From NCBI GenBank assembly GCA_017506865.1, contig JAFCMP010000109.1, positions 62,001-126,000 of the forward strand: a stretch of DNA of 64,000 nucleotides, written 5' to 3'. A program made the position numbers and the translations under genes. This document shows positions 1 to 64,000 of this stretch, piece by piece (the stretch's first letter is position 1; every line of letters begins with the position of its first letter). The notes under the pieces are model-generated. The model worked only from the letters and a program-made list of their open reading frames with translations. It was not told the DNA's origin and did no database searches. This DNA comes from Tribonema minus (Eukaryota; Sar; Xanthophyceae; Tribonematales; Tribonemataceae).

Positions 1-75
1 TGCGTGGAGGGTAGTGGGCCCGCGCGCACCTGCCTCTTGCTGAGCACTGCTGGCGGCGGCGGCAGCGATGCTCAC

Positions 76-237
76 CTGATCGCGCGACTGGATCAGCTCC
101 AGCGCCGCGTCGTTGTTCAGCACAAGCAGGTAGTCAATGACGCCGCCGCTGCCCTGCAGCCCCCAGCTGACCCCCCCATCCATACCGCTGAGGGTGAGCT
201 CCACGAGCCCTCCAGCAAACGTGCGACGCAACACCCG
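76..237 (-). CDS. Internal exon of a SYLF/Ysc84-like protein (partial gene)
   Basis: A 54-codon open exon bounded by a CCGCAG acceptor (just above 237) and a CAG|GTGAGC donor (75-74). The peptide contains GGVSWGLQGSGGVIDYLLVL followed by NNDAALELI. This resembles the SYLF (DUF500) domain of Ysc84/SH3YL1 proteins, which bind lipid and actin and carry a Gly-rich stretch followed by a hydrophobic strand ending in LVLN. The rest of the gene lies to the left of the window (3' exons) and somewhere above 300 (5' exons); I could not identify the upstream exon. The family assignment rests on one short exon and could be wrong; the exon itself is well supported by its splice sites and open phase-0 frame. 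Confidence 0.5.
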
Positions 238-1108
238 CTGCGGCAACGGCAAACGGACGGCGTGCATGAGCCGAGCGTTGGGTTAGTTTGATTGTGACAG
301 CAACGCGCGCAGCCATGCGACGCATGGCGCGGTGTGGTGGCGGTCGAGCGGCAAGAGCCGCGCAGCGCAATTTGCTTCGCACACGGGGGGGGAGGGGGGA
401 TTGTGGCAGCGATGCATGCGCATGCAGCACATCACGGAGAGCACTGAGGTGGTCGGATTAATGTTCATGTGGAGGGTGCGGGCACCATTTGTGGTGGCGC
501 TGGGGGGCAGCTGACACCAGTTCGAGGCACAAGCGAAGACGATCTGCGCGCGCGGCACTCGCGGTCAGTGCACATACAGCGTTAGTGGCGCCCGCGTTGC
601 GCAGCACTACGCATGCGCGGTGCGTGCAGCCGCTGGCAGCATGCACACACTCCACACAACACATATTGCTTGCCTGCCGATTGCCGCGCCGCACACGATG
701 CCCAACGCTGTGCGCACCGGCGGAGGAAACAAGCGCGCGCGCGGAGCGGCGCACCTGCGACAGCAACGGCGGCGGCGCAGCGCGCGCATGCCGTCAGCAA
801 TTAGTGGTGAGGGCAGTGGCTGGGATCTTGAAGTGTGCTATGAAGTTGCCGCAGACCGCTGGCCAGGAGCAAGGTGGCGGCGCCGCGTACACATGCCTGA
901 CTGCATGAAGGCAGCGGCTGGGGTCTGACATTGGCGTCATGGCATGTGCGCTCTTGGACAACGAAGTGGCAGAGATGGTGGGGGGGTACTTTAAGGTTGT
1001 GTGCAGGGAGCAACACGGCGGGGGCCCGCCGACACCAGCGGCGCAGCGTCCCCGCCAGCGTGCGCAGATGCAGAGTGAACATGCATCATTTGTGCTAACC
1101 GACCACTG
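238..1108. other. GC-rich stretch with no assigned gene
   Basis: This should hold intron and upstream exons of the SYLF-like gene on the minus strand, but no exon with clear splice sites and a recognisable domain was found. A 30-base string around 669-697 (cttgcctgc-gattgccgcgccgca) recurs at about 2237-2265, so at least one dispersed repeat is present. Confidence 0.4.
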
Positions 1109-1332
1109 CCATTTGAAATCTGGTTGACAGCGCCGTGAACGCGTACGTGCCAGCGCGGAGCCACTCTCTCAACGCGCCATGGCGAGCTCGAGCGAGAGGG
1201 GTCATAAGCAGCTGACGACGCCTTTTGAGATCTGGTTGACAGCGCCGTGAGTGCGTACGTGCCACCACGGAAACGCACCACAGCGAGCTCGAGTGACAGG
1301 GGTCATCAGCAGCTGACGAGAACTGCTTCGCA
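1109..1332. repeat. Two-copy tandem repeat, 112-bp unit
   Basis: The string tctggttgacagcgccgtga starts at 1119 and again at 1231. Each copy continues through gcgtacgtgcca, gcgagctcgag and a ggggtcat..cagctgacga tail. The copies differ by scattered substitutions and small indels. The unit size is like that of the intronic exon-edge arrays further right, so this may be intron of the SYLF-like gene, but no exon could be matched to it. Confidence 0.7.
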
Positions 1333-4300
1333 GAGCGGTACAACCCGTGCGCGCAGACCGATATGAGTATGAGATCAGGAAGTGGGACCAAGCGCGGTCA
1401 GTCGCAGCGCATGCGCCCGCTGGTACGAGCAACTTGTATCTCCGCCCTCATCGAAGCAATGCGGGGCGGCGCGGCACCCTGCAGCCGCCCAGCAGCACCC
1501 GTCACCCGTGAGGAGAGAAGCGTGGAGCGTGCGTTGTTCGCAAGCGCGCGCACCTCATGCCCCACCTGGGGTGAACGCCAGTGACGTGCGCGCCTTCCAC
1601 CAGTGCGCGCCGGCCGGCTCGTCCAGGTGTTTGTAGTGCTGAGCGTTGCTGATGGAGGCTATCCGCTCTGCATGGGGGGGGGTGGGGGGTAGGGGGTATG
1701 CAGGTAGGGTCAGAGCAGGCCGCCGTCCTCAAGAGCGTGAAGACACGCGACTGCGGCCTCAACAGTGTTGTGAACGCCGCTGCTGTGGGGCTGCCTCAAC
1801 TGCGCCGTTTACGATTGCGCACCAACGCGCAGTCGTGGCTTTGCGACTGCCGCTAAACATCGGTGCGAAGAGGCATCTGCGTCAACATACAGCTACAAGA
1901 GGCGCGCAGCAGCGAGAGAGTGGAATCAGCGCCACATAGCGGCGATGGTTGAGCGGCGAGAGCGACGCAATGTGCTGAGCACTGTGAGGGAGGGGGGGGG
2001 GGGGGCAAGGGCAATTGTGGCAGCGCGATGCGCATGCTCCGCGTGATGCAAAAAGCGTGCTGGGTTGTTGGAGATAACACTTGTGCAGTGGGGGCATAGC
2101 GCCTGAGATTAGATGACATTAGTGCAAGGCACGAGCATGTTTCCGAAGGTGACCTGCGCGCAGCGCTAGTCGCGTCCGTGCGGCGCAGCGCGGCAGGCCG
2201 TGCACTGCTGCAGCTGCTGGTTGCATGGGTCACAAGCTTGCCTGCGGATTGCCGCGCCGCATGCAAACCCCGCGCGCAGCACGCCGAGGACGGCCAAGTC
2301 GCGTGCATCGGTGAGCAGGTCGCCGCGCAACAGCGCGTGGCTGTCGGCGCGCAGTGTGGATATCCTTTTTAGAGCAATACAGCGAGCGCTATGCGCCCGC
2401 ACCACCACCGTATTGATGCCCTCTTCATGGAGCAGCCATGCTATGGCATTGTAATTTGAAAGCAATAGCTGACTGTTGCACGAATTATCACCATGGCTGC
2501 TGTGACATTGTAATGAATTAGTAATAGGTGTCTGTTGCACGGATTATTGTGGTGTGCACCGTTGCTGGCATAAGCGGTGCTGCCTGTATAGGTCACAGTG
2601 CATACGCCACTTCAAAACTCAGCACCAACACTCAATGCTATTTGCTGAGCAGCTCCTATGACAAATGCAGCGCCGCAGTCAGCCTTTGCTGCTGTGTAGT
2701 CATGCTGACCGCTCTGAATGAGCTGAGATGTACTGACATCGACGAGACGCAGCGTTGCTGTTACAACAGTGAGCTGAGCACTGCCACACCATGAGCTCTG
2801 TCACCATGTACCTACACTCATTGCGCGTAGTGGCCATATGATCTCGCTGTGTACACTGAGCACTGCCGTGTTGTGCGCTCCGCGCCTGCTTCTACAGAAG
2901 CTCAGCATAAGCGGCTAGTCACAGCAGCAACTAGATGTGTGCCATACAATGTGACAGCTGAACTTAAAAGTAGGAGCTGCCCTTACTGTGTGTGAAGCTG
3001 TTGTGGCCGTGCGTGGACATCGCGGCTGCGGCTGCGGCACAGTGGCTTTCTCTGACAGTTGCTTCTTCTGAGCGCTGCTCTTGCAGCTGCAGCAGCGGCT
3101 CTCCCCGTTTTGGGCATAACTCCCGCCGCTGCGCTGCATCATTAGTTGTCTGCGAGCGCACCTCGCCAGGGGCTGCACGCCGTGTGCACCTGATGACGTT
3201 GGCAGGTTGAGCGCTGTCATTTGAATGCCTCAGAAGAATCTGTCCATAAGATGATGAGTGGTGTTGGTCCGCTGTCATCGAGTTACTGAGTGCTGCCATG
3301 CATTTGTGCAGCTGATAGATGGTGCGCATAGACACTGAGACTGCATATTTCTCGTGCACCTTCGCCACTGGTGCGAGAATCACAACGGCCCAAGCACCAA
3401 TTGACACTGAAGCAAAAATAACCACACGCCATCAGTATCTGTCATAAAGCTTGCCACCGCCGCTGCAGCGCAGCTGTATCGCTGAGGTCACAGTGTAACA
3501 GCAACCGTTTGTCAAAATCGAAACACCATGGCACACCGCTGTTACACCCACAGCCATATTTACTGCACGCAGTGGTGCCGCTGCTACCGACAGTAGGACA
3601 CTCAAATATTGACAGCCCGCAGCTGCGGCAAATGAGTGCTCTCCTTGAACTACCACAGCTGCGTGCACCAGCATGGGCCACTGATGGTTGAAAAACCTTG
3701 TTGTCTCAAATAGCAACTTGAACCTAGCAACAACTGTCTCCAATAGCAACTTGAACCTAGCAACAACTGTAGGCAAAAACGTCTACGACGTGTTTGGACT
3801 ACTGAAGTGGAAGCAGTGGAAGACAAGACGACTTTGCTGAGCTATCAGTGTTTTACGCAGAAGTTTGACCTTCATAGCATTCCGCATTGTGAGCGCTGGT
3901 GCCAACAAATTGGACAGTAGGTGGGCAAAATACCTCAACCTCGATTGAGCGCACAGGGTACTAGCAAATAGTTTGCTGGCAAGTTGCGGTGCTGAAAGTA
4001 TTGTAAACTGGCCTACAAAGCAGCAGGCACTTCAAACATGCTGCCACCGCATGCACAAGCGTAGTACATTGCAGCGTTCCAGCTGCGATCCAATCGATCT
4101 GAGCTGATTTTGTACAAGCGCTCTCACCCACAGAAATGGGCACGTGTGGATCGACGACTGACCTGGAATTCTTCAGTGCTGATCGATAAGCTTTGGCGTC
4201 AGTCTCCAGGGAGCCTTGGCCAGAGCGCCGGCATGCGCTCATCGCGAAGCACTGCATTTTGATATGCGCAGAGGAAGTTTTGTACTACGCTGTGCCAAGC

Positions 4301-7300
4301 GGAATGGCACACGGAGATGCCGTGCTTCTGGCTGCCAGGAACCGCCATCAGCACGCCAATCCATGTGGAGCGCGCGCCTAGCCCCAAAATGATTGCAGCA
4401 GCCCCGCCATGGACCCCAACGGGATCGTTCAGCACGACGGGGGCCGAATCATCGCCTTTCGGCTCAAAAACCTGCCCCATTCCGTCCTGCAGCAGAAGGC
4501 AACGACGAGGGCCGTTCAGCAGCCATTCTACTCCCATTTCGGCCTCAGCAGAGTGCAGCCATTCGGCTGAAACGATTCTGCTCTCATTCCGCTTATCTAG
4601 ACCGAACTGCCCACGTACATTCTGCTCTCAATTCGGCTTCAGGCGGAAAGTTAACGGATTTGTATCATACTCTCATTCGGCGTGCCAGATTCTGCCTTAG
4701 CGGAAACCAGGCCAACGTCGTCAACATGATTCTGCTCCTATTCTGCCCCTGCAGCAGAATGCTGACGGAATGCGCGCAGAAAATCAATTCAGTGAAGATA
4801 GAATCGCAGTTCTGGGCCGTTTCGGCGGTCATTCGGTGCCTGCGACGGAAACAGGGCCTAAACCGGGCCTAAAGTGGCCAGAATGCACCATACCGTTTTC
4901 CTGATGGCGTCGATAGAAAGCCACATCATGGTGTTGAGCAGCGTGATGGCAGCAGCCGCAGCAGTAACAAGCTCTCACTGCAGAACTGAGGTACGGGCTC
5001 ATTTCACTTTCAATCGGCAGCAGCAGGCAGCAGGTGTGCGGAGCACAGCACCAACACAAGCAGCAGCAGCAGCAGTAGTAGCTACTACCATAGTAGCAGC
5101 ACAAGCACTGGAACGATGAGCGCAGTAGCACTGCTGCTGCTGCAAGTGAAGCGGTAGGAGAGTAGCCCTGAGAGAGAAACCACGCTACTCAATGGGCTAA
5201 GAGAGTTTTCTTTCGTAGCCTTGCTTAACAACACGGCGCTTGATAAGCAGCAGCACAAGCAGCAGCATCAGCACAGCACTGGTCGGCAACAATCAGCAAC
5301 AGGCGACAGCCTACCAGGTGCTGCCTGTTGATATCGCTGGTAGCATGCTGCTGTGAGCATTTCATCAAGCTGTCACGACGGCAAGGTTATGAAGGATCAT
5401 GGTGAGGCGCGCAACAAGGAGTGTGGCAGGCAGCGGGATATATGCAGCAAAGCAGTGGCGATAGCAGCATCACAGTGTTGAGCAGCGTGACTGGCAGCAG
5501 TGGCAGCAGTAGCTGCTGCTGCAGCGTGCTCCCACAGCAGGGTGCAGCACGGCATTTCTCTCGTTTGATGCAACAGTTACTGAGTAGCAGCATACATCTC
5601 TGGCATGCTGTGTCGCCATTGTGGCAATTGGTGTCGCAGGTATTTTCGTGTCAGTGCAGCAGCAGCAGCATACATCTCTGGCCTGCTGCGTCGCAATGAC
5701 GCTCAGGACACTCTTGGAGTCGTCACTCACATCCATGACCAATGGATTCTACTGTCAAAGGTGTGGTAGCTGACAAAATGCAATGATGTTAATGTGAATT
5801 TGTACGTCCATTTGTTGCCGTATACATCCCACACATGCAACGGTTGCTGTGACACACTGATCCTACAGCTCAGAATTCCATAAGCGTACATCTTACAAAG
5901 TCACTCCCCAAGAATTTCCACATGTGTGTCAACCCTGCGTGTAGCACAGGCACTCGGTTAGTATGTGATAGAACGTTGACCTTTTCGATACTTTGTTTCA
6001 TAAAGCGAAGGATGGGGTCCCCTGTAGAAGAATTTGTCATTGCGACGCGGTTACTTGACATCACACGGCGTCTTTCAGAGGCTGGGCACGTCAACCTCAA
6101 CAACATGATATCGTCCCAATTCGCCTGTTGCGTTTAGCCGGACGCACGTTCTTCAGGGATCTCAAAGTCCAGCTCCACTTGCGCAAGGACGTTGATTTCA
6201 TACCGATCAAGATTGCATATCGGTTCAGATGTCGTGCCCAGGTTGGGCTTGGCATGTACGCTCTCAACCCCAGCTAGAAGCCCAAAACCCATCCAATGCA
6301 CCTCACTAGTCAACAATGGTTGCTTGTGTTAAATGGCACTGCACACGCTTACAGCCCTGTTGCAGCCGCGGCCTACGTTCACTGACACACGCAAGCCAAC
6401 AGCACAAACACGCATATATCAAAGTGTATGACCCAGCGAATATGCAGCAAGCGCCATGTGCAAGCGCCAACACGTACACATGACAGTTGCCAACAGCGCA
6501 CCATATGGGTAAGAGAAGGCAGAGCATTCAACTGCAACGCGAGGACAGCAGCAAATGACACACCATCACACAGCGGGCATCAGAAGCTCAGGAGCGTTAG
6601 GGTGCAGGGGCGCGCGTAACGAAACTAGGGTCCTATGCGGACTCTACGGTCTCGCTCTGCAGACCCTTGAAGTCCGCGCAGGGCACATAGTGGACCAGCG
6701 TGTAGAGCTGCGGCAGATATACACACACATACTGTTTATTAACATGTGGAGGTCCGCAACCCCTTAGCCTGACCAGACAACTACGATTGCAACTTATGCA
6801 CGTGTTATAAAACGCCACTTTTGTATTTATGTGAAGGTCCACAACCCCTCGGCCTGATGGGGGTCACTATGAATGCAAAATCCCTAGGAACTTTAGTCAC
6901 TAGGTCTCTGTTTGCAACCAGGAAAAAAACGACCTGAACTTCAATAACTTTTGACCTACATATTCGTTTTTCGTTCTGTCTGTTGCGTTCGCGATAAACG
7001 GGTCCAAGGTTTACTCATTACCATGATTCCTGCTCTAGACACGTCACGTGACGTTGTGTCGATGCGTGGCTCAATTAAAACAAAGAAAACTCTTCATCTG
7101 ATGCCGTTTATTCGATCTATTGGCAAGTCGATTGAAAAAGTCTGTGCACCGAGAACATAGCCGGTAACAGTTACTTGGGGCAGAGAGAGGGCACCCAAGC
7201 ACGCCAAGAGCACTACCTGGCTGCAGACCGAGCACTCCCATATCGCAAAGGCTCTGCCGCTGTGTGCACGACCAGCCTAGACCGAGTTGCGCAAGCAGCA

Positions 7301-8162
7301 AACACTGAGCGAAGTTTAACAGTAGCAGCTGCTGTTGCCAACTAGCAGCAGCAGCAGCGCAGCAGCAGCACTGTTGAAAGCAGCAGTAGCAGCAATTGAC
7401 GCGAACTTGAGTCTGTGGTCTGCTACATCACCCGCAAGCAGCTCCGGCTGCTGTTGCCAGCTAGCACCAGCAGCAGCAACACAGCACGTCACAGCAGCAG
7501 CAGCAGCTGTGCTCAGCAGCAGCAGCAGCAGCGGAGGATCCCCCAAAAGGGCTAGCAGCAGCTCAGCAGCAGGCTAGCAGCTGCTGCTGCAGCAGATTGG
7601 GGGTTGACTCTCTGCAGGTTTGGTGTCTGCTGTAATAGTTGTATCTGTTCTCGAATCAGCCTAATTTGCAGTTTCTGCTGTCGACGGACGGTGACAACGG
7701 AGGAGGGATGCTGCATGAGCAACCTGCAGCTGGAAAGCAGTGTGTCTGGCTTGGTGGTGTGCAACGGCAGCAAATGCGCAGCAGCAGCAGCGGCAGGCAA
7801 AACCCGAGCAGCACACACAGCGACAGCGGATCTAGCAATAGAAGTAGCAGCAGCTTTGGCAACCAAACGGAAGGCGACGCAACAGCGGCGGGACATGTAT
7901 ACGCCGATCAGCGATAACCTGTCGTTCGCGCATGGCACATTGTAGAACGGAGCAGGGTGTTCAGGGTGTAGCAGCTAGGCGTCAAGCAAGCAGCGCCTCA
8001 AAGGCAGCAGAGAAAATGAGGCAGTTATGTCCCTAAAACATCCCCCCTGCCCGAAGGGCCAATTATGTCAAATGTGTAATGAAACACTGCTGTCAATAAC
8101 ATCTACAGTCCGTCTCATGGCCAGGATCCGGATCCAAGTCTAGCTCCTCCCCTTCTCCAATG
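1333..8162. other. Gene-poor, repeat-rich spacer
   Basis: No open frame here has both a recognisable domain and credible splice sites. Visible content: CAG/CTG trinucleotide tracts (about 5040-5140, 5500-5545, 7345-7600), a degenerate run of attctgctctcattcggc-like units between about 4480 and 4760, and a 12-bp palindrome cgtcacgtgacg at 7042-7053 that recurs at 19880-19891. Open frames rich in Ser, Ala, Gln or Cys in this region come from the trinucleotide tracts and were not called. Confidence 0.5.
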
Positions 8163-8588
8163 AGGATCCTCTCCGCTCATTTGCGACCCTGAAACTTTAA
8201 GCCAAAAGCAACCGAGCACTTATGCTATAGTGAGGTCAGTCAAGACACTCAAACTGTTGAAGTTAGATATTAGTTGGCCTCACTCAGACGCACCAGATGA
8301 GCTCTTGGTTGTTGAAGTTGAGATGGGTGGAGCCATGCTATGGCGCGTTGAGCAATGATATGACAGTTGAAGTTAGCATGAAGTCCAAATATCACCGTTG
8401 AAGTACAATATCACACCTGTATCAACATCAACTTCAACAACCAACAGCTCATCTGGAGCGTCTGAGTGAGGCCAACAACCTACTAACATCTAACTTTAAC
8501 AGTTTGAGTGTCTTGACTGACCTCACTATAGCATAAGTGCTCGGTTGCTTTTTGACTTTCAGGGTCGCAAATGAGCGGAGAGGATCCT
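8163..8588. mobile_element. Non-autonomous inverted-repeat (MITE-like) element, copy 1
   Basis: A 426-bp element that is almost all inverted repeat. The left arm starts AGGATCCTCTCCGCTCATTT and the right arm ends with its exact complement. The arms match for roughly 150 bases with few differences, through the gcaaccgagcacttatgc and cactcaaactgtt blocks. The centre carries gttgaagtt motifs and has no coding capacity. The element is flanked by AATG on both sides (8159-8162 and 8589-8592), a likely 4-bp target duplication. A second copy lies at 13388-13820 and a fragment ends at 15754. I cannot assign a transposon superfamily. Confidence 0.85.
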
Positions 8589-9065
8589 AATGTCATCCCC
8601 CACAAAATCCCCACACACCCCTGCCTGCCGCGTCGCAGCCATATGCCCCCCCCCCCCATCACACGTGCAGACAGAGCCATCTGCACTGACAACGAGGCTG
8701 ACAGCGCAGATCAAATGCGCGAGACTCCGATGCTCTTCGGCGCGCGTGGCCTCGCTGAACCCGGTGCTCCCTCCCTTGCTGCAGCATGCCCACTCCTCCG
8801 CCATAGCCCCCGGCCTGGCTGAGCAGCTTGCGCCCCTGCTCGCCAAGGCTTCCGAAGGACTTAATTGCCAAAGTGGCAAGTTTGTAGCAATTCTGATCGT
8901 AAAGATATTCAAGACAAGGCTTGACCAGGTCGGTTGCCCCTGGACCTCGCACGACATTGGCCGAGATGTTTGATGGAAAAACCAACCACCAACGTGGGTG
9001 ATCTTCCTCCTCGCATTCACTCCTCCCTTCTTCTAGCAGCCGCTGCCCCACCACCATTCACAGGC
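8589..9065. other. Spacer with an unassigned minus-strand open frame
   Basis: A minus-strand frame across 8659-9057 contains a fairly ordinary-looking peptide segment (VKPCLEYLYDQNCYKLATLA and onward), but I see no domain, start or splice pair that would make it a gene. Confidence 0.3.
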
Positions 9066-9155
9066 ATGAAGCTGGTACTGGCGCTGCTCCTGCTTCTGGC
9101 CTGCACCGCGCAGGCGGTGGGAGCGGACGCGCTGGCGCAGAAGGAGCAGCAGCAG
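9066..9155 (+). CDS. Possible first exon of a secreted protein
   Basis: ATG followed by 30 codons, ending at a consensus CAG|GTGAGA donor. The peptide starts MKLVLALLLLLACTAQAVGA, a clean signal peptide with a Lys, a hydrophobic core and an Ala-x-Ala-type cleavage site. The obvious downstream acceptor near 9299 gives a stop within four codons in the required phase, so the next exon was not found. It may be a real secretory gene cut off by the island that follows, or a chance signal peptide. Confidence 0.35.
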
Positions 9156-9678
9156 GTGAGAGCACACCATCAAACATCATCGGCTGCTGTGTCGCCACGA
9201 GCCGCTTGGCCGCCTGACAGCCTCGCGCAAAACGTCCTCGGTGTGCAGTAGCCCCTGTACAAGTGCCGAGAGATCCTTGTGCCCTCTGCTGCACTCAGGC
9301 GTTGCTCTGAAACAAGATGTGGTCGCTCTCTGGTATGACCGGTGCATGAGCAGCGAGTGCTTGTCTGGTGGGGTGGCCTTTGTGGAGCACCCTCCTCTCA
9401 TGCCCATCTGCTCTCATCTGCGCTTGAGGCATGCCGCAGAGGGTTCTGGGAAGCGGCGACTGAGAACCTCATCACCCAGCGAAGTGGCGTCGAAAATGTT
9501 AGAGATTTACGCGCATTCATCAGACACATGCAGAGCGCCACAAATGATGCGGCGATCGAGCAACATGGTGAAGGCCTCGCAGGGCGTCCATTTCAGCAAG
9601 ACAATATAATCATAGCCAACCTCGGTGCCCTACACGCAAATCAGGACCCCGCGTCTGCGACAGCACAGCTTCAGGCCG

Positions 9679-10344
9679 ATGGCGGATGCCATCAGCACGG
9701 CGCTGTCGGCGGTGTATCGCGGCGCGGTGAAGCCTGACTCGGGCCTCAGAACAATGGTGATCGCGAGGGACTTTGTCCGCAACCTGTTTGCGGCAGCACC
9801 GGCAGCACCGGCAGCGCCGCCGGCTGAAGCGGTGGCAGCGGCACCGGAGGCAGCACACTGTGTGCTGACTCAGGCAGCGGCGCCGGTTGAAGCGGAGGCA
9901 CCGGCAGCGCCAGTTGCAGCAGTGGCAGCGGCACCGGAAGCAGCACAGGCAGCGCCAGTTGAAGCGGTGGCAGCACCTTCACCAGCACTGACTGAAGGAC
10001 CAGTACCTGCTGCGGGCGCTCTACACGACAATGTTGACGTGCCTGCACCACCGCAAGCGGACGGCGGTGCCACCAGCTTTGACATGTCACTGCCTCCTGA
10101 TGCGCGCCCAACTCTTGTATTGGAAAAGGCAATCAAGGCTGGCGTGCCGCAGACCGATGTGAGGAAACTACTTGACACTGTGGCTGGTAAGACGCCCATA
10201 ATGGGAGAGGCCGCGATCAGAAACGCTGGGATGAGCATTGCTCAACATGCAGACAATCAGGCGCTGACTGACATTGGCACCACCACGGTCGCCCTAGACC
10301 ACGCTGAACTCGGGGCCCGGTACACAAAGGGCGGAGCGCACTAG
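9679..10344 (+). CDS. Ala/Pro-rich ORF of the mobile/virus-like island
   Basis: An uninterrupted 221-codon frame from the first ATG to TAG; the frame stays open upstream to a GTG at 9625. Residues 1-35 are ordinary (MADAISTALSAVYRG...). They are followed by about 90 residues of degenerate APAAPAAPPAEA / VAAAPEAA repeats, then a more globular C-terminal half beginning near the DMSLPPDARPTLVLEKAIKA segment. A low-complexity linker between two folded ends is common in virion and membrane-associated proteins of dsDNA viruses, but I recognise no family. It is intronless and lies head-to-tail with the next ORF 207 bp away. Confidence 0.5.
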   Translation: MADAISTALSAVYRGAVKPDSGLRTMVIARDFVRNLFAAAPAAPAAPPAEAVAAAPEAAHCVLTQAAAPVEAEAPAAPVAAVAAAPEAAQAAPVEAVAAPSPALTEGPVPAAGALHDNVDVPAPPQADGGATSFDMSLPPDARPTLVLEKAIKAGVPQTDVRKLLDTVAGKTPIMGEAAIRNAGMSIAQHADNQALTDIGTTTVALDHAELGARYTKGGAH

Positions 10345-10551
10345 GAATAGAGTTGATGGACCTCATGAGCCCACCCGGGGCCCCCCACCGCCACTAACAC
10401 AAAGGCCAAGGCGACAAGGAAAAAGAGACTGGTTGAGGCAGTGCAGCAGATAGCTGCAGGTCACGATGAAGCAGTTGTCCTCGCAGAAGCAGAGCCGCAC
10501 CTATCACCACCTCATTGAGCGGTGGAGGGTGTGCTGCAGGAGGCTGCCGCG

Positions 10552-11621
10552 ATGCACAACGAACACTCGCTCGACCAGGAATTCTCGGAGCCGCACGCGA
10601 AGGTAGTCCTCACCGCTCTGCGCTACTGGGCCAATCCAAACGTACGTGCGGCGGCGCTGGGCATAGCGGTGGCAGTTTTTGCAACTCCCATCGCACTGTC
10701 ATATATGACGGGGTGTGCTGCAATGGCCGCAGCAACCACACCCCTATCAATGGCCATCCTGGCCCATGTTTCAAGCACTGCTGCGGCATTGATGTGTCCC
10801 GCGGGAGGGACCGCATTGTACATGCCAGTGGCTGCTACCGTTGGCACTCCAGTGGTAGCTGCGGCGGCGGCAGGCCGCTATGCGTTGCGGGGGAACCAAC
10901 ACAGTCCAACTCCCATGGTACCACAAGCGTCGCCGCCGCTTCTACCACTTCAGCCGTCTACTGGCCAAGTGATGACGGGCCAAGTGGCAGCGCAAGTGAC
11001 AGGGCAAGTGACAGGGCAAGTGGCAGGCCAAGTGGCTACTGGACAAGTGGCAGTGCAAGTGGCAGGGCAAGTGGCAGGGCAAGTGGCAGGCCAAGTGGAA
11101 GGCCAAGTGCCAGGCGAAGTGGCTGCTGGACAAGGTGGCGGGGTGGTGACCGGGCGCCGCACAGGAACACGGGTATACCATGTGGAGGAAGTGGTAGGCC
11201 AACCAAGTGGCGGGCTAAGTGGTGGGCAAGCGGCTACTGACGGGGTGGGGACTGGCGCCGCATAGGGACACGGGCACGCAATGTACCTCCTGCGATTCAT
11301 AACCAGCCATATGAAGAGGCTATGGCAGTGGTGATCGCCCACTATGCTTGGCTGAAGCAGCGCGACGAGTTGTTCCAAGTGTACATGAGGTGGAAGAGAG
11401 TCAAATTCGGTGAACCCATATCATTCCAAACCCCCGGCGCATTCGACGCAGCGCTAGCGGCGTCAGTTGGCGCGGAAGGGTTGAACGAATTTAGTAGATT
11501 ATGGGCTGCAAACTGGGCGGCCATCTTGCAGGACAAGCAGCAATGGGGTTATTTGCTCTATCGCATCAGCGACGCTGAGCAGAACATGAGCGCGCAGCAT
11601 CAGCAGAGTGGGCCAGGATAG
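10552..11621 (+). pseudogene. Membrane protein with Gly-Gln-Val repeats, broken by one base near 11255
   Basis: The N-terminal part (ATG 10552) has a short charged head, then about 90 hydrophobic Ala-rich residues that could form two or three membrane segments. A run of [G/A/V]QV[A/T]GQV repeats follows, encoded by 12-bp units at about 10968-11130. The frame stops at 11265, while the continuation (ATG 11322 to TAG 11621, with a WLKQRDELFQVYMRWKRVKF segment) is in the next frame. An internal duplication shows the slip: the ccgggcgccgcacaggaacacggg block near 11149 recurs near 11251 as actggcgccgcatagggacacggg, one base shorter. Restoring that phase joins both halves. No family is recognised. 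AATAAA at 11668-11673 could serve polyadenylation. Confidence 0.6.
10968..11130 (+). repeat. 12-bp coding tandem repeat
   Basis: About a dozen diverged copies of a ggcaagtggcag-type unit encode alternating GQV and AGQV/TGQV steps in the membrane ORF. All copies keep the frame. Confidence 0.85.
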
Positions 11622-12640
11622 TAGACTTCTTCCCCTGATCATCTGTGAAATATTATGTTTACATTTAAATAAACAATTCTATCACAATTCTTTCACAAGA
11701 TAGAACGGCACTGGATACAAAACCCGACGGCGATCATGCCGTGGATACTCATGATTTGCAATGCCATGCTCACGTCGTAGAGGCAAGGCGCACTGACATT
11801 AAGGCCGACGACTGCGCCATGCTGCTCCGCATCGTCGTGGCGCTTCTGCTGGGCTTCCTCGTCGATGTCAAGGCATCATAACATCAACAGGGTGTCCCCA
11901 ACACCAACGTTGATGCGCACGCCCTGAAAGATTGGAGCTGTGCGTTTTTCATGTCGCACGTTTCCACGGAATGAAGGCGCAGCGCGACATTGAACGTCGC
12001 GCACGACGACACATCGCCATCAAACAATCCCGGCAAAGACTCCACTCTAAAACAGGCGCGGCAAGCTCTATCTGCCTCGCATGCCAGAATTTCATTGTTG
12101 CAGCGGCGCGACAGCGCGTGGCTGAGCAGCCACACGACACGCCCAATCACCACAGACCTCATGGTGGTGGTGGTGGCAATGAAGATATGTATGACACCTG
12201 TGATACAGTTCAATGAATATATTTGGAGAGCCACCGCTCGCACACTTTTATTGATCTATATATACGGCTGAGGCGCACCGCCGCGCCACAAATGTGAACA
12301 ACAACGACGAGAGCTCTGCTGTTGCACTACAAGATGCCCCCACTCATCAAACTTGCACATCTCCTTTTGATGTTGGCGCGACTGTGGTTCGAAGCAGGCT
12401 GAAAAACCATTGGTCCACTGACAAGTCCATCGCGACGGCGCACGATAGGGCTGCCAAGACCACGCACCTGTGCTCCTGCATTTGTTCGTCAACAACGCCC
12501 AGAAAAAAAGTGCGGCAGGTGCCGTTCTGATAGTCTGGATGGCAGTCGCTACGAAAAGTGCTGAGCATAATGTAACTGGCGACTGTACCTGACTATCTGG
12601 CAGAGGTCATCGAGGTATACAGCGAGAAGGGTGGCAGATA
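11622..12640. other. Spacer without an assigned gene
   Basis: Contains an AATAAA (11668-11673), a short TATATATA-like stretch near 12258, and no open frame with recognisable protein features. Confidence 0.4.
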
Positions 12641-13333
12641 GTGCCAAATGGAGAGCAAAATGGAAAAGATGACACTCTGCTGCAAAATTTCCTGGCGAAG
12701 CGCAGAGAAATGCTCAAAGAGAATGCACGCGTTCGGAGAAACGAGAAGAGGAAGAGCGGAACCGACAAGCGGAATATATGTTTAGTCTACAGGTGCGGAA
12801 GACAGCGGGTTGAACATCATTGCAGCGGCCACAGTCATCAGCCGTCTGTGTTGCCCATTACCGACGACACACCAGATGATGAAACAGACTGCTGGGAGGA
12901 TGTACAGAGAGGCGACATGAATCACACCGAATCCAGTGCGGCGGAACATGACACTGAAGACACGCCTGCCGTGGCGACTTTGGCGGATCCAGAGGTAGCC
13001 AAGCAGCATGCGCTAGCATATATGGCATTCACAGAGGCCAGAAGCAGGCAGCGCGCAGAGGATGCACGTGCGAAGCGCATCGCAGATACTGCCAAAGAGC
13101 AGCGGGACCCGAACGCACTTGCGGCAGTAGACACAGCTGCTGGCGCCCGCGCCGGTGCCTCGGAGGGCTTCCACCAGGTCGCTGTGCTGCAACAGCCGAC
13201 GCTGTCCGCAGTGCCTGAGAGAGCTGAACCTGTGGTGGTCATGGGCATCCGATGGAGTCCACACAAAGACGTGCACCAAGTGTGGGATCGAGAAGCCACT
13301 TCCCTGCTTCAGTCAGAACAAGGTAAAACGTGA
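12641..13333 (+). CDS. Charged, coiled-coil ORF upstream of the HNH nuclease
   Basis: A 230-codon frame beginning at GTG (first ATG at 12710). The N-terminal third is basic (KRREMLKENARVRRNEKRKS), the middle is acidic, and residues about 125-165 are a helix-prone Arg/Ala/Glu-rich stretch (EARSRQRAEDARAKRIADTA). The last 60 codons overlap the start of the zinc-ribbon frame in another phase. The simplest reading is that this is the N-terminal part of the same protein as the HNH nuclease, separated from it by another single-base slip near 13250. It could also be an independent gene. No domain is recognised. Confidence 0.45.
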   Translation: MPNGEQNGKDDTLLQNFLAKRREMLKENARVRRNEKRKSGTDKRNICLVYRCGRQRVEHHCSGHSHQPSVLPITDDTPDDETDCWEDVQRGDMNHTESSAAEHDTEDTPAVATLADPEVAKQHALAYMAFTEARSRQRAEDARAKRIADTAKEQRDPNALAAVDTAAGARAGASEGFHQVAVLQQPTLSAVPERAEPVVVMGIRWSPHKDVHQVWDREATSLLQSEQGKT

Positions 13334-14645
13334 TGGACTTAATCATCTTGCAAGGAGTGCAAAGCACTCAGGCTGGCACGGATTCCAAGGATCCGCTCCG
13401 CTCATCCGCGACCCTGAAACCCAAAAAGCAACCGAGCACTTATGCTGTAGTGAAGTCTCCAGGGCAGAACTGGTGTTGAAGTTGGGTTATGGCATGCTGT
13501 AGCCCTATGTCAGGGGCATCTGCTGACTACTCACTTGTTGAAGTTGGTGTTGATCCTGATGTGATATTATACTTCAACGGTGATATTCATACTTCAACTT
13601 CATGCTAACTTCAACTGTCATATCACTGCTAAACGTGCAATAGCACGGCTCCACCCGTCTCAACTTCAACAACCAACAGCTCTTCTGGTGCGTCTAAGTG
13701 AGGCCAACAACCCACCATTATCAAACTTCAACAGTTTGAGTGTCTTGACTGACCTCACTATAGCATAATTGCTCGGTTGCTTTTTAGGTTTCAGGGTCGC
13801 GGATGAGCGGAGCAGATCCTGAACGTGACAACGCGCGATGCATTTATATCCTGTCTCGTCTCCAACTCCAAACATTCGTCGAAGAGGCGCGGCATGAACC
13901 AGCACGAGCTGACCAAGGCGAAATTTGTAGACACCTGTAGCGCGCAGGGTTATCGATGTGTCTATAGCGGCTTACCTCTGACATTCGCCCCCATGTCAGA
14001 CTGGCAGGCGAGGCCCTGAGCGTCGAGAGGCTCAATGACGACGAGGACTACACTGTTGACAACACGGCTGCTTCAGCGCTGGAGTTTAACACTAGAGCTG
14101 GTTGGAAAGTGGCGAAGGCCAAATACGCTGCCACGCACACCGACAGTGTGGACAACGCGACTGTGAAGGCTAACGTGCGTGAAGCTCTCTCCAAACCCAC
14201 AAAACGCAAACACTACGGGCGCATGCAGCAGAATGAGGAGGGAGGGGTCACTCTGATTCGATGTAGTGTCTGCTGTGTTTGGAAACTGAGAGATGACTTC
14301 TACGAGGACGCGGGCACGACATGCAATGCATGCGTGAGCGACAGAGCAAAGCTATATTTCACCACATGGCGAGGAGCGTTCAAGGGGTTGGTGGGCAGCG
14401 CGACTCATAGTTGCAAAACGCCCACCCGTGCGGCTCGTGGATTAGTGTGTGAAATTACATTCGAGGACCTCGTCGACATGTACAGGGAGCAGTGCGGTGC
14501 ATGCGCTCATTCTGATATTGATATTCCACTTACGACTAACGGAGACTGGAAGGTATCGCTCGAGAAACGCGATGTGAATATCGGTTACTCACGCCACACC
14601 TGCTGTTTCATCGCGCAAGAGTTCCAAGGAAGTGATCACCCATAG
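13257..14645 (+). pseudogene. Double zinc-ribbon/HNH endonuclease, split by an inserted element and two frameshifts
   Basis: Pieces in order: (1) a CTKCGIEKPLPCFSQNKVKR zinc knuckle (first Cys codon at 13272), whose partner SCKECK lies in another frame just after 13345; (2) the inserted repeat element 13388-13820; (3) a segment with SKHSSKRRGM and GYRCVYSGLPLTF, then, after a slip near 14005, LSVERLNDDEDYT and LEFNTR, the HNH core of viral-type nucleases; (4) a second unit with CSVC...CNAC, then QCGAC, VSLEKRDVNIGYS and CCFIAQEF, a second HNH core. Paired zinc-ribbon/HNH proteins like this are typical of large algal viruses and related mobile elements, where they act as homing or degradative nucleases. 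The two slips plus the insertion make the locus inactive as read. Its last 38 bases overlap the convergent recombinase-like gene. Confidence 0.75.
13388..13820. mobile_element. Non-autonomous inverted-repeat element, copy 2, inside the HNH gene
   Basis: Starts AGGATCCGCTCCGCTCATCC and ends with the complement AGGATCTGCTCCGCTCATCC, so the outer termini differ by one base. Internal blocks gcaaccgagcacttatgc and ctcaaactgttgaagtt match copy 1. It sits between the first zinc knuckle and the first HNH core of the nuclease, whose coding similarity resumes directly on both sides. Flanking bases (TCCA left, GAAC right) show no obvious target duplication, unlike copy 1, so the ends may have been altered after insertion. 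Confidence 0.85.
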
Positions 14646-15670
14646 GGCGCTGCATGTGCATGTGCAGGAGGTGACAATCCATGACCTGCTGCTGCTGCCA
14701 AGCGCGGTAGGCAGACATTCTCTGCACCTCCCACGAGTGGTGCCTGCTCTCCATCTGCTGAAAAGCTGTGGTGTGCACCTGCACCATCTGCTGCTGCGCC
14801 AGCCGCTGCCGCTCCTCCATCTGCTGCAGAGTTGCGGTGTGCACCTGCGCCATCTGCTGCTGCGCCAGCTGCTGCCGTGCCTCCCATGAATGAATCCGTT
14901 TCTCCATCTGCTCCTGCGCCTGCTGATGCGCCTGCTGCTGCGCCTGCCACGCCTGCTGCTGCTGCGCCTGCCACGCCTGCATGTTTTGCATGGCCATCGC
15001 CAGCAGCTCGGAGCCTGCTTGCGGATCGCCAGAGTCACCCCGGCTGCGCCCGCCTCCACCTCCCTTCCTGTACCTGTACTCGCCCTCGTCCTCGCCGCCG
15101 ACACTGGCGGTATCGGCCACGCTGCCGTCGCCGTTGAAGGTGTTGAAGAGGCGGCGCTTCTACGAGCGGTGTTCGGTCAGCCTGAACTGGTTGTAGTTGG
15201 AGATGGCAGCGTCCAGACTGCAGTGGATCATGTTCAACTTGTGGACCAGCATCTCTTGCGCCGCCCCGCGTCCTCCCTCTCCCTCCGCCTTGTACGCCTC
15301 CCTGAACACTTGAGTGACGCACTCGTTGCGCATGGAGTAGGGGCCCCACCTCGGGATGCCAAAGTGGCACATGCCCAGCTTCCTGATGACCTCAGTGAAC
15401 GTCTTCGACCCGATCAACTTCTTGCTGCTGCCCGCCAGGCCGATGATGCGGTCCAGCACGGGTTTGTCGGGCGCCTTGGCGCTCCTCTGCCATATCGACC
15501 TCATGGAGCGGCAGACGAAGAGGACGACCAGGTACATGCGCGTGAGGCCGGGCGGCAGCGGGATGGATGTGGGGAGAGGGTAGTTGAGGTACCGAGTTTT
15601 CTTCTTGGTCCGCCCAGCTGTCTTCTTGTTGGTAGGGCCGTCGATTGTCTGCATGAGCGACGCAAACATG

Positions 15671-15701
15671 TTAAATGCCACCATGACATGGTGGCATTTA
15701 A
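15671..15701. repeat. 31-bp perfect palindrome
   Basis: TTAAATGCCACCATG, a central A, then the exact complement. It lies in the last intron of the recombinase-like gene, directly next to the element fragment at 15706-15754. It would form a 15-bp hairpin. It could be the inner end of a rearranged element or a recombination site. Confidence 0.9.
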
Positions 15702-15705
15702 AGGC

Positions 15706-15754
15706 CTCGGTTGCTTCTTGGCTTTCAGGGTCGCGGATGAGCGGAGCGGATCCT
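15706..15754. mobile_element. Solo terminus of the inverted-repeat element family
   Basis: About 49 bases match the right end of copies 1 and 2 (cggttgct, then ctttcagggtcgcggatgag, ending cggatcct). It is followed by AATG (15755-15758), the same four bases that flank copy 1 on both sides. No opposing arm is present; the palindrome 15671-15701 takes its place. Confidence 0.75.
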
Positions 15755-18609
15755 AATGTTAGTCCTTGTGAAAACGAAACCACAAGCGCAAACATGCGGC
15801 GCTGCGGAACACGGTGTAAGCTGTGTAAGTAGTGTACGCAGTGCAGCTTCCAGTGGCTTGCATCGCAAATGTACTCACCAAGAAGAATTGCCATTCATCC
15901 TCGGTCCGCTCGGTGCCCTCGGTCCGCCTGGCGTAAACTAGTGATGCTCGGTTGTGCCAGACGTCCTGCTGTCGGACAGGCGTCTCCATGTAGGCGATGA
16001 GGTGGGCGAGCATCTCGAGAATGAAGCGGTCGTAGAGGTTGGCGCGCCCCTTTAGCAGGTACTTTGCAAGCTCCTCCACCCACGGTTCTCCAGTCAGGTG
16101 AGAAGTGTTGCCGACCGCGTCGTCCCGCGATGCTCGCTCGATGCCAATTTTGGCCCGCTTCTCAAGCTGCTTGCTGAGCTTGTCCAGGTCCGCCATTGTC
16201 CTGCCGTTCTCCTCCAGCCAGCTGTTGATGAGTCTCTCCCACGGGCCCCATGTACCCCGCAGCATGACGTTGATCATCTTGTCGTGCACGAGGCTGCCGT
16301 CGTCGGTGTTGACGAGACGCCCTCGTCGCATCTTGGTGTTGTCTCTGATGTTGGCTGACTGCTCGGCCGCCAGCTTCTTGCGCCAGTACTGCTGATAGTG
16401 CACTTGCTGGCTCTGCAAACGCTTGAAGTAGGGGGTGATGTCCTCCGTGTCGGCCGCGAGGTACTTGACGGTGTAGAGGAGGTAGAGGAAAGTGCAGTTG
16501 ATGCCGTTGACGCTGGTCGCCGTGTATATGTTCTCGTCCACGCCGACGTCCGCCGCCTTGCAGACGACCTCTGCTCTCGCAAGCGGCCAGCTCTGCACGA
16601 CCTCTTGCGCCTTCCGCCGGCCGGGGCCGGACACCAGATCGGTGAGTGACCTCGGCAGGGTGGCGCGTAGGTTGGCCCGAGGCAGCGGGGCCGAAGTCAC
16701 GTCAGGGCTGTCCTTGTGCGCTCTGCCCTCGCACCGCTCCAGCACGAGCTCGACCTCGTGTGGAGTGAGCAGCATGCAGCCCGATGGGCACGTCGGCAGC
16801 TGCCCGATGACCGCCGCCATGCTGAGGTTCTTCAGGCACTGTGAGACAGGAATGTCCGAGGCGCCCCCGATGGTAAGCTCGGGGAAGCGCATGAGGCGGA
16901 ACGTGTTGACCTGGCTCCACGGCAGTCCTGGCCAGCTGAGCCGACCGTAGAAGGTGTCGAGTGTGCTGTCGCTGTAGAGGTGGAAGGGGGAGGGCGGAAG
17001 CAGATGGCGGGCCGTGACGGTGTCGACGATGGCTTGCATGATGCCTCCGATGCGGGCGCCCTCCTCTATGGTGGTGTAGCAGCCGCCAAGCTCGCCCTCG
17101 CCAGCCTCCGATCCGCTGCCGAGCTCGCCCTCGCCCTCCATGCCTCCGCCGACGCTCTTGCCGACGCTCTCGCCGACGCTCTCGTCGTCGCTCTCGTCGT
17201 CGCTCTCGTCGTCGCCGTCATTATCGCCGTCATCATCGCCAGCATTGTCGTCCCCCTCCTGGTCCTCGACGTCGCGGTCGTCGGCGACCTCCTCCACTCG
17301 TCGTCGTAGATGCGAGCCGTGCGCTTGTCCTTCAAAATGCTGTTCTTGGCGAGCTTAGCAGTGTCGACTCGCTTGTTGGTTTTCTTGGGCCGCTCCGGGT
17401 CTGATGTGTAGTCGTAGAAGATGGCGACACTATTGAAGGCGATGACCCCGCGCTGCAGCAGGAAGTTGCACCACGCGTCGGTGAGGGCGGTGACGCCCTG
17501 CCCCGGGGCCACGTGCTCCAGCACGTATGACAGGCCGTACTCTTCGGTGCGCGCGGCCACATATGGCGCGGGGGGAGGGTCAGGAGCAGCGGTGGTCGCG
17601 CGGCTCAGGAGCAGCACATGAACGGCAACAGGAGCTCTGCAACATGTGAGTATGTCAGGCTCACAAATGTGCAAACTCATGTGGTGGTACAAGCACTTGA
17701 ACTGAGAGTATTGGTGTATATGCGATTGTATCTCACCTGTCCATACGTTTCTTGTAGAGGAACCAGCGCCCATTGTTGCCGGCGTCGAGCTTGCCACTGC
17801 CGTAGTAGGCAGTGTGGATCACCCTGAAAGGTGGCTCCATATAGTCCACCGACTCAACGTCCCCGCTAGGCTGAAACTCCCTGCACACTCTGACAGAGGG
17901 CTGGAATGATGAGGTCCGCTGGTTCGGGTTGTCGGGCTCGCACGCCACCACTCTCCCGCTGAACCACCCGTTCTCGTAAAGAAGATGCGGTAGTCTGAGA
18001 AGGATGTTGCGAAGTCGGCCGGCAGCTCGGGGACAAGGTCGTACTCTTCCTGGCCGCTGGCGGGCGGCGCAGGAGGGCGCGCAGAGGGGCGCGCAACGCG
18101 TGGCATCGGTGTTGGCGCCGATGCGCCGTAGCTGATCAGCAGAGACTGCCCCTTGGTGCCGACAAACAGACCGCCGTCCTTGAGCCGTGTCTTGCCGCTC
18201 TTCAGTCCATACCCTCCATGTCAGCGAACCTAGTGTAGTCAAAGACGATCTCCTGCTCTGATGTGGTTGGCTCGGGTGTGCAGTAGAGCTTCATCCTCTG
18301 CTTCGTGTCTGGGTCCACCACGTACGTCTGGAGTAGCTCCGTTGAGTACCTCCCACTCTTGGTCCATGAGATCTGGGCGAGGGGTAAGGACAGGTTCAAC
18401 TTGGTAAACATTCAAAGGAGTGAGTGCATATGTTACAAATATGGTGGTGGGTGATGCGTTACTATGGGCACAAGCAAAGTGTATAAGCTGCTTGCGCATC
18501 GATCAGCGCACGCTCACATCAGACACCAACCAACCATGCAGGCAAGTGACGCCAGGGTCACGCGTATATAGCTGCGAGGTGCGCGTGCATCAGTCACACA
18601 TGACGAAGT

Positions 18610-18830
18610 GCACACAGCAGGTGCATGACGCGCACATTGCACCAGCTCGTACCTCACTCTCAATGACCGACTCCAGGAGCGCGAATGTCTTGCCGATCTT
18701 GCGTGGCGGCACCTTAGTGTACACAGCAGGTGCATGACGCGCACATTGCACCAGCTCGTACCTCACTCTCAATGACCGACTCCAGGAGCGCGAATGTCTC
18801 GCCGACCTTGCGTGGCGGCACCTTAAGGTT
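18610..18830 (-). repeat. Near-identical duplication of an exon 3' edge with its splice donor
   Basis: The last 60 or so bases of the exon 18986-18762, its GTACGAGC donor and the following cacctgctgtgtac sequence are repeated once, about 114 bp downstream in the transcript. The copies differ at only a few positions. This is the youngest-looking example of the exon-edge arrays in this window. Confidence 0.9.
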
Positions 18831-19059
18831 CTTGAGTCTCTCAGCATCAGCCTTTGCTTTGCTGAGGTTGGCGTCGACGTCGTCAGGCACAAGTGTCGTT
18901 AGCACAGCCTTGGCGCCGCCGTAGAGATGCTTGCTCTTACGAGCTTCTTTGTTGACGCCGACGATGTCGGCCAACGCCATTGCCACCTGCATATGTGGAA
19001 AGGGGCATGTGTAGGGTTGGACAAGGCATGTGAGTAGGTGTTGCAATACTGCACCTGTG

Positions 19060-19482
19060 CGCAGCATTGCACCAGCGCAGTGTCAGGACACCATGCGACT
19101 TTGAAAAGTCTGGGGATGCAGGAGCACTGCACGGCGTCTGCAGACTGGGGACTACAGGGCATTGTGGCGCAGTCTGCGGGATACAGGACACGCACATCTA
19201 CTGCTGAGGTTGTTACAGCACTGCACCAGTGCAGTGTCAGGACACCAGGCGACTTTGCAAAGTCTGGGGATGCAAGAGCGCTGCACAGCGGCTGCAGGCT
19301 GGGGACTACAGGGCAAAGCGGTGCAGTCTGCGGGATACATGACACGCGCCACTACTTCTGAGGTCGTTACACACACTGCACCAGTGCAGTGCCAGGACAT
19401 CAAGTGACCTTGCAAAGTCTAAGGATGCAGGAGCGCTGCACAGCGACTGCAGACTGAGGACTACAGGTCAAAGCGGTGCAGT
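19060..19482. repeat. Tandem repeat, 154-155-bp unit, about 2.7 copies
   Basis: The block tgcacc(a)g.gcagtg.caggacac starts at about 19068, 19222 and 19377. Each copy continues with gcgacttt.aaagtctgggg and ctgcagactggggactacagg. It lies upstream of the first recognised exon of the recombinase-like gene. No coding capacity was found. Confidence 0.9.
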
Positions 19483-21984
19483 TCTGGAGTTTGCAAGCGG
19501 GCGTACCTAGTCTGCAGGTATGCAGCGCAGGCCCTGCTGTGAAGTCTTGAGACGAGTGGCCTGTGGTCGTGTAAACTGGGGAGTGTGCGCTGGCGGCATC
19601 GCTGTAGTCCGCAGACTGGAGGCCGCTGTGCTGATGCGTGAAGAGTATGGCGCAAGGGTAGGATTGAGAATATAACACCGTCAGTGAGAATATAGTGCGC
19701 GTCACCCTGTGGTCAGTTGACTCCACGGCGGATCCCCTTATATTCCCAGGGCTGTGGGCTGCCGTTGGGTCAGTGCGTGGTCTATATTATGCCGCGCTGT
19801 TGTTTCAGCTCTATACGTTCGCGCCTGTTGTTGCGCGGGAACTAGCCCTTTCAAACGCCAAGTGTTCCAAAACTTCACACGTCACGTGACGGTATTGTTC
19901 CAACACTTTTCAACTTTGACAAAAGATCGACACGCTGCCCGCACGGAATTGATCAAGTAACCGGAACTTCAACCGATCGTTTTTTAGTATGCATTAAAAT
20001 GCCAATGGATGGCTACACAGCCAGCAATGCTTGCTCGATAGGAGTTGTTGCATCTGCAGCAGCCTCACCAGCACCGTCACCACCATCATCAGAGGTGTCT
20101 GCTGTAGCCACCTCACGATTTAAATTTTGCAGAACGGTGCAAGCGCCCCTACTGTGGCTGCTCTTGGCCCACACCCTCATCCTAACCAACCCTGATCCTA
20201 ACCCTAACCCTAGCGGTGTGCCGTTTTGTGTGAGATCAACCTCCCCAAGGCATGGTCTTGTGCTGCTGCTGCAGGTGACGTGCTGCTTCGGCGGCGGCGG
20301 AGGCGCGAGCGGCGGCAGCCTGCTGCAGGAGCTGTATGTAAATAGGGCGTATTTGCCGACACCATGCGGTTCTGTGCAACCGTAATGCTTTATTCATGCA
20401 TGGATATGACATCTTGAACGAAAGTGGTGCATTGCATGAATATGAGGGAAGCCCCTGCCCCTCTCGTAAGATGCTGATCACTGCTGTGCCGGAGCATTAG
20501 ATGACAATGGAGGCATGCATGCAGATACCTTCCCCCGGGAGGCGAGCAGTGCGTCGTGTGCACGATCAACATCCAGTACCCACACACCTGGGTTCATGAA
20601 ACTTTCAATACATGCGATGCGTGAGTGCGCAGCTACACACAGGCAAGGCTGTAGCTGTACATAGATCAAAGTGACATGCGGTACATAGAGCCCGCACAAT
20701 GGATGTTTCACCTTGCCTGTCGCTCGATCCCTCACCAATCACAGCCCACCTAGCGAGAGGAAATGCCGACATCCCCAGTCGAGAGATGGATATCAGATAG
20801 ATCAAGTCTGATGACACCTCTTGTTTGCCCTTTGGCTGCCCGAGAAAATGCCGTTGCACTTCGGGGATGACCCAGAGCTCTATGCCCCCCTCCTCCAGGA
20901 TGTGCAAGAAAGGATAGAAGGGTGCAAATCGCAGCGTGCAGATGCCGATGTGTTGGTAGCGCACATCACCACTGCACTCGCCACAGCTTTGAGTCGGGGT
21001 GCCGTCACAGGAACAGGGGGAGGCAAGCCAACGAGCAGCACAGGCAAAGGTGTGGGGTGCTTCGTTTGCCTGGCAAGTATGGCCGACCTCGCCTGTGGAG
21101 CTCGCCGTCAAAGCACGAGGGCTGCTGCTAAGCGGATCAGGGACTATGGCGTCGACCTGCAGCACTCGGATGTGGAGGACCATGTAAGCCGCACGTTGAA
21201 GTGCAACGGGATGGCGGAAAGTCTTATACGTGTGTGTGCATGGCATCGTACATTGATTCCGACTTTGCAGTGGTTTTTCTTGGTCGTCGCATCTTGGCAG
21301 TGTGTATCCGACTGTGTGTTGTTGTGTAGCTGTTGTTTAGTAGGCCAGTCAGCGAGCAATCCGGATCCATGTCCTTGGTCCGACACGTGTCCCTCGCTGC
21401 CTGTCAAGCCTACTGATGATTGTGCATGACGCTGTGACTTTGGCTCGTGGTGTGAAGGGCTGTTCGCTGACGCCCGATCGTAAGCCCTGCATAGCGGTCG
21501 GTCGTAGGCCGAAAGCGGCGTCCTGTTTGTCAAGTCTCCCGCGTACTCCCTGGCCGGTGGAGTAATGCGTGGTGCATGGCACAGCCCCCCACCCCCCATT
21601 GGACTCTGTGCTGCAGAGCAGCTCATCGCAGATCATGCACATCGGCAATTGCTGAGCCGCCTCTTAGTCATGCATCATCGATACACTCCAGCTGAAGTGC
21701 TTCCGCAACATCCCAGCTGACCTATGTCACTCAAACGCAGCAAGGGCAGCTAGCAGAGGCCAAGCATTGCCCAACCAGAGACGGCCTGGACCAGTATAAT
21801 GATGCCGCACTTGCGATTAATGCAGTCAAAGCACGCAGCCGCCGCCTGCACGTACGCTGCAGTCACCGCGTCACCGCCCCCGCCCCCCCGCCGTCGCCCC
21901 CCCTCACACACACACACACATGCACACACACACACACACCAACACACCTGCCCCCCCCCCCCCCCCCCCCCCCCGGCGCTGCAG
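19483..21984. other. Spacer with a possible unassigned gene fragment
   Basis: Holds the second cgtcacgtgacg palindrome (19880-19891) and a short telomere-type run (20189-20215). A plus-strand frame from 20821 contains ordinary protein-like sequence for about 60 codons (LFALWLPEKMPLHFGDDPEL and a following amphipathic segment) and then becomes low-complexity. I recognise no family and no convincing splice pair. An ATG at 21799 opens a Pro/His-rich frame into the MYB gene, but the CA and C runs look more like an intron. Confidence 0.35.
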
Positions 21985-22211
21985 CCTGCGGATGACGACC
22001 TGGAGCAGGAGCGGCCCGGCAAGCGCCGCCTCGCGTCCGCGTCCACGGAAGACGACGGCGACGCCACCGATGACCCCGATGACGACGACCAAGAGTACAC
22101 CAGCGACTCCGACTACTACGCGCTCGTCTACTCCAGCCTGAAGCGCACCGCCAGCTTCGGCAGCAGCGGCAGCGGTGGCGACGCGTCGAGCTCCAGCGCG
22201 CGCCGCGGCAG

Positions 22212-22242
<31 letters not shown>

Positions 22243-25200
22243 GGCGGCGCCAAGGCGCTCAAGCCCCTCAAGCCGCTCGGCGCGTGGAAGAGCCCGCGCA
22301 AGTGGACAGCCGAGGAGGACGAGCGGCTGCGGCACGTCGTCGCGCTGCGCGGCGAGTCGCAGTGGAAGCGCATCGCCGCGGAGGTGGGTCAATGTGCCGC
22401 GCCGCGCGTGCGCACGCGCGCTGCGAGCTGCAGCAGCGCAGCGCCGCGCGTCAGCGCTCCGCAGTCTGCGCGAAGCGCGTCACCGTAGGGCTAGAGCGTA
22501 GAAGTATGAGACATCGTGTAAGCCAACTGCCTTCAACGATACCACTCGGGTGAAGGCGGCGTGCACTTTGGCAGCCGGGCGGCGCGCTGCTGCAGCGTAA
22601 TGCAACCAACGCTCTAGCGATGAGCACCATCGGCACGAGCATCGATCATTATGGTTGAACTTGATGGCCTGCGTGCCGCATGCCTCAGCCCCCTCCTGCA
22701 CGTGCTGTGCCGATGCTCAGTCAGCAGCGGCGCTCCACCTTCGCACGCATACTCTTCAAACAGCAATAGAACATGTGCTGCTGCTGCTGCTGCACGAGCA
22801 CTTGTTGCCCGAGTCACAGGCACAGACCGCACCGCTGTGCTGGCGCGCACTCGTGCTGCGCATGTCATCCCTCCGCCCTGAACCCTAGCCCTACGCCTGA
22901 CTGCGAAACCGCCACCACGTGCTGGGATGCGCAACAACGTGCAGTAGTGCCTGCAGCGGTAGAACGAGGTTCTTTCACGTCATCGCTCTGCACGAAACCC
23001 CTAACCCTAACCCTCGCATGAAACCCCCTGACCCCAACTTCAACTCCATCTTCAACCCCGAAACCGCCGCAGGTCGGCACGCGCAGCCACGTGCAGTGCC
23101 TGCAGCGGTGGAAGAAGGTGCTACCGAGTCATCGCTGTGCATGAACCCCTAACCTAACCCTCGCACTAAAGCCCCTCACTCCAACTTCAACCCTGCGAAA
23201 CCCCCCTAACTCCAACTTCAACCCTGGAACCGCCTCCGCCGCAGGTCGGCACGCGCAACCACGTGCAGTGCCTGCAGCGCTGGAAGAAGGTGCTGCGGCC
23301 GGGGCTCAAGAAGGGCAACTGGACGGACGCGGAGGACGAGCTGCTCGCGCGTCTCGTCGAGGCCGGCAACTTCAAGAACTGGGGCGTCGTCGCCGCACAG
23401 CTGGCGGGCAGGACTTCCAAGCAGGTACGGTAACGTGCTGGTATGGTATGTGTGTGTCGAGCGGAGTCAGCTGACAGGGTACGCGCATGGCTCCGCTGGG
23501 CCTGCCGCGGCCCTCGTGTGTGGTCCCTGAGCGGCAGGGCACGCGGACGCCGCGCGCGGCTGCGCGCGCGCGCGCTGAGTCACGGGTAGTCCGCACTGCG
23601 CCCTGCGTTGTGCAATCCAGACGCTTTCAACGCGCCGCTGGCAGCGCCGCTGGACTCGCGCACGCTCACTGCAAGTGCCGCTGCCTTTTTGCCAGTTCGC
23701 CTCTCACGCATGCGCCGCTGTTTCCCATTGCCCCGCTTGCTGCTGTCTGCTCCTCCCCGTCACAGTGCCGCGAGCGCTGGCAGCACCATCTCAACCCTGG
23801 TGAGTGTCTGCGGTTGCATTTCACGTGCTTCAGAGTTGAAGTTGCACACACGTGCTGTGTGGTGGCAGCGGCTGCAAGTGTCAGCCGCCTTGTGTGTGTG
23901 GCAGGCTGCTTGTGCAGGGTCCCTGGGGCTGCTGCAACACACAGTTGCAAGCGCGCCCTCCAGCTCCGTGACAGGGAGCGTCGCCTACGTCCAATGTTGA
24001 ACATGCTACGACGTGGGAATCAGCTGCTTGACATGTGCCCCAAGCAGTGATGCATACTGTAGGTATGCAGCTGCATACACTCCTGTCACACCTCGCAGAC
24101 CTGGTGCCCTCGCACACGTCCATGCCGCCGGGCGTCGCGTCTGCTCACCCCTAAAAGACCTCTCTCGCTAAGCATGTCACATGAGGTATGCTCATCCCCC
24201 TCACAACCCCCCCCCCAACCCCCCCCCCCCCCCCCCCCAGACGCCCCCCCCCCCCCTCCTTTTTCCTCCTGCCCCCCGCTCTCGTGTAACTCCATACCGC
24301 CGCGCGTCGCGTCTGCTCACCTCTGAAAGCCTCTCCTGCTACGCACATCACACGAATAATGCTCGTTCCCCCCTTCCCCCCCCCCCCTCCATCTCCCCCC
24401 AATACACCTTCACGTGTCTGCACCCGCAGCCCCATCGCGTAACGCTGACCCCCCCCCCCCCCCACCCCCCTCCCCCGCCCCCCCTTCACGATCTCCGCGC
24501 CCGCGCAGCCATCAAGCGCACCGACTACACGCCCGCGGAGGACGCCGCCGTGCTGGCGGGCCACGCGCAGCTCGGCAACCGCTGGTCGCAGATCGCGCTG
24601 TCCGTCCCCGGCCGCACCGAGAACAGCATCCGCGCGCGCTACTACGTGCTCGAACGGGAGGCCAAGGAGGCAGCGGCGGCGGCGGGCGGCGGTGGCGGCG
24701 GCGGCGGCGGCGGCAGCGGTGGTGGCCGCCGCAGCAGCAGCGGCGATGCGCCGACGGCAGCCGCGCGCTCGCCTCGGCGCCCCCCCAAGGCTCCACGGCG
24801 GCGCGGCGGTGGCGGCGGCGGCGGCAGCAGCGGCGGCGGCAGTAGCCCTACCAGCGGCAGTGGCGGCGGCCGCAGGAACTCTGGCAAGCGCAGCAGCGGC
24901 AGCGGCGCACGCAGTGATGGCAGCAGCGGCAGCGGTGCAGGCGATCGCATGCGCGATGATGGCGGCAGTAGCGAAGGCAGCAACGGCGGTGGCCGTGCGC
25001 GCAGCAGCAGCGACAGCAGCAGCGGCAGCAGCAGCAGCGGCAGCAGCAACGGCAGCGGCGGCAGCAGCAGCGGCCCTCCCGCGCACGTGGGCGGCAAGCA
25101 GCTCAGCAAGCTGATGCAGAGCGCTGCGCCAGAGCGCAGCATCACCGCTGCAGCACCCGATGACCTGGCGGTGCCAGCGCGCATGAACGTCACCGGAGAG

Positions 25201-26226
25201 CTGCACGGTCAGGCACGCAAACCGCAGCAGCAGCGGCAGCAGCGCCGCCCCGCACTGCAGGTGTCGGTCGCGCCGTACGACGAGGCGGCGGCGGCAGCGG
25301 CGGCGGCGGACGAGCAGCAGCAGCAGCACCAGCAGCAGCTCCTCCCGTGGCAGCTGCGCTGCGGGAAGGAGCAGCAGCGCACGCAGCCCCACCCGCAGCA
25401 GCACTGGGAGCTGCACCAGCCGCTGCAGGCGCGGCCGCTGCTGCCGCCTGTCGCGTGGTCGCCGCCGTCGCGCTGGGACCGCTGGCTCGGCACGAGCGCG
25501 GACGCCGCCATCGCCGCCGCCCCCGGCCACGCGCTCGCGCTTCCGCTGCTGCTGTCGCCGCGCGCCTTCGACGTGCCCCAGCTGCGGCAGCAGCAGCAGC
25601 AACAGCACAGCAAGGTGGTGCACCTCGACTACCACGAGCTGCTCAACTGGGTGCCCGCCGCGGACGCCGCCGCCGCTGCCGCCGCCGCCGCCGCTCATGA
25701 CTCAGACGCCGCCGCCGACGACGACGACAGCGCCGGCGGCAGCAGCAGTGCTGATGGCGACGACGCCGACTGCGTGCCCCTGGACGACGACATGGACCTG
25801 GCGGTTGCGCTGTGCATCGTCAACGACGAGGATGACGAGACGGTATGCGGCGCTGCTGCCGCCGCGGGCTACGCGTCAGCCGGCCGTGCGTTCGGCCCCC
25901 CCGCATGTGCCCCGTCCGGCGCTGATTTTGGCGGCAGCGGCGGCGCCAACGACGGCTGCACTCATCCCCCCCCTGACCGCAGCGCTTCTCTCACGCCCGA
26001 CAGCAGCGCCGGTCACGGCGCTGCGCTGTGGGGCGGGGCCTACGGCAGCGGCGGCGGCGGCGGCGGCTCGCGCTGCGGGCACGGCAGCGGCGGCAGCAGC
26101 TTCAGCGCCGATGCCTTCTTCGGCAGCATGACGGCGAGCCCCACGTGGCTGCCGTCGCCGATGGTGACGACGCGCGCCGCTGCTGCTGTGCCGTGCGCTA
26201 GCGAGCACGCCGCTGGCTGGGACTAA
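21985..26226 (+). CDS. R1R2R3-type MYB transcription factor
   Basis: Exons 21985-22383, 23245-23424, 23766-23799 (34 bases) and 24509-26226 join with phases 0, 0 and 1 and no error. Three MYB repeats follow an acidic leader: R1 RKWTAEEDERLRHVVALRG...WKRIAAE, continuing over the splice to RWKKV; R2 GNWTDAEDELLARLVEAG...NWGVVAAQL...CRERWQHHLNP; R3 DYTPAEDAAVLAGHAQLG...RWSQIALSVPGRTENSIRARYY. The spaced tryptophans are present except that Tyr replaces the first one of R3. Three-repeat MYBs are nuclear DNA-binding regulators, in plants and animals often of cell-cycle genes. The C-terminal about 500 residues are Ser/Gly/Ala/Gln-rich with an acidic Asp-rich patch, probably activating. The 5' end is uncertain: exon 1 here begins at a CTGCAG acceptor after a C-tract; an in-frame ATG lies at 21799. 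Confidence 0.9.
22914..23300 (+). repeat. Exon-edge array: copies of the 5' edge of MYB exon 2
   Basis: The real acceptor and exon start (cgccgcag|gtcggcacgcgc, then cacgtgcagtgcctgcagcg) at 23238-23300 is preceded by two diverged copies, near 22914-22975 and 23066-23130. The second copy keeps the AG acceptor and the following 40 or so exon bases, including tggaagaaggtgct. CCCTAAC and AACTTCAAC runs lie between the copies. Confidence 0.85.
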
Positions 26227-28078
26227 ACGCGCGCCTGCTGCCGCCGCCGCGGCGCGCTGCTGCCGCCGCCGCGCGCTGCCGCCGCCGCCGCGCGCTGCCG
26301 CCGCCGCCGGTCTCGTCGTCCGCACTGCCGCAACGCACAACATGGACCGCATGCGGCGGCTGCGGCAGTGGCGACGGCTGCAGCAGCGGCGGCGTCAGCG
26401 GTTCCGTCTCGGCCGCCGCAGCCACGGCAACACCTGAGCATCATCACCGTGGCGGGCTCCAGCTCACGCCACCAGCATCGCGTGCACGCACGCGATGCCA
26501 CCACTCCGAACGCGACGGCGCGCGCAGCGGGCAGGGGTTTGAGGTAAACGTCTCCCCCCGCTCCGTTTGTGCGCGTTGACGCGCAAGTACCCGTCGGGCC
26601 CCCCTCGCGACGGCAGCGGCGGCGGCGGCGGCGGCGGCGGCAGCGATAGAGAGCTGCGTGCGCCGCCGCCGCCGCTGCCGCAACAGGGGGCCGGACGTCC
26701 ATCTACTTTTGGAGGCGCGCTGCGTAAAGACGCGAGCGTGTGCGCAGCCGCCTCCGCTGCCGCTGCTGCGGCGCGCCGGCTCTTGCGAGCAGCCCCCGCA
26801 GCAGCAACGCCGCGGGGCCCACGGGCCCCGCTTCCTTTTTCCGCATGTGTGTGGGCCTATGTAACCCCCCCCGCCGCCTGTATGTGTTGCGTGTGCGTTG
26901 CGCGTCGAAACGGGAGAAGGCCAGGGGGGGCGGGGAGACCCGCCCGCCCTCTGCCCCTAAAACACAGACAAGAGAGAGAACACCACCACCCATGTGTGTG
27001 TGCACGTGCGCAAAACGCGCGTATGGATCTGTGGTGGTGAAGACTGCGCTGCATTTTCTTCTCTGCATTACGCACCCCCCCGAAGGTCCCCCTTACCCCC
27101 CCCCCCCCCCTGCGCTCTTGTCTCGGCGACAGAGCACGAACAACGGCCCCTGAGTGTGCGCCTCCGCGTGACCCTCTACACAAAAGAGATGAGACTGTCA
27201 CTCGTTTACAGTAGATCACTTTGAGGTGCGGGCGCCGGCACCGCCGCCGCCCCTGCGCGTTGTGCGCGTGTCGCTTGCGGAAGCAGTGCCCTGCACGGTG
27301 CCTGCACTGAGCCGCCACTGGTGGCTGCATGTGTCTCTCCCTGACTGAATGGTACACTATGTAACTGCACACGCAGATGTCCGCTCTGCCCGCCATTGCT
27401 GCTGCTGCGCTGTGTGCATCGCCGCTGCAGGATGGTGCCTGACATTGCATTTGGATCTCGTTGTCTGTCAGTGCGACCATAGTCAGTGCGCACATAATCA
27501 GACTGCGCACGCTCTGTGCCTGAGCTTGTCAACATGGATACAGCCCCCGCATTGGTGCTGCCAGCAGTCTCACTGTCCTTCTATGCATGGCTTACTCCAT
27601 GCTCACGCTAGAACCGATTCTGCATTGGCACATTCGTTGCTCTGCGGCGCCGCAAGGCGCTGTGCACGGCACTCATGTTGCTTGAAGCGGCAGCAGCACC
27701 TACGCCATGCACAGTGTCAGAGCGCTCTGTGCTCGTGCATTCTCATTTGCATTAGGGTCATCGTCACGAGCGTCGTTGGCAGCGCGCCATGTCTACGTTG
27801 GGCAGGTTGTGGCTCATGAAGCTGAAGGAGGAATTGCGCATGCTTGAGGCGGGCGTGCCCCAACCCAGGGCAACATTCCTGTGCCCTATGTCTGCAATGT
27901 ACGCGTATTGCGGAGTCAGGTTGAAGTTGAAGATAGGTGCACAACTGACATGACACAGAATGAATCACAGGCGTCAAATACACGCGAGATGAGTTGCGTG
28001 TGCGAAAGAGACAAAATGCACGCAGCGCACAGCTGATGGGTTGATTGGCGGTTTGCTATTTATGCTTGCGACATCAAT
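26227..28078. other. Spacer between convergent genes
   Basis: 3' flank of the MYB gene (GCC/GCN-rich to about 26400, C and CA runs near 27080-27110) and 3' flank of the minus-strand TMEM230-like gene. No further gene is supported; long open frames here are GC-rich shadows. Confidence 0.45.
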
Positions 28079-29330
28079 TCAGTCGTCGTCGTATGATGGT
28101 ATCGCGTCGTATGAGTACCCCGGCCACCCCATGTAGGCACCAAAGAGGTTGACGGATGCGTAGCTCCCCGGCAAAAACACTGCGGGCGACAGTGGCGGCG
28201 ACAGCACGCGAGCATGACAGAGCAAGCTGAAGTCATTGTTTGAAATCATACCTGCGGTGCATCTTTGGAATGGATACCGCAAGCAGCACCAGTGTTGCAA
28301 GTGCATCGTGCATGTGGCGGCACACCTGTCTGACGCTGACAAAAATGGTGTGCGTATCAACGACAAACATGTGCGTACGCAGCTGCTGCTGCTGCTGCTG
28401 GCGCTGCCGGAGCCAGCAAGTGACTGCGCAACGCAGGCAGCAGGTGAGTGACGCCCCTGCAGCTGCTTCAGCCGAAGAACAGCGTGCGCAGCAAACGCCG
28501 CAGCGAAGTGGGGGCATGGGCATTGCAAATCAAAAATGATTTGTGTGAAGTATGACGGCGAAAGCCTGCCTGCAGCTGAACAAGGTTCGGTGGTCTCTGA
28601 ATGAGATGCCGATGCGTTGGGGTTGGTGATACTGTACGCGCAAGATCAACGGCTATAACGCGCAGTGGCACATGCCGCAATGTATACAGCCGCGACCCCT
28701 TGGAGTGCCTGCATGACCCCGCGTGAGCCAGTAAGCAAGCACAGAGAAAGTTCCCTTGTACAGAGAAATTTCTGTTGGACAGAGAAGTTCCGTCGATGAT
28801 GGATGATGGCAACACGCACAGTTTTATGACAGAAAACGTGCACGTTACCGCATTCCGCGGGCCCTTCCATGCTCTCACTGCGGGTGAGGGTCAGGAGCTG
28901 GTCCCTAGGATCAGTACAGATGATGGCCGCGCCGCTCGCGCATAGCGTTGCAGTACGGGTGAGAACGATGACGAGGGTTCGGTTCCTAGGACCGCTGCCC
29001 CGCCGCCGGAAGGTAGCATAGGGCTCTTGGGGTAGGTTCGAGGCATTCTCACTCACGGATGCCGCCGATCAGCAGCAGCGCGTACGCGCGCTCGCGCTCC
29101 GCGGGCTGCAGCAGCCACAGCGCCGCGCCCGCGAGCGAAAGCGCGCTGCCGCCGACGAGCATGAGCGCCGCCGCGAAGGTCGTCTTCGGCGGCGGCGGCG
29201 TGCGGTACCGCGCGTAGCGCTGCCGCCGACGCAGCCGCGCCTCCGCCTCCGCCGCGGAGTGCGGCCGCGGCGGCGGCGACGACGGCGCGCTGTCCTCCTC
29301 GGGGATAAGCGGTTCGCGCTGCTGCTGCAG
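28079..29330 (-). CDS. TMEM230-like (DUF872) integral membrane protein
   Basis: Two exons: about 29330-29057 and 28179-28079 (stop TGA). The splice completes a Leu codon in phase 1 and joins ALLLIGGI to LFLPGSYASV. The protein has a short cytosolic head with Pro/Arg, a first hydrophobic segment (TFAAALMLVGGSALSLAGAA), a second (YALLLIGGILFLPGSY) and the hallmark C-terminal tail GWPGYSYDAIPSYDDD. Proteins of this family are two-pass membrane proteins of secretory and endosomal vesicles; TMEM230 itself acts in vesicle trafficking. The 5' end is not resolved: the frame has no ATG in this exon, and a CGCGCAG acceptor near 29331 suggests at least one more upstream exon. Confidence 0.85.
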
Positions 29331-30619
29331 CTGCGCGCAGCGGCGGCGGCGGCAGCAGCGGCGGCAGCGGCGGTGGTGATGGGGAGCGGTGATGACTTTG
29401 GTTGCATATGAAGCCACGACATGTAGATGATTAGCAAAAGTGTCACAGATGGAGGTATTGTGGAATCGTTGGTATGAGGGACGCGACCGAGAGTGCTCGC
29501 CGTGTCAGGTGGCGGCGCACATCCCTGTAAGAAATGCTGCTGCTGTCACCACAGCACCCGCGCCTGTGCAAAGCGATTGATGATTGTTTCAGAGTAAAAA
29601 TAGGTGGGACTTGCTGCTGCTGCTTTTGCTGCACCGGTTGCTGCTGTTGCTGCTTCTGTGGACGTGGTACGCGAAGACCAGCACCATTTCGCACAGGAAC
29701 CTCATGCGTGACCGAAATGCGGTTGATGCTGCAGCTGTGCAGAAGACATGATGAGCTTGAAAAGCGATGCTTCCTGGCCTCAAAGACACATCAACGCCCG
29801 CTTGAGCTGCGCACGGCGTCGGTGCCCAGCACCGGATGTTGCGCTGCTGGCAGGCTGTCAGAGACACAGCAGCAGCAGCTGCAGCAGCGGCGGTGTGCAC
29901 AACTGCAGCTTCCACAAGAAACTGCACCACAAGATAATGTGGGACTGCACTCTCAAGTTTCCTGAAGCCTTGAGTTACAACATTATATATCCTTGTCCTT
30001 GGGTGTTGCGCGAATGCTCTCACAGCGCGTGCCTCTGCTGCTGCCGAGTACTTCAGTCAGACACAGGCAAGCACAAGCGCCACAAGTCATGCGCCGCTAT
30101 ATCCAATTTCAGGATCTTTGTTTTGACAGAGCTTCCTGTGCTTCAACGTGTTTTGAGTTGGTTTGGTGTATTTGGCGTTAGACATCAGCTAATGAACGCA
30201 ATCGTACGTTACAGAATCGATAGTGATCAACGAACTGTTTAAATCCCGAGGGGGATCATCGATTGCGAGTGAGAGCAGCTCACTACAAGGCATGATTGAA
30301 GGTTTCGTGCAGCGTGTGTCGTCGTGTGCGATCCATCACTCAGACCAACTTCAACACGGACAAAAGTGAGACACCTCCCACGGGACCAGAATGCTCACCT
30401 CGACTTCTGCTGGGAAGCCTTTTGCAGAGATAGCTGGGCTCCTACGTGACATGGTCGCCTACAAGCGCGTTGCCCAACAACAATGCAAAAACAAACCGGG
30501 GTGTCCAACATCAACAGAACAGTTTTTTTTACAATGACTTGCCGCAGGAGTGATCACACATGCGTGCTTTGGTGCCTAGTGGTTAGGCACACCTCGCACG
30601 AATACACGACAAGGTCTCA
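29331..30619. other. Spacer between divergent genes
   Basis: Should contain the 5' exon and promoter of the TMEM230-like gene (minus) and the promoter of the next plus-strand gene. CTG/CAG tracts are seen at about 29600-29660 and 29870-29895. A short hairpin (gtgccta...taggcac) lies at about 30572-30590. No gene is called. Confidence 0.4.
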
Positions 30620-32850
30620 ATGACCACCACCTGCAGGGCTGATAGCGTCAGCTACAAGCAGCAGCAGCCGCAGCAGCAGCAGGTCGGAGCATGGCACGGC
30701 GAAGGCCCAGAAGAGAAGGACAGCCTATCGCAGATTACCGACGTGCTACAGTGGATCAGGAGCTATCCGGTGGTAGCCACCGTGCTGTGGGTGTGCGGCA
30801 AGGTCGTGGCTGGCGCTGATCACGATGCCCGCAGCTTCGATCGCTCGGATGATCGACCTAGCGAGATTTCACTGAACGCATCTGGATCCGTGGGGAGCAC
30901 CACCAGCAGCAGCTCCAATCGCGGTGGCTCGCCTCCGGTTAGGAAGAACAGCAGGAAGGGTCTGACACGGCGGCTGAGCTGGAACGATGAGCATGGCGGC
31001 ACATTGGCTGAATACTTCGAGGTGCGTCTGATCGATTGGGTTGAAGTACGGTAGCATCAATACGCAGGCCGTTTCTGTTGTGACCGCGTTCTCTGCGCTG
31101 ATGTCTGGCAGGTGGTACACTATCTAGTTGTTCTTGCCTAGTCAAAAGTCGTCTCCAACGACGCTCATGAGATGTGACTACAGGTTCTTGAGGCGTTCCT
31201 GCAGAACTCGGGCTCTTTGCCCCTGTCGTGTCGATGCGCCAGGTTCTATAGCAGCCAAAACGACACTCAGAGTCACTTTTTGTATCTCCATGTCTCTTAT
31301 TTTCTTGCGATCGATCTATACTGTACTTGTCTGATGTGCGATATGATCACCGTCGGTGTTCTACGCTTGAGAGCACCGGACGCGCGAACCTTGGAGATAT
31401 CTCCGGCCCCAGCTACCGTTGCAGGAGCACAGCTACCATCGCGTATCAGGACTTCACGACTATCACCGCACTTGCATTGGTCGTGTGTGCACCAGCATAT
31501 GTGTGTACTTCGTGTAACGGATTATGCCGATTGATTCAGGTCGGCATGGACCCTCCCAAGGCCTTTCATGCCATGTCATACCTGTCCGTGCACTACCAGC
31601 TTCCGAAGAGAACCACCGCCTTCCACAAGACAGCAGCATCAGCAGAATCGCCTTTTGCAGCGACTGTCGCCGCATGTAGGCGCGGCCTACATCAGTCACA
31701 CACAAGTGTTTGCATGATGCCCCCCCCCCCCCCCCAACCCCCCACTGCACACTGCGCCTTTGCCATCTGTCTCCTGGTACCACATACAGTACTCGAACGC
31801 TGGCTTCACGCCTGCACGACCGCTCTTCAACCTCGACAACCGCAAATCAACTCCCTCAAAATTCATTCATCATGCTCCCCTCCCCTGCCCCCGCGCGCGC
31901 CGCAGGCCGCGATGCCCGCCGCCGCCGCGTCCGCCGCCGCCACCGCCGCTGCCAGCAGCGATGACAGCGACGGCGACAGCGACGCCCTCGTTCACGTCGT
32001 CAAAGGCGACGACATCTGGTCCGAGGCGCTGCCGCAGGAGAGCTCGGGCGCGCACGCACGCCGCCGCTGCGGCAGCGGCGGCGGTGGCGCACGGCGAGAT
32101 GGCAGCAGCGGCAGCGGCGGCGGCGCGCGTCGCGGCGGCGGCGGCAGCGGTGGCCTGGGCACGCGCGCCGCCGCCAATGCTGCGCTGCAGCGCGGCAGCT
32201 CCACGTTCAGCAGCGCGGTTGCGGAGGTGAGCGCAAGCAGCTGCTGGTGAGGTGTCACCGGTGGGCGCGCGCATGCCCATGTGCGAGGCTTAAGACATGA
32301 TCGAGATTCGTAAATTGCGCCCGCGCTGCACAAGCGCCGCCGAACGCGGCAGCAGCGCTGAAGGGGGACACGGCCAGGGGGCGTCGTGCGGCGCACGCGG
32401 CCGGCACCGGTGTCGAACATCAGGCCCCTCACGCCCCCACTTCAATCAAACCATCGGCCCACCGCCCTTCACGCGCCGCGCGCTATGCAGCTGCTCACAA
32501 CGCCCCCCCTTCCCCTCCCATCCCTCCCTCCCCACACTCTTTTGCAGGTGGAGCCGCTCGACGGCGCGCTCCTCGCGCGCGCGCGCGATGCCCCGCGTGG
32601 CTCCCTCACCCCCTCCGTCGGCTCGTGGTCGCCGCAGTGGGGCTGGTACGTCACCATGACGCCGCCGCAGGAGTCCTTCCCGCGCAGCGCCGCCGCCGCC
32701 GCTGCTGCCGCCGCCGCCACGGCCCCCCCCCCGCGCCGCGCGCTGGCCGACCTCAGCGCGTACCGGCCGCCCTGCCGCGACAGGGTCGCCACCGCCGCCC
32801 CCGTTGCAGAGGCGGAGGACGGCGCGGAGTCGGACTGCTCGTGTGACTGA
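30620..32850 (+). CDS. Conserved hypothetical protein with SWNDEHGG and SPQWGWYV motifs
   Basis: Exon 1 runs from ATG 30620 to 31021 or so, ending EYFE|gtgcgt. It is Gln- and Ser-rich with a basic patch before the segment RRLSWNDEHGGTLAEYF. Later exons 31906-32226 (low-complexity Ala/Gly, with DALVHVVKGDDIWSEALPQE) and 32548-32850 (VEPLDGALLARARDAPRG, then SPQWGWYVTMTPPQESF, stop TGA) join in phase 0. A possible middle exon begins at a GATTCAG acceptor at 31541 (VGMDPPKAFHAMSYLSVHYQ). The two Trp-containing motifs look like conserved islands in an otherwise disordered protein. The RRLS context could be a kinase site. I do not know the function. Exon-intron structure is good for the last two exons and fair for the first. 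Confidence 0.6.
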
Positions 32851-34593
32851 GGGCCTTGGGCTCAACGCCGCCGGTGCTGCGCGCTGCTGCTGCTGCGGCG
32901 GCGGCAGTGGCGCGCGCGGCGTCCGTGGGCTGCAGCATTTGCGCCTCGCAGCAGTGATGCGTGCCTGCGGCACCGCCTGCAAAGCGGCATCGGCGATTGC
33001 GGCAGCGGCAGCGGGTGGTCAAGACTAGTATCCAACATTACGCGGCTGCCGGCAAGTGTGGCCCGGAAACGATAGCTTGTTGAACAAAGGGCGCGCTCGG
33101 CGAGTGAGAGAGGGGTGGGCGCGCCCCCGCTGCAGCAGGAACAGTGATCGCCGCTTTCTTCCCGTGTATCATTACACACTGTGCTGCGTGAACTCTTTAT
33201 GTACATGAGAAATCGCGGCACCGCCTTACGGAGGCCTGCGCGCGCGTTTATCGGACCGCAACGACGCCCTCCGCGTCCGCTCCCCGAAGCACGCGCGCAC
33301 GGGCGGAGGCGGGGACGGGGAGAGTCTCCACTTGAAGGGGGCGCGTACTTCGTGCCACCGCTCTCCCCTCTCCCCCGCACCCGGCTTTTGCCCGCTTCAC
33401 TCTAGTCCTTGTTAGTTAGGTGCGTGTACCCTTTTGTGACCCCCCAGACACCCCCCCGCTGCGACCACGTCACACGAATCTGACGCGTCACTACCCGTTC
33501 AGGATAGCGGCCTTGTAAGTACATGTTGGGGGGACTGATGGGCGCAGCGCGCCAGGCCGCGCTTGCGAGAAAGTGTGTTCGACCGCATCTGCATGTGCTC
33601 GAGTGTAACCTGTGAACGGGGCGGGGTTTCCGCAAATGGCGGTTGTCACTTCTGATGCCCCCCCACCTGGGCCGGCAGGGCAGCACCCCCCTCTCATGAC
33701 AATGCATGCATATCAGTGACCAGCAGCGCTTTTTCGCCAGGTCAACGCTGTCCTCTGCCTGCATCATGACTATTTTGTCTGTTCGCCTGCCACCTTGTGC
33801 ATGTGATGGTATTCATGCATGGTCGCCAATGTCAGGTGACTTGCGCACATCATGTGTTGTGGGTTTACATTGTTTTCGTGCGCGGTCGGTGCTGCTAAAT
33901 TGACATCACACAAGTTCTGATTGGTTGTACAGGGTCTTCTGGCTTCCATATCTGGCGGGTCGCTGCCATGTGTGAATGGCTAGTGATCCTGCCGCTACAA
34001 ACTTCAGTCTAGGTGTCCACAGGTTGGCAGCACATCGCGGCCACATGTATATCACGGTGTTTGCACGTGTCTGCCGCGCAGTTCCTGCTGAGTGTGCACA
34101 TGTAGAAGCCTGTGAGGATCAGCAAGGGTTTGCAGTCTTATCTGCCATTGTCCATGTGCTGCCAGTAAATAGCAAGCCATGGTAAATTAGAGATGAGCAT
34201 ATGAGCGCAGGTCTCGGGCTCTTTGAGGCCAGAGCCCTGTGAAATAATAGGCTGGATCCAGAGAGGCAATATGCTCATCAGACGTTCAGTGGTCCCGCAA
34301 GGATTGCCACGCATTCAGCAAGCGTTGCGTCATCCTTGATTGCGTGTTGAGGCAGAGCGTGACATGTCTGACAATGCAGTGTATGATTTTGGCAGCACTG
34401 CACCTTCAAGCAAATGCCCTTTTTTTTTAGAAAGAAAGCTCCTCCTGAAAAAAACTTGGGGGAAGTTTAAGTAGGCGCGTCCCTAATTGCCGACGGTTTG
34501 TGGCCACTTTCACCAGCTCTGGCAGTACTGCGAGCTCGTCGTCAGCTCCAGCTTTGTCTAATCAAACTCAAGCAAAAAGTGTTCTGCATCACA
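32851..34593. other. Intergenic region and promoter side of the RRM gene
   Basis: No gene is supported. Immediately upstream of the RRM start are T- and A-rich stretches (34419-34428, 34446-34457), a local change from the GC-rich surroundings consistent with a promoter and 5' UTR. Confidence 0.45.
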
Positions 34594-37500
34594 ATGGGCG
34601 TCTACAAAAAGAATCAGACCATGGAGGCGAAGCTTGACGACCTCATGAAAGATATCGAGGGCGAGGGCGAGGACGAGGACGAGGACCCAGACAACGACGA
34701 TTCAGATCACGAGGGTGATGCAGCTGAGGATGATGATGGATCCCCAGAAGCCGCTGATGATGATGACGCGGCTGCTGACAGCAAACAGGAGGCAGATGGT
34801 GATGCAGAGCAAACCTCAGAAGCGGGCAGCGCTGATGCCGACGCCAGCGAAGCAGCTGAAGCGGAGGAGGAAGCAGATGAGGAGGAAGCAGTTGTTGCTG
34901 ACACAAATGTAAGCAAGAAACGTTCCGCGGCTGAAGCAGCAGCAACAAGCGGCGGTGAGGTCAAGGCTGAACTCTCTAAGAAGGCCAAAAAGAGAGCTCG
35001 ATTGGAGGCAGCGGCGGCGGCAGCGGCGGCAGCGGCGGCAGCGGCAGCAGCAGCCGAGGCGGATGGCAGCGATAGCGAGGCGGAGGACTCAGAAGGCGAA
35101 GCAGGAGGAGACGGAAAGAAAAAGAAGCTGCGCTGGCGGGACCGGAAGTCCTTGTACGTCAATCAGCTGCCGTACGACGTCACTGAGGCCGAGGTGAGGA
35201 ATAGTCACGCGCGCTGTCTTGCACGTGTCGTGCGCACTCCAGCAGGGTCGCTTTGGCCCAACGCTCCCTGCAGCATTACCTCACAAGGCTCGGTCTCGGT
35301 CCTTGTGCAAGCGGTGCCGTGGCCCGCTGGCAGGCAGGTGGGCGAGCTGGTTATCAGCGATGCATGTGTGTCAAGCATGTGTGGCGTGTCCATCGTTCAG
35401 CGGCGCTGTGCATGTCGCTCTGACGACGCCAGACGCAGCTCTGGCCTGCTGCCTTGCAGTCCGTTTCTCATTTTTAATGCGACGTCTGTGCGTGCAAGGG
35501 CGCGTCAGCAACTGCAACATGCGTGCCATGGAGTTTTGCTGACTCAGCATGCCTCGGGGCGGCCTTACCTGATAGCACATGCGAAGGGGCGCAGATACGT
35601 AGACGTACATATGATACTGGTGCCCAACGACCATCTGCAACGCTGCTTCGTGGCACAAACTTCGTCCTGAGGTCAGGAAGGATGGAGGCATTGCCAAACG
35701 TGGCGCATGCCAAATCCTTGTATCATCGTTGCGCGCAGAACTAGCCCTTGTTTTCACAACAAAAGTCACCGCTCCCAAATCTGCTACTCCGAAGTACATG
35801 GCTTCACCGCGTCAATGCGACCCTTGTGCACGATCAAGCGCGACACTGATGTGCTGTGATGCGGTTGTGCACACACCTCAACCTGAACTTGAGGCATGGC
35901 GCCAGCTGCTGTGCTGTGTGTGCTGTGTTTCCCTGTGCGCACACACCCGCATTGTGGTGCCACGGTGGCATGTGCACACCCTTGTGAAGGCAATGGCCAG
36001 GCGCTCGAACTTGACATGTTTCAACTTCATCCACATCTTCAACTTCAATATGCCTGCAGCTCGCACTTGACATGTGCCGACTTCAACATCATCTTCAACT
36101 TCAATGTGCCCGCAGGTGCGGCAGCACTTTGAGGCGTGCCTGGGGGAGGGCGAGCAGCTGGTGGTGCGCTTTGTGAAGCACAAGAAGACGCAGGCGTTCA
36201 AGGGCGTCGCTTTCTTGGACCTGCCCTCGCAGCAGTCGTACACTGAGGTGAGTCACCCTTTGCGCGGGCCGTTTCTGTCTCGTTCAACAGTGCATGCCAG
36301 TTCGTGTGTATTTCTTTGGCTTGTCTCAGCACACCAGATAGTGTGCGCCTTGGAGTTATCTGCCGTCACGCACAGAGCTTGATGGCGGTCAGAAGTACTG
36401 AGCCTCTCAAAGCGCATGCCACGATGATCATCATGCCAGTGGCTATGGTGTGCAGCACTACACGACACATGCGCACACGCACCCTCACACAGACACGCGC
36501 GGGCGCGCTGCCCCTCCCTCCCATCGCACACACTTCTGTCACCGCCGCCCCTCTCCCCCTCCTCAGGCGTTGAAGTTGCAGCCGCACACGCACACGCACC
36601 CTCACACAGGTGTCCCTCCCTGCTGCACGCGCTTCCGACACCGCCGCCCCCTGCCCCTCCTCAGGCGTTGAAACCCTGGCGCACACGCACACACACCCTC
36701 ACGCAGACACGCGCGCTGTCCCCCCCCATCGCACGCACTTCCAGCACCCCCTCCCCCTCCTCAGACGTTGAAGTTGCACCAGAGCACGGTGGCCCCCGCA
36801 GCGCCGGGCGCGCTGCCCCTCCCTCCCCATCGCACGCGCTTCCGACACCGCCGCCCCCCTCCCTCCTCAGGCATTGAAAGCCCTAACGCACACGCACACG
36901 CACCCTCACGTATTCACGCGCGCGCTGTCCTCTCCGTCGCACGCACTTCCGACTGCTGCCGTCCCCTCCTCAGGCGTTGAAGCTGCACCAGAGCACGGTG
37001 ACGCCCGCGGCGTCGGGCGCGGGGCGCGTCATAAACGTGCGCCCCACCAAGGACCGCTCCGAGCTCGCGCAGCTGGGGCTGGAGAGGGCCGCCGTGGAGC
37101 GCAGCGCTGGCGCGCTGGTGGCAGCTGCCATCGCGGATGGGAGGATGCGCGAGGGGGATGTGGACGCGCGCGCGATGGACTTTCTCAAGAAGGTGAGTCA
37201 CTTGAAGTTGGAGAATGGACGTGAAGGACGGTGCTCTCCTGTCATGCGGCGGGCGTGGTGACCCCTGCGCGCTGATCGCTGCCGCCATTCGTGACGGGAG
37301 GAGGTGAGAGGAAGGCGTGCATGCGCGTGCGATGGACTGTCTCAAGAAGGTGAATTACTTGAATTTGCACAGTGGAGTTGAGTTCGGTATGTGCTCTTGA
37401 GAGTGCATGCGGAGCGGAGCGCGGGCGCGCTGGTAGCAGCTGCCATTGCCGACGGGAGGATACGCGAGGGGGGCGTGGAGGCGCGCGCGATGGACTTTCT

Positions 37501-38704
37501 CAAGAAGGTGATTCACTCCAAGTTGAAGAATGAGCTTGAAGAACTGCTGCGCGCAGCTGGCGCAGGGTGCGAGCGCAGCTGCAGCCAAGAAAGTCTGCGA
37601 GTCCGCACGCGCTGCATGCGTTGGCGATCGCTGGAAGTTCCTGCGTGGACGTCAGGCGCTCCGGCGCTGCCCGGCTTCTCGGACGCCAACCCTGCCGACG
37701 GCACGGTAGCGTGTGAGGTGCCCCTGCTCTCATTGCCATCGCTGGTGCACAAGGCCGCCGGCTACACGCGCGCTGGTGCCGCTGACGACGCCTGGGAGCG
37801 GCACGCACACGCGATCTTCAATCGCAGTCACGATTTACACGACGTCATGCTGCGTCCACGCCCACGCCAGCCGCGGCCGCGCAGTCAATTACGCGCCACG
37901 CGGCCGCGCTCCGCCCTCAGCGAGCAGCGCTCGGCATCATCGCCGACTACGGCTGCTGCACGCAGGTACAAAGAACCTCAATTCGCGCCGTCGCTCACGC
38001 TGCACGCCCTCCGCCGCTGCCCGCACGCGATGCCGCGCGCCGCCGCGCCGCTCCGCGCGACAGGTGCCGCACAACGTCTCAGCGTTTGCCGCCGACCGCA
38101 GCTGCCCGCAAGCACATGAAATCTCTGCTCATGCCGGCGCTCACGCTGCGTGCCCTCCGCTGCCCGCCTGCGGCGCCTTGCGCGCTCGGCAGGTGCCGCA
38201 CGACGTCGCGCTGCAGGCGCTGACGGACTTTGCGGACGTGGACAAGGCGGGCGTGGAGAACCGCGCGTCGTTCTTCATGGGCATCCTGCTGCGCCGCTAC
38301 CGCAACCCCGAGGGCCCCACGGGGAAGAGCCCCGCGCCGCGCAACACGGGGCGTGGCAGCGGCAGGGGGCGCGGCGGTGGCGGAAGGGGGGGCGGCGGGG
38401 GGGACGGGCAGAGAGGGGGGGGAGGAGCGGCAGGGGGGAGGGGGGGAGGGGGGGGGGCAGGGGGGAGTTTGGGGCGGGCAGGGGAGGCGGCGGCAGGGGG
38501 GCGTTTGCGGCGGGGGCGCGAGGAGGAAGGGGGGGGTTTGCGAGGGGCGGGGGCGGCAGGGGCAGGGGGGAGGGCGGCGGCGGTCGAGGAAGGGGGTTTT
38601 CGGCATCACGAGGGGGGAGGGGGGGTGGCAGCAGGGGAAGGGGCGGAAGGGGGGGCGGAAGAGGAGGCGGCAGAGGCGGTGGCCGCAGTCAGGGCAGGGG
38701 CTAG
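34594..38704 (+). CDS. RNA-binding protein: RRM, an hnRNP-Q-type helical domain and an RGG tail
   Basis: Exons 34594-35193, 36116-36247, 36974-37192 and 38193 onward join in phase 0. Order of parts: a 150-residue Asp/Glu/Ala-rich acidic leader with KKRSAAEA and KKAKKRAR nuclear-signal-like patches; an RRM with RNP2 KSLYVNQLPYDVTEAEV and RNP1 KGVAFLDL; a linker INVRPTKDRSEL; then VPHDVALQALTDFADVDKAG and VENRASFFMGILLRRYR, which resemble the acidic helical domain of hnRNP Q-type proteins; then Gly/Arg-rich sequence. Likely nuclear or nucleolar pre-mRNA or rRNA binding. In the entered frame exon 4 reads to 38750 as Gly/Ala/Glu-rich. The recognisable RGG tail (FSASRGGRGGGSRGRGG, stop 38702-38704) is in another frame, so one base in the G runs at 38370-38460 is probably miscounted or lost. 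Confidence 0.85.
36562..36990 (+). repeat. Exon-edge array: five copies of the 5' edge of RRM exon 3
   Basis: The acceptor and exon start (cctcctcag|gcgttgaagctgcacc) at 36967-36990 is preceded by four diverged copies whose CAG ends lie near 36566, 36663, 36763 and 36870, a regular spacing of about 100 bp. Each copy includes the pyrimidine tract, the AG (with one A-for-G change after it) and the gcgttgaa start. The third also keeps gttgcaccagagcacggt. The spacers are rich in cacacgcac. Confidence 0.9.
37100..37520 (+). repeat. Exon-edge array: three copies of the 3' edge of RRM exon 3
   Basis: The exon end (...gcgatggactttctcaagaag|gtgagt, ending 37192) is repeated with ends at 37349 and 37507, spacing 157 and 158 bp. 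The third copy keeps an open frame for about 30 codons (SAGALVAAAIADGRIREGG and on to AMDFLKK) with its GT intact, so it could serve as an alternative exon. The second has lost the frame. Confidence 0.9.
37990..38225 (+). repeat. Exon-edge array: two copies of the 5' edge of RRM exon 4
   Basis: The block gctcacgctgc..gccctccgc, then ggcaggtgccgcac.acgtc occurs at about 37991-38085 and again at 38128-38212. The second is the real acceptor. The first has an equally good CAG|GTGCCGCACAACGTC. Confidence 0.8.
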
Positions 38705-38968
38705 TTTGCTGAGATCGTACCAGTGTGTGGCGCCTTCAGACCGTATGTGATGTGTGCTGTGTGTCATCTTTTGGTATCATCGTCCGACTTGAAGTCGCAA
38801 ATACTCACTAGCATGTCTGAACTCTGGAAGCATGCTTTCAAACATGCTCAGCCTTTTTGTTCTGTTTCCACTGCGCCGCCGCCGCCGAACTTTCCCCGAA
38901 CTTTCCCCATAATGTCGTTACATTTTGGGCACAACGCCGCGAAGACTCCAAACACGCAGCAGGTGACC

Positions 38969-41900
38969 ATGGCGACCGTGAACTGCCAGGAATGCGATCT
39001 CGTAATCAAGGTGCCCAAGGGGATCTACCAGGCTCAGTGCGCCAATTGTGGGACTGTTACTAAAGTGGCAGGCTCAAGCCCTATCGCCAAAAACGAGAAG
39101 AGGGCTCAGGGTGGCCTCGATGCCCTCCTCTCCGTCAACCAGCTTCAGATCAAGCAGCAGTTTGAGGTGACAAAATTCACTGAGTCCGTGGTGGACATCT
39201 CGTGCATGCTCACGTCTCCCATGCCAGGCACCAAACCTTGGTTTTTTGCTCGAAACGCCGGAAGCAGCGTTACTGTGATCAGCTTGTGCTGAGTTTCCCG
39301 TGACAACGTGGCCGTCAGCAGAAGCACTCTCTTCCCTTATGCTAATGTCTGCTGCTGGAGCGCTCGAGCCGAATGTGAATGGCTGTCGCGTTGCTCTGTG
39401 TGTCCCCATATAGGCTCTGGAGGCGGCGCTGCAGGCTGTATCGGTGGGCTATGAGAGCAACAACAAATACAAGGTGAGAGGCTGAGATTTTTGTCTGCAA
39501 GGCAGTCACCATACTCAGGCCGACAAAGCGCTTGCAGAGGTGACCGAGGTGCTTGAGAAACCGACGGAGTCCGAAGTCGCCAAGAGAGTGGGGACAGCTC
39601 GAGCACAGCACGGCGGTCACTTGGCACACGCCGAAAACGGAAGCCTCGTGAGCCTGCAAACGAAGCGATTATTCATGTCGTATGGTACTGGCATCTGCCT
39701 CATGCGGAATACTTCAGGGGGCAGGTGTGCTTCACTGGCAGCCTTTCATGCTGTCAGACAGTTGGCAGCAGTCGGGCGACGCTGTGGCGCGAGCATACGC
39801 GGCAAATCGTCACCGTAGGCCTCGCACAGCCGGCGAACGCACGTACTAGACCTGCGTTTGCTAAATACATATTTATGTAGACATGAGACATATGTATATA
39901 TGTGTGTGTATGTGTGTGCGTGTGTGTATGCATGTACCTACACGACGTGCGCTGCAGCCTTCCCGGCTTGAGCGGCCCACCCCTTGGGGCCAGCCTCATG
40001 TGCCGTCATTCACTTGGTAACTGCTCAGTCCTTGGCAGCTTGGTAACTGCTCATTACTAGCAGGCATCGACCGGTGACTCTCGGAGGGGCTACGTGTGCG
40101 CGCATTGCCGACCTGATGTTATGCAAGACTGCACCATGTACAGCACATCACAGGCGCTGGGCGCGCGCTAGGCAAACCGCAGCAGTCGTTCGTGCGTGCG
40201 CAGCATCTTGCGGTTCTCAGAAAGCGGCGGCGTGAGCGCGCATCAGCGGCCTGAGCGAGCGCACCCGTGCACGCGCACAAGCTGCCGCGCATGCGCTGAC
40301 GCAGAGGACCACGCAGAACAGCGCAGGCGCCCGCGGGCACCTCAGTGTCTGGAGCACGCTGTAAAGTGATCACTGGGGGCGTGGTTTAAACTTCGACTTG
40401 TGAGACCTTGCCAGAGGAGATGCTCCGGCAGCGCCGAGCGCTCTGCAGAGCGCTCGCGCCGCACTGCCAGTCAGTGCTCGCACACCCCACGGCCGGGGCG
40501 GAGAGGCTGAGCGCCTGGCCCAGGGGTCGCACGCTTGCAGTCGCGACATCGCATGTGAGGGAGCGTCAAGGCAGTCACGCGACGGCTCGCGCTGCGGCGC
40601 GGCGCTACGCGTCACGCCTGTGGACGAGCTGTGGTGCGAGCTGAGCGCTGAATCGCTGCCGCGTGCACGCGCGACTCGCTGCGCACGCTCGTGAATGCCG
40701 CCGAGCGCGCGCGCCTTTGCTGCTGCGTTGGGAACTGCGCCCTGTGTCACCTCGTCGAAAGGGCGTCCTGCGCTTTAGGCGCTGCATCGCTGCCGCGTGC
40801 TCGCGCAGCTCCGCTGTGCGCGCTCGCGGATGTGGTGTGTGAGCGTGCGGCCGCACGGGCTGCTGCCGCTGCGTCGGGAAGCGCAGCGCTGCGCAGAGCG
40901 CGGAGCGCTGAGGCCAGGGCGCGATCGCTGGCAGCTGTGAGCGATGATGCTGGGAATTGCAAGCGGCAGCTCGTGAGAGTCCCCGTGACACAGTCCGCAA
41001 TGGGCTGGCGCGCTTGCTACCCCTAACCCCCACCCCCAAGCCTTCAGACCCTTCCAGTGATCATCTGCTCCTGCGTTGCAGGCCTTGGTACAAACGAGCA
41101 GCCGATGATACTTTTGTGGTTTTGGAAGGAAGGTGCCTCGGCTGCACCGCAGTAGACCACGACTAATGCAGGTGTGCAGCGGCATGTAAGCTTGTAAACC
41201 GCTCACGGCGCTCCCCCCGCCCCCTCACCAATCCCCTGTGCGCGCGCGTGCAGATCTTTGATGAGTCCGGCAACCACCTCTACACGGCCATCGAGGACAC
41301 GGGGTGCTGCTGGCGCTTCTGCTGCGGCCCCAAGCGCCCCTTCAACATGAATGTCTTCGACGTCAACAACGAACAGGTGCGCGCGCGCGCGCGCTCACCC
41401 TCTCATCGTGTTGAACTTTCTTCAAGTAGAACTTGGCATATTGAAGTTGACATGTGGGGCTTGACGCGTCGAACTTGACATGTTGAAGTTGATGTGTTGC
41501 CGTGTGTTGGAGCGACCCGCCTGCGTGCCGGCGCCCTGTGCCCCCCCCCCTCCCGCTGCCCCCTCGGCTGGCGGCCGACTCATCAGACCCCTGCGAGCGC
41601 CTCCGCAGCGCCGCCGGAGAAGCAGCAGCAGCAGCAGCAGGGCTCGTTGTTGCAGGGCTCAACATGCAGCGCGCACGATCAATCCTGCGCGCCGCCGGCC
41701 GCCGCTGTGCTATCGCGGAGCTGCCGGAGGCGCGCTGCCTGTTCTTTGTGCCTGAATGCCTGCCGCGACGCTTGCAGCGGGCGCACGCATGCGACTGGGC
41801 TGCCCCTGCGCGTGATATCTCGGAGCGCTGTGCGCTTCATGCGCGCCGCTGAGCAGTGTGGCGCCTGCTTCTAACCCTAACCAACTTCAACCCTAAAGTC

Positions 41901-44900
41901 GTGGTTCTAACCCTAACCCTAACCCCGATGTCGTGGTCGCGCGTCGTCGGCGCTCAGCGCGCAGCGCGCCTACGGCACAGCGGGCAGCGGGCGCCACATG
42001 CAGATGACGATGTGTTGTTATGTAGGCTGCGCTGGGCCGCGTGCAGGCCCCACGCCACGGTCCGACTTCAACTTCAACTTCAAGTATTCATCCATCGAGC
42101 GCATCGTGTGACGCACACCGCGACGCGCCGTCGCCCGCTTCCCGTGCGCGCAGGTCATGACCATGCACCGGCGTTTCAACTGCTGCTGCTGCGCGCTGCC
42201 CGGGTGCGAGGAGGACGTGAGGATCTACAGCGGCAAGCACGCGCGCGAGGACGAGAGCAACGAGAACCTCATCGCCAAGGTGAGCGGCGGCGCTACGTAT
42301 GGCAGTGATCGCAGCTGCCTCAGTGCTCAACGGCTGCGGCAAAGCCGCCGCGGGGCCGCCTTCGCGCTTGTGATTTCTGCCTGTGTGGTGATAAGATTAG
42401 GCTCAGGGCTAGGGAAGCACCGCGCGACGCTGAGAGCAACGAGAACCTCATCGCCAAGGTAAGCGGCGCTGACCCTAACTGATGCTGACCCCAGCCCTAT
42501 CATGGAAACGAATCAAAAGATTGTAGAGCTCTTGGTGGCAAGGTGTGGTCAGCCGTCAAACTGAGTGCCTTCCACTGATGACCGTGGTCGCCGCTGCTGC
42601 GGCAATCGGCCACGAGTCAGACAGTGTCACCATATCCACAGTAGTCAACAGACGATTGTGACGAGAGCAACGAGAACCTCATTATCGCCAAGATAAGCAG
42701 CGCCATGTATGGCAGCGATCGCGCCTGCCTCCTCAGCGCTCAACGGCTGCGCCTGCTGGCTGCGGCGGAGGTGCCGCCTTTGTGCTCGCGAGCTCTGCCT
42801 GTGTGGTGACAGTATTAGGGTTAGGGCTACATTTGGGGCTAGGGTTGAGGTCGAGATCTGCGCCGTGATGGCTGCCAGAGCGTCGCTGCCGCATCAGCGG
42901 GGGGGTTTCAAGATCGTCACAGGGAGCAGGGAGCGCTGCTGCAGTGCCGAGCACGCGCGCGACGACGACGGCAACGGAAACCTCAATGTTATAACGAGCG
43001 GCGCCATTGCAGCGTCAGCGATTGGCAGCCGCGCCAAGACCCTTCTGTCAGGGGATGGCGTTATGACAGCCTCAACGGACTGTCACATTGTTGTAAGCTC
43101 GTTGGAGGATGCGGCGGCGGGACGCGAGGACGCTGCCGCCGCTGCAACGTGAAGTGCGGCAGCACTTTCACCGGATGCCAAATCGGTGGCGGCGGTAAAA
43201 GGCGACGCAGTCGCGAGTCCTGGCCCTTAGACACCTCAACGGATACTCACGGAGGCGCCAGCCGCCGTGAGTGCGATCGCCAGGCAGCGACCAGCGGATA
43301 CGCTCCAGTGGCAGGCAGTAGCAGAAGGGGGGCGCAGCTGTGAGCCGTGGCGACCAGCAATCGCCGCAACGGCGGCGTCACGGCAATGTGGCGCGAGTGG
43401 GTCCGTAGTGTTAGGGTTAGGGGTAGGGCTAGGCTTAGGGTTTGAGCGACTGGGGCCTGAGCGCTGCCGTGGTCTGAGCGTTGCCGTGCGGTGGCTATGC
43501 AGGGCGCCGCTGCGAGCACGTGATCGCCGACTGTCTGGCAGTATGCACACCTGCCGCGCTGCCGACTCATGGAAAAAGTGCCATCACATGCCACGCCGCT
43601 TGCCGCTCTGTCACGAGTAGGGGCTGGGGTTTGAGGAAGGGCAGGGCTGGGGGGTTTGACTTAGGGCATGAGGATCAAATTGGGACGGGGATCAGGTTAC
43701 GGCGGGATGAGGACTACAAGTATCGACAGGAATCGCAGAGCGTAGCGCAATTCTGAGAAATCCCCCCCCCCTCCCCCTCCCCCCCTCCCCGACCCCCGCC
43801 GCTGACAGGTCACGCAGCCCACGTGGGGCGGCGGCTGCCACCCCGTCATCAACATGGACGCGCCCAACGGGCACCACGAGCTGTCCGTGACGGGCCCGTG
43901 CTGCATCGGCCAGTGCTGCACGAGCACCTTCGACGTCATGAGCACGGACGGCGCGACGCCCGTGGGCAACGTCGTGCGCAAGATCAAGGGCATCGGCGAG
44001 GTGCTGCGCAAGGCCGTCAGCGACGCCGACAACTTCAACATCACGTGAGCGCCGCCTCTCCCCCATGTAGCCCCCATTTGTTCCTCCGTTTGTGAGCGCC
44101 GCTTCAACATCAACGTCACGTGAGCACCCCCGCCCTGCCCCCCTGTCAGCCCACCTTGCTCCCCCCCGTTTGTGAGCGCCGCTTCAACATCACGGGAGCG
44201 CGCCCCCCTGCCCCTGGCGTCCCCCCTGTCGCCCCCCCTTGCTCCCCCCCGTTTGTGAGCGCCGCTTCGACATCACGTGAGCGCCCCCCCTGCTGTCCCC
44301 CCTGTCAGCCCTTCTTGCTTCCCCGTTTGAGAGCGCCGCGGTGCGTGCTGGCCCCACACCCCGCCCCCCCTTGTCTGCTCGTCACGCTCATATCTCTCTC
44401 TCTGTCTGTGCGTGTGTGTGATTGGAGTTTCAGCGCATGCCCGCTTCGTCGCGCTGCGTGCCGTTGTGCGCGCGCGGCGCATGCACGTTTTTGTGCAGCT
44501 TTGCGTGTCATGGAGTTGCGGCTGTGCGCTGCCCTCCTGCGGATCACGGCCGCGCGCGCGTGTGAGGGCGGCAAGGGATGCGCCTCACACGCGGGCGAAT
44601 GGTCCCCTCGGCACCGTGTGTCGCTGCTGCTGTGTGTACGGGGTACAAATACCGCGCGTGCGCGAGCAAGCGTTGTCTGGTGACGTGCCTCAGAGAGTGA
44701 CGCCCCCCCCCCTCCCCCCTGTGAACCCCCGCGTGCAGCTTCCCCCAGGACCTGAAGGTGGAGACCAAGGCGTCCGTCATCGCCACCATGTTCCTGCTGG
44801 ACTTCATGTGAGTCACGAGGCATGACCCCAATCCTGATCTCAATACTGAGTGCGATGGCGTCTCCTCCTTTCTTTCGTTGATCGCCAAGTCTCCTTCAAG

Positions 44901-45675
44901 TTTGCGGTTCCCAACCTGCGTCATCAGCATCGCACTGCAACTCTCATTATGCCAGTGCGCGGCTCTGTACAGAGAAGTTCGACGCGCGACATTGCCGAGC
45001 GCTGACACGGCCCGCTCACGCCGCCTCGCTGCGGTCGTCGTCGGCCGCTGTCATTGCAGTGCGTAACCTGTAGCTCACGTAGAGTTGGAGGCGACGTGCA
45101 GAGCTGCAGAGTATTCTATGTGCTGCCAGCATCCATGCGGCTCATTGCCCTTTGTCTCGCCACTCGACATGCGCGTGCTCGGCTTCTGTGAGGCATGTGC
45201 CTCCTCGCAGGACGACATTTGGAAGTGTAACTTGTTGCGCGCTCTCGTCCATGTTTGGGTCCTCGGCCCGTTTCACGACGACACAAGTTGACGCGCCGGA
45301 GTTTCTGGCAGCGCGCTCCCTCACATCCCCGCCACTGCCAGCGCAAAGTGCAAGCTCAAGTGACACTTTCTGGACGCACTCTGCCCCCCCCCCTCACCCC
45401 CCCGCGCCCCCTACGTCCTCGCCACACTCCAACCTTGCAAAGCTCAAGCGGCGCTTTCAGGCTCAATCTGACCCCCCCCTCCCCGGCCATGTGCCCCCGC
45501 GCGCAGGTTCTTTGAAACGGGCGGCTCCGCGCAGGTCAACCCGCTCGACATGTCCATGTCCTTCCACTGCTGCAGCTGTTACCTGCTCGGCTGCGTGTGG
45601 CCGTGCGTTGTGACGATCGGCGGCAGCGGCGGCGACGGCGGCGGCGCACCGGCGGGCGAGGCCATGGACCGCTGA
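38969..45675 (+). CDS. Phospholipid scramblase with an N-terminal LSD1-type zinc knuckle
   Basis: Seven exons, 38969-39166, 39414-39473, 41254-41376, 42154-42279, 43809-44044, 44739-44807 and 45507-45675, join without error to 326 residues. An ATG at 38912 would add 19. Residues 6-30 carry CQECDLVIKVPKGIYQAQC..C, an LSD1-type CxxC...CxxC knuckle. The rest is a full scramblase domain: GLDALLSVNQLQIKQQFE, GYESNNKY, AIEDTGCCWRFCCGPKRPFN, a Cys-rich CCCCALPGCE loop, TGPCCIGQCC, VGNVVRKIKGI, DADNFNITFP, and a late helix SVIATMFLLDFMFFE that is the usual C-terminal membrane segment. Scramblases move phospholipids across the bilayer in response to Ca2+; the acidic segment after VSDADNF fits the Ca2+-site region. 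A short Cys-rich tail follows the helix. Introns hold exon-edge arrays. Confidence 0.9.
42225..43060 (+). repeat. Exon-edge array: copies of the 3' edge of scramblase exon 4, joined by TTAGGG-type tracts
   Basis: The exon end (gacgagagcaacgagaacctc, atcgccaag|gtgagc) at 42251-42285 recurs at about 42431-42465 (exact, with gtaagc), at about 42660-42700 (insertion of tta, donor changed to ata) and, more diverged, at about 42955-43000. Copies 1 and 3 continue in parallel through tatggcag.gatcgc, gctcaacggctgcg, ctgcctgtgtggtgat and end in attaggctcaggg / attagggttaggg. The tandem unit therefore includes the telomere-like run. Confidence 0.9.
44030..44345 (+). repeat. Exon-edge array: copies of the 3' edge of scramblase exon 5
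   Basis: The end cttcaacatcac|gtgagcgcc (44044) recurs with ends at about 44119, 44193 and 44276, spacing 75, 74 and 83 bp, each preceded by gtttgtgagcgccg. The copy ending at 44193 has lost the GT (gggagc); the others keep gtgagc. Confidence 0.9.
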
Positions 45676-46653
45676 GCGCTGCTGCAGGTGCGTTTCTCGC
45701 TTTTGTATGAGTAATTAAGGCTCCGCCTAAAGCTGTGATTTGCCATCATTGTTATATTTTAGGTATCAAAGGTCTAAGACGCATCGAGGCGTCCGCCAGT
45801 TCTGTTGAAGTCTGGCGCAGATGGATGGTTGGTGTATGAAATATGTGAGTCGTTTGCAGATCGACTCTGAGTCGGCGGCAGCGGAGTGCGTCACTTGTTG
45901 ATGTTTGCAGCGGAGAGTGTCACTTGTTGATGTTCGCAGGACGATTGCGCTGGACGTGCAGCTGCGGCAAGGCCCTGGAAGGTCCGCACGGACACGGCAT
46001 GTATGAAGCGCAGTTTCTCGGCATCCCTGTTGCAGGTGCACCCCTCCTCCCGCCCGCCGCCCCAATCGCCCCCCCCCCCCTCTCTCCCTCGCAACCGCCG
46101 CCGAGCGCTGCTGACAACACGCCTGCCCGTCTGCCTCTGCCTTTCCGCAGCTGCTGAGCGCAAAGGGTGGCGCTGCGCTGCGTGCTGCGCCGCTGCGCTT
46201 TCGCGCGCCGGTCGCGTGCGCTACGGCTGAGCCGCTGCGATCTGCGGCACAACACCTGCAGCAGCGGCGGGGGCGCGAGCGGCCTGTGCGTGCCTGGCTG
46301 CGGCGGACGTGTAAACGTGTTCGCAACAAGAAGAGTTTTCAACGAAGGTGGTTGAGGAGAAAGAGACGAGGGGGGAAGTGCGGGGGAAGCGTGGGGGCTT
46401 CCCATATGCTGATGCAACAGGACTTGCGAAGGGAGGTCAGAGCAATTTGTGGTGGTGGGTGGGCGGAACTTGAAGTTATCCTTGTTGGTGCTTGTAGGCT
46501 GAGTAATCTAGTGGTGAGTGGTGGCCGGTGTGGTGGTTAACGGTGGATGTTTGGGCTGTGTTTAAGTGCCTGTAGTGCTGGGGGGGGTGGAAGTGGCTAC
46601 TGTAGTCGCTTGCTGCACCTGTTTTCTCATTTCTCGTGTGCCTTCTCTAACAG
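45676..46653. other. 3' flank of the scramblase gene and spacer
   Basis: No gene is supported. It ends in a good acceptor (ttctctaacag|atg) directly before the next ORF. G-rich TGGTGGTG-like runs lie at about 46440-46560. Confidence 0.4.
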
Positions 46654-46971
46654 ATGATTGCTCAAGTTTTATCACGGCGACTTCTGCTCATGCTCTGCAC
46701 TGCGTACATGACATTCCTGTGTGCGGACTTGGCTGAACTGAATAAATCGACTACATTGGCATTTATGTCCATGCATGAATCCACTGCACCTCTTCTTCAA
46801 CATCAGGCCCGATCCTGGGCACGTTCCTCATCCGTGTTAGCTGTGGCCTGCTTGATCGCCGAGACCGTGCCTCGAGGTCTCATCAATAGTGTACGCGGCC
46901 ACGGGGACGCTGTTCTGATAATACTTGCTCTTCTGTCCACACCGTTGGCGGCACTTCTGCGGCAGCAATGA
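46654..46971 (+). CDS. Small hydrophobic ORF
   Basis: 105 codons from an ATG that follows directly on a consensus acceptor (cttctctaacag). The peptide has a hydrophobic N-terminal segment after three basic residues (MIAQVLSRRLLLMLCTAYMT), a polar middle and a hydrophobic C-terminal stretch (AVLIILALLSTPLAALL), so it could be a two-pass membrane protein or an exon of one. No family is recognised. Composition is unlike the neighbouring low-complexity frames, which is the main reason to list it. Confidence 0.35.
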   Translation: MIAQVLSRRLLLMLCTAYMTFLCADLAELNKSTTLAFMSMHESTAPLLQHQARSWARSSSVLAVACLIAETVPRGLINSVRGHGDAVLIILALLSTPLAALLRQQ

Positions 46972-47117
46972 ACTTCAAAGCTCCAGTAACAGCGGACATT
47001 CAGGGGTTTTCCGCGACGTTTATTCGCGCCAGTTGTACAACGAGGACGCCATCGCTCTCTTAGTCAACAACAGCACCCCGCGACAGTTCATCAGCAAGGA
47101 CATCAGTATTGGGCAAG

Positions 47118-49752
47118 ATGAATGCTCTTCTGATTACTCTGGGCTTCCTGGGCGTCGTGCATGGGTTCGTTCCAGCTGGCGCGGTGCACAACGTGCAGTG
47201 GCACAGCGGCAGCAGCCTCAGTCAACTGCCGGAGGGGCTGCTGCTGCGTGCAGCCACGACAGGCGACAATCAGGACTACTCTATGCAGGACCTGATGGAT
47301 GCAGTCAATGCGCTCCACGACGAAGTGCGGTCGTTCCGGACAATGATGGACGCGAAGGTCGAGCAATCAGAGGCTGGAAGAGCTAGTGAACGAGCGGGGC
47401 GAGCTGATAGACACGATGCTACTCACACAGGAGGAGATTGGCAGAGAAATTGTATATTTCAATAGGAACCTGGACGGGCTCATAGACTTGAAGGCACGCG
47501 GATACGCCGGACAGCAGCAGTATGTGCAGCCCAGTGCCAGGTCGGTGTTTGCCAGATCCATTCAGGACTTGGGACAGCTTGTACCACGCGACATCATAAA
47601 GAGCGGTCATGGAAGGCCGGGCAGCCCCGCTGCGTTGATCACCCAGGCTGCTGTGAGGTTCGTTGAGGAGCGCGTGCCGGAGCGCCTTCTGCGATGCATT
47701 CACGCCAAAGTCCAGGTACGACGTGTGATGCAGTTAGCGGCAGTACACCGGCATGCCATGGTTAAAGCGTTGTCTGCTAGAAAGCGGCGCACCATTCATT
47801 GATGGCGGCAATCAAGCACATCAGCATCTATAGTAGCGCGCGCCGTTGGTCACGGTACCCTGGCTGCAGCTGTTGCTCACTTGTGGCAAATTGTAGGAAA
47901 GAGGTGTTGCATGAGCAGTGCACTGTGCGTGTTCACTCGTTAGGTACTGCACGTGTGTCTTGTGTCTCGTGTTGTGTACATAGCCCATGCCACGTCGTCT
48001 ACCATTGCCAGTGGCTGTAGTCTAGCGCACAGTTCAGCAGCAAGTACGGTAGCGTACATTGGAGCATACGGAGCAGAACTCCAGATGTGCTGCTGCAGTA
48101 GTTTCACGGCATGAAGACGCAACAGGCTATGAGGTGTATATGGTGTAGAGGTGCGTCGCTGCTGTCTGTAATGTGTGCTCTGTGCCTGTATGTCCCCGTG
48201 ACTGATGCACTTAGCGGCGCAGGTATGCTTTCAAAGCAGCGCATCGAACACGAGCAAGTACAGGCGCCACCTCATGATACCGTGCCCTCAGTGTTTGATG
48301 CACACAACTCGGCCAGCATGGGCTGCGGAGCATCTCCATGCAATCCACCATGCTACTGCACGTTTTAGTGATGCCGTCATTTTGGCTATGCTGCATACGC
48401 GTGGCTCTGACTTGCTGTTTTCCCATTGCTCTGCTGCATACTCATGGTTCAGAACACTGGTCTCACTTGCTGTTTTCCTATCGCCCTTTCCCTGCTTCTC
48501 GCTGCCAGCAGTCAGGCGACGTCTCTGAGCTGCCGTGGTTCAACAGCGATGGGAGCGTCGACCACAACGGTCTCGACAAGTTCATTGGCGCTTGCAAAGA
48601 CAAAGCCCTGTGTCGGCATCTGAGGCAGCTGCGAGACGTACTTCTGTTGAACAAGGAAGACCGCGTGCAGGTGGGTTTATGTAATTCCCCAGTATCCTTC
48701 ATGCCCACGGGCTGCAGCTATGCGCTTTTGTACTTCATTGCACCATGCTGTTGGTAGCAATGATAGACTAGTGGTGACGTCTGCTTTCCGTCAGTGGAAA
48801 TGACAGTGTTGACGTCTCATTTCCGCTCCTTCGCCGCTCTCGTGCCACAGTTCTGTAAGCAATTGCGGTGGCTTGAGGGCAGGTAATGTCAGAATGAAAT
48901 TGTGCATGTTGAGTGTGGATGTACATGATGCACCCTTGTAGTGAGGCCATGTCATTGCAGCAATGCATGTACGTTCTTGTGGTGTCGTTGACTGCATGTG
49001 GTGCGCCAAACTACCTAGGGTTTGGATGGGGGGCGGTAAAGTCGAGGGTAGGGTTGCAGCAAGGGGCATTGTACAAGTCAGCGCACCTTGTGTCTGCGCG
49101 TGTGACACTGGACCCCTCTATCACCTCGAATCGTGAACAAGTCCACAAGGCAGCTGTGCTGGAGCACAAAGGGTGATCTACATAGGCGCACGAGAGCAGG
49201 TGGTTTAACTGCTTTCTTGGAACAGGCGCTGCTGCCAACGCGTCCGCTCTGTCCTGCGGGCCTGAACTAAGTACTGTCCGTGTATATTCATTGCTATCTT
49301 CTGCCTGTCCGCAGGAGCTGGTGGGAAGCAGCAGCGGCATCATGTGCCTGCTGGCCGCGGCGCACGCGCCCCAATTCCTCAACGAAAACGACAAAACGCA
49401 CATCGTGCCCGCCGACACGCTCGAGTTCGACCTCACTCGGCACACGGTGAACGCCGTCGTCATGAGCGACCGACGCCTCGCCATCGACATTGCCATCGGT
49501 GAGGCATCTGCTGCGCTGCCCCCTGTTGAGGAGGCCGTGCAGCAGCTGGGGCTGAGCCTGGGGGCCTTCAAGTGGCTGATCACCATGTGCAGGCCCGACC
49601 CCAAGCCGGAGGCGGTCCTCGTCGGTCGCCTCTGCATCAGTTGAGCTAGCCTGATCAAGCACGACCGCAAGGACTTTGAGGACCAGTGCAAGTTGGCCGA
49701 GGCCACGTGGGGGTACAGACTCGCTCTGGAACCCGTACATAGTCATGTGTAG
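47118..49752 (+). CDS. Probable plastid-targeted protein with a frame slip and an in-frame TGA
   Basis: Exons 47118-47715, 48512-48670 and 49315-49644 (TGA) join in phase 0. The N-terminus MNALLITLGFLGVVHG is a signal peptide followed at once by FVPAGAV, the aromatic-start transit peptide expected for secondary red-type plastids. A coiled coil follows. The frame changes by one base near 47365 (DAKVEQSE, then RLEELVNERGELIDTMLL). Later parts include PWFNSDGSVDHNGLDKFIGA, SSSGIMCLLAAAHAPQFL and HTVNAVVMSDRRLAIDIAIG. No known family is recognised. Exon 2 has a tandem NAGNAG acceptor (cagcag, 48506-48511). After the TGA the same frame stays open for 35 ordinary-looking codons to TAG 49750-49752 (LIKHDRKDFEDQCKLAEATW). 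This suggests readthrough, recoding or a recent nonsense change. Confidence 0.6.
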
Positions 49753-49762
49753 AGCGTGACTG

Positions 49763-49783
49763 TCGTGGTGAGAATCACCACGA
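49763..49783 (+). other. Hairpin 10 bases after the TAG at 49750-49752
   Basis: TCGTGGTGA, loop GAA, TCACCACGA: a 9-bp perfect stem in the 3' flank of the plastid-type gene. It lies between GTGA (49756-49759) and a GA at 49786-49787. It could be a 3' UTR element. Confidence 0.7.
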
Positions 49784-51878
49784 GCGACGCAAATGTACTG
49801 ATGGACTTGTATTCATATAGAGGCCTCAAGTTAGGCCGAGTGCCTAGGGTTGACTGCTGCGCAGCAGGCCCTAGTTTGCAAGAGTATGAACACAACTGAA
49901 GAATATCGCTCACGATAATGAAACATATTCTTAACTTCACCAACCTGCTGAATTAAACATCTACCCTCATCTGTGGGGGGAGCGAGGAGTTTCTTGGTGT
50001 TTGTCTGGTGACGGTTGTAGCCTATACATATAAATGGTACTTGCGGATTTGAATGTACGCCGTGAGACCTGAAGCAGGTGTCGAAAGCAGATTTTTCAAT
50101 GGTGTGCTCCTTGGTTCTGCACTCTCAACTTCCACTTGCACTTCAAAACGTAACAGTGCCTTCGCCTTCGCCTTTTTCACATTGTCCCATGACCCAAGCC
50201 CCACCTTAAGACAAGACGGGGCGGGGTGTGTGTGGGGGGGGAGGTGCATTGTATTTTGCTGTATGAATTTGCTGTATGAAGCAGCGGTCAAGCAGCTGAG
50301 GACAACAGGGACAAGCGCACTCGGCAAGGTGCCCCTGCTGAGTTGGCGGGGCAGGAGGGGGGCGGGCATCGTACCTCATTGCGCGAAGCACCTGAGCACA
50401 ATACGGGACAGAACAGAGCTCAAGCAGAGCACAATTTTGCGCCTGCGTGTCAGTGCCCAGCCGCCGATCACAATGACCCGCTGCGTGAGACTGCGCGCAA
50501 CAAAGTTTGCAAGCGTGCGCTTGAGCTACCCACTGAGCTTGGGGGGGGGAGGGGCGAGCAGGGCATGCTGCTGCTGTGCGCCCAGGTGTTGCCGATACAA
50601 CGCACCTCGGTACCTGTACGACATTGATGCGTCGTATCGACAACACCTGGGCGCACACCGCTTGCAGCAGCTGACGACGCGCAGGAACCCCACAGAGCTT
50701 GCAGGCTGGTCAGCATAGCGTGCGTCGCGGCAGACGGCCACCGGTGACATGGGGGGTGGATTGAAAGTGACAATGACCTTGACGTTAAACTTGAAGATAC
50801 CCCTGGTGACGTGAGGTTGTTGAATGTGAAGATAGCTCAGGCGCGCGCTGGGTCAGACCCCACCTTGGCATCGACATTTCCAATGAGAGTCAGTACACAT
50901 ATGTTTGTAGAACACATGATGCGTGCAACAGACGGCGCCGCCAGTGAGCCGTTGCTTGTTCAACTGCGGCGGGGTGGAAAGCCATCACAATTGATGATCG
51001 CGTGCATCTTTGCTTTTAGGGAATGTGTGCACCCGAATCGTGAACACACCTGGCATGTGATGATCATTGCTGACACGAGTCTCAGGCAAATGTATGGGAC
51101 ATTGTTGTGCGCCCAGCATAAGACAGGACGCGGTAGTGAACAGCAAAATGGGGGTGTTATGCAGGAGAGGACACGGGCAGTGACAGCAAACGGGGTGTTT
51201 TGTGTGTTGTTTTGATAAAAAGAAGTGTGTTTGCATCTGCAATATCTAATCGCCCGCCGTGTGCGTGTGCAAATTGTGACTTTAAGCGCTTTTTGGAAGC
51301 GTGTGCCTCCACTAGGTATGTTGAACTCCACACAAGTGTGCATCAGCGTATCAAAAATGTCGTGAATCTAGTTGAGCACTGCGCCACAGCTACACTAGGG
51401 CCGGCGCACCAACAGTCCTGCCAATGCAAGACGAGAATTGCGCCACTCGCGCGTGAGCTCCCCCCAATACCATGTCCCAAAGACAGCCACTCAGTGCTCT
51501 ATGCGAGCGCACCGCGTTGTGCGCGCAACCCTCTGCAGGCAGACGTGACCGCTGCCGCCGCTGCAGCTGCCGTTGCTGTGCCATAAAGCCACACAGCGCT
51601 GAAGTTGTCCGGCGCGGCGCCGCTGGGAAGGAAAGCCCTTCCAGCCGTGGCGCTGGCGCCTGATGCTGCCGCTGCCGCTGCCGCGCCCGCATGTAGCAGC
51701 AGCTTTTGCACCGGCGCTCCTGCTTCCGAACACCAGCAAAACCCGCTCTCGCGGACGTGAACGCGGTCGCTGACGCGATGCTGCGCGCCGCCGCCGCCGG
51801 CGCGCGCGCCCGCGCGACTGCCCGCGGCAGCGGCGGCGGCGCGGCGGCGCATTGATCACAGGGCGGTGCCTGCTCGCG
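49784..51878. other. Spacer and 3' flank of the FAD oxidoreductase gene
   Basis: A plus-strand frame at 50811-51215 reads as ordinary protein for about 100 codons (STHMFVEHMMRATDGAASEP, then CIFAFRECVHPNREHTWHVM), but it has no ATG at its start and no recognised domain. It may be an exon of an unknown gene or a relic. The segment 51500-51860 is Ala/Gly-rich on both strands and shows no gene. Confidence 0.35.
50575..50657. repeat. 30-bp inverted repeat with a 23-base loop
   Basis: The left arm 50575-50604 (tgtgcgcccaggtgttgccg and on) and right arm 50628-50657 are complementary at 28 of 30 positions. The loop is cctcggtacctgtacgacattga. It could be a small foldback element or the stem of a small-RNA precursor. 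Confidence 0.85.
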
Positions 51879-54800
51879 CTACCGCACCCACGGGCTGGCG
51901 AGGCCGAGCGGCTTGAGCGCCTCCATGATGCCCTTGTTGACGGCGCGGCTGACAACGACCTGCGGCTCGTCGGCGCGGATGGGGATGACGTCGTGCTGCC
52001 GCCGGAAGGCGGGGCTGCGGCGCGGCGGCAGCAGCAGCAGCGGCAGCAGCAGCGGCAGCAGCAGCAGCAGCAGGGGGCAGCACACGAGTTGAGCACCGCT
52101 GCCGTGCCTGCTCCAATGCTGAGAGCATGTTGTCGAGGGGCCGCCCAGCAGCAGCGATCAGCATACGAGCTGAGTGCCATCGCCGCGTCTGCTCATGCGC
52201 GGGTGCATGCGCAATGTGTAGCATGCTTAACAATTTTGTCAACACAGTGTGCAACACATTCATGGTAGGCGGCAGACTGAGGCTACGGAGCGGTTTCGTT
52301 TGCCGGGGTTGGCAAGACCTCCTGAAGCCCGGGTTGCACCATACAGACCATTGTTTGGGTTGATGATGGCCAGATGCCCTCTAGTCATCCTGCGCATGCG
52401 CGCCGTCGTTGGGAGTGGATGAAGGCTTAGTCAAAAGAAGAAGAAAAAGAGGCTTACGATACACAGCGCCCGCTTCAAACGCAACCTTCAAGCTTCATCT
52501 CGTTGCAGCAGCAGGTTGTGCGTACATGCCCCCGCTACAAAATCGGTTTCTGTTTGCAAAAAGACAACCTACCCCAGTGAACCGTTCCGTGCGAGCGCGT
52601 TGGCGGCCTCGAGGCCGCTCACAAAAGCGCGCTCCTGGCACAGTCCCTTGGCGCCGTGCTCCCGCTCCCCCATGCGCACCTGAGGGGTTTGGGTTAGGGG
52701 TTTAGGTCATGAGGGGGCAGATTAGGGTTGATTTCAAGTGCACCTCCAGGCAACAGGGCAGCTTCAGTGACAGAGGCGAACCCACAGAGTCGCGGGACGG
52801 GGCTAAGCGGTTTCAAGTATCGCAACAGTCCTGCTCTCTGCGCGCGCCCACGAGCATGTGTGACGTACATGTGCACTGACACCGCTGGCGCTCCATGCAT
52901 ATGTACCTCCACATGCGCAGCAACAGACCGTAGCTGCAAGAGTCTGCGCGGCGGCGACGGAGGCGTGCATCGGTGGGAGGGCGCGGCAACGAGGTGGCAG
53001 ACCGACAGAAGGTGACTGCCGGCGATGGACAGAGCGATGTTGAAGTTGCAGCAGCAGTGCGCGCGGACCGCTGAGGTCCTTCGGGCCATCCGCATGCTCG
53101 ACATGAGCTGCCTGACGCGCAGACAAGACAAGAAAGTTTTTGTTTATGTTTTTGTGTCACACACGGCTGAGACCGTGCTGCCTGGCGCTGTGCACGAGCG
53201 TTTAGGGCCCCCCCGCTTTCATAGTACTGCTGCTGGGGGCCTCAAGGGTGGGCTGAAGCCGCTGCAACGTATATGGCACGCCGGTCGGACGTCGTTGGAC
53301 GTCAGATGTTCACTAAAACAGTTCGATTGCGCGGCAATTCAGCAGCGGCATGCGATGCAGCAGCGCCGACGTGGCAATCTGAGGGTCTGCACCTCGGCGC
53401 TTGGTGCTGCACATGACTTCAACTTGAAGTGCGCGCTGCGGCGCTCACCCAGTCCGCGGAGCACACGAAACTGCGCAATCAGTACGCAATAAGTGCGCGC
53501 GAGCTGAAGCGCTCAGCGTGCCGGAGAAAGGTGCTCTCGCAGTCCCCTATGCACCTGGGGGGTGGGGATGTCTCCTGCCGCATGCTCTGTCGCGCAGTGG
53601 CAAACAGAAGCTGATGCGATGCATCGCGACTTCTGCCCCTTCCAGAAACGGGCGGCGCGAGCCGCGCGCTGCACATTACTTCAACTTGAAGTGTCTGCTA
53701 TAGCGCTTACCCCGTCCCCGGTGCACACGAGGTTGGGGACGGCCGTCTGCAGCGGCAGCCGCACGCCGTACGAGCCCGGTCGATTTTCTTACATTACTTC
53801 AACTTGAAGTTCCTGCTAAAGCCTCACCCAGTCCCTGGTGCACATGAGGTTGGGGGCGGCCGTCTGCAGTGGCGGCCATGAGCCGTACGAGCCTGGCGAA
53901 TTTTTGTATACATTACTGCAACTTGAAGTGCCTGCTAAAAAAACAAGAACTTACCCAGTCCCCGGCGCACACGAGGTTGGGCACAGTCGTCTGCAGCGGC
54001 GGCCGCGAGCGATAGGAGCCCGGTGAAAAAAAGGAGACGGCACCGGGATAGCGCACCACGTGGGCGTCCACCGCCTGTACAGCACAGTTGAAGTAGCGGA
54101 TCGTTTGTTGAGGTTTCAGAACGCACACACGCAGGGCGAATGGGGGTGTGAGGGGAGGTGTCAGAGCAGTCACCGGTCTGCAGCTGAGGTAATCGTCTGA
54201 AATCAAGTTCAACCTTGAAGTTGTGTCGTGGCGCCACGTGCCCGCCGACTACAAATGAGGCCCGGGAAAGGGGTCATCATCATGAGGGGCTGTCCCCCGT
54301 GCCCCTCCCCTCCCACTTTGTCGCCATATGGGGGTTTTGTAGAGGGGGATGCCAGGGAACAACACGAGGGCGGCTTGAGGCGACCAGATGTGCTTTTCAC
54401 CAGTAAGAACATGGGGAAGCCGGCGCAGTCTACTACCGCCTGTCAACATGGGGAGTCAACGATGCGCGCTCGCAGCTCGATAAGAATGGCAAGAATGGCA
54501 AGACCACGCTCGCCCTTCACCAAGCACGAGCGCCCAGGGGGCCACGACTGACCTTGACCTTGGCGAACCCCGGCACCGCCTGCGGCAGCAGCTCCTGCAG
54601 CAGAAGTTCAACAATGTCCTCGTCGCTCAGCGCGAGCAGCGCGCCGGCGTTGTAGAAGTCCGCCGCGACGACGCTCCCCTGCGGCGTCTCGCCGCCCCAC
54701 AGCACTGCGGGGTGGGAGAGTCACAAAAACTGGAAGAAGTTGGGGTCATGACAAAAGCGGCAGACAAAGTCCCATGCAGGATCTTAAACCCCACAGCACC

Positions 54801-57800
54801 GCACGGTGGGAGAGTCACAGGAATAAGTTGAAATTATGATGATGGCAGCGGACTGAAGTCCCTTGCAAGATTTCGTCGCCCCATAGCGCGCTGCGCGGTA
54901 GGAGAGTCGCGGGGGATCAGAAGAAGTTGAAGCCGGTCATGGCGCCGAGGCGAAGCGAGGAGGTCACGCGGCGCCAAGGCGCAGGTGCTTGCGCGGAGTA
55001 CGGAGTCACGCGCGTGGCCTGACATGTGTGCTACCCCTACCTACCGTACAGCATCAACGCTCAGCACCGCAAGCTCCGTGGCGGGCCGCGTCGCCTGGTG
55101 CCCGCCGCCATGCACAGCCCCCTGCGGCGTCTCCGAACCGCACGCAGCAGGCATGCACGTCACAAAATCAACGGTCGACAGAGATGTGTACGAGAGACCT
55201 CTCATATCGTTCGAGAAAGCTCATCAGGAGGTAGGCAAGTGCGTGCCTCCGTCAGCCTTGCGGCGCTCGCCCGCGCGCACCACGTGGACGCGGCGGTCAG
55301 GAGGAGAGTCACCCGTGGGCGCGCGGGGACGCCTGCCTGCGCTTGCTCTGTGCAGTGCGGACGTCGAGGGCGGCGCTCGGCAGCACAGAGATGAGCAGCT
55401 CGGATGATCCGTACGGCGTCCGAGAAGAAACGACGCGCGTATGAACCGGGCACCTTCGCACACGCTGGCTTTGCTTCTTTTCGACGTCATTCCGCAGGTG
55501 GTGCATGCGCCGACATACGAGTACTGCGCCGCGCGACAAGTGCGCAGGCATGTCCTCCAGAGACGCGCCAGACACCCAAGCACGCGTCAACTGAGCCGCA
55601 TCGCGGCCGCGCCGCCACTCACTCGTTGTCCTAACCCTGATCCTAAAGCCTGATTGCCGCTGCTGTGAAAGCGCGTGCCGGCGACTGCGTGCCGTAATGC
55701 GCGATGCGGCACACCCGTCAACATCATCCTGGCACCGAATGAGGTGTTGATCCCCTGAGCCGCTTCACAAACACGCACATGCAGACACTCACTGTCATTG
55801 TCCTGCAGCTGGTCCAGCATGAAGAACGTGCCGCCTGCGCCGCGCAGACCCGCGAAGCGCGACAGCACGTTGGCCGGCGTGTCCGTCGCGACATAGCCGT
55901 CCAGCCAGATCCTGCGCGGGCGCGGCAGCAGCAACGGCAGCAGCGGCGGCAGCGGCGGCGGCGGCGGCGGAGGTGCGAGCGTGAGGTGCGTTGTTGAGCG
56001 CTGCACACCGAGCACTGCCACATACAACACGCACAGCACTACCCCGTGAGCACATTGCAGCGAGCACACTGCGCGCTGCCGCTGCTGACGACGGGGCGCT
56101 GCGGCATGCAGGGCTTTTAAGGGCTGTCGCCTCGCGATGTGTTTCGCGGAGCGTGAAAAGGCGTGTGGCCACGATGCGTTCAACGGCAGTGATGATGAGG
56201 TGCCCGGCACAGCGCCCGCACGCACGAAACGCAAACTCGCACGCATGTGCCTGTAGGCCTCGTTGGCACGACGTCGATCGTTAAGCGACGCCACTGGCCT
56301 TCACACGTACATACCTAGTGGCCAAAAAGAGTTGATTGTGTTGGCTGGCGCGGGCGGCCGCGAGCGCGGGTAATACAATCCTGGTAGCCTCGACGTCAGC
56401 CGTGCACCTTCTTGTTTCATGGCCCGATCGTGCTGTGCAATGCACCGGCACGAGCCCTTGTACTACGTACATCCCTTCTGACCGTGACGGCGATCGTGTG
56501 CTACCTACATACATGCCTCGTGGCCATGACATCGATCGTGTTGAGCGCTGCAGCAGCCGTGAGCTCTTGAACTACAGTACATTACTTGTGACCACGACGG
56601 CGATATTGTGCTACCTACATGCATACCTCGTGGCCATGACGTCAATCGTGTTGAGCGACGCAGCGGCTGTGAGCTCGGGGCACGCCTTGGCGAGCGCCGG
56701 GCTGCCGTTGACGATGGCGCGCATGCCCTTGGCACCCACCGCCAGCACACAGCCGTCCAAACCATCCAGCGTCCCCTGCACGTGCGCACGATGAACAGGG
56801 CGGTGAGAATCGCATAGGAGTAAGGATGCGGTGGGCTGAGACGAACGCGCTTGCGTGTGATGCGCCCATCAACATGGCAAGTTGTACTTCCAAAGTACTT
56901 TGTTTGCATACTTTGTCACACAGCATTGACGATGGCGCGCATCCCCTTGGCACCCACCGCCAACACACACCTATCAAGACCGTCGAGCGTCCCCTGTGCA
57001 GTGAAACGGTTAAAAGTAAAAAAAGTAGGGTCAAAATGAGGCACGCTTGCGTACGATGCGCCGATCAACGTATTGACATACTTTGAAGCCTACTTTTGAT
57101 GGGAGAATAACGTTGACGATGGCGCGCATGCCACTTGGCGCCCACAGCTAGCACACAGCCGTTCAGACCATCCAGCGTCACCTGCACGTGCGCACGATGA
57201 ACAGGGCGGTGAGGATCGCGTGGAGCTAAGGATTGCGCGCGTGCGCCCCTCGCTCTCGAAGATCAAATCACATCATTCTTCAAATACATGAAACTTCAAG
57301 TACAAGGACTTGAAGTTCAAGTATTTCACAAGCTCTGAGGAAGTGCAACTTGGAGTGTGTACTTGCCCTGGTGCCGTCGCGCTGCCGGTAGGTCACAGCC
57401 TCAACTCTGCCGCCCGCGCCCAGCGCCACGCTCTCCGCAAACGTGCCGCCCATGACGTTGATGTCCGTCGTCGTCTGCAGCCGCGCCGCCAGCGGGGCGA
57501 TGATCGCCTGCGGCGCAGAGTGCGGCAATCACAACAAAAGCACAGGGGTCACATGTGCAGGCTCGCTGGAAGAGCAAAGTGCGCGCACACGATAGATCAG
57601 TAGGTGGCGCAGGCGCGGCGGGCAACCGAGACTGCGCAAGTTGCCCCCGCTGCCCAGGCAGGAGACTCTCGAGCCCAGTGATCCCTGTGAGGTACTCCAG
57701 CGCTTGTTGCCTAACTCTAACCCTAACCCTAACCCTAACCCTAACCCTAACCGCTAACCCTAATCGGGTGATGAACGCGCAGCGTGCGCCTCGAACGACG

Positions 57801-60800
57801 CAGCGGCGCCGCGCTGGTGAGCACTGCTGCACTGGTGCGCGGCTCTGAGCCGCTGCGTTTGAAAGCAGAATAAAGCGTGGCGATCGCCTGCAGTGCAGCG
57901 ACGGTGTGATAGCCCACGGGGAGCAGCGAACGCGGTGCGTGATCGAAAGTGCGCCGAATGGAGGCGCGGCGGCGGGCGGCGCTGCTAGGATGCGTAGCGC
58001 TGAGTCGCTGCGTGTGCATACACATGCACACAGAGTGCCCTGCCGTGAGGGGTGGGCGCTGCCTCTTTCGGGCGCTGCAGTGCTCAGCCGCCAGATTGTG
58101 GCAGCGCTCATCTGTCTCCCGTGCGCGCCTCTGCCGCCATCGTGCGTGAAGCTGGTGCGCCTGCGGCTCACGCACACGCTCGCCACGCCGCAGCTGCCAC
58201 CGTGCCGCCATGGGCGGGTTGCACGCGCGCGGGAGCGAAAGCGGGGCGCTCATCCCTTTTGTGCCTCCGCAATGGGCGGCTTCGTGATCCACCGCACGTC
58301 GAGCTGAAAGTTGGGCTTAGCCTGACCCTAATCTTAACCCTAACCCTAACCGTACCTCCGCAGTGGACGGCTTGTTGAGCCAGCGCAGGTCGAATCTAGG
58401 GCTAGGATTAGCCAAACCATAACGCTAGGTTTAGCCTAACCCTGACCCTATCCCTAGCCCGAACCCTAGCGTACCTTCACGATGGACGGCTTCTTGATCC
58501 AGCGCACGTCGAACGACGTCTGGTGCGCGAGCGCGTAGTAGTAGAGGACCTTCATAGCGACGGCAGCGACGGACAGCGTTTTGATCCAGCGCATGTCAAA
58601 TTGTAGCCTAACCCTAACCCTAACCATAACCCTACCGTACCTCCGCGATGGACGACTTCTTGATCCAGCGCACGTCGAACGACGTCTGATGCGCGAGCGC
58701 GTAGTAGTAGAGGAGCTCCATGGCGACGGCAGCGCTCAGCTCCTCGGGGGCCTTGAACAGGCCCACCAGCAGCGTCGGGCGCACAAAGTCGTCCACCTGG
58801 GGGGGGGCGGCCGTGTGCAGAGGGGTCAGAACTTCAGGTGCAGTTCAGAGCTTTAACCCTTTCAAGGTTCCAGAGTGGAGCCGCTACAGTAGCGCAAAGG
58901 GTGCGGATTGAAACTTGAACTCTGATTCGGCATGGCGACTCTCAAGTAACTCCAAATTGGGGGCCACTTGGGGGTACCGGAGTAGAGGGCGTGTCGTGGT
59001 GTGCGCGGGCGTTTGATGCATGAGAACAGGCGGTTTCAGAAGTTGCGCGGGCATGTTGAAGTGCAGGAATGACACAGCGCTGGACAGCACAGCTCCGCGG
59101 AGGTGGTCGCATTGCGAGGCAGAGAGCTACTCGCAACGCACGAGTTGAAAGTTTTGGGCGCGTTGACAATCGTCACTGCAGATGCATGAAATCACCGGCA
59201 CCGGACCACCGGCTTGGATATGTTGCATCACTGTGCCCGCACCGCCGGCTGAGACCTGCGTACGCGCAATGCCATTGTCAGCGAGGCCGCTACGAGCGAT
59301 CACCTGGGTGACACACCGCAGTGACAGTGCTATAGTGTATAATGAAACTTTAAAAGATTATGGTATACCAAGTTTAGGAATGCTACCAGTGACTTTGGTT
59401 CTTGAGTTGGGTTTTAGGTACAGGACGGAAACCGTGGTCGCTCTGAGCTCGCCCAGACCCTAACCCTGCAAGTTAGGGTTCTGAACCTAACTCAACCCCC
59501 CAACGGTAAACGTCAGCCAACGCGCGTACGCACCAGGCGCTTGAACATGGGCGTGCGCAGGAACAGCTTGTGCGCGGTCATCCTGTCATACGCTGCAAAA
59601 TGCCTTTGAGACGCAGCGACCCTGAACCTAACCCTGACGCTAACCGCAACCCTGACCCCCTACACCTAGGCATTAACAACCCTAACCCTAACCCTAACCC
59701 AAATTGTCAGCCCCCGCACAACCACGCACCAGGCGCTTGGACATGCACATGCACAGGAAGAGCTCGTCCTCGGTCATCCTGTCGCACGCCGCAAGATACC
59801 TTGTTAACGCAGCATTTTCAACCCTAGACATCAGCCCCCGCCAAAGCACCCACCAGGCGCTTGGAAATGCGCATGCGCAGGAACAGCTCGTGCGCCGTCA
59901 TCCTGTCATATGCCGCCAATCGCCAGGGCAGCAACCCCAGCTTTAACCCTTTTCTAGTCATTAACAACCCTAACTTCAACCCTAAGTGTCAGCCGCGCCG
60001 CGCGTACGCACCAGGCGCTTGGACATGCGCATGCGCAGGAACAGCTCGTGCGCCGTCATCCTGTCGTACGCCGCGAAGGTCTCCTCGTCGCGCCCGTAGT
60101 CCAGCATGCCGTACAGCAGCCCCGCCATGGTCACCCTGTCGCTCAGCGGCAGCCGCTTGAAGTTGGTCACGGTCGCTAGCACCTGCACGGGCGCGCGTCG
60201 CACGGCAGGGAGCATGAGGCGCGATTTCGCAATGTTACTAGTGCAGAGCAGAAGGGCATGCCTGCAGTGCGCCTAGGGACGTGTACATAAACGTAAGCGG
60301 TGATGGCTGTAAGCAGGCCCCTGCCATGGTCACCCTGTTGCTCAGCGGCAGCCGCTTGAAGTTGGTGACGGTCGCCAGCACCTGCGCAGGCGCGCATCGC
60401 ACGGCATGTGGCACGCTTTCGCAACGTTATGTGCGTACAACGGAGGTGGGTGCAGAGCAGAGGGGTGCATGTGCGGTGCGCCTTGTGGCGTGCAGTGCGT
60501 CGATCAATCGCCCCAGACCTAACACCTGTCCGAGCGGCAGCTGCTGCAAGACGTTCGCTGTCGCCAGCAGCAGCATCGCGAGCCAGGCGGCAGACGTGCC
60601 CGCGCAGCCGTGCACAGCAGCATGTATGTGAGACACCAATCGCAATGGAGACAAATGCCCAGTTTGATGGTTCCGCATGCCTCCAGCGGTGCGAGAGCGC
60701 GCTCCAGAGCGCATCGTCACAGCCGCAGCACACACCGCAAGTGCCGGCGCTGCAAGCTGCACACGGCAGCAGCTGCAGCAGAAAGTTCAGATCAGGACAT

Positions 60801-62626
60801 GATGCCGTCGCTGAGCCGTGAGGTACAGCAGCACGACGCTTGTGCGCACGCTGCCTAGAGCGGCTCAAGTCTGAGGCCGCCATGACAAAGCAGTAGGCTA
60901 CTGCACACAGCTTTTCTTTCCATTAGATCTTGAGAGCCTGCAAGTCGGACTTGTGCTGCGCCATCAGACCACAGGAGGCCCCAGCTGCCGCCCGCCGATT
61001 CACAACGGCCGCTGGCAGAGTGGAGCCTGCACGGGGGCGCAGCGTCGACTTCAACTAAAACTTCATGCACCACGCCACCTCAACAACGCTCCAACCGCGT
61101 TCCTTCACGCTCCCCCATGCGAGCGCCAGCAACGGCGGCGCAGCGGCAGCAGCAGTCACGCCCGCACGCACGCAAGCGCACAGTGAACCAAAGCCAGAGT
61201 AGTTGCAAACTGCGCAGAGCTCAGCGAAACGCACCTGGCCCAGCGGCGACGGCAGCTGCGGGTACTTGGAGTCCGAAAAGACGGGCGCGCGCGCCTCCAG
61301 GCCGTACGGCGAGTAGAAGGAGGACTCCGTAAAAGGCGTGAACACGTCGTCCAGGCTCATGCCTAGGCGCTGCACGAGGTCCTCGATGTTGGGATAATCC
61401 TTCCAGAAGCCGCGCGTGCCGGGCTCAAAGGGCTTCCCCGAGGGGGTGAGCATGGGGGTGGCGCCCTGGGCGACGGGGGGGGGGGTAACGTGCGCGAGGC
61501 GCGTCACAATTGAGGGCGTTCAGCGTTTAAGTTTAGCAGCAACTGTTGATGTTTATGGGCGAGTGAGCTGCGTGACTCCAAGAGACAGCAACTCGGTGCC
61601 GCACTGGGTGGTATGAATGAAACTACCTTGAAGGATGTCAGAGCAGAGAGTGCGCACCAATCAACCTCCGAGGTCCATGCAGGAAGTTCCAGCGGTGGGT
61701 GACAGGGGGGGAATCACAGTCTGTGGCCGACGGCTGGAGAGTGAGCTGGCCTGAACCACTTGCAGCTCGGCACCACACTTGCAAACGTTATGTCGTCTTT
61801 TATTGAATACACCACAGCTGCGCACTGGCAGAGGCTACAAAGGCATCTGCACCCCCACTCAAGCTTGATGGGGGTTAATTCACAGTCTGGGTTGAGACTG
61901 TTTTGGCTTGTGATCCTAAGACCAGGGTTACTTGTGATCCTAAGACAAGGGTTAGATTCAGCCCGATGCAAGGTGAGGGCCAACAGATGGGCAGGATCGG
62001 AGATTGTGCACCGCCTCTCTGTGTACAATGAAAAAGGTAAGGCGCTTCTTCTGCAGCAGGAGCATGTGCTGTGAAGGCCCGCGAAGGCTATTGGTGCACC
62101 CTTGAAGTATTTGAGTAGCGTTCAATGCCAGCAAATCAAAATTCGCAGCTTCGAACAGGTTCAATATTACTGGCAGAACCGTCAACCCCCGGCTCAGGCA
62201 TTGGGGAGGCGCGTCTCAGCACACGAGTTGAAGTTTTGAGCAGGCCTCGTTTCCGCCACTTGTGCTGCAAGTGTTGCACGCAATTCCATGCACCCAAGCA
62301 TGTACTGGTGCTACCAGCACCTTACTGTGCTTGCAATACAGTGTGCAGCAGTAACAAAGCTGTGACACGTTCCGTGTTGGTGTTTGTCTCACCGTTGGGT
62401 CCTCCACTCCGTCGATGAGCGTGACCTGCACTCCATTTTCACATAACGCCTTTGCCGCTCCCCAACCTGCCCACCCGGCTCCAATCACAGCGACTCTGGG
62501 AGCAGAAGACGCCGCCGAAGTCGACATTGCCAGTCTGGTCAGAGTCGGCCTGGGGCACAACAGTGCTGCTGCCAATCCAGAGCTCCAAAGCGCCAGCGGG
62601 CATGCAACTCGCAAGAGCGCAACCAT
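51879..62626 (-). CDS. FAD-dependent oxidoreductase of the amine oxidase/phytoene desaturase superfamily
   Basis: Eleven exons in transcript order: 62626-62393, 61465-61235, 60182-60012, 58796-58641, 57507-57367, 56775-56627, 55911-55793, 54704-54553, 54074-53955, 52679-52573, 52014-51879. All phases fit and sum to 571 residues with stop TAG. A signal-peptide-like start (MVALLRVACPLALWSSGLAA) and a Ser/Thr/Arg stretch suggest plastid import. Next comes the FAD fold RVAVIGAGWAGWGAAKALCE with GxGxxG, then TPSGKPFEPGTRGFWKDYPN, the helical NFKRLPLSDRVTMAGLLYGM, VMGGTFAESVALG, and the C-terminal FAD contact VPNLVCAGDW / EREHGAKGLCQERAFVSGLE. The end IPIRADEPQVVVSRAVNKGI matches plant and cyanobacterial relatives. 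Substrate is unknown: a carotenoid- or isoprenoid-type hydride donor is the family precedent. The fifth intron has a GC donor (57366-57365); the rest are GT-AG. Confidence 0.9.
53445..54030 (-). repeat. Exon-edge array: copies of the 3' edge of FAD-gene exon 9
   Basis: The real edge (plus-strand text acccagtccccggcgcacac, gaggttgggcac, gtctgcagcggcggcc) at 53953-54024 is repeated at about 53825-53900 and 53708-53790, and partly at about 53448-53475. Between copies lies the palindromic linker acttcaacttgaagt followed by gcctgctaaa. GT donors are conserved except where acccc replaces accc. Confidence 0.9.
54690..54915 (-). repeat. Exon-edge array: copies of the 5' edge of FAD-gene exon 8
   Basis: The plus-strand text cgccccacagcactgcggggtgggagagtcac at 54692-54723 is repeated, diverged, at about 54788-54820 and 54880-54913, roughly 95 bp apart. 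The linkers share gaagttg..tcatga and ggcagcgga. Confidence 0.8.
56505..57200 (-). repeat. Exon-edge arrays on both sides of FAD-gene exon 6
   Basis: The 5' edge (plus text gacgatggcgcgcatgccct, ccatccagcgtcccctgcac) at 56711-56785 is repeated at about 56929-57003 and 57116-57187. The last copy also carries the following gtgcgcacgatgaacagggc. The 3' edge (catacctcgtggccatgacg, cgtgttgagcg.cgcagc) at 56622-56670 is repeated at about 56513-56560. Thus 5' copies lie upstream and 3' copies downstream of the same exon. Confidence 0.9.
57710..57764. repeat. Interstitial telomere-type tract (CCCTAA)n
   Basis: Eight or so near-perfect CCCTAA units within an intron of the FAD oxidoreductase gene. Shorter tracts occur at about 41872-41930, 43410-43440, 58321-58350, 58603-58635 and 59676-59700, all in introns. 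Confidence 0.95.
58255..58720 (-). repeat. Exon-edge array: copies of the 3' edge of FAD-gene exon 4, separated by CCCTAA tracts
   Basis: The real edge (plus text gtacctccgcgatggacgac, ttcttgatccagcgcacgtcg) at 58637-58680 recurs at about 58470-58560 (longest, about 90 bases, including gcgcgagcgcgtagtagtag), at 58349-58397 and at 58262-58306. Between consecutive copies lie runs such as taaccctaaccctaaccgta. Confidence 0.9.
59525..60080 (-). repeat. Exon-edge array: four copies of the 3' edge of FAD-gene exon 3
   Basis: The real edge (plus text gcaccaggcgcttggacatg, then gcaggaacagctcgtgcgcc) at 60008-60076 recurs at about 59850-59920, 59725-59795 and 59530-59598. Each copy is about 70 bases with its GT donor position kept. 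The linkers carry CCCTAAC runs and cgtcagcc. Confidence 0.95.
60110..60400 (-). repeat. Exon-edge array: two copies of the 5' edge of FAD-gene exon 3
   Basis: The text ccatggtcaccctgt.gctcag, cggcagccgcttgaagttgg, gcacctgc.c.ggcgcgc occurs at 60124-60197 (real, with the acceptor) and at about 60325-60398. The copy also has a complete AG acceptor, about 200 bp upstream in the transcript. Confidence 0.9.
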
Positions 62627-62934
62627 GGTTGCGGACGTCTTCGAAGCAGCTGTGGCCCGTGTGCCGCTGACACACGCAACTGACGCTCTTCGCAATGGCA
62701 AACTGCAAAAAAGGTGACATCCCAGCTATCCTTATTAAGGGCCTTTCCAGCATGCAAATGCGAAGCAAAGCAATTGCACAAAGTAGCATAGCGCTGCAGC
62801 TGCCGCTGGTGCCCCATCGTGGCAGCAGTGCGGCGCCACATCTGCCGCCACCCGCAGTGGCAGCAGAGGCATGCACAGCTGCGCGCCTCGGAGCATGAGA
62901 CATCGCTAACAGAAGAAATTGCGCGCGTGATTTG
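62627..62934. promoter_or_regulatory. Shared promoter of a divergent gene pair
   Basis: Only 308 bp separate the ATG of the FAD oxidoreductase (minus) from the ATG of the DENN/MABP-type gene (plus). Both 5' UTRs and core promoters must fit here. I see no clear TATA box. Confidence 0.6.
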
Positions 62935-63395
62935 ATGCCGTCCCCAGAGGAGGATGAGGCAAATCAGCAGCAAGCGCCCCACCGACGGACTGCGCCCACC
63001 ATCTCGCTGCCGCCGCCACTGGCTGCGCCGATATGGATCCAGCCCGCTGCTGCCAACTCACCCAAGAAGAGCTTTCCTGCGCCGCCTGGCGGAGGCGCAG
63101 GTGCCACTGGTGACTTCGACAAGGTGGCAGACTACTTCTCTGTCATCGGGTCGAGGCCAGATGGCGTGCTGGAGCTGCTGGAGCCGGAGCAGCACACCCC
63201 AGAGGCGCTGAGGGAGGCCTGGGGCAGCGCCATCACGGACATTGCTGTGGTGAGGCCGGGCAAGGGGGAGGTGTGCCCGGAGGGCTATGAGCTGATAGAG
63301 GCGACGGCGGCGGGGGAGCACAGGGCGGACCTGAACCACGGGTCCCTGCACAGGAGCGTGTTTCTCGCCGTCCAGAGGCAGGCCGTGAGCAGGAG
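62935..63395 (+). CDS. First exon of a DENN/MABP-domain protein (DENND4/Crag-like)
   Basis: Begins at ATG 62935 and ends at a GGAG|GTACGT donor in phase 2. After a 55-residue Pro-rich leader the peptide reads FDKVADYFSVIG, the usual entry to a DENN module, and then ITDIAVVRPGKGEVCPEGYE and HRADLNHGSLHRSVFLAVQR. The latter match the MABP domain, which binds acidic membranes and sits between DENN parts in DENND4/Crag proteins. These are exchange factors for Rab GTPases in endosomal traffic. Later exons are outside the window or too short to see in the last 600 bases. Confidence 0.65.
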
Positions 63396-64000
63396 GTACG
63401 TCCCGCGCGAGAATAAAGTCAGGAATGCAGGTGGAATGACGGGCAGTGTGCAGCAGTCTAGACGCGGTCCGCCCGCATGCCACCGCAGCTGCAATGTGCG
63501 CCAACTTTAACAGCCGCGCCATTTATGCTGTTTTGCAAGCAGCTGATGACTTTGTTGGCTGTTGGCGATGCATTGCTGGGCCGGTGCACTGACAGCACTC
63601 AGTGCTTAGGCGACACCAACAGCAACATCAAGCATGTGCGGGATTATCATGCCAGATGCCAGGGTTAAGTGTGCCCGAAGGGAGCTGGTCGTGATCATTT
63701 TAGGTGTAATACAGGGACGCAACCAGCAACAGCTTAAATGGTGTGCTGCAAACAGCCAAGAGGGCAGATTCACCATGTTTGCAGCAGTTGAAGTTCACAA
63801 AGTGAATTGTAGAGGTGCTGACAGGCGCTGCAGCCAAGAAACTGACGCAGGGCTGGGCCATTGCACATTCATGTGCTGCTACTGCACAATGGTGTCAAGC
63901 GCGCGGCTGGGCTGTGTACGACACCCCAGACTGACGTTGACTCGCTATTCAATGTTCAGCACTGCCAACGGGCGCTGCATACCACTGGCCTCGCCAGTCT
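63396..64000. other. First intron of the DENN/MABP-type gene
   Basis: No second exon is recognised before the end of the window. Contains gttgaagtt motifs as in other introns here. Confidence 0.4.

Follow-up and report, generated by a model that had tools for sequence, protein, structure and literature searches.

Why do introns in this stretch of the genome of the yellow-green alga Tribonema minus (Xanthophyceae) contain copies of the exon edges which they adjoin? The question bears on two open problems: how introns lengthen, and how cells ignore intact splice sites nearby. The window, i.e. the whole stretch of DNA analysed (64,000 nucleotides, positions 62001-126000 of contig C109), belongs to an assembly of 158 Mb in 554 contigs. 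An initial annotation had described introns built from tandem copies of neighbouring exon edges with their splice sites. Here we confirm that tandem copies of exon edges in the adjoining introns are real.

Genes and exon models

Exons were mapped in six genes with a spliced-alignment script. Three of the genes reside in the window. The FAD oxidase gene (minus strand, 52-62.5 kb) matches the annotated protein 'oxidase [Tribonema minus]', and the translation of its 11 mapped exons was identical to annotated P0001. The models of a scramblase (PF03803, Pfam; 4 exons) and of an hnRNP-Q-like protein (PF18360, Pfam; 3 exons) are partial. Their exons were mapped with peptides assembled from the window itself and are supported by splice sites, open frames and Pfam matches. 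The other three genes are ABC transporter paralogs. Contig C146 carries two head-to-head ABCB paralogs, ABC1 and ABC2. The 19 exons mapped in ABC1 reproduced annotated P0121 exactly. ABC2 was mapped with this ABC1 protein and then hand-corrected at exon 2 (GC donor), at exon 8 and at one 2-nt artefact exon. In ABC4 (contig C335) 11 exons were mapped over 9.5 kb out of about 18 kb and equal P0123 over the 773 residues covered. Internal introns are GT-AG by reading, except one GC-AG intron in ABC2.

The window genes were those pre-selected in the initial annotation, and ABC1 and ABC2 were picked after the locus had been seen to be repeat-rich. ABC4 was found by homology, although the listing already hinted at two copies. 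The sample thus consists of six genes, three of them ABC paralogs. A six-frame Pfam scan additionally located a MYB-domain region near 24.5 kb on the plus strand of the window; such scans gave no match on the minus strand of the window at 18-28 kb or on the plus strand of locus L014. Rfam and tRNA scans returned no match. A self-trained gene finder over-predicted and was dropped.

Several features of these loci were noted on the side. ABC2 has a 439-bp intron (L029:849-1287, contig positions 30849-31287) with GTTGA at both ends which is missing from ABC1, either by gain in ABC2 or by exact loss in ABC1. As an introner it was rejected: its genome matches are itself and one 73% fragment, so it is not multicopy. 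In ABC4 a 528-bp intron (L030:1350-1877) interrupts sequence which ABC1 and ABC2 carry as one 240-bp exon. A reverse transcriptase match (PF00078) just below the Pfam cutoff lies within a 6-kb ABC1 intron (L024, minus strand, about 7.1-7.7 kb). The window also contains long near-palindromic inverted repeats at 8160-8591 and 13388-13820.

Exon edges are copied in tandem into adjacent introns

At 41 of the 120 internal exon edges of the six genes, the adjacent intron holds diverged direct tandem copies of that edge. The first five genes contributed 30 of 100 edges, 18 on the donor and 12 on the acceptor side; ABC4 contributed 11 of 20. Within the window, edge arrays were present at 7 of 20 internal edges of the FAD oxidase, 2 of 6 of the scramblase and 2 of 4 of the hnRNP-Q-like gene. 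At 37 of the 120 edges the alignment runs 3 bp or more across the junction, and at the other four it stops 2-30 bp short. Repeat pairs were direct in 126 cases versus a single inverted one.

Further copies were seen beyond the 120 edges: at two edges of an ArfGAP-like gene on locus L013, at one edge at 18.7 kb and, by reading, at one edge of the hnRNP-Q-like gene. With the latter two added to the 11 mapped edges, the window has 13. The initial annotation had counted about thirteen, in five genes; the number stands, the genes are four. Three more arrays (19062-19482, 22904-23294 and 24119-24400) adjoin putative exon edges and are outside this tally. The arrays and the associated repeat are, by window position:

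18607-18825, minus strand: 109-bp tandem duplication, 97% identity, crossing a 3' exon edge (between ..VIESE and GTACGA) with 63 bp exon and 46 bp intron; edge predicted from open frame and donor
19062-19482, no strand assigned: 154-bp array, about 2.7 copies; exon edge putative; array also in a paralog on contig C192
22904-23294, no strand assigned: 155-bp duplication upstream of the MYB-domain region; exon edge putative
24119-24400, no strand assigned: 172-bp duplication upstream of the MYB-domain region; exon edge putative
36472-37021, plus strand: array, 5' edge of hnRNP-Q-like exon 36974-37192; about four upstream copies
37096-37544, plus strand: array, 3' edge of hnRNP-Q-like exon 36974-37192; two downstream copies
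37942-38185, plus strand: duplication adjoining the 5' edge of hnRNP-Q-like exon 38193; the copy near 38065, seen by reading, is AG followed by GTGCCGCACAACGTC
42225-42985, plus strand: array, 3' edge of scramblase exon 42154-42279; three downstream copies
42499-42653, no strand assigned: dispersed repeat of about 155 bp between copies of the preceding array; at least 40 further genomic matches at 85-91% identity among the matches listed
44030-44339, plus strand: array, 3' edge of scramblase exon 43809-44044; unit 75 bp, three downstream copies
53406-54027, minus strand: array, 3' edge of FAD oxidase exon 53955-54074
54695-54908, minus strand: duplication, 5' edge of FAD oxidase exon 54553-54704
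56425-56676, minus strand: duplication, 3' edge of FAD oxidase exon 56627-56775
56706-57233, minus strand: array, 5' edge of FAD oxidase exon 56627-56775
58261-58734, minus strand: array, 3' edge of FAD oxidase exon 58641-58796; spacer of telomere-like repeats
59501-60077, minus strand: array, 3' edge of FAD oxidase exon 60012-60182; three downstream copies
60115-60492, minus strand: array, 5' edge of FAD oxidase exon 60012-60182

Clusters were called with at least 18 distinct triplets as a guard against low complexity, a minimum period of 25 bp and a maximum distance of 1500 bp, and those outside the first-to-last mapped exon were left out of the counts. The annotated exon 9 of ABC1 was scored as a copy, not as an exon. 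For the donor of FAD exon 4 a 166-bp pair was used instead of a 79-bp pair running through the spacer. The hnRNP-Q-like duplication at 37942-38185 entered the statistics as intron-only and is not among the 41 edges. Shuffled controls, which the initial annotation had proposed as a check against chance, bore it out: the five genes contain 40 clusters, against a mean of 1.6 in 10 dinucleotide-preserving shuffles of their introns.

Recognisable copies, native ones included, make up 11.8 of 47.0 kb of intron (25%). Without the spare units, total intron length in five genes would fall from 40.2 to 31.7 kb, and in this sense the earlier proposal of intron lengthening holds. Amplification across most introns, also claimed, is true when introns are counted, 42 of 60 holding some recognisable copy; counted by edge it affects about a third. 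Self-alignment recovered arrays where the initial annotation had placed them, several of them contiguous and without insert. Some spacers are other DNA, i.e. the dispersed repeat at 42499-42653 and the telomere-like stretch at 58.3-58.6 kb.

A genome search was carried out with four arrays. Those of FAD exon 9 and of the hnRNP-Q-like gene matched their own locus only. The FAD exon-4 array matched its own locus and a telomere-like repeat on contig C3. For the scramblase array the dispersed part was the inserted repeat only. This repeat, possibly a short interspersed element, had 1702 first-look candidate matches in the genome. It was looked for in the other mapped genes and not found, and as a seed of the arrays it was rejected on this ground. 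Telomere-like CCCTAA runs occur in FAD gene introns at 57696-57763, 58318-58634 and 59660-59705, and contig C3 starts with the same repeat (71-248). This suggests a TTAGGG telomere with interstitial pieces.

The repeated unit joins exon and intron

Unit length in the six mapped genes was 75-273 bp with a median of 128 bp, of the order given originally (about 75 to 290 bp). Over the 41 edges the median exon share of a unit was 47 bp and the median intron share 82 bp, with a minimum of 40 bp. The position of the edge within the unit was non-uniform (KS p=9e-6; donor side 0.003, acceptor side 0.0002). The 37 crossing edges gave the same picture (exon share median 44, intron share median 77, minimum 40; KS p=3e-5). 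The minimum intron share, a pattern spotted after the fact, was 47 bp in five genes and became 40 bp once ABC4 was added. On the acceptor side it may reflect the need of a working site for its branch point and pyrimidine tract.

Copies of a 5' edge lie upstream of the exon and copies of a 3' edge downstream, as reported initially. This is no separate finding. A tandem duplication across an edge which leaves the exon whole allows no other place for the spare copy than the intron side; one-sidedness is thus a geometric consequence and not extra evidence.

Copies decay like neutral DNA

In most arrays the divergence between copies is about 9-33%. Differences between exon and copy by codon position were 0.100, 0.077 and 0.193 (56 copies), and intronic columns, with overlapping pairs counted in, differed at 18.6%. 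If a copy changes freely by about 9%, the exon only at its third positions and both intron copies freely as well, about 0.09, 0.09 and 0.18 are expected by codon position and 0.18 in the intron. The splice dinucleotide, GT or AG, was kept in 43 of 51 copies (84%), where about 83% is expected at 9% change per base. Thus the copies decay as neutral DNA, and the decoys look neither removed nor preserved. The initial annotation had considered them a source of decoy splice sites. Intact sites are indeed there; since they are lost at about the neutral rate, no function is indicated. That the exon-proximal site is the one in use rests on annotation and homology. The 43 alignable copies with GT or AG beside exons of conserved proteins constitute a natural experiment on splice-site choice.

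Arrays gain and lose units between paralogs

Both 109-bp units of 18607-18825 align to one single place in five paralogous loci, L002-L006, over 110, 101, 73, 73 and 58 bp. L002 is 88-93% identical to the gene at 18.7 kb over about 1.5 kb. Because all five loci have one place for both units, the second unit is most simply explained as a recent gain in the gene at 18.7 kb, and the single-copy ancestral state is thereby seen in relatives in this one case. By reading, the junction of the duplication shares at most 1 bp. A repair signature, one of the possibilities raised initially, finds no backing in this one clean junction.

A change in the opposite direction is indicated in the ABC genes. The end of ABC1 exon 7, together with its donor, matches the first intronic copy of ABC2 at 54 of 55 exonic and 70 of 75 intronic positions. 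Its match to the ABC2 exon end is only 46/55 and 37/65. The next copies after exon 7 in the two genes also correspond (51/55 and 66/74). At this place the exon end and first copy of ABC2 are less alike than ABC1 and ABC2 are. Loss of a unit in ABC1 is therefore the likeliest course, with the working edge of exon 7 apparently derived from a former spare copy. Conversion from another paralog is a possible alternative. Other arrays are common to ABC1 and ABC2 and are therefore older than the split of these genes. The annotated ABC1 exon 9, 48 bp long and with a 78-bp intron behind it, is a copy of the start of the next exon; it is in frame and has AG and GT at its ends. Copy number differs between ABC1 and ABC2 arrays and, for the 109-bp unit, among paralogs, as in minisatellites. 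Together with the 97%-identity duplication missing from five paralogous loci, this supports the earlier suggestion that the process continues.

Recognisable duplications are biased toward exon edges

The placement of clusters was compared with a null model in which segments of the observed unit length were placed randomly per gene, after introns had been shortened by their arrays. Segments inside one exon or spanning a whole exon were excluded. Detection weights of 1, 1.17 and 2 were tried, 1.17 being the value from simulated decay. In the six genes 41 of 51 clusters involved an exon, with 17.9, 19.7 and 25.9 expected at the three weights (P=7e-6 at weight 2). Five genes gave 30 of 40 (expected 13.0, 14.3 and 19.2; P=0.0003 at weight 2), ABC1 and ABC2 together 19 of 27 (expected 8.9, 9.8 and 13.1; P=0.00005, 0.0002 and 0.015) and ABC4 11 of 11 (expected 4.9, 5.3 and 6.7; P=0.0001, 0.0002 and 0.004). 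With unshortened introns the expectation for ABC4 is 3.6 of 11, versus the 4.9-6.7 with shortened ones.

A strict count admitted only clusters that cross an edge. This left 37 of 51 in six genes (P=0.0009 at weight 2) and 27 of 40 in five genes (P=0.008 at weight 2). For ABC1 and ABC2 it was 16 of 27 (P=0.011 at weight 1.17, P=0.17 at weight 2), and for ABC4 10 of 11 (P=0.0035 and 0.031, respectively). At E<=1e-10, five genes had 24 exon-involving versus 4 intron-only clusters. Exonic columns of repeat pairs were 88.0% identical, intronic columns 81.4%. When exons were masked, 17 of the 21 edge arrays of a first edge set were still detected; this set, 21 of 54 edges with only part of ABC1 and ABC2, has been superseded by the full count. 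The edge bias is supported, but it depends on few genes.

In an uncontrolled comparison of gene-rich with other DNA, eleven random loci had 9 clusters in 110 kb, and the argument does not rest on them. They were part of 16 random loci, from which five were set aside after the counts had been seen: L013 and L014 (5 and 9 clusters), later found to be genic, and the satellite-like L018, L019 and L022 (1, 1 and 7 clusters). Loci L025-L028 were unscanned. In L018, L019 and L022 dense tandem or satellite-like arrays cover 45-89% of each locus.

Origin of the edge copies

On balance we consider it probable that recurrent small tandem duplications, edge-biased among those that can be recognised, leave neutrally decaying spare copies in introns. 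Small duplications with a median of 128 bp would recur in T. minus genes, and the still-recognisable ones would straddle or adjoin exon-intron junctions more than intron length predicts. In each event the exon and its real splice site would stay intact while a spare exon edge, splice site and intron end enter the intron. The spare copy would then decay like neutral DNA. Arrays would expand and contract in the manner of minisatellites, and a contraction could turn a former spare copy into a working exon edge. The bias would be mutational, duplications starting near splice junctions, and not selective. Decoys may be tolerated because sites pair across short exons and the nearest site is chosen. 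What the account builds on was demonstrated above: copies in direct tandem that decay neutrally, a polarised gain, turnover between paralogs and a statistical edge bias.

The bias would be deceptive if duplications fell uniformly and edges stood out via short introns and longer-recognisable exon copies. Geometry alone yields 17.9 of 51 exon-involving clusters and a twofold detection bonus 25.9, exonic columns are better conserved, and the strict count in ABC1 and ABC2 is compatible with uniform placement at that bonus. Yet 41 were observed, 37 by the strict count with P=0.0009 at the same bonus, the simulated bonus is just 1.17, and 17 of 21 arrays survived masking of the exons. We regard uniform placement as rather unlikely. 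Alternatively, duplications might occur evenly and be kept where a junction gains spare native context or a reserve exon edge. The intron share of at least 40 bp at all 41 edges, the non-uniform edge position and the apparent reuse of a copy as an exon end in ABC1 point in this direction. Purifying selection against harmful duplications would also leave a minimum intron share, however, and for the copies as for their splice dinucleotides the rate of decay is close to neutral. Selective retention appears improbable.

Use of the copies as alternative or mutually exclusive exons is very improbable. In the annotated ABC1 protein the 48-bp copy does count as an additional exon, which keeps the frame and is bounded by AG and GT. 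Yet the copies are partial, not whole exons under coding constraint, their codon-position pattern fits unconstrained sequence, and smallest unit lengths over 30 edges fall into the three classes modulo 3 as 9, 13 and 8. Mobile elements, either introners or long target-site duplications flanking short interspersed repeats, could be suspected from the dispersed repeat of about 155 bp in the scramblase array. Its absence from the other mapped genes, the several contiguous arrays without insert and the FAD exon-9 and hnRNP-Q-like arrays, which match their own locus only, make such an origin extremely improbable. An assembly artefact, of which no sign was found, is practically negligible: in most arrays the copies have diverged by about 9-33%, and some, differences included, are common to paralogs elsewhere.

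A further-reaching form of the duplication account, which we put forward tentatively, is that splice junctions in T. minus are hot spots of tandem duplication through a process tied to transcription or splicing, e.g. stalling of polymerase or spliceosome, with a module of about 50 bp exon plus at least 40 bp intron. Junction-seeded arrays would then be a main engine of intron growth and splice-site turnover. Given the density of edge copies, along with a polarised gain and an apparent contraction, resequencing of related strains would allow one to measure how fast introns grow and splice sites are replaced.

Comparison with known systems

Introners are dispersed multicopy elements, reportedly treated by Gozashti and colleagues in 2022. 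Like them, the arrays alter intron content, which introners do genome-wide. Unlike them, the same sequence was not found at many genomic places for any of the four arrays searched as an array, and two of these match their own locus only. Internal gene duplication is said to have been described by Gao and Lynch in 2009. It and the 'inter-boundary' matches of Exonize (PMC12343006, as far as the accessible text goes) share with T. minus the within-gene duplication across exon-intron boundaries; compared with what that text describes, T. minus has edge-focused arrays at a third of the junctions and a minimum intron share. In the brown alga Ectocarpus, according to the accessible part of the source, tandem repeats are relatively even across the genome and exonic splicing enhancers resemble those of mammals. 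The former may contrast with T. minus; the latter fits the idea that exon-wise pairing could make decoys tolerable.

Introns can be gained through tandem duplication of an AGGT-containing exon segment (Rogers; Hellsten; review PMC3443670, accessible part). There, too, a small tandem duplication yields extra splice sites. In the form of Rogers it is exon sequence that is duplicated, and the two copies flank the new intron; T. minus units differ in not being purely exonic, with at least 40 bp of intron, and no new intron is needed. The pattern had initially been taken for an undescribed system. The duplication type itself is already known from single cases; for this density of edge copies, the edge bias or edge-focused arrays no description was found in the accessible literature, which included few subscription papers.

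A close single case is the potato RdRp gene, in which one boundary-crossing tandem duplication made a new intron (Ma et al., 2016, PMC4974935, accessible text). As in T. minus, the end of an intron was duplicated with the start of the exon and the copies carry acceptor signals, and the annotated ABC1 exon 9 resembles the potato outcome. T. minus differs from this one event: copies occur at 41 of 120 edges in six genes, as direct head-to-tail repeats over exon and intron at 37 of them, on the donor as well as the acceptor side, and they normally lengthen an existing intron. What goes beyond ordinary duplication is the excess of exon-involving clusters and an intron share that is never below 40 bp.
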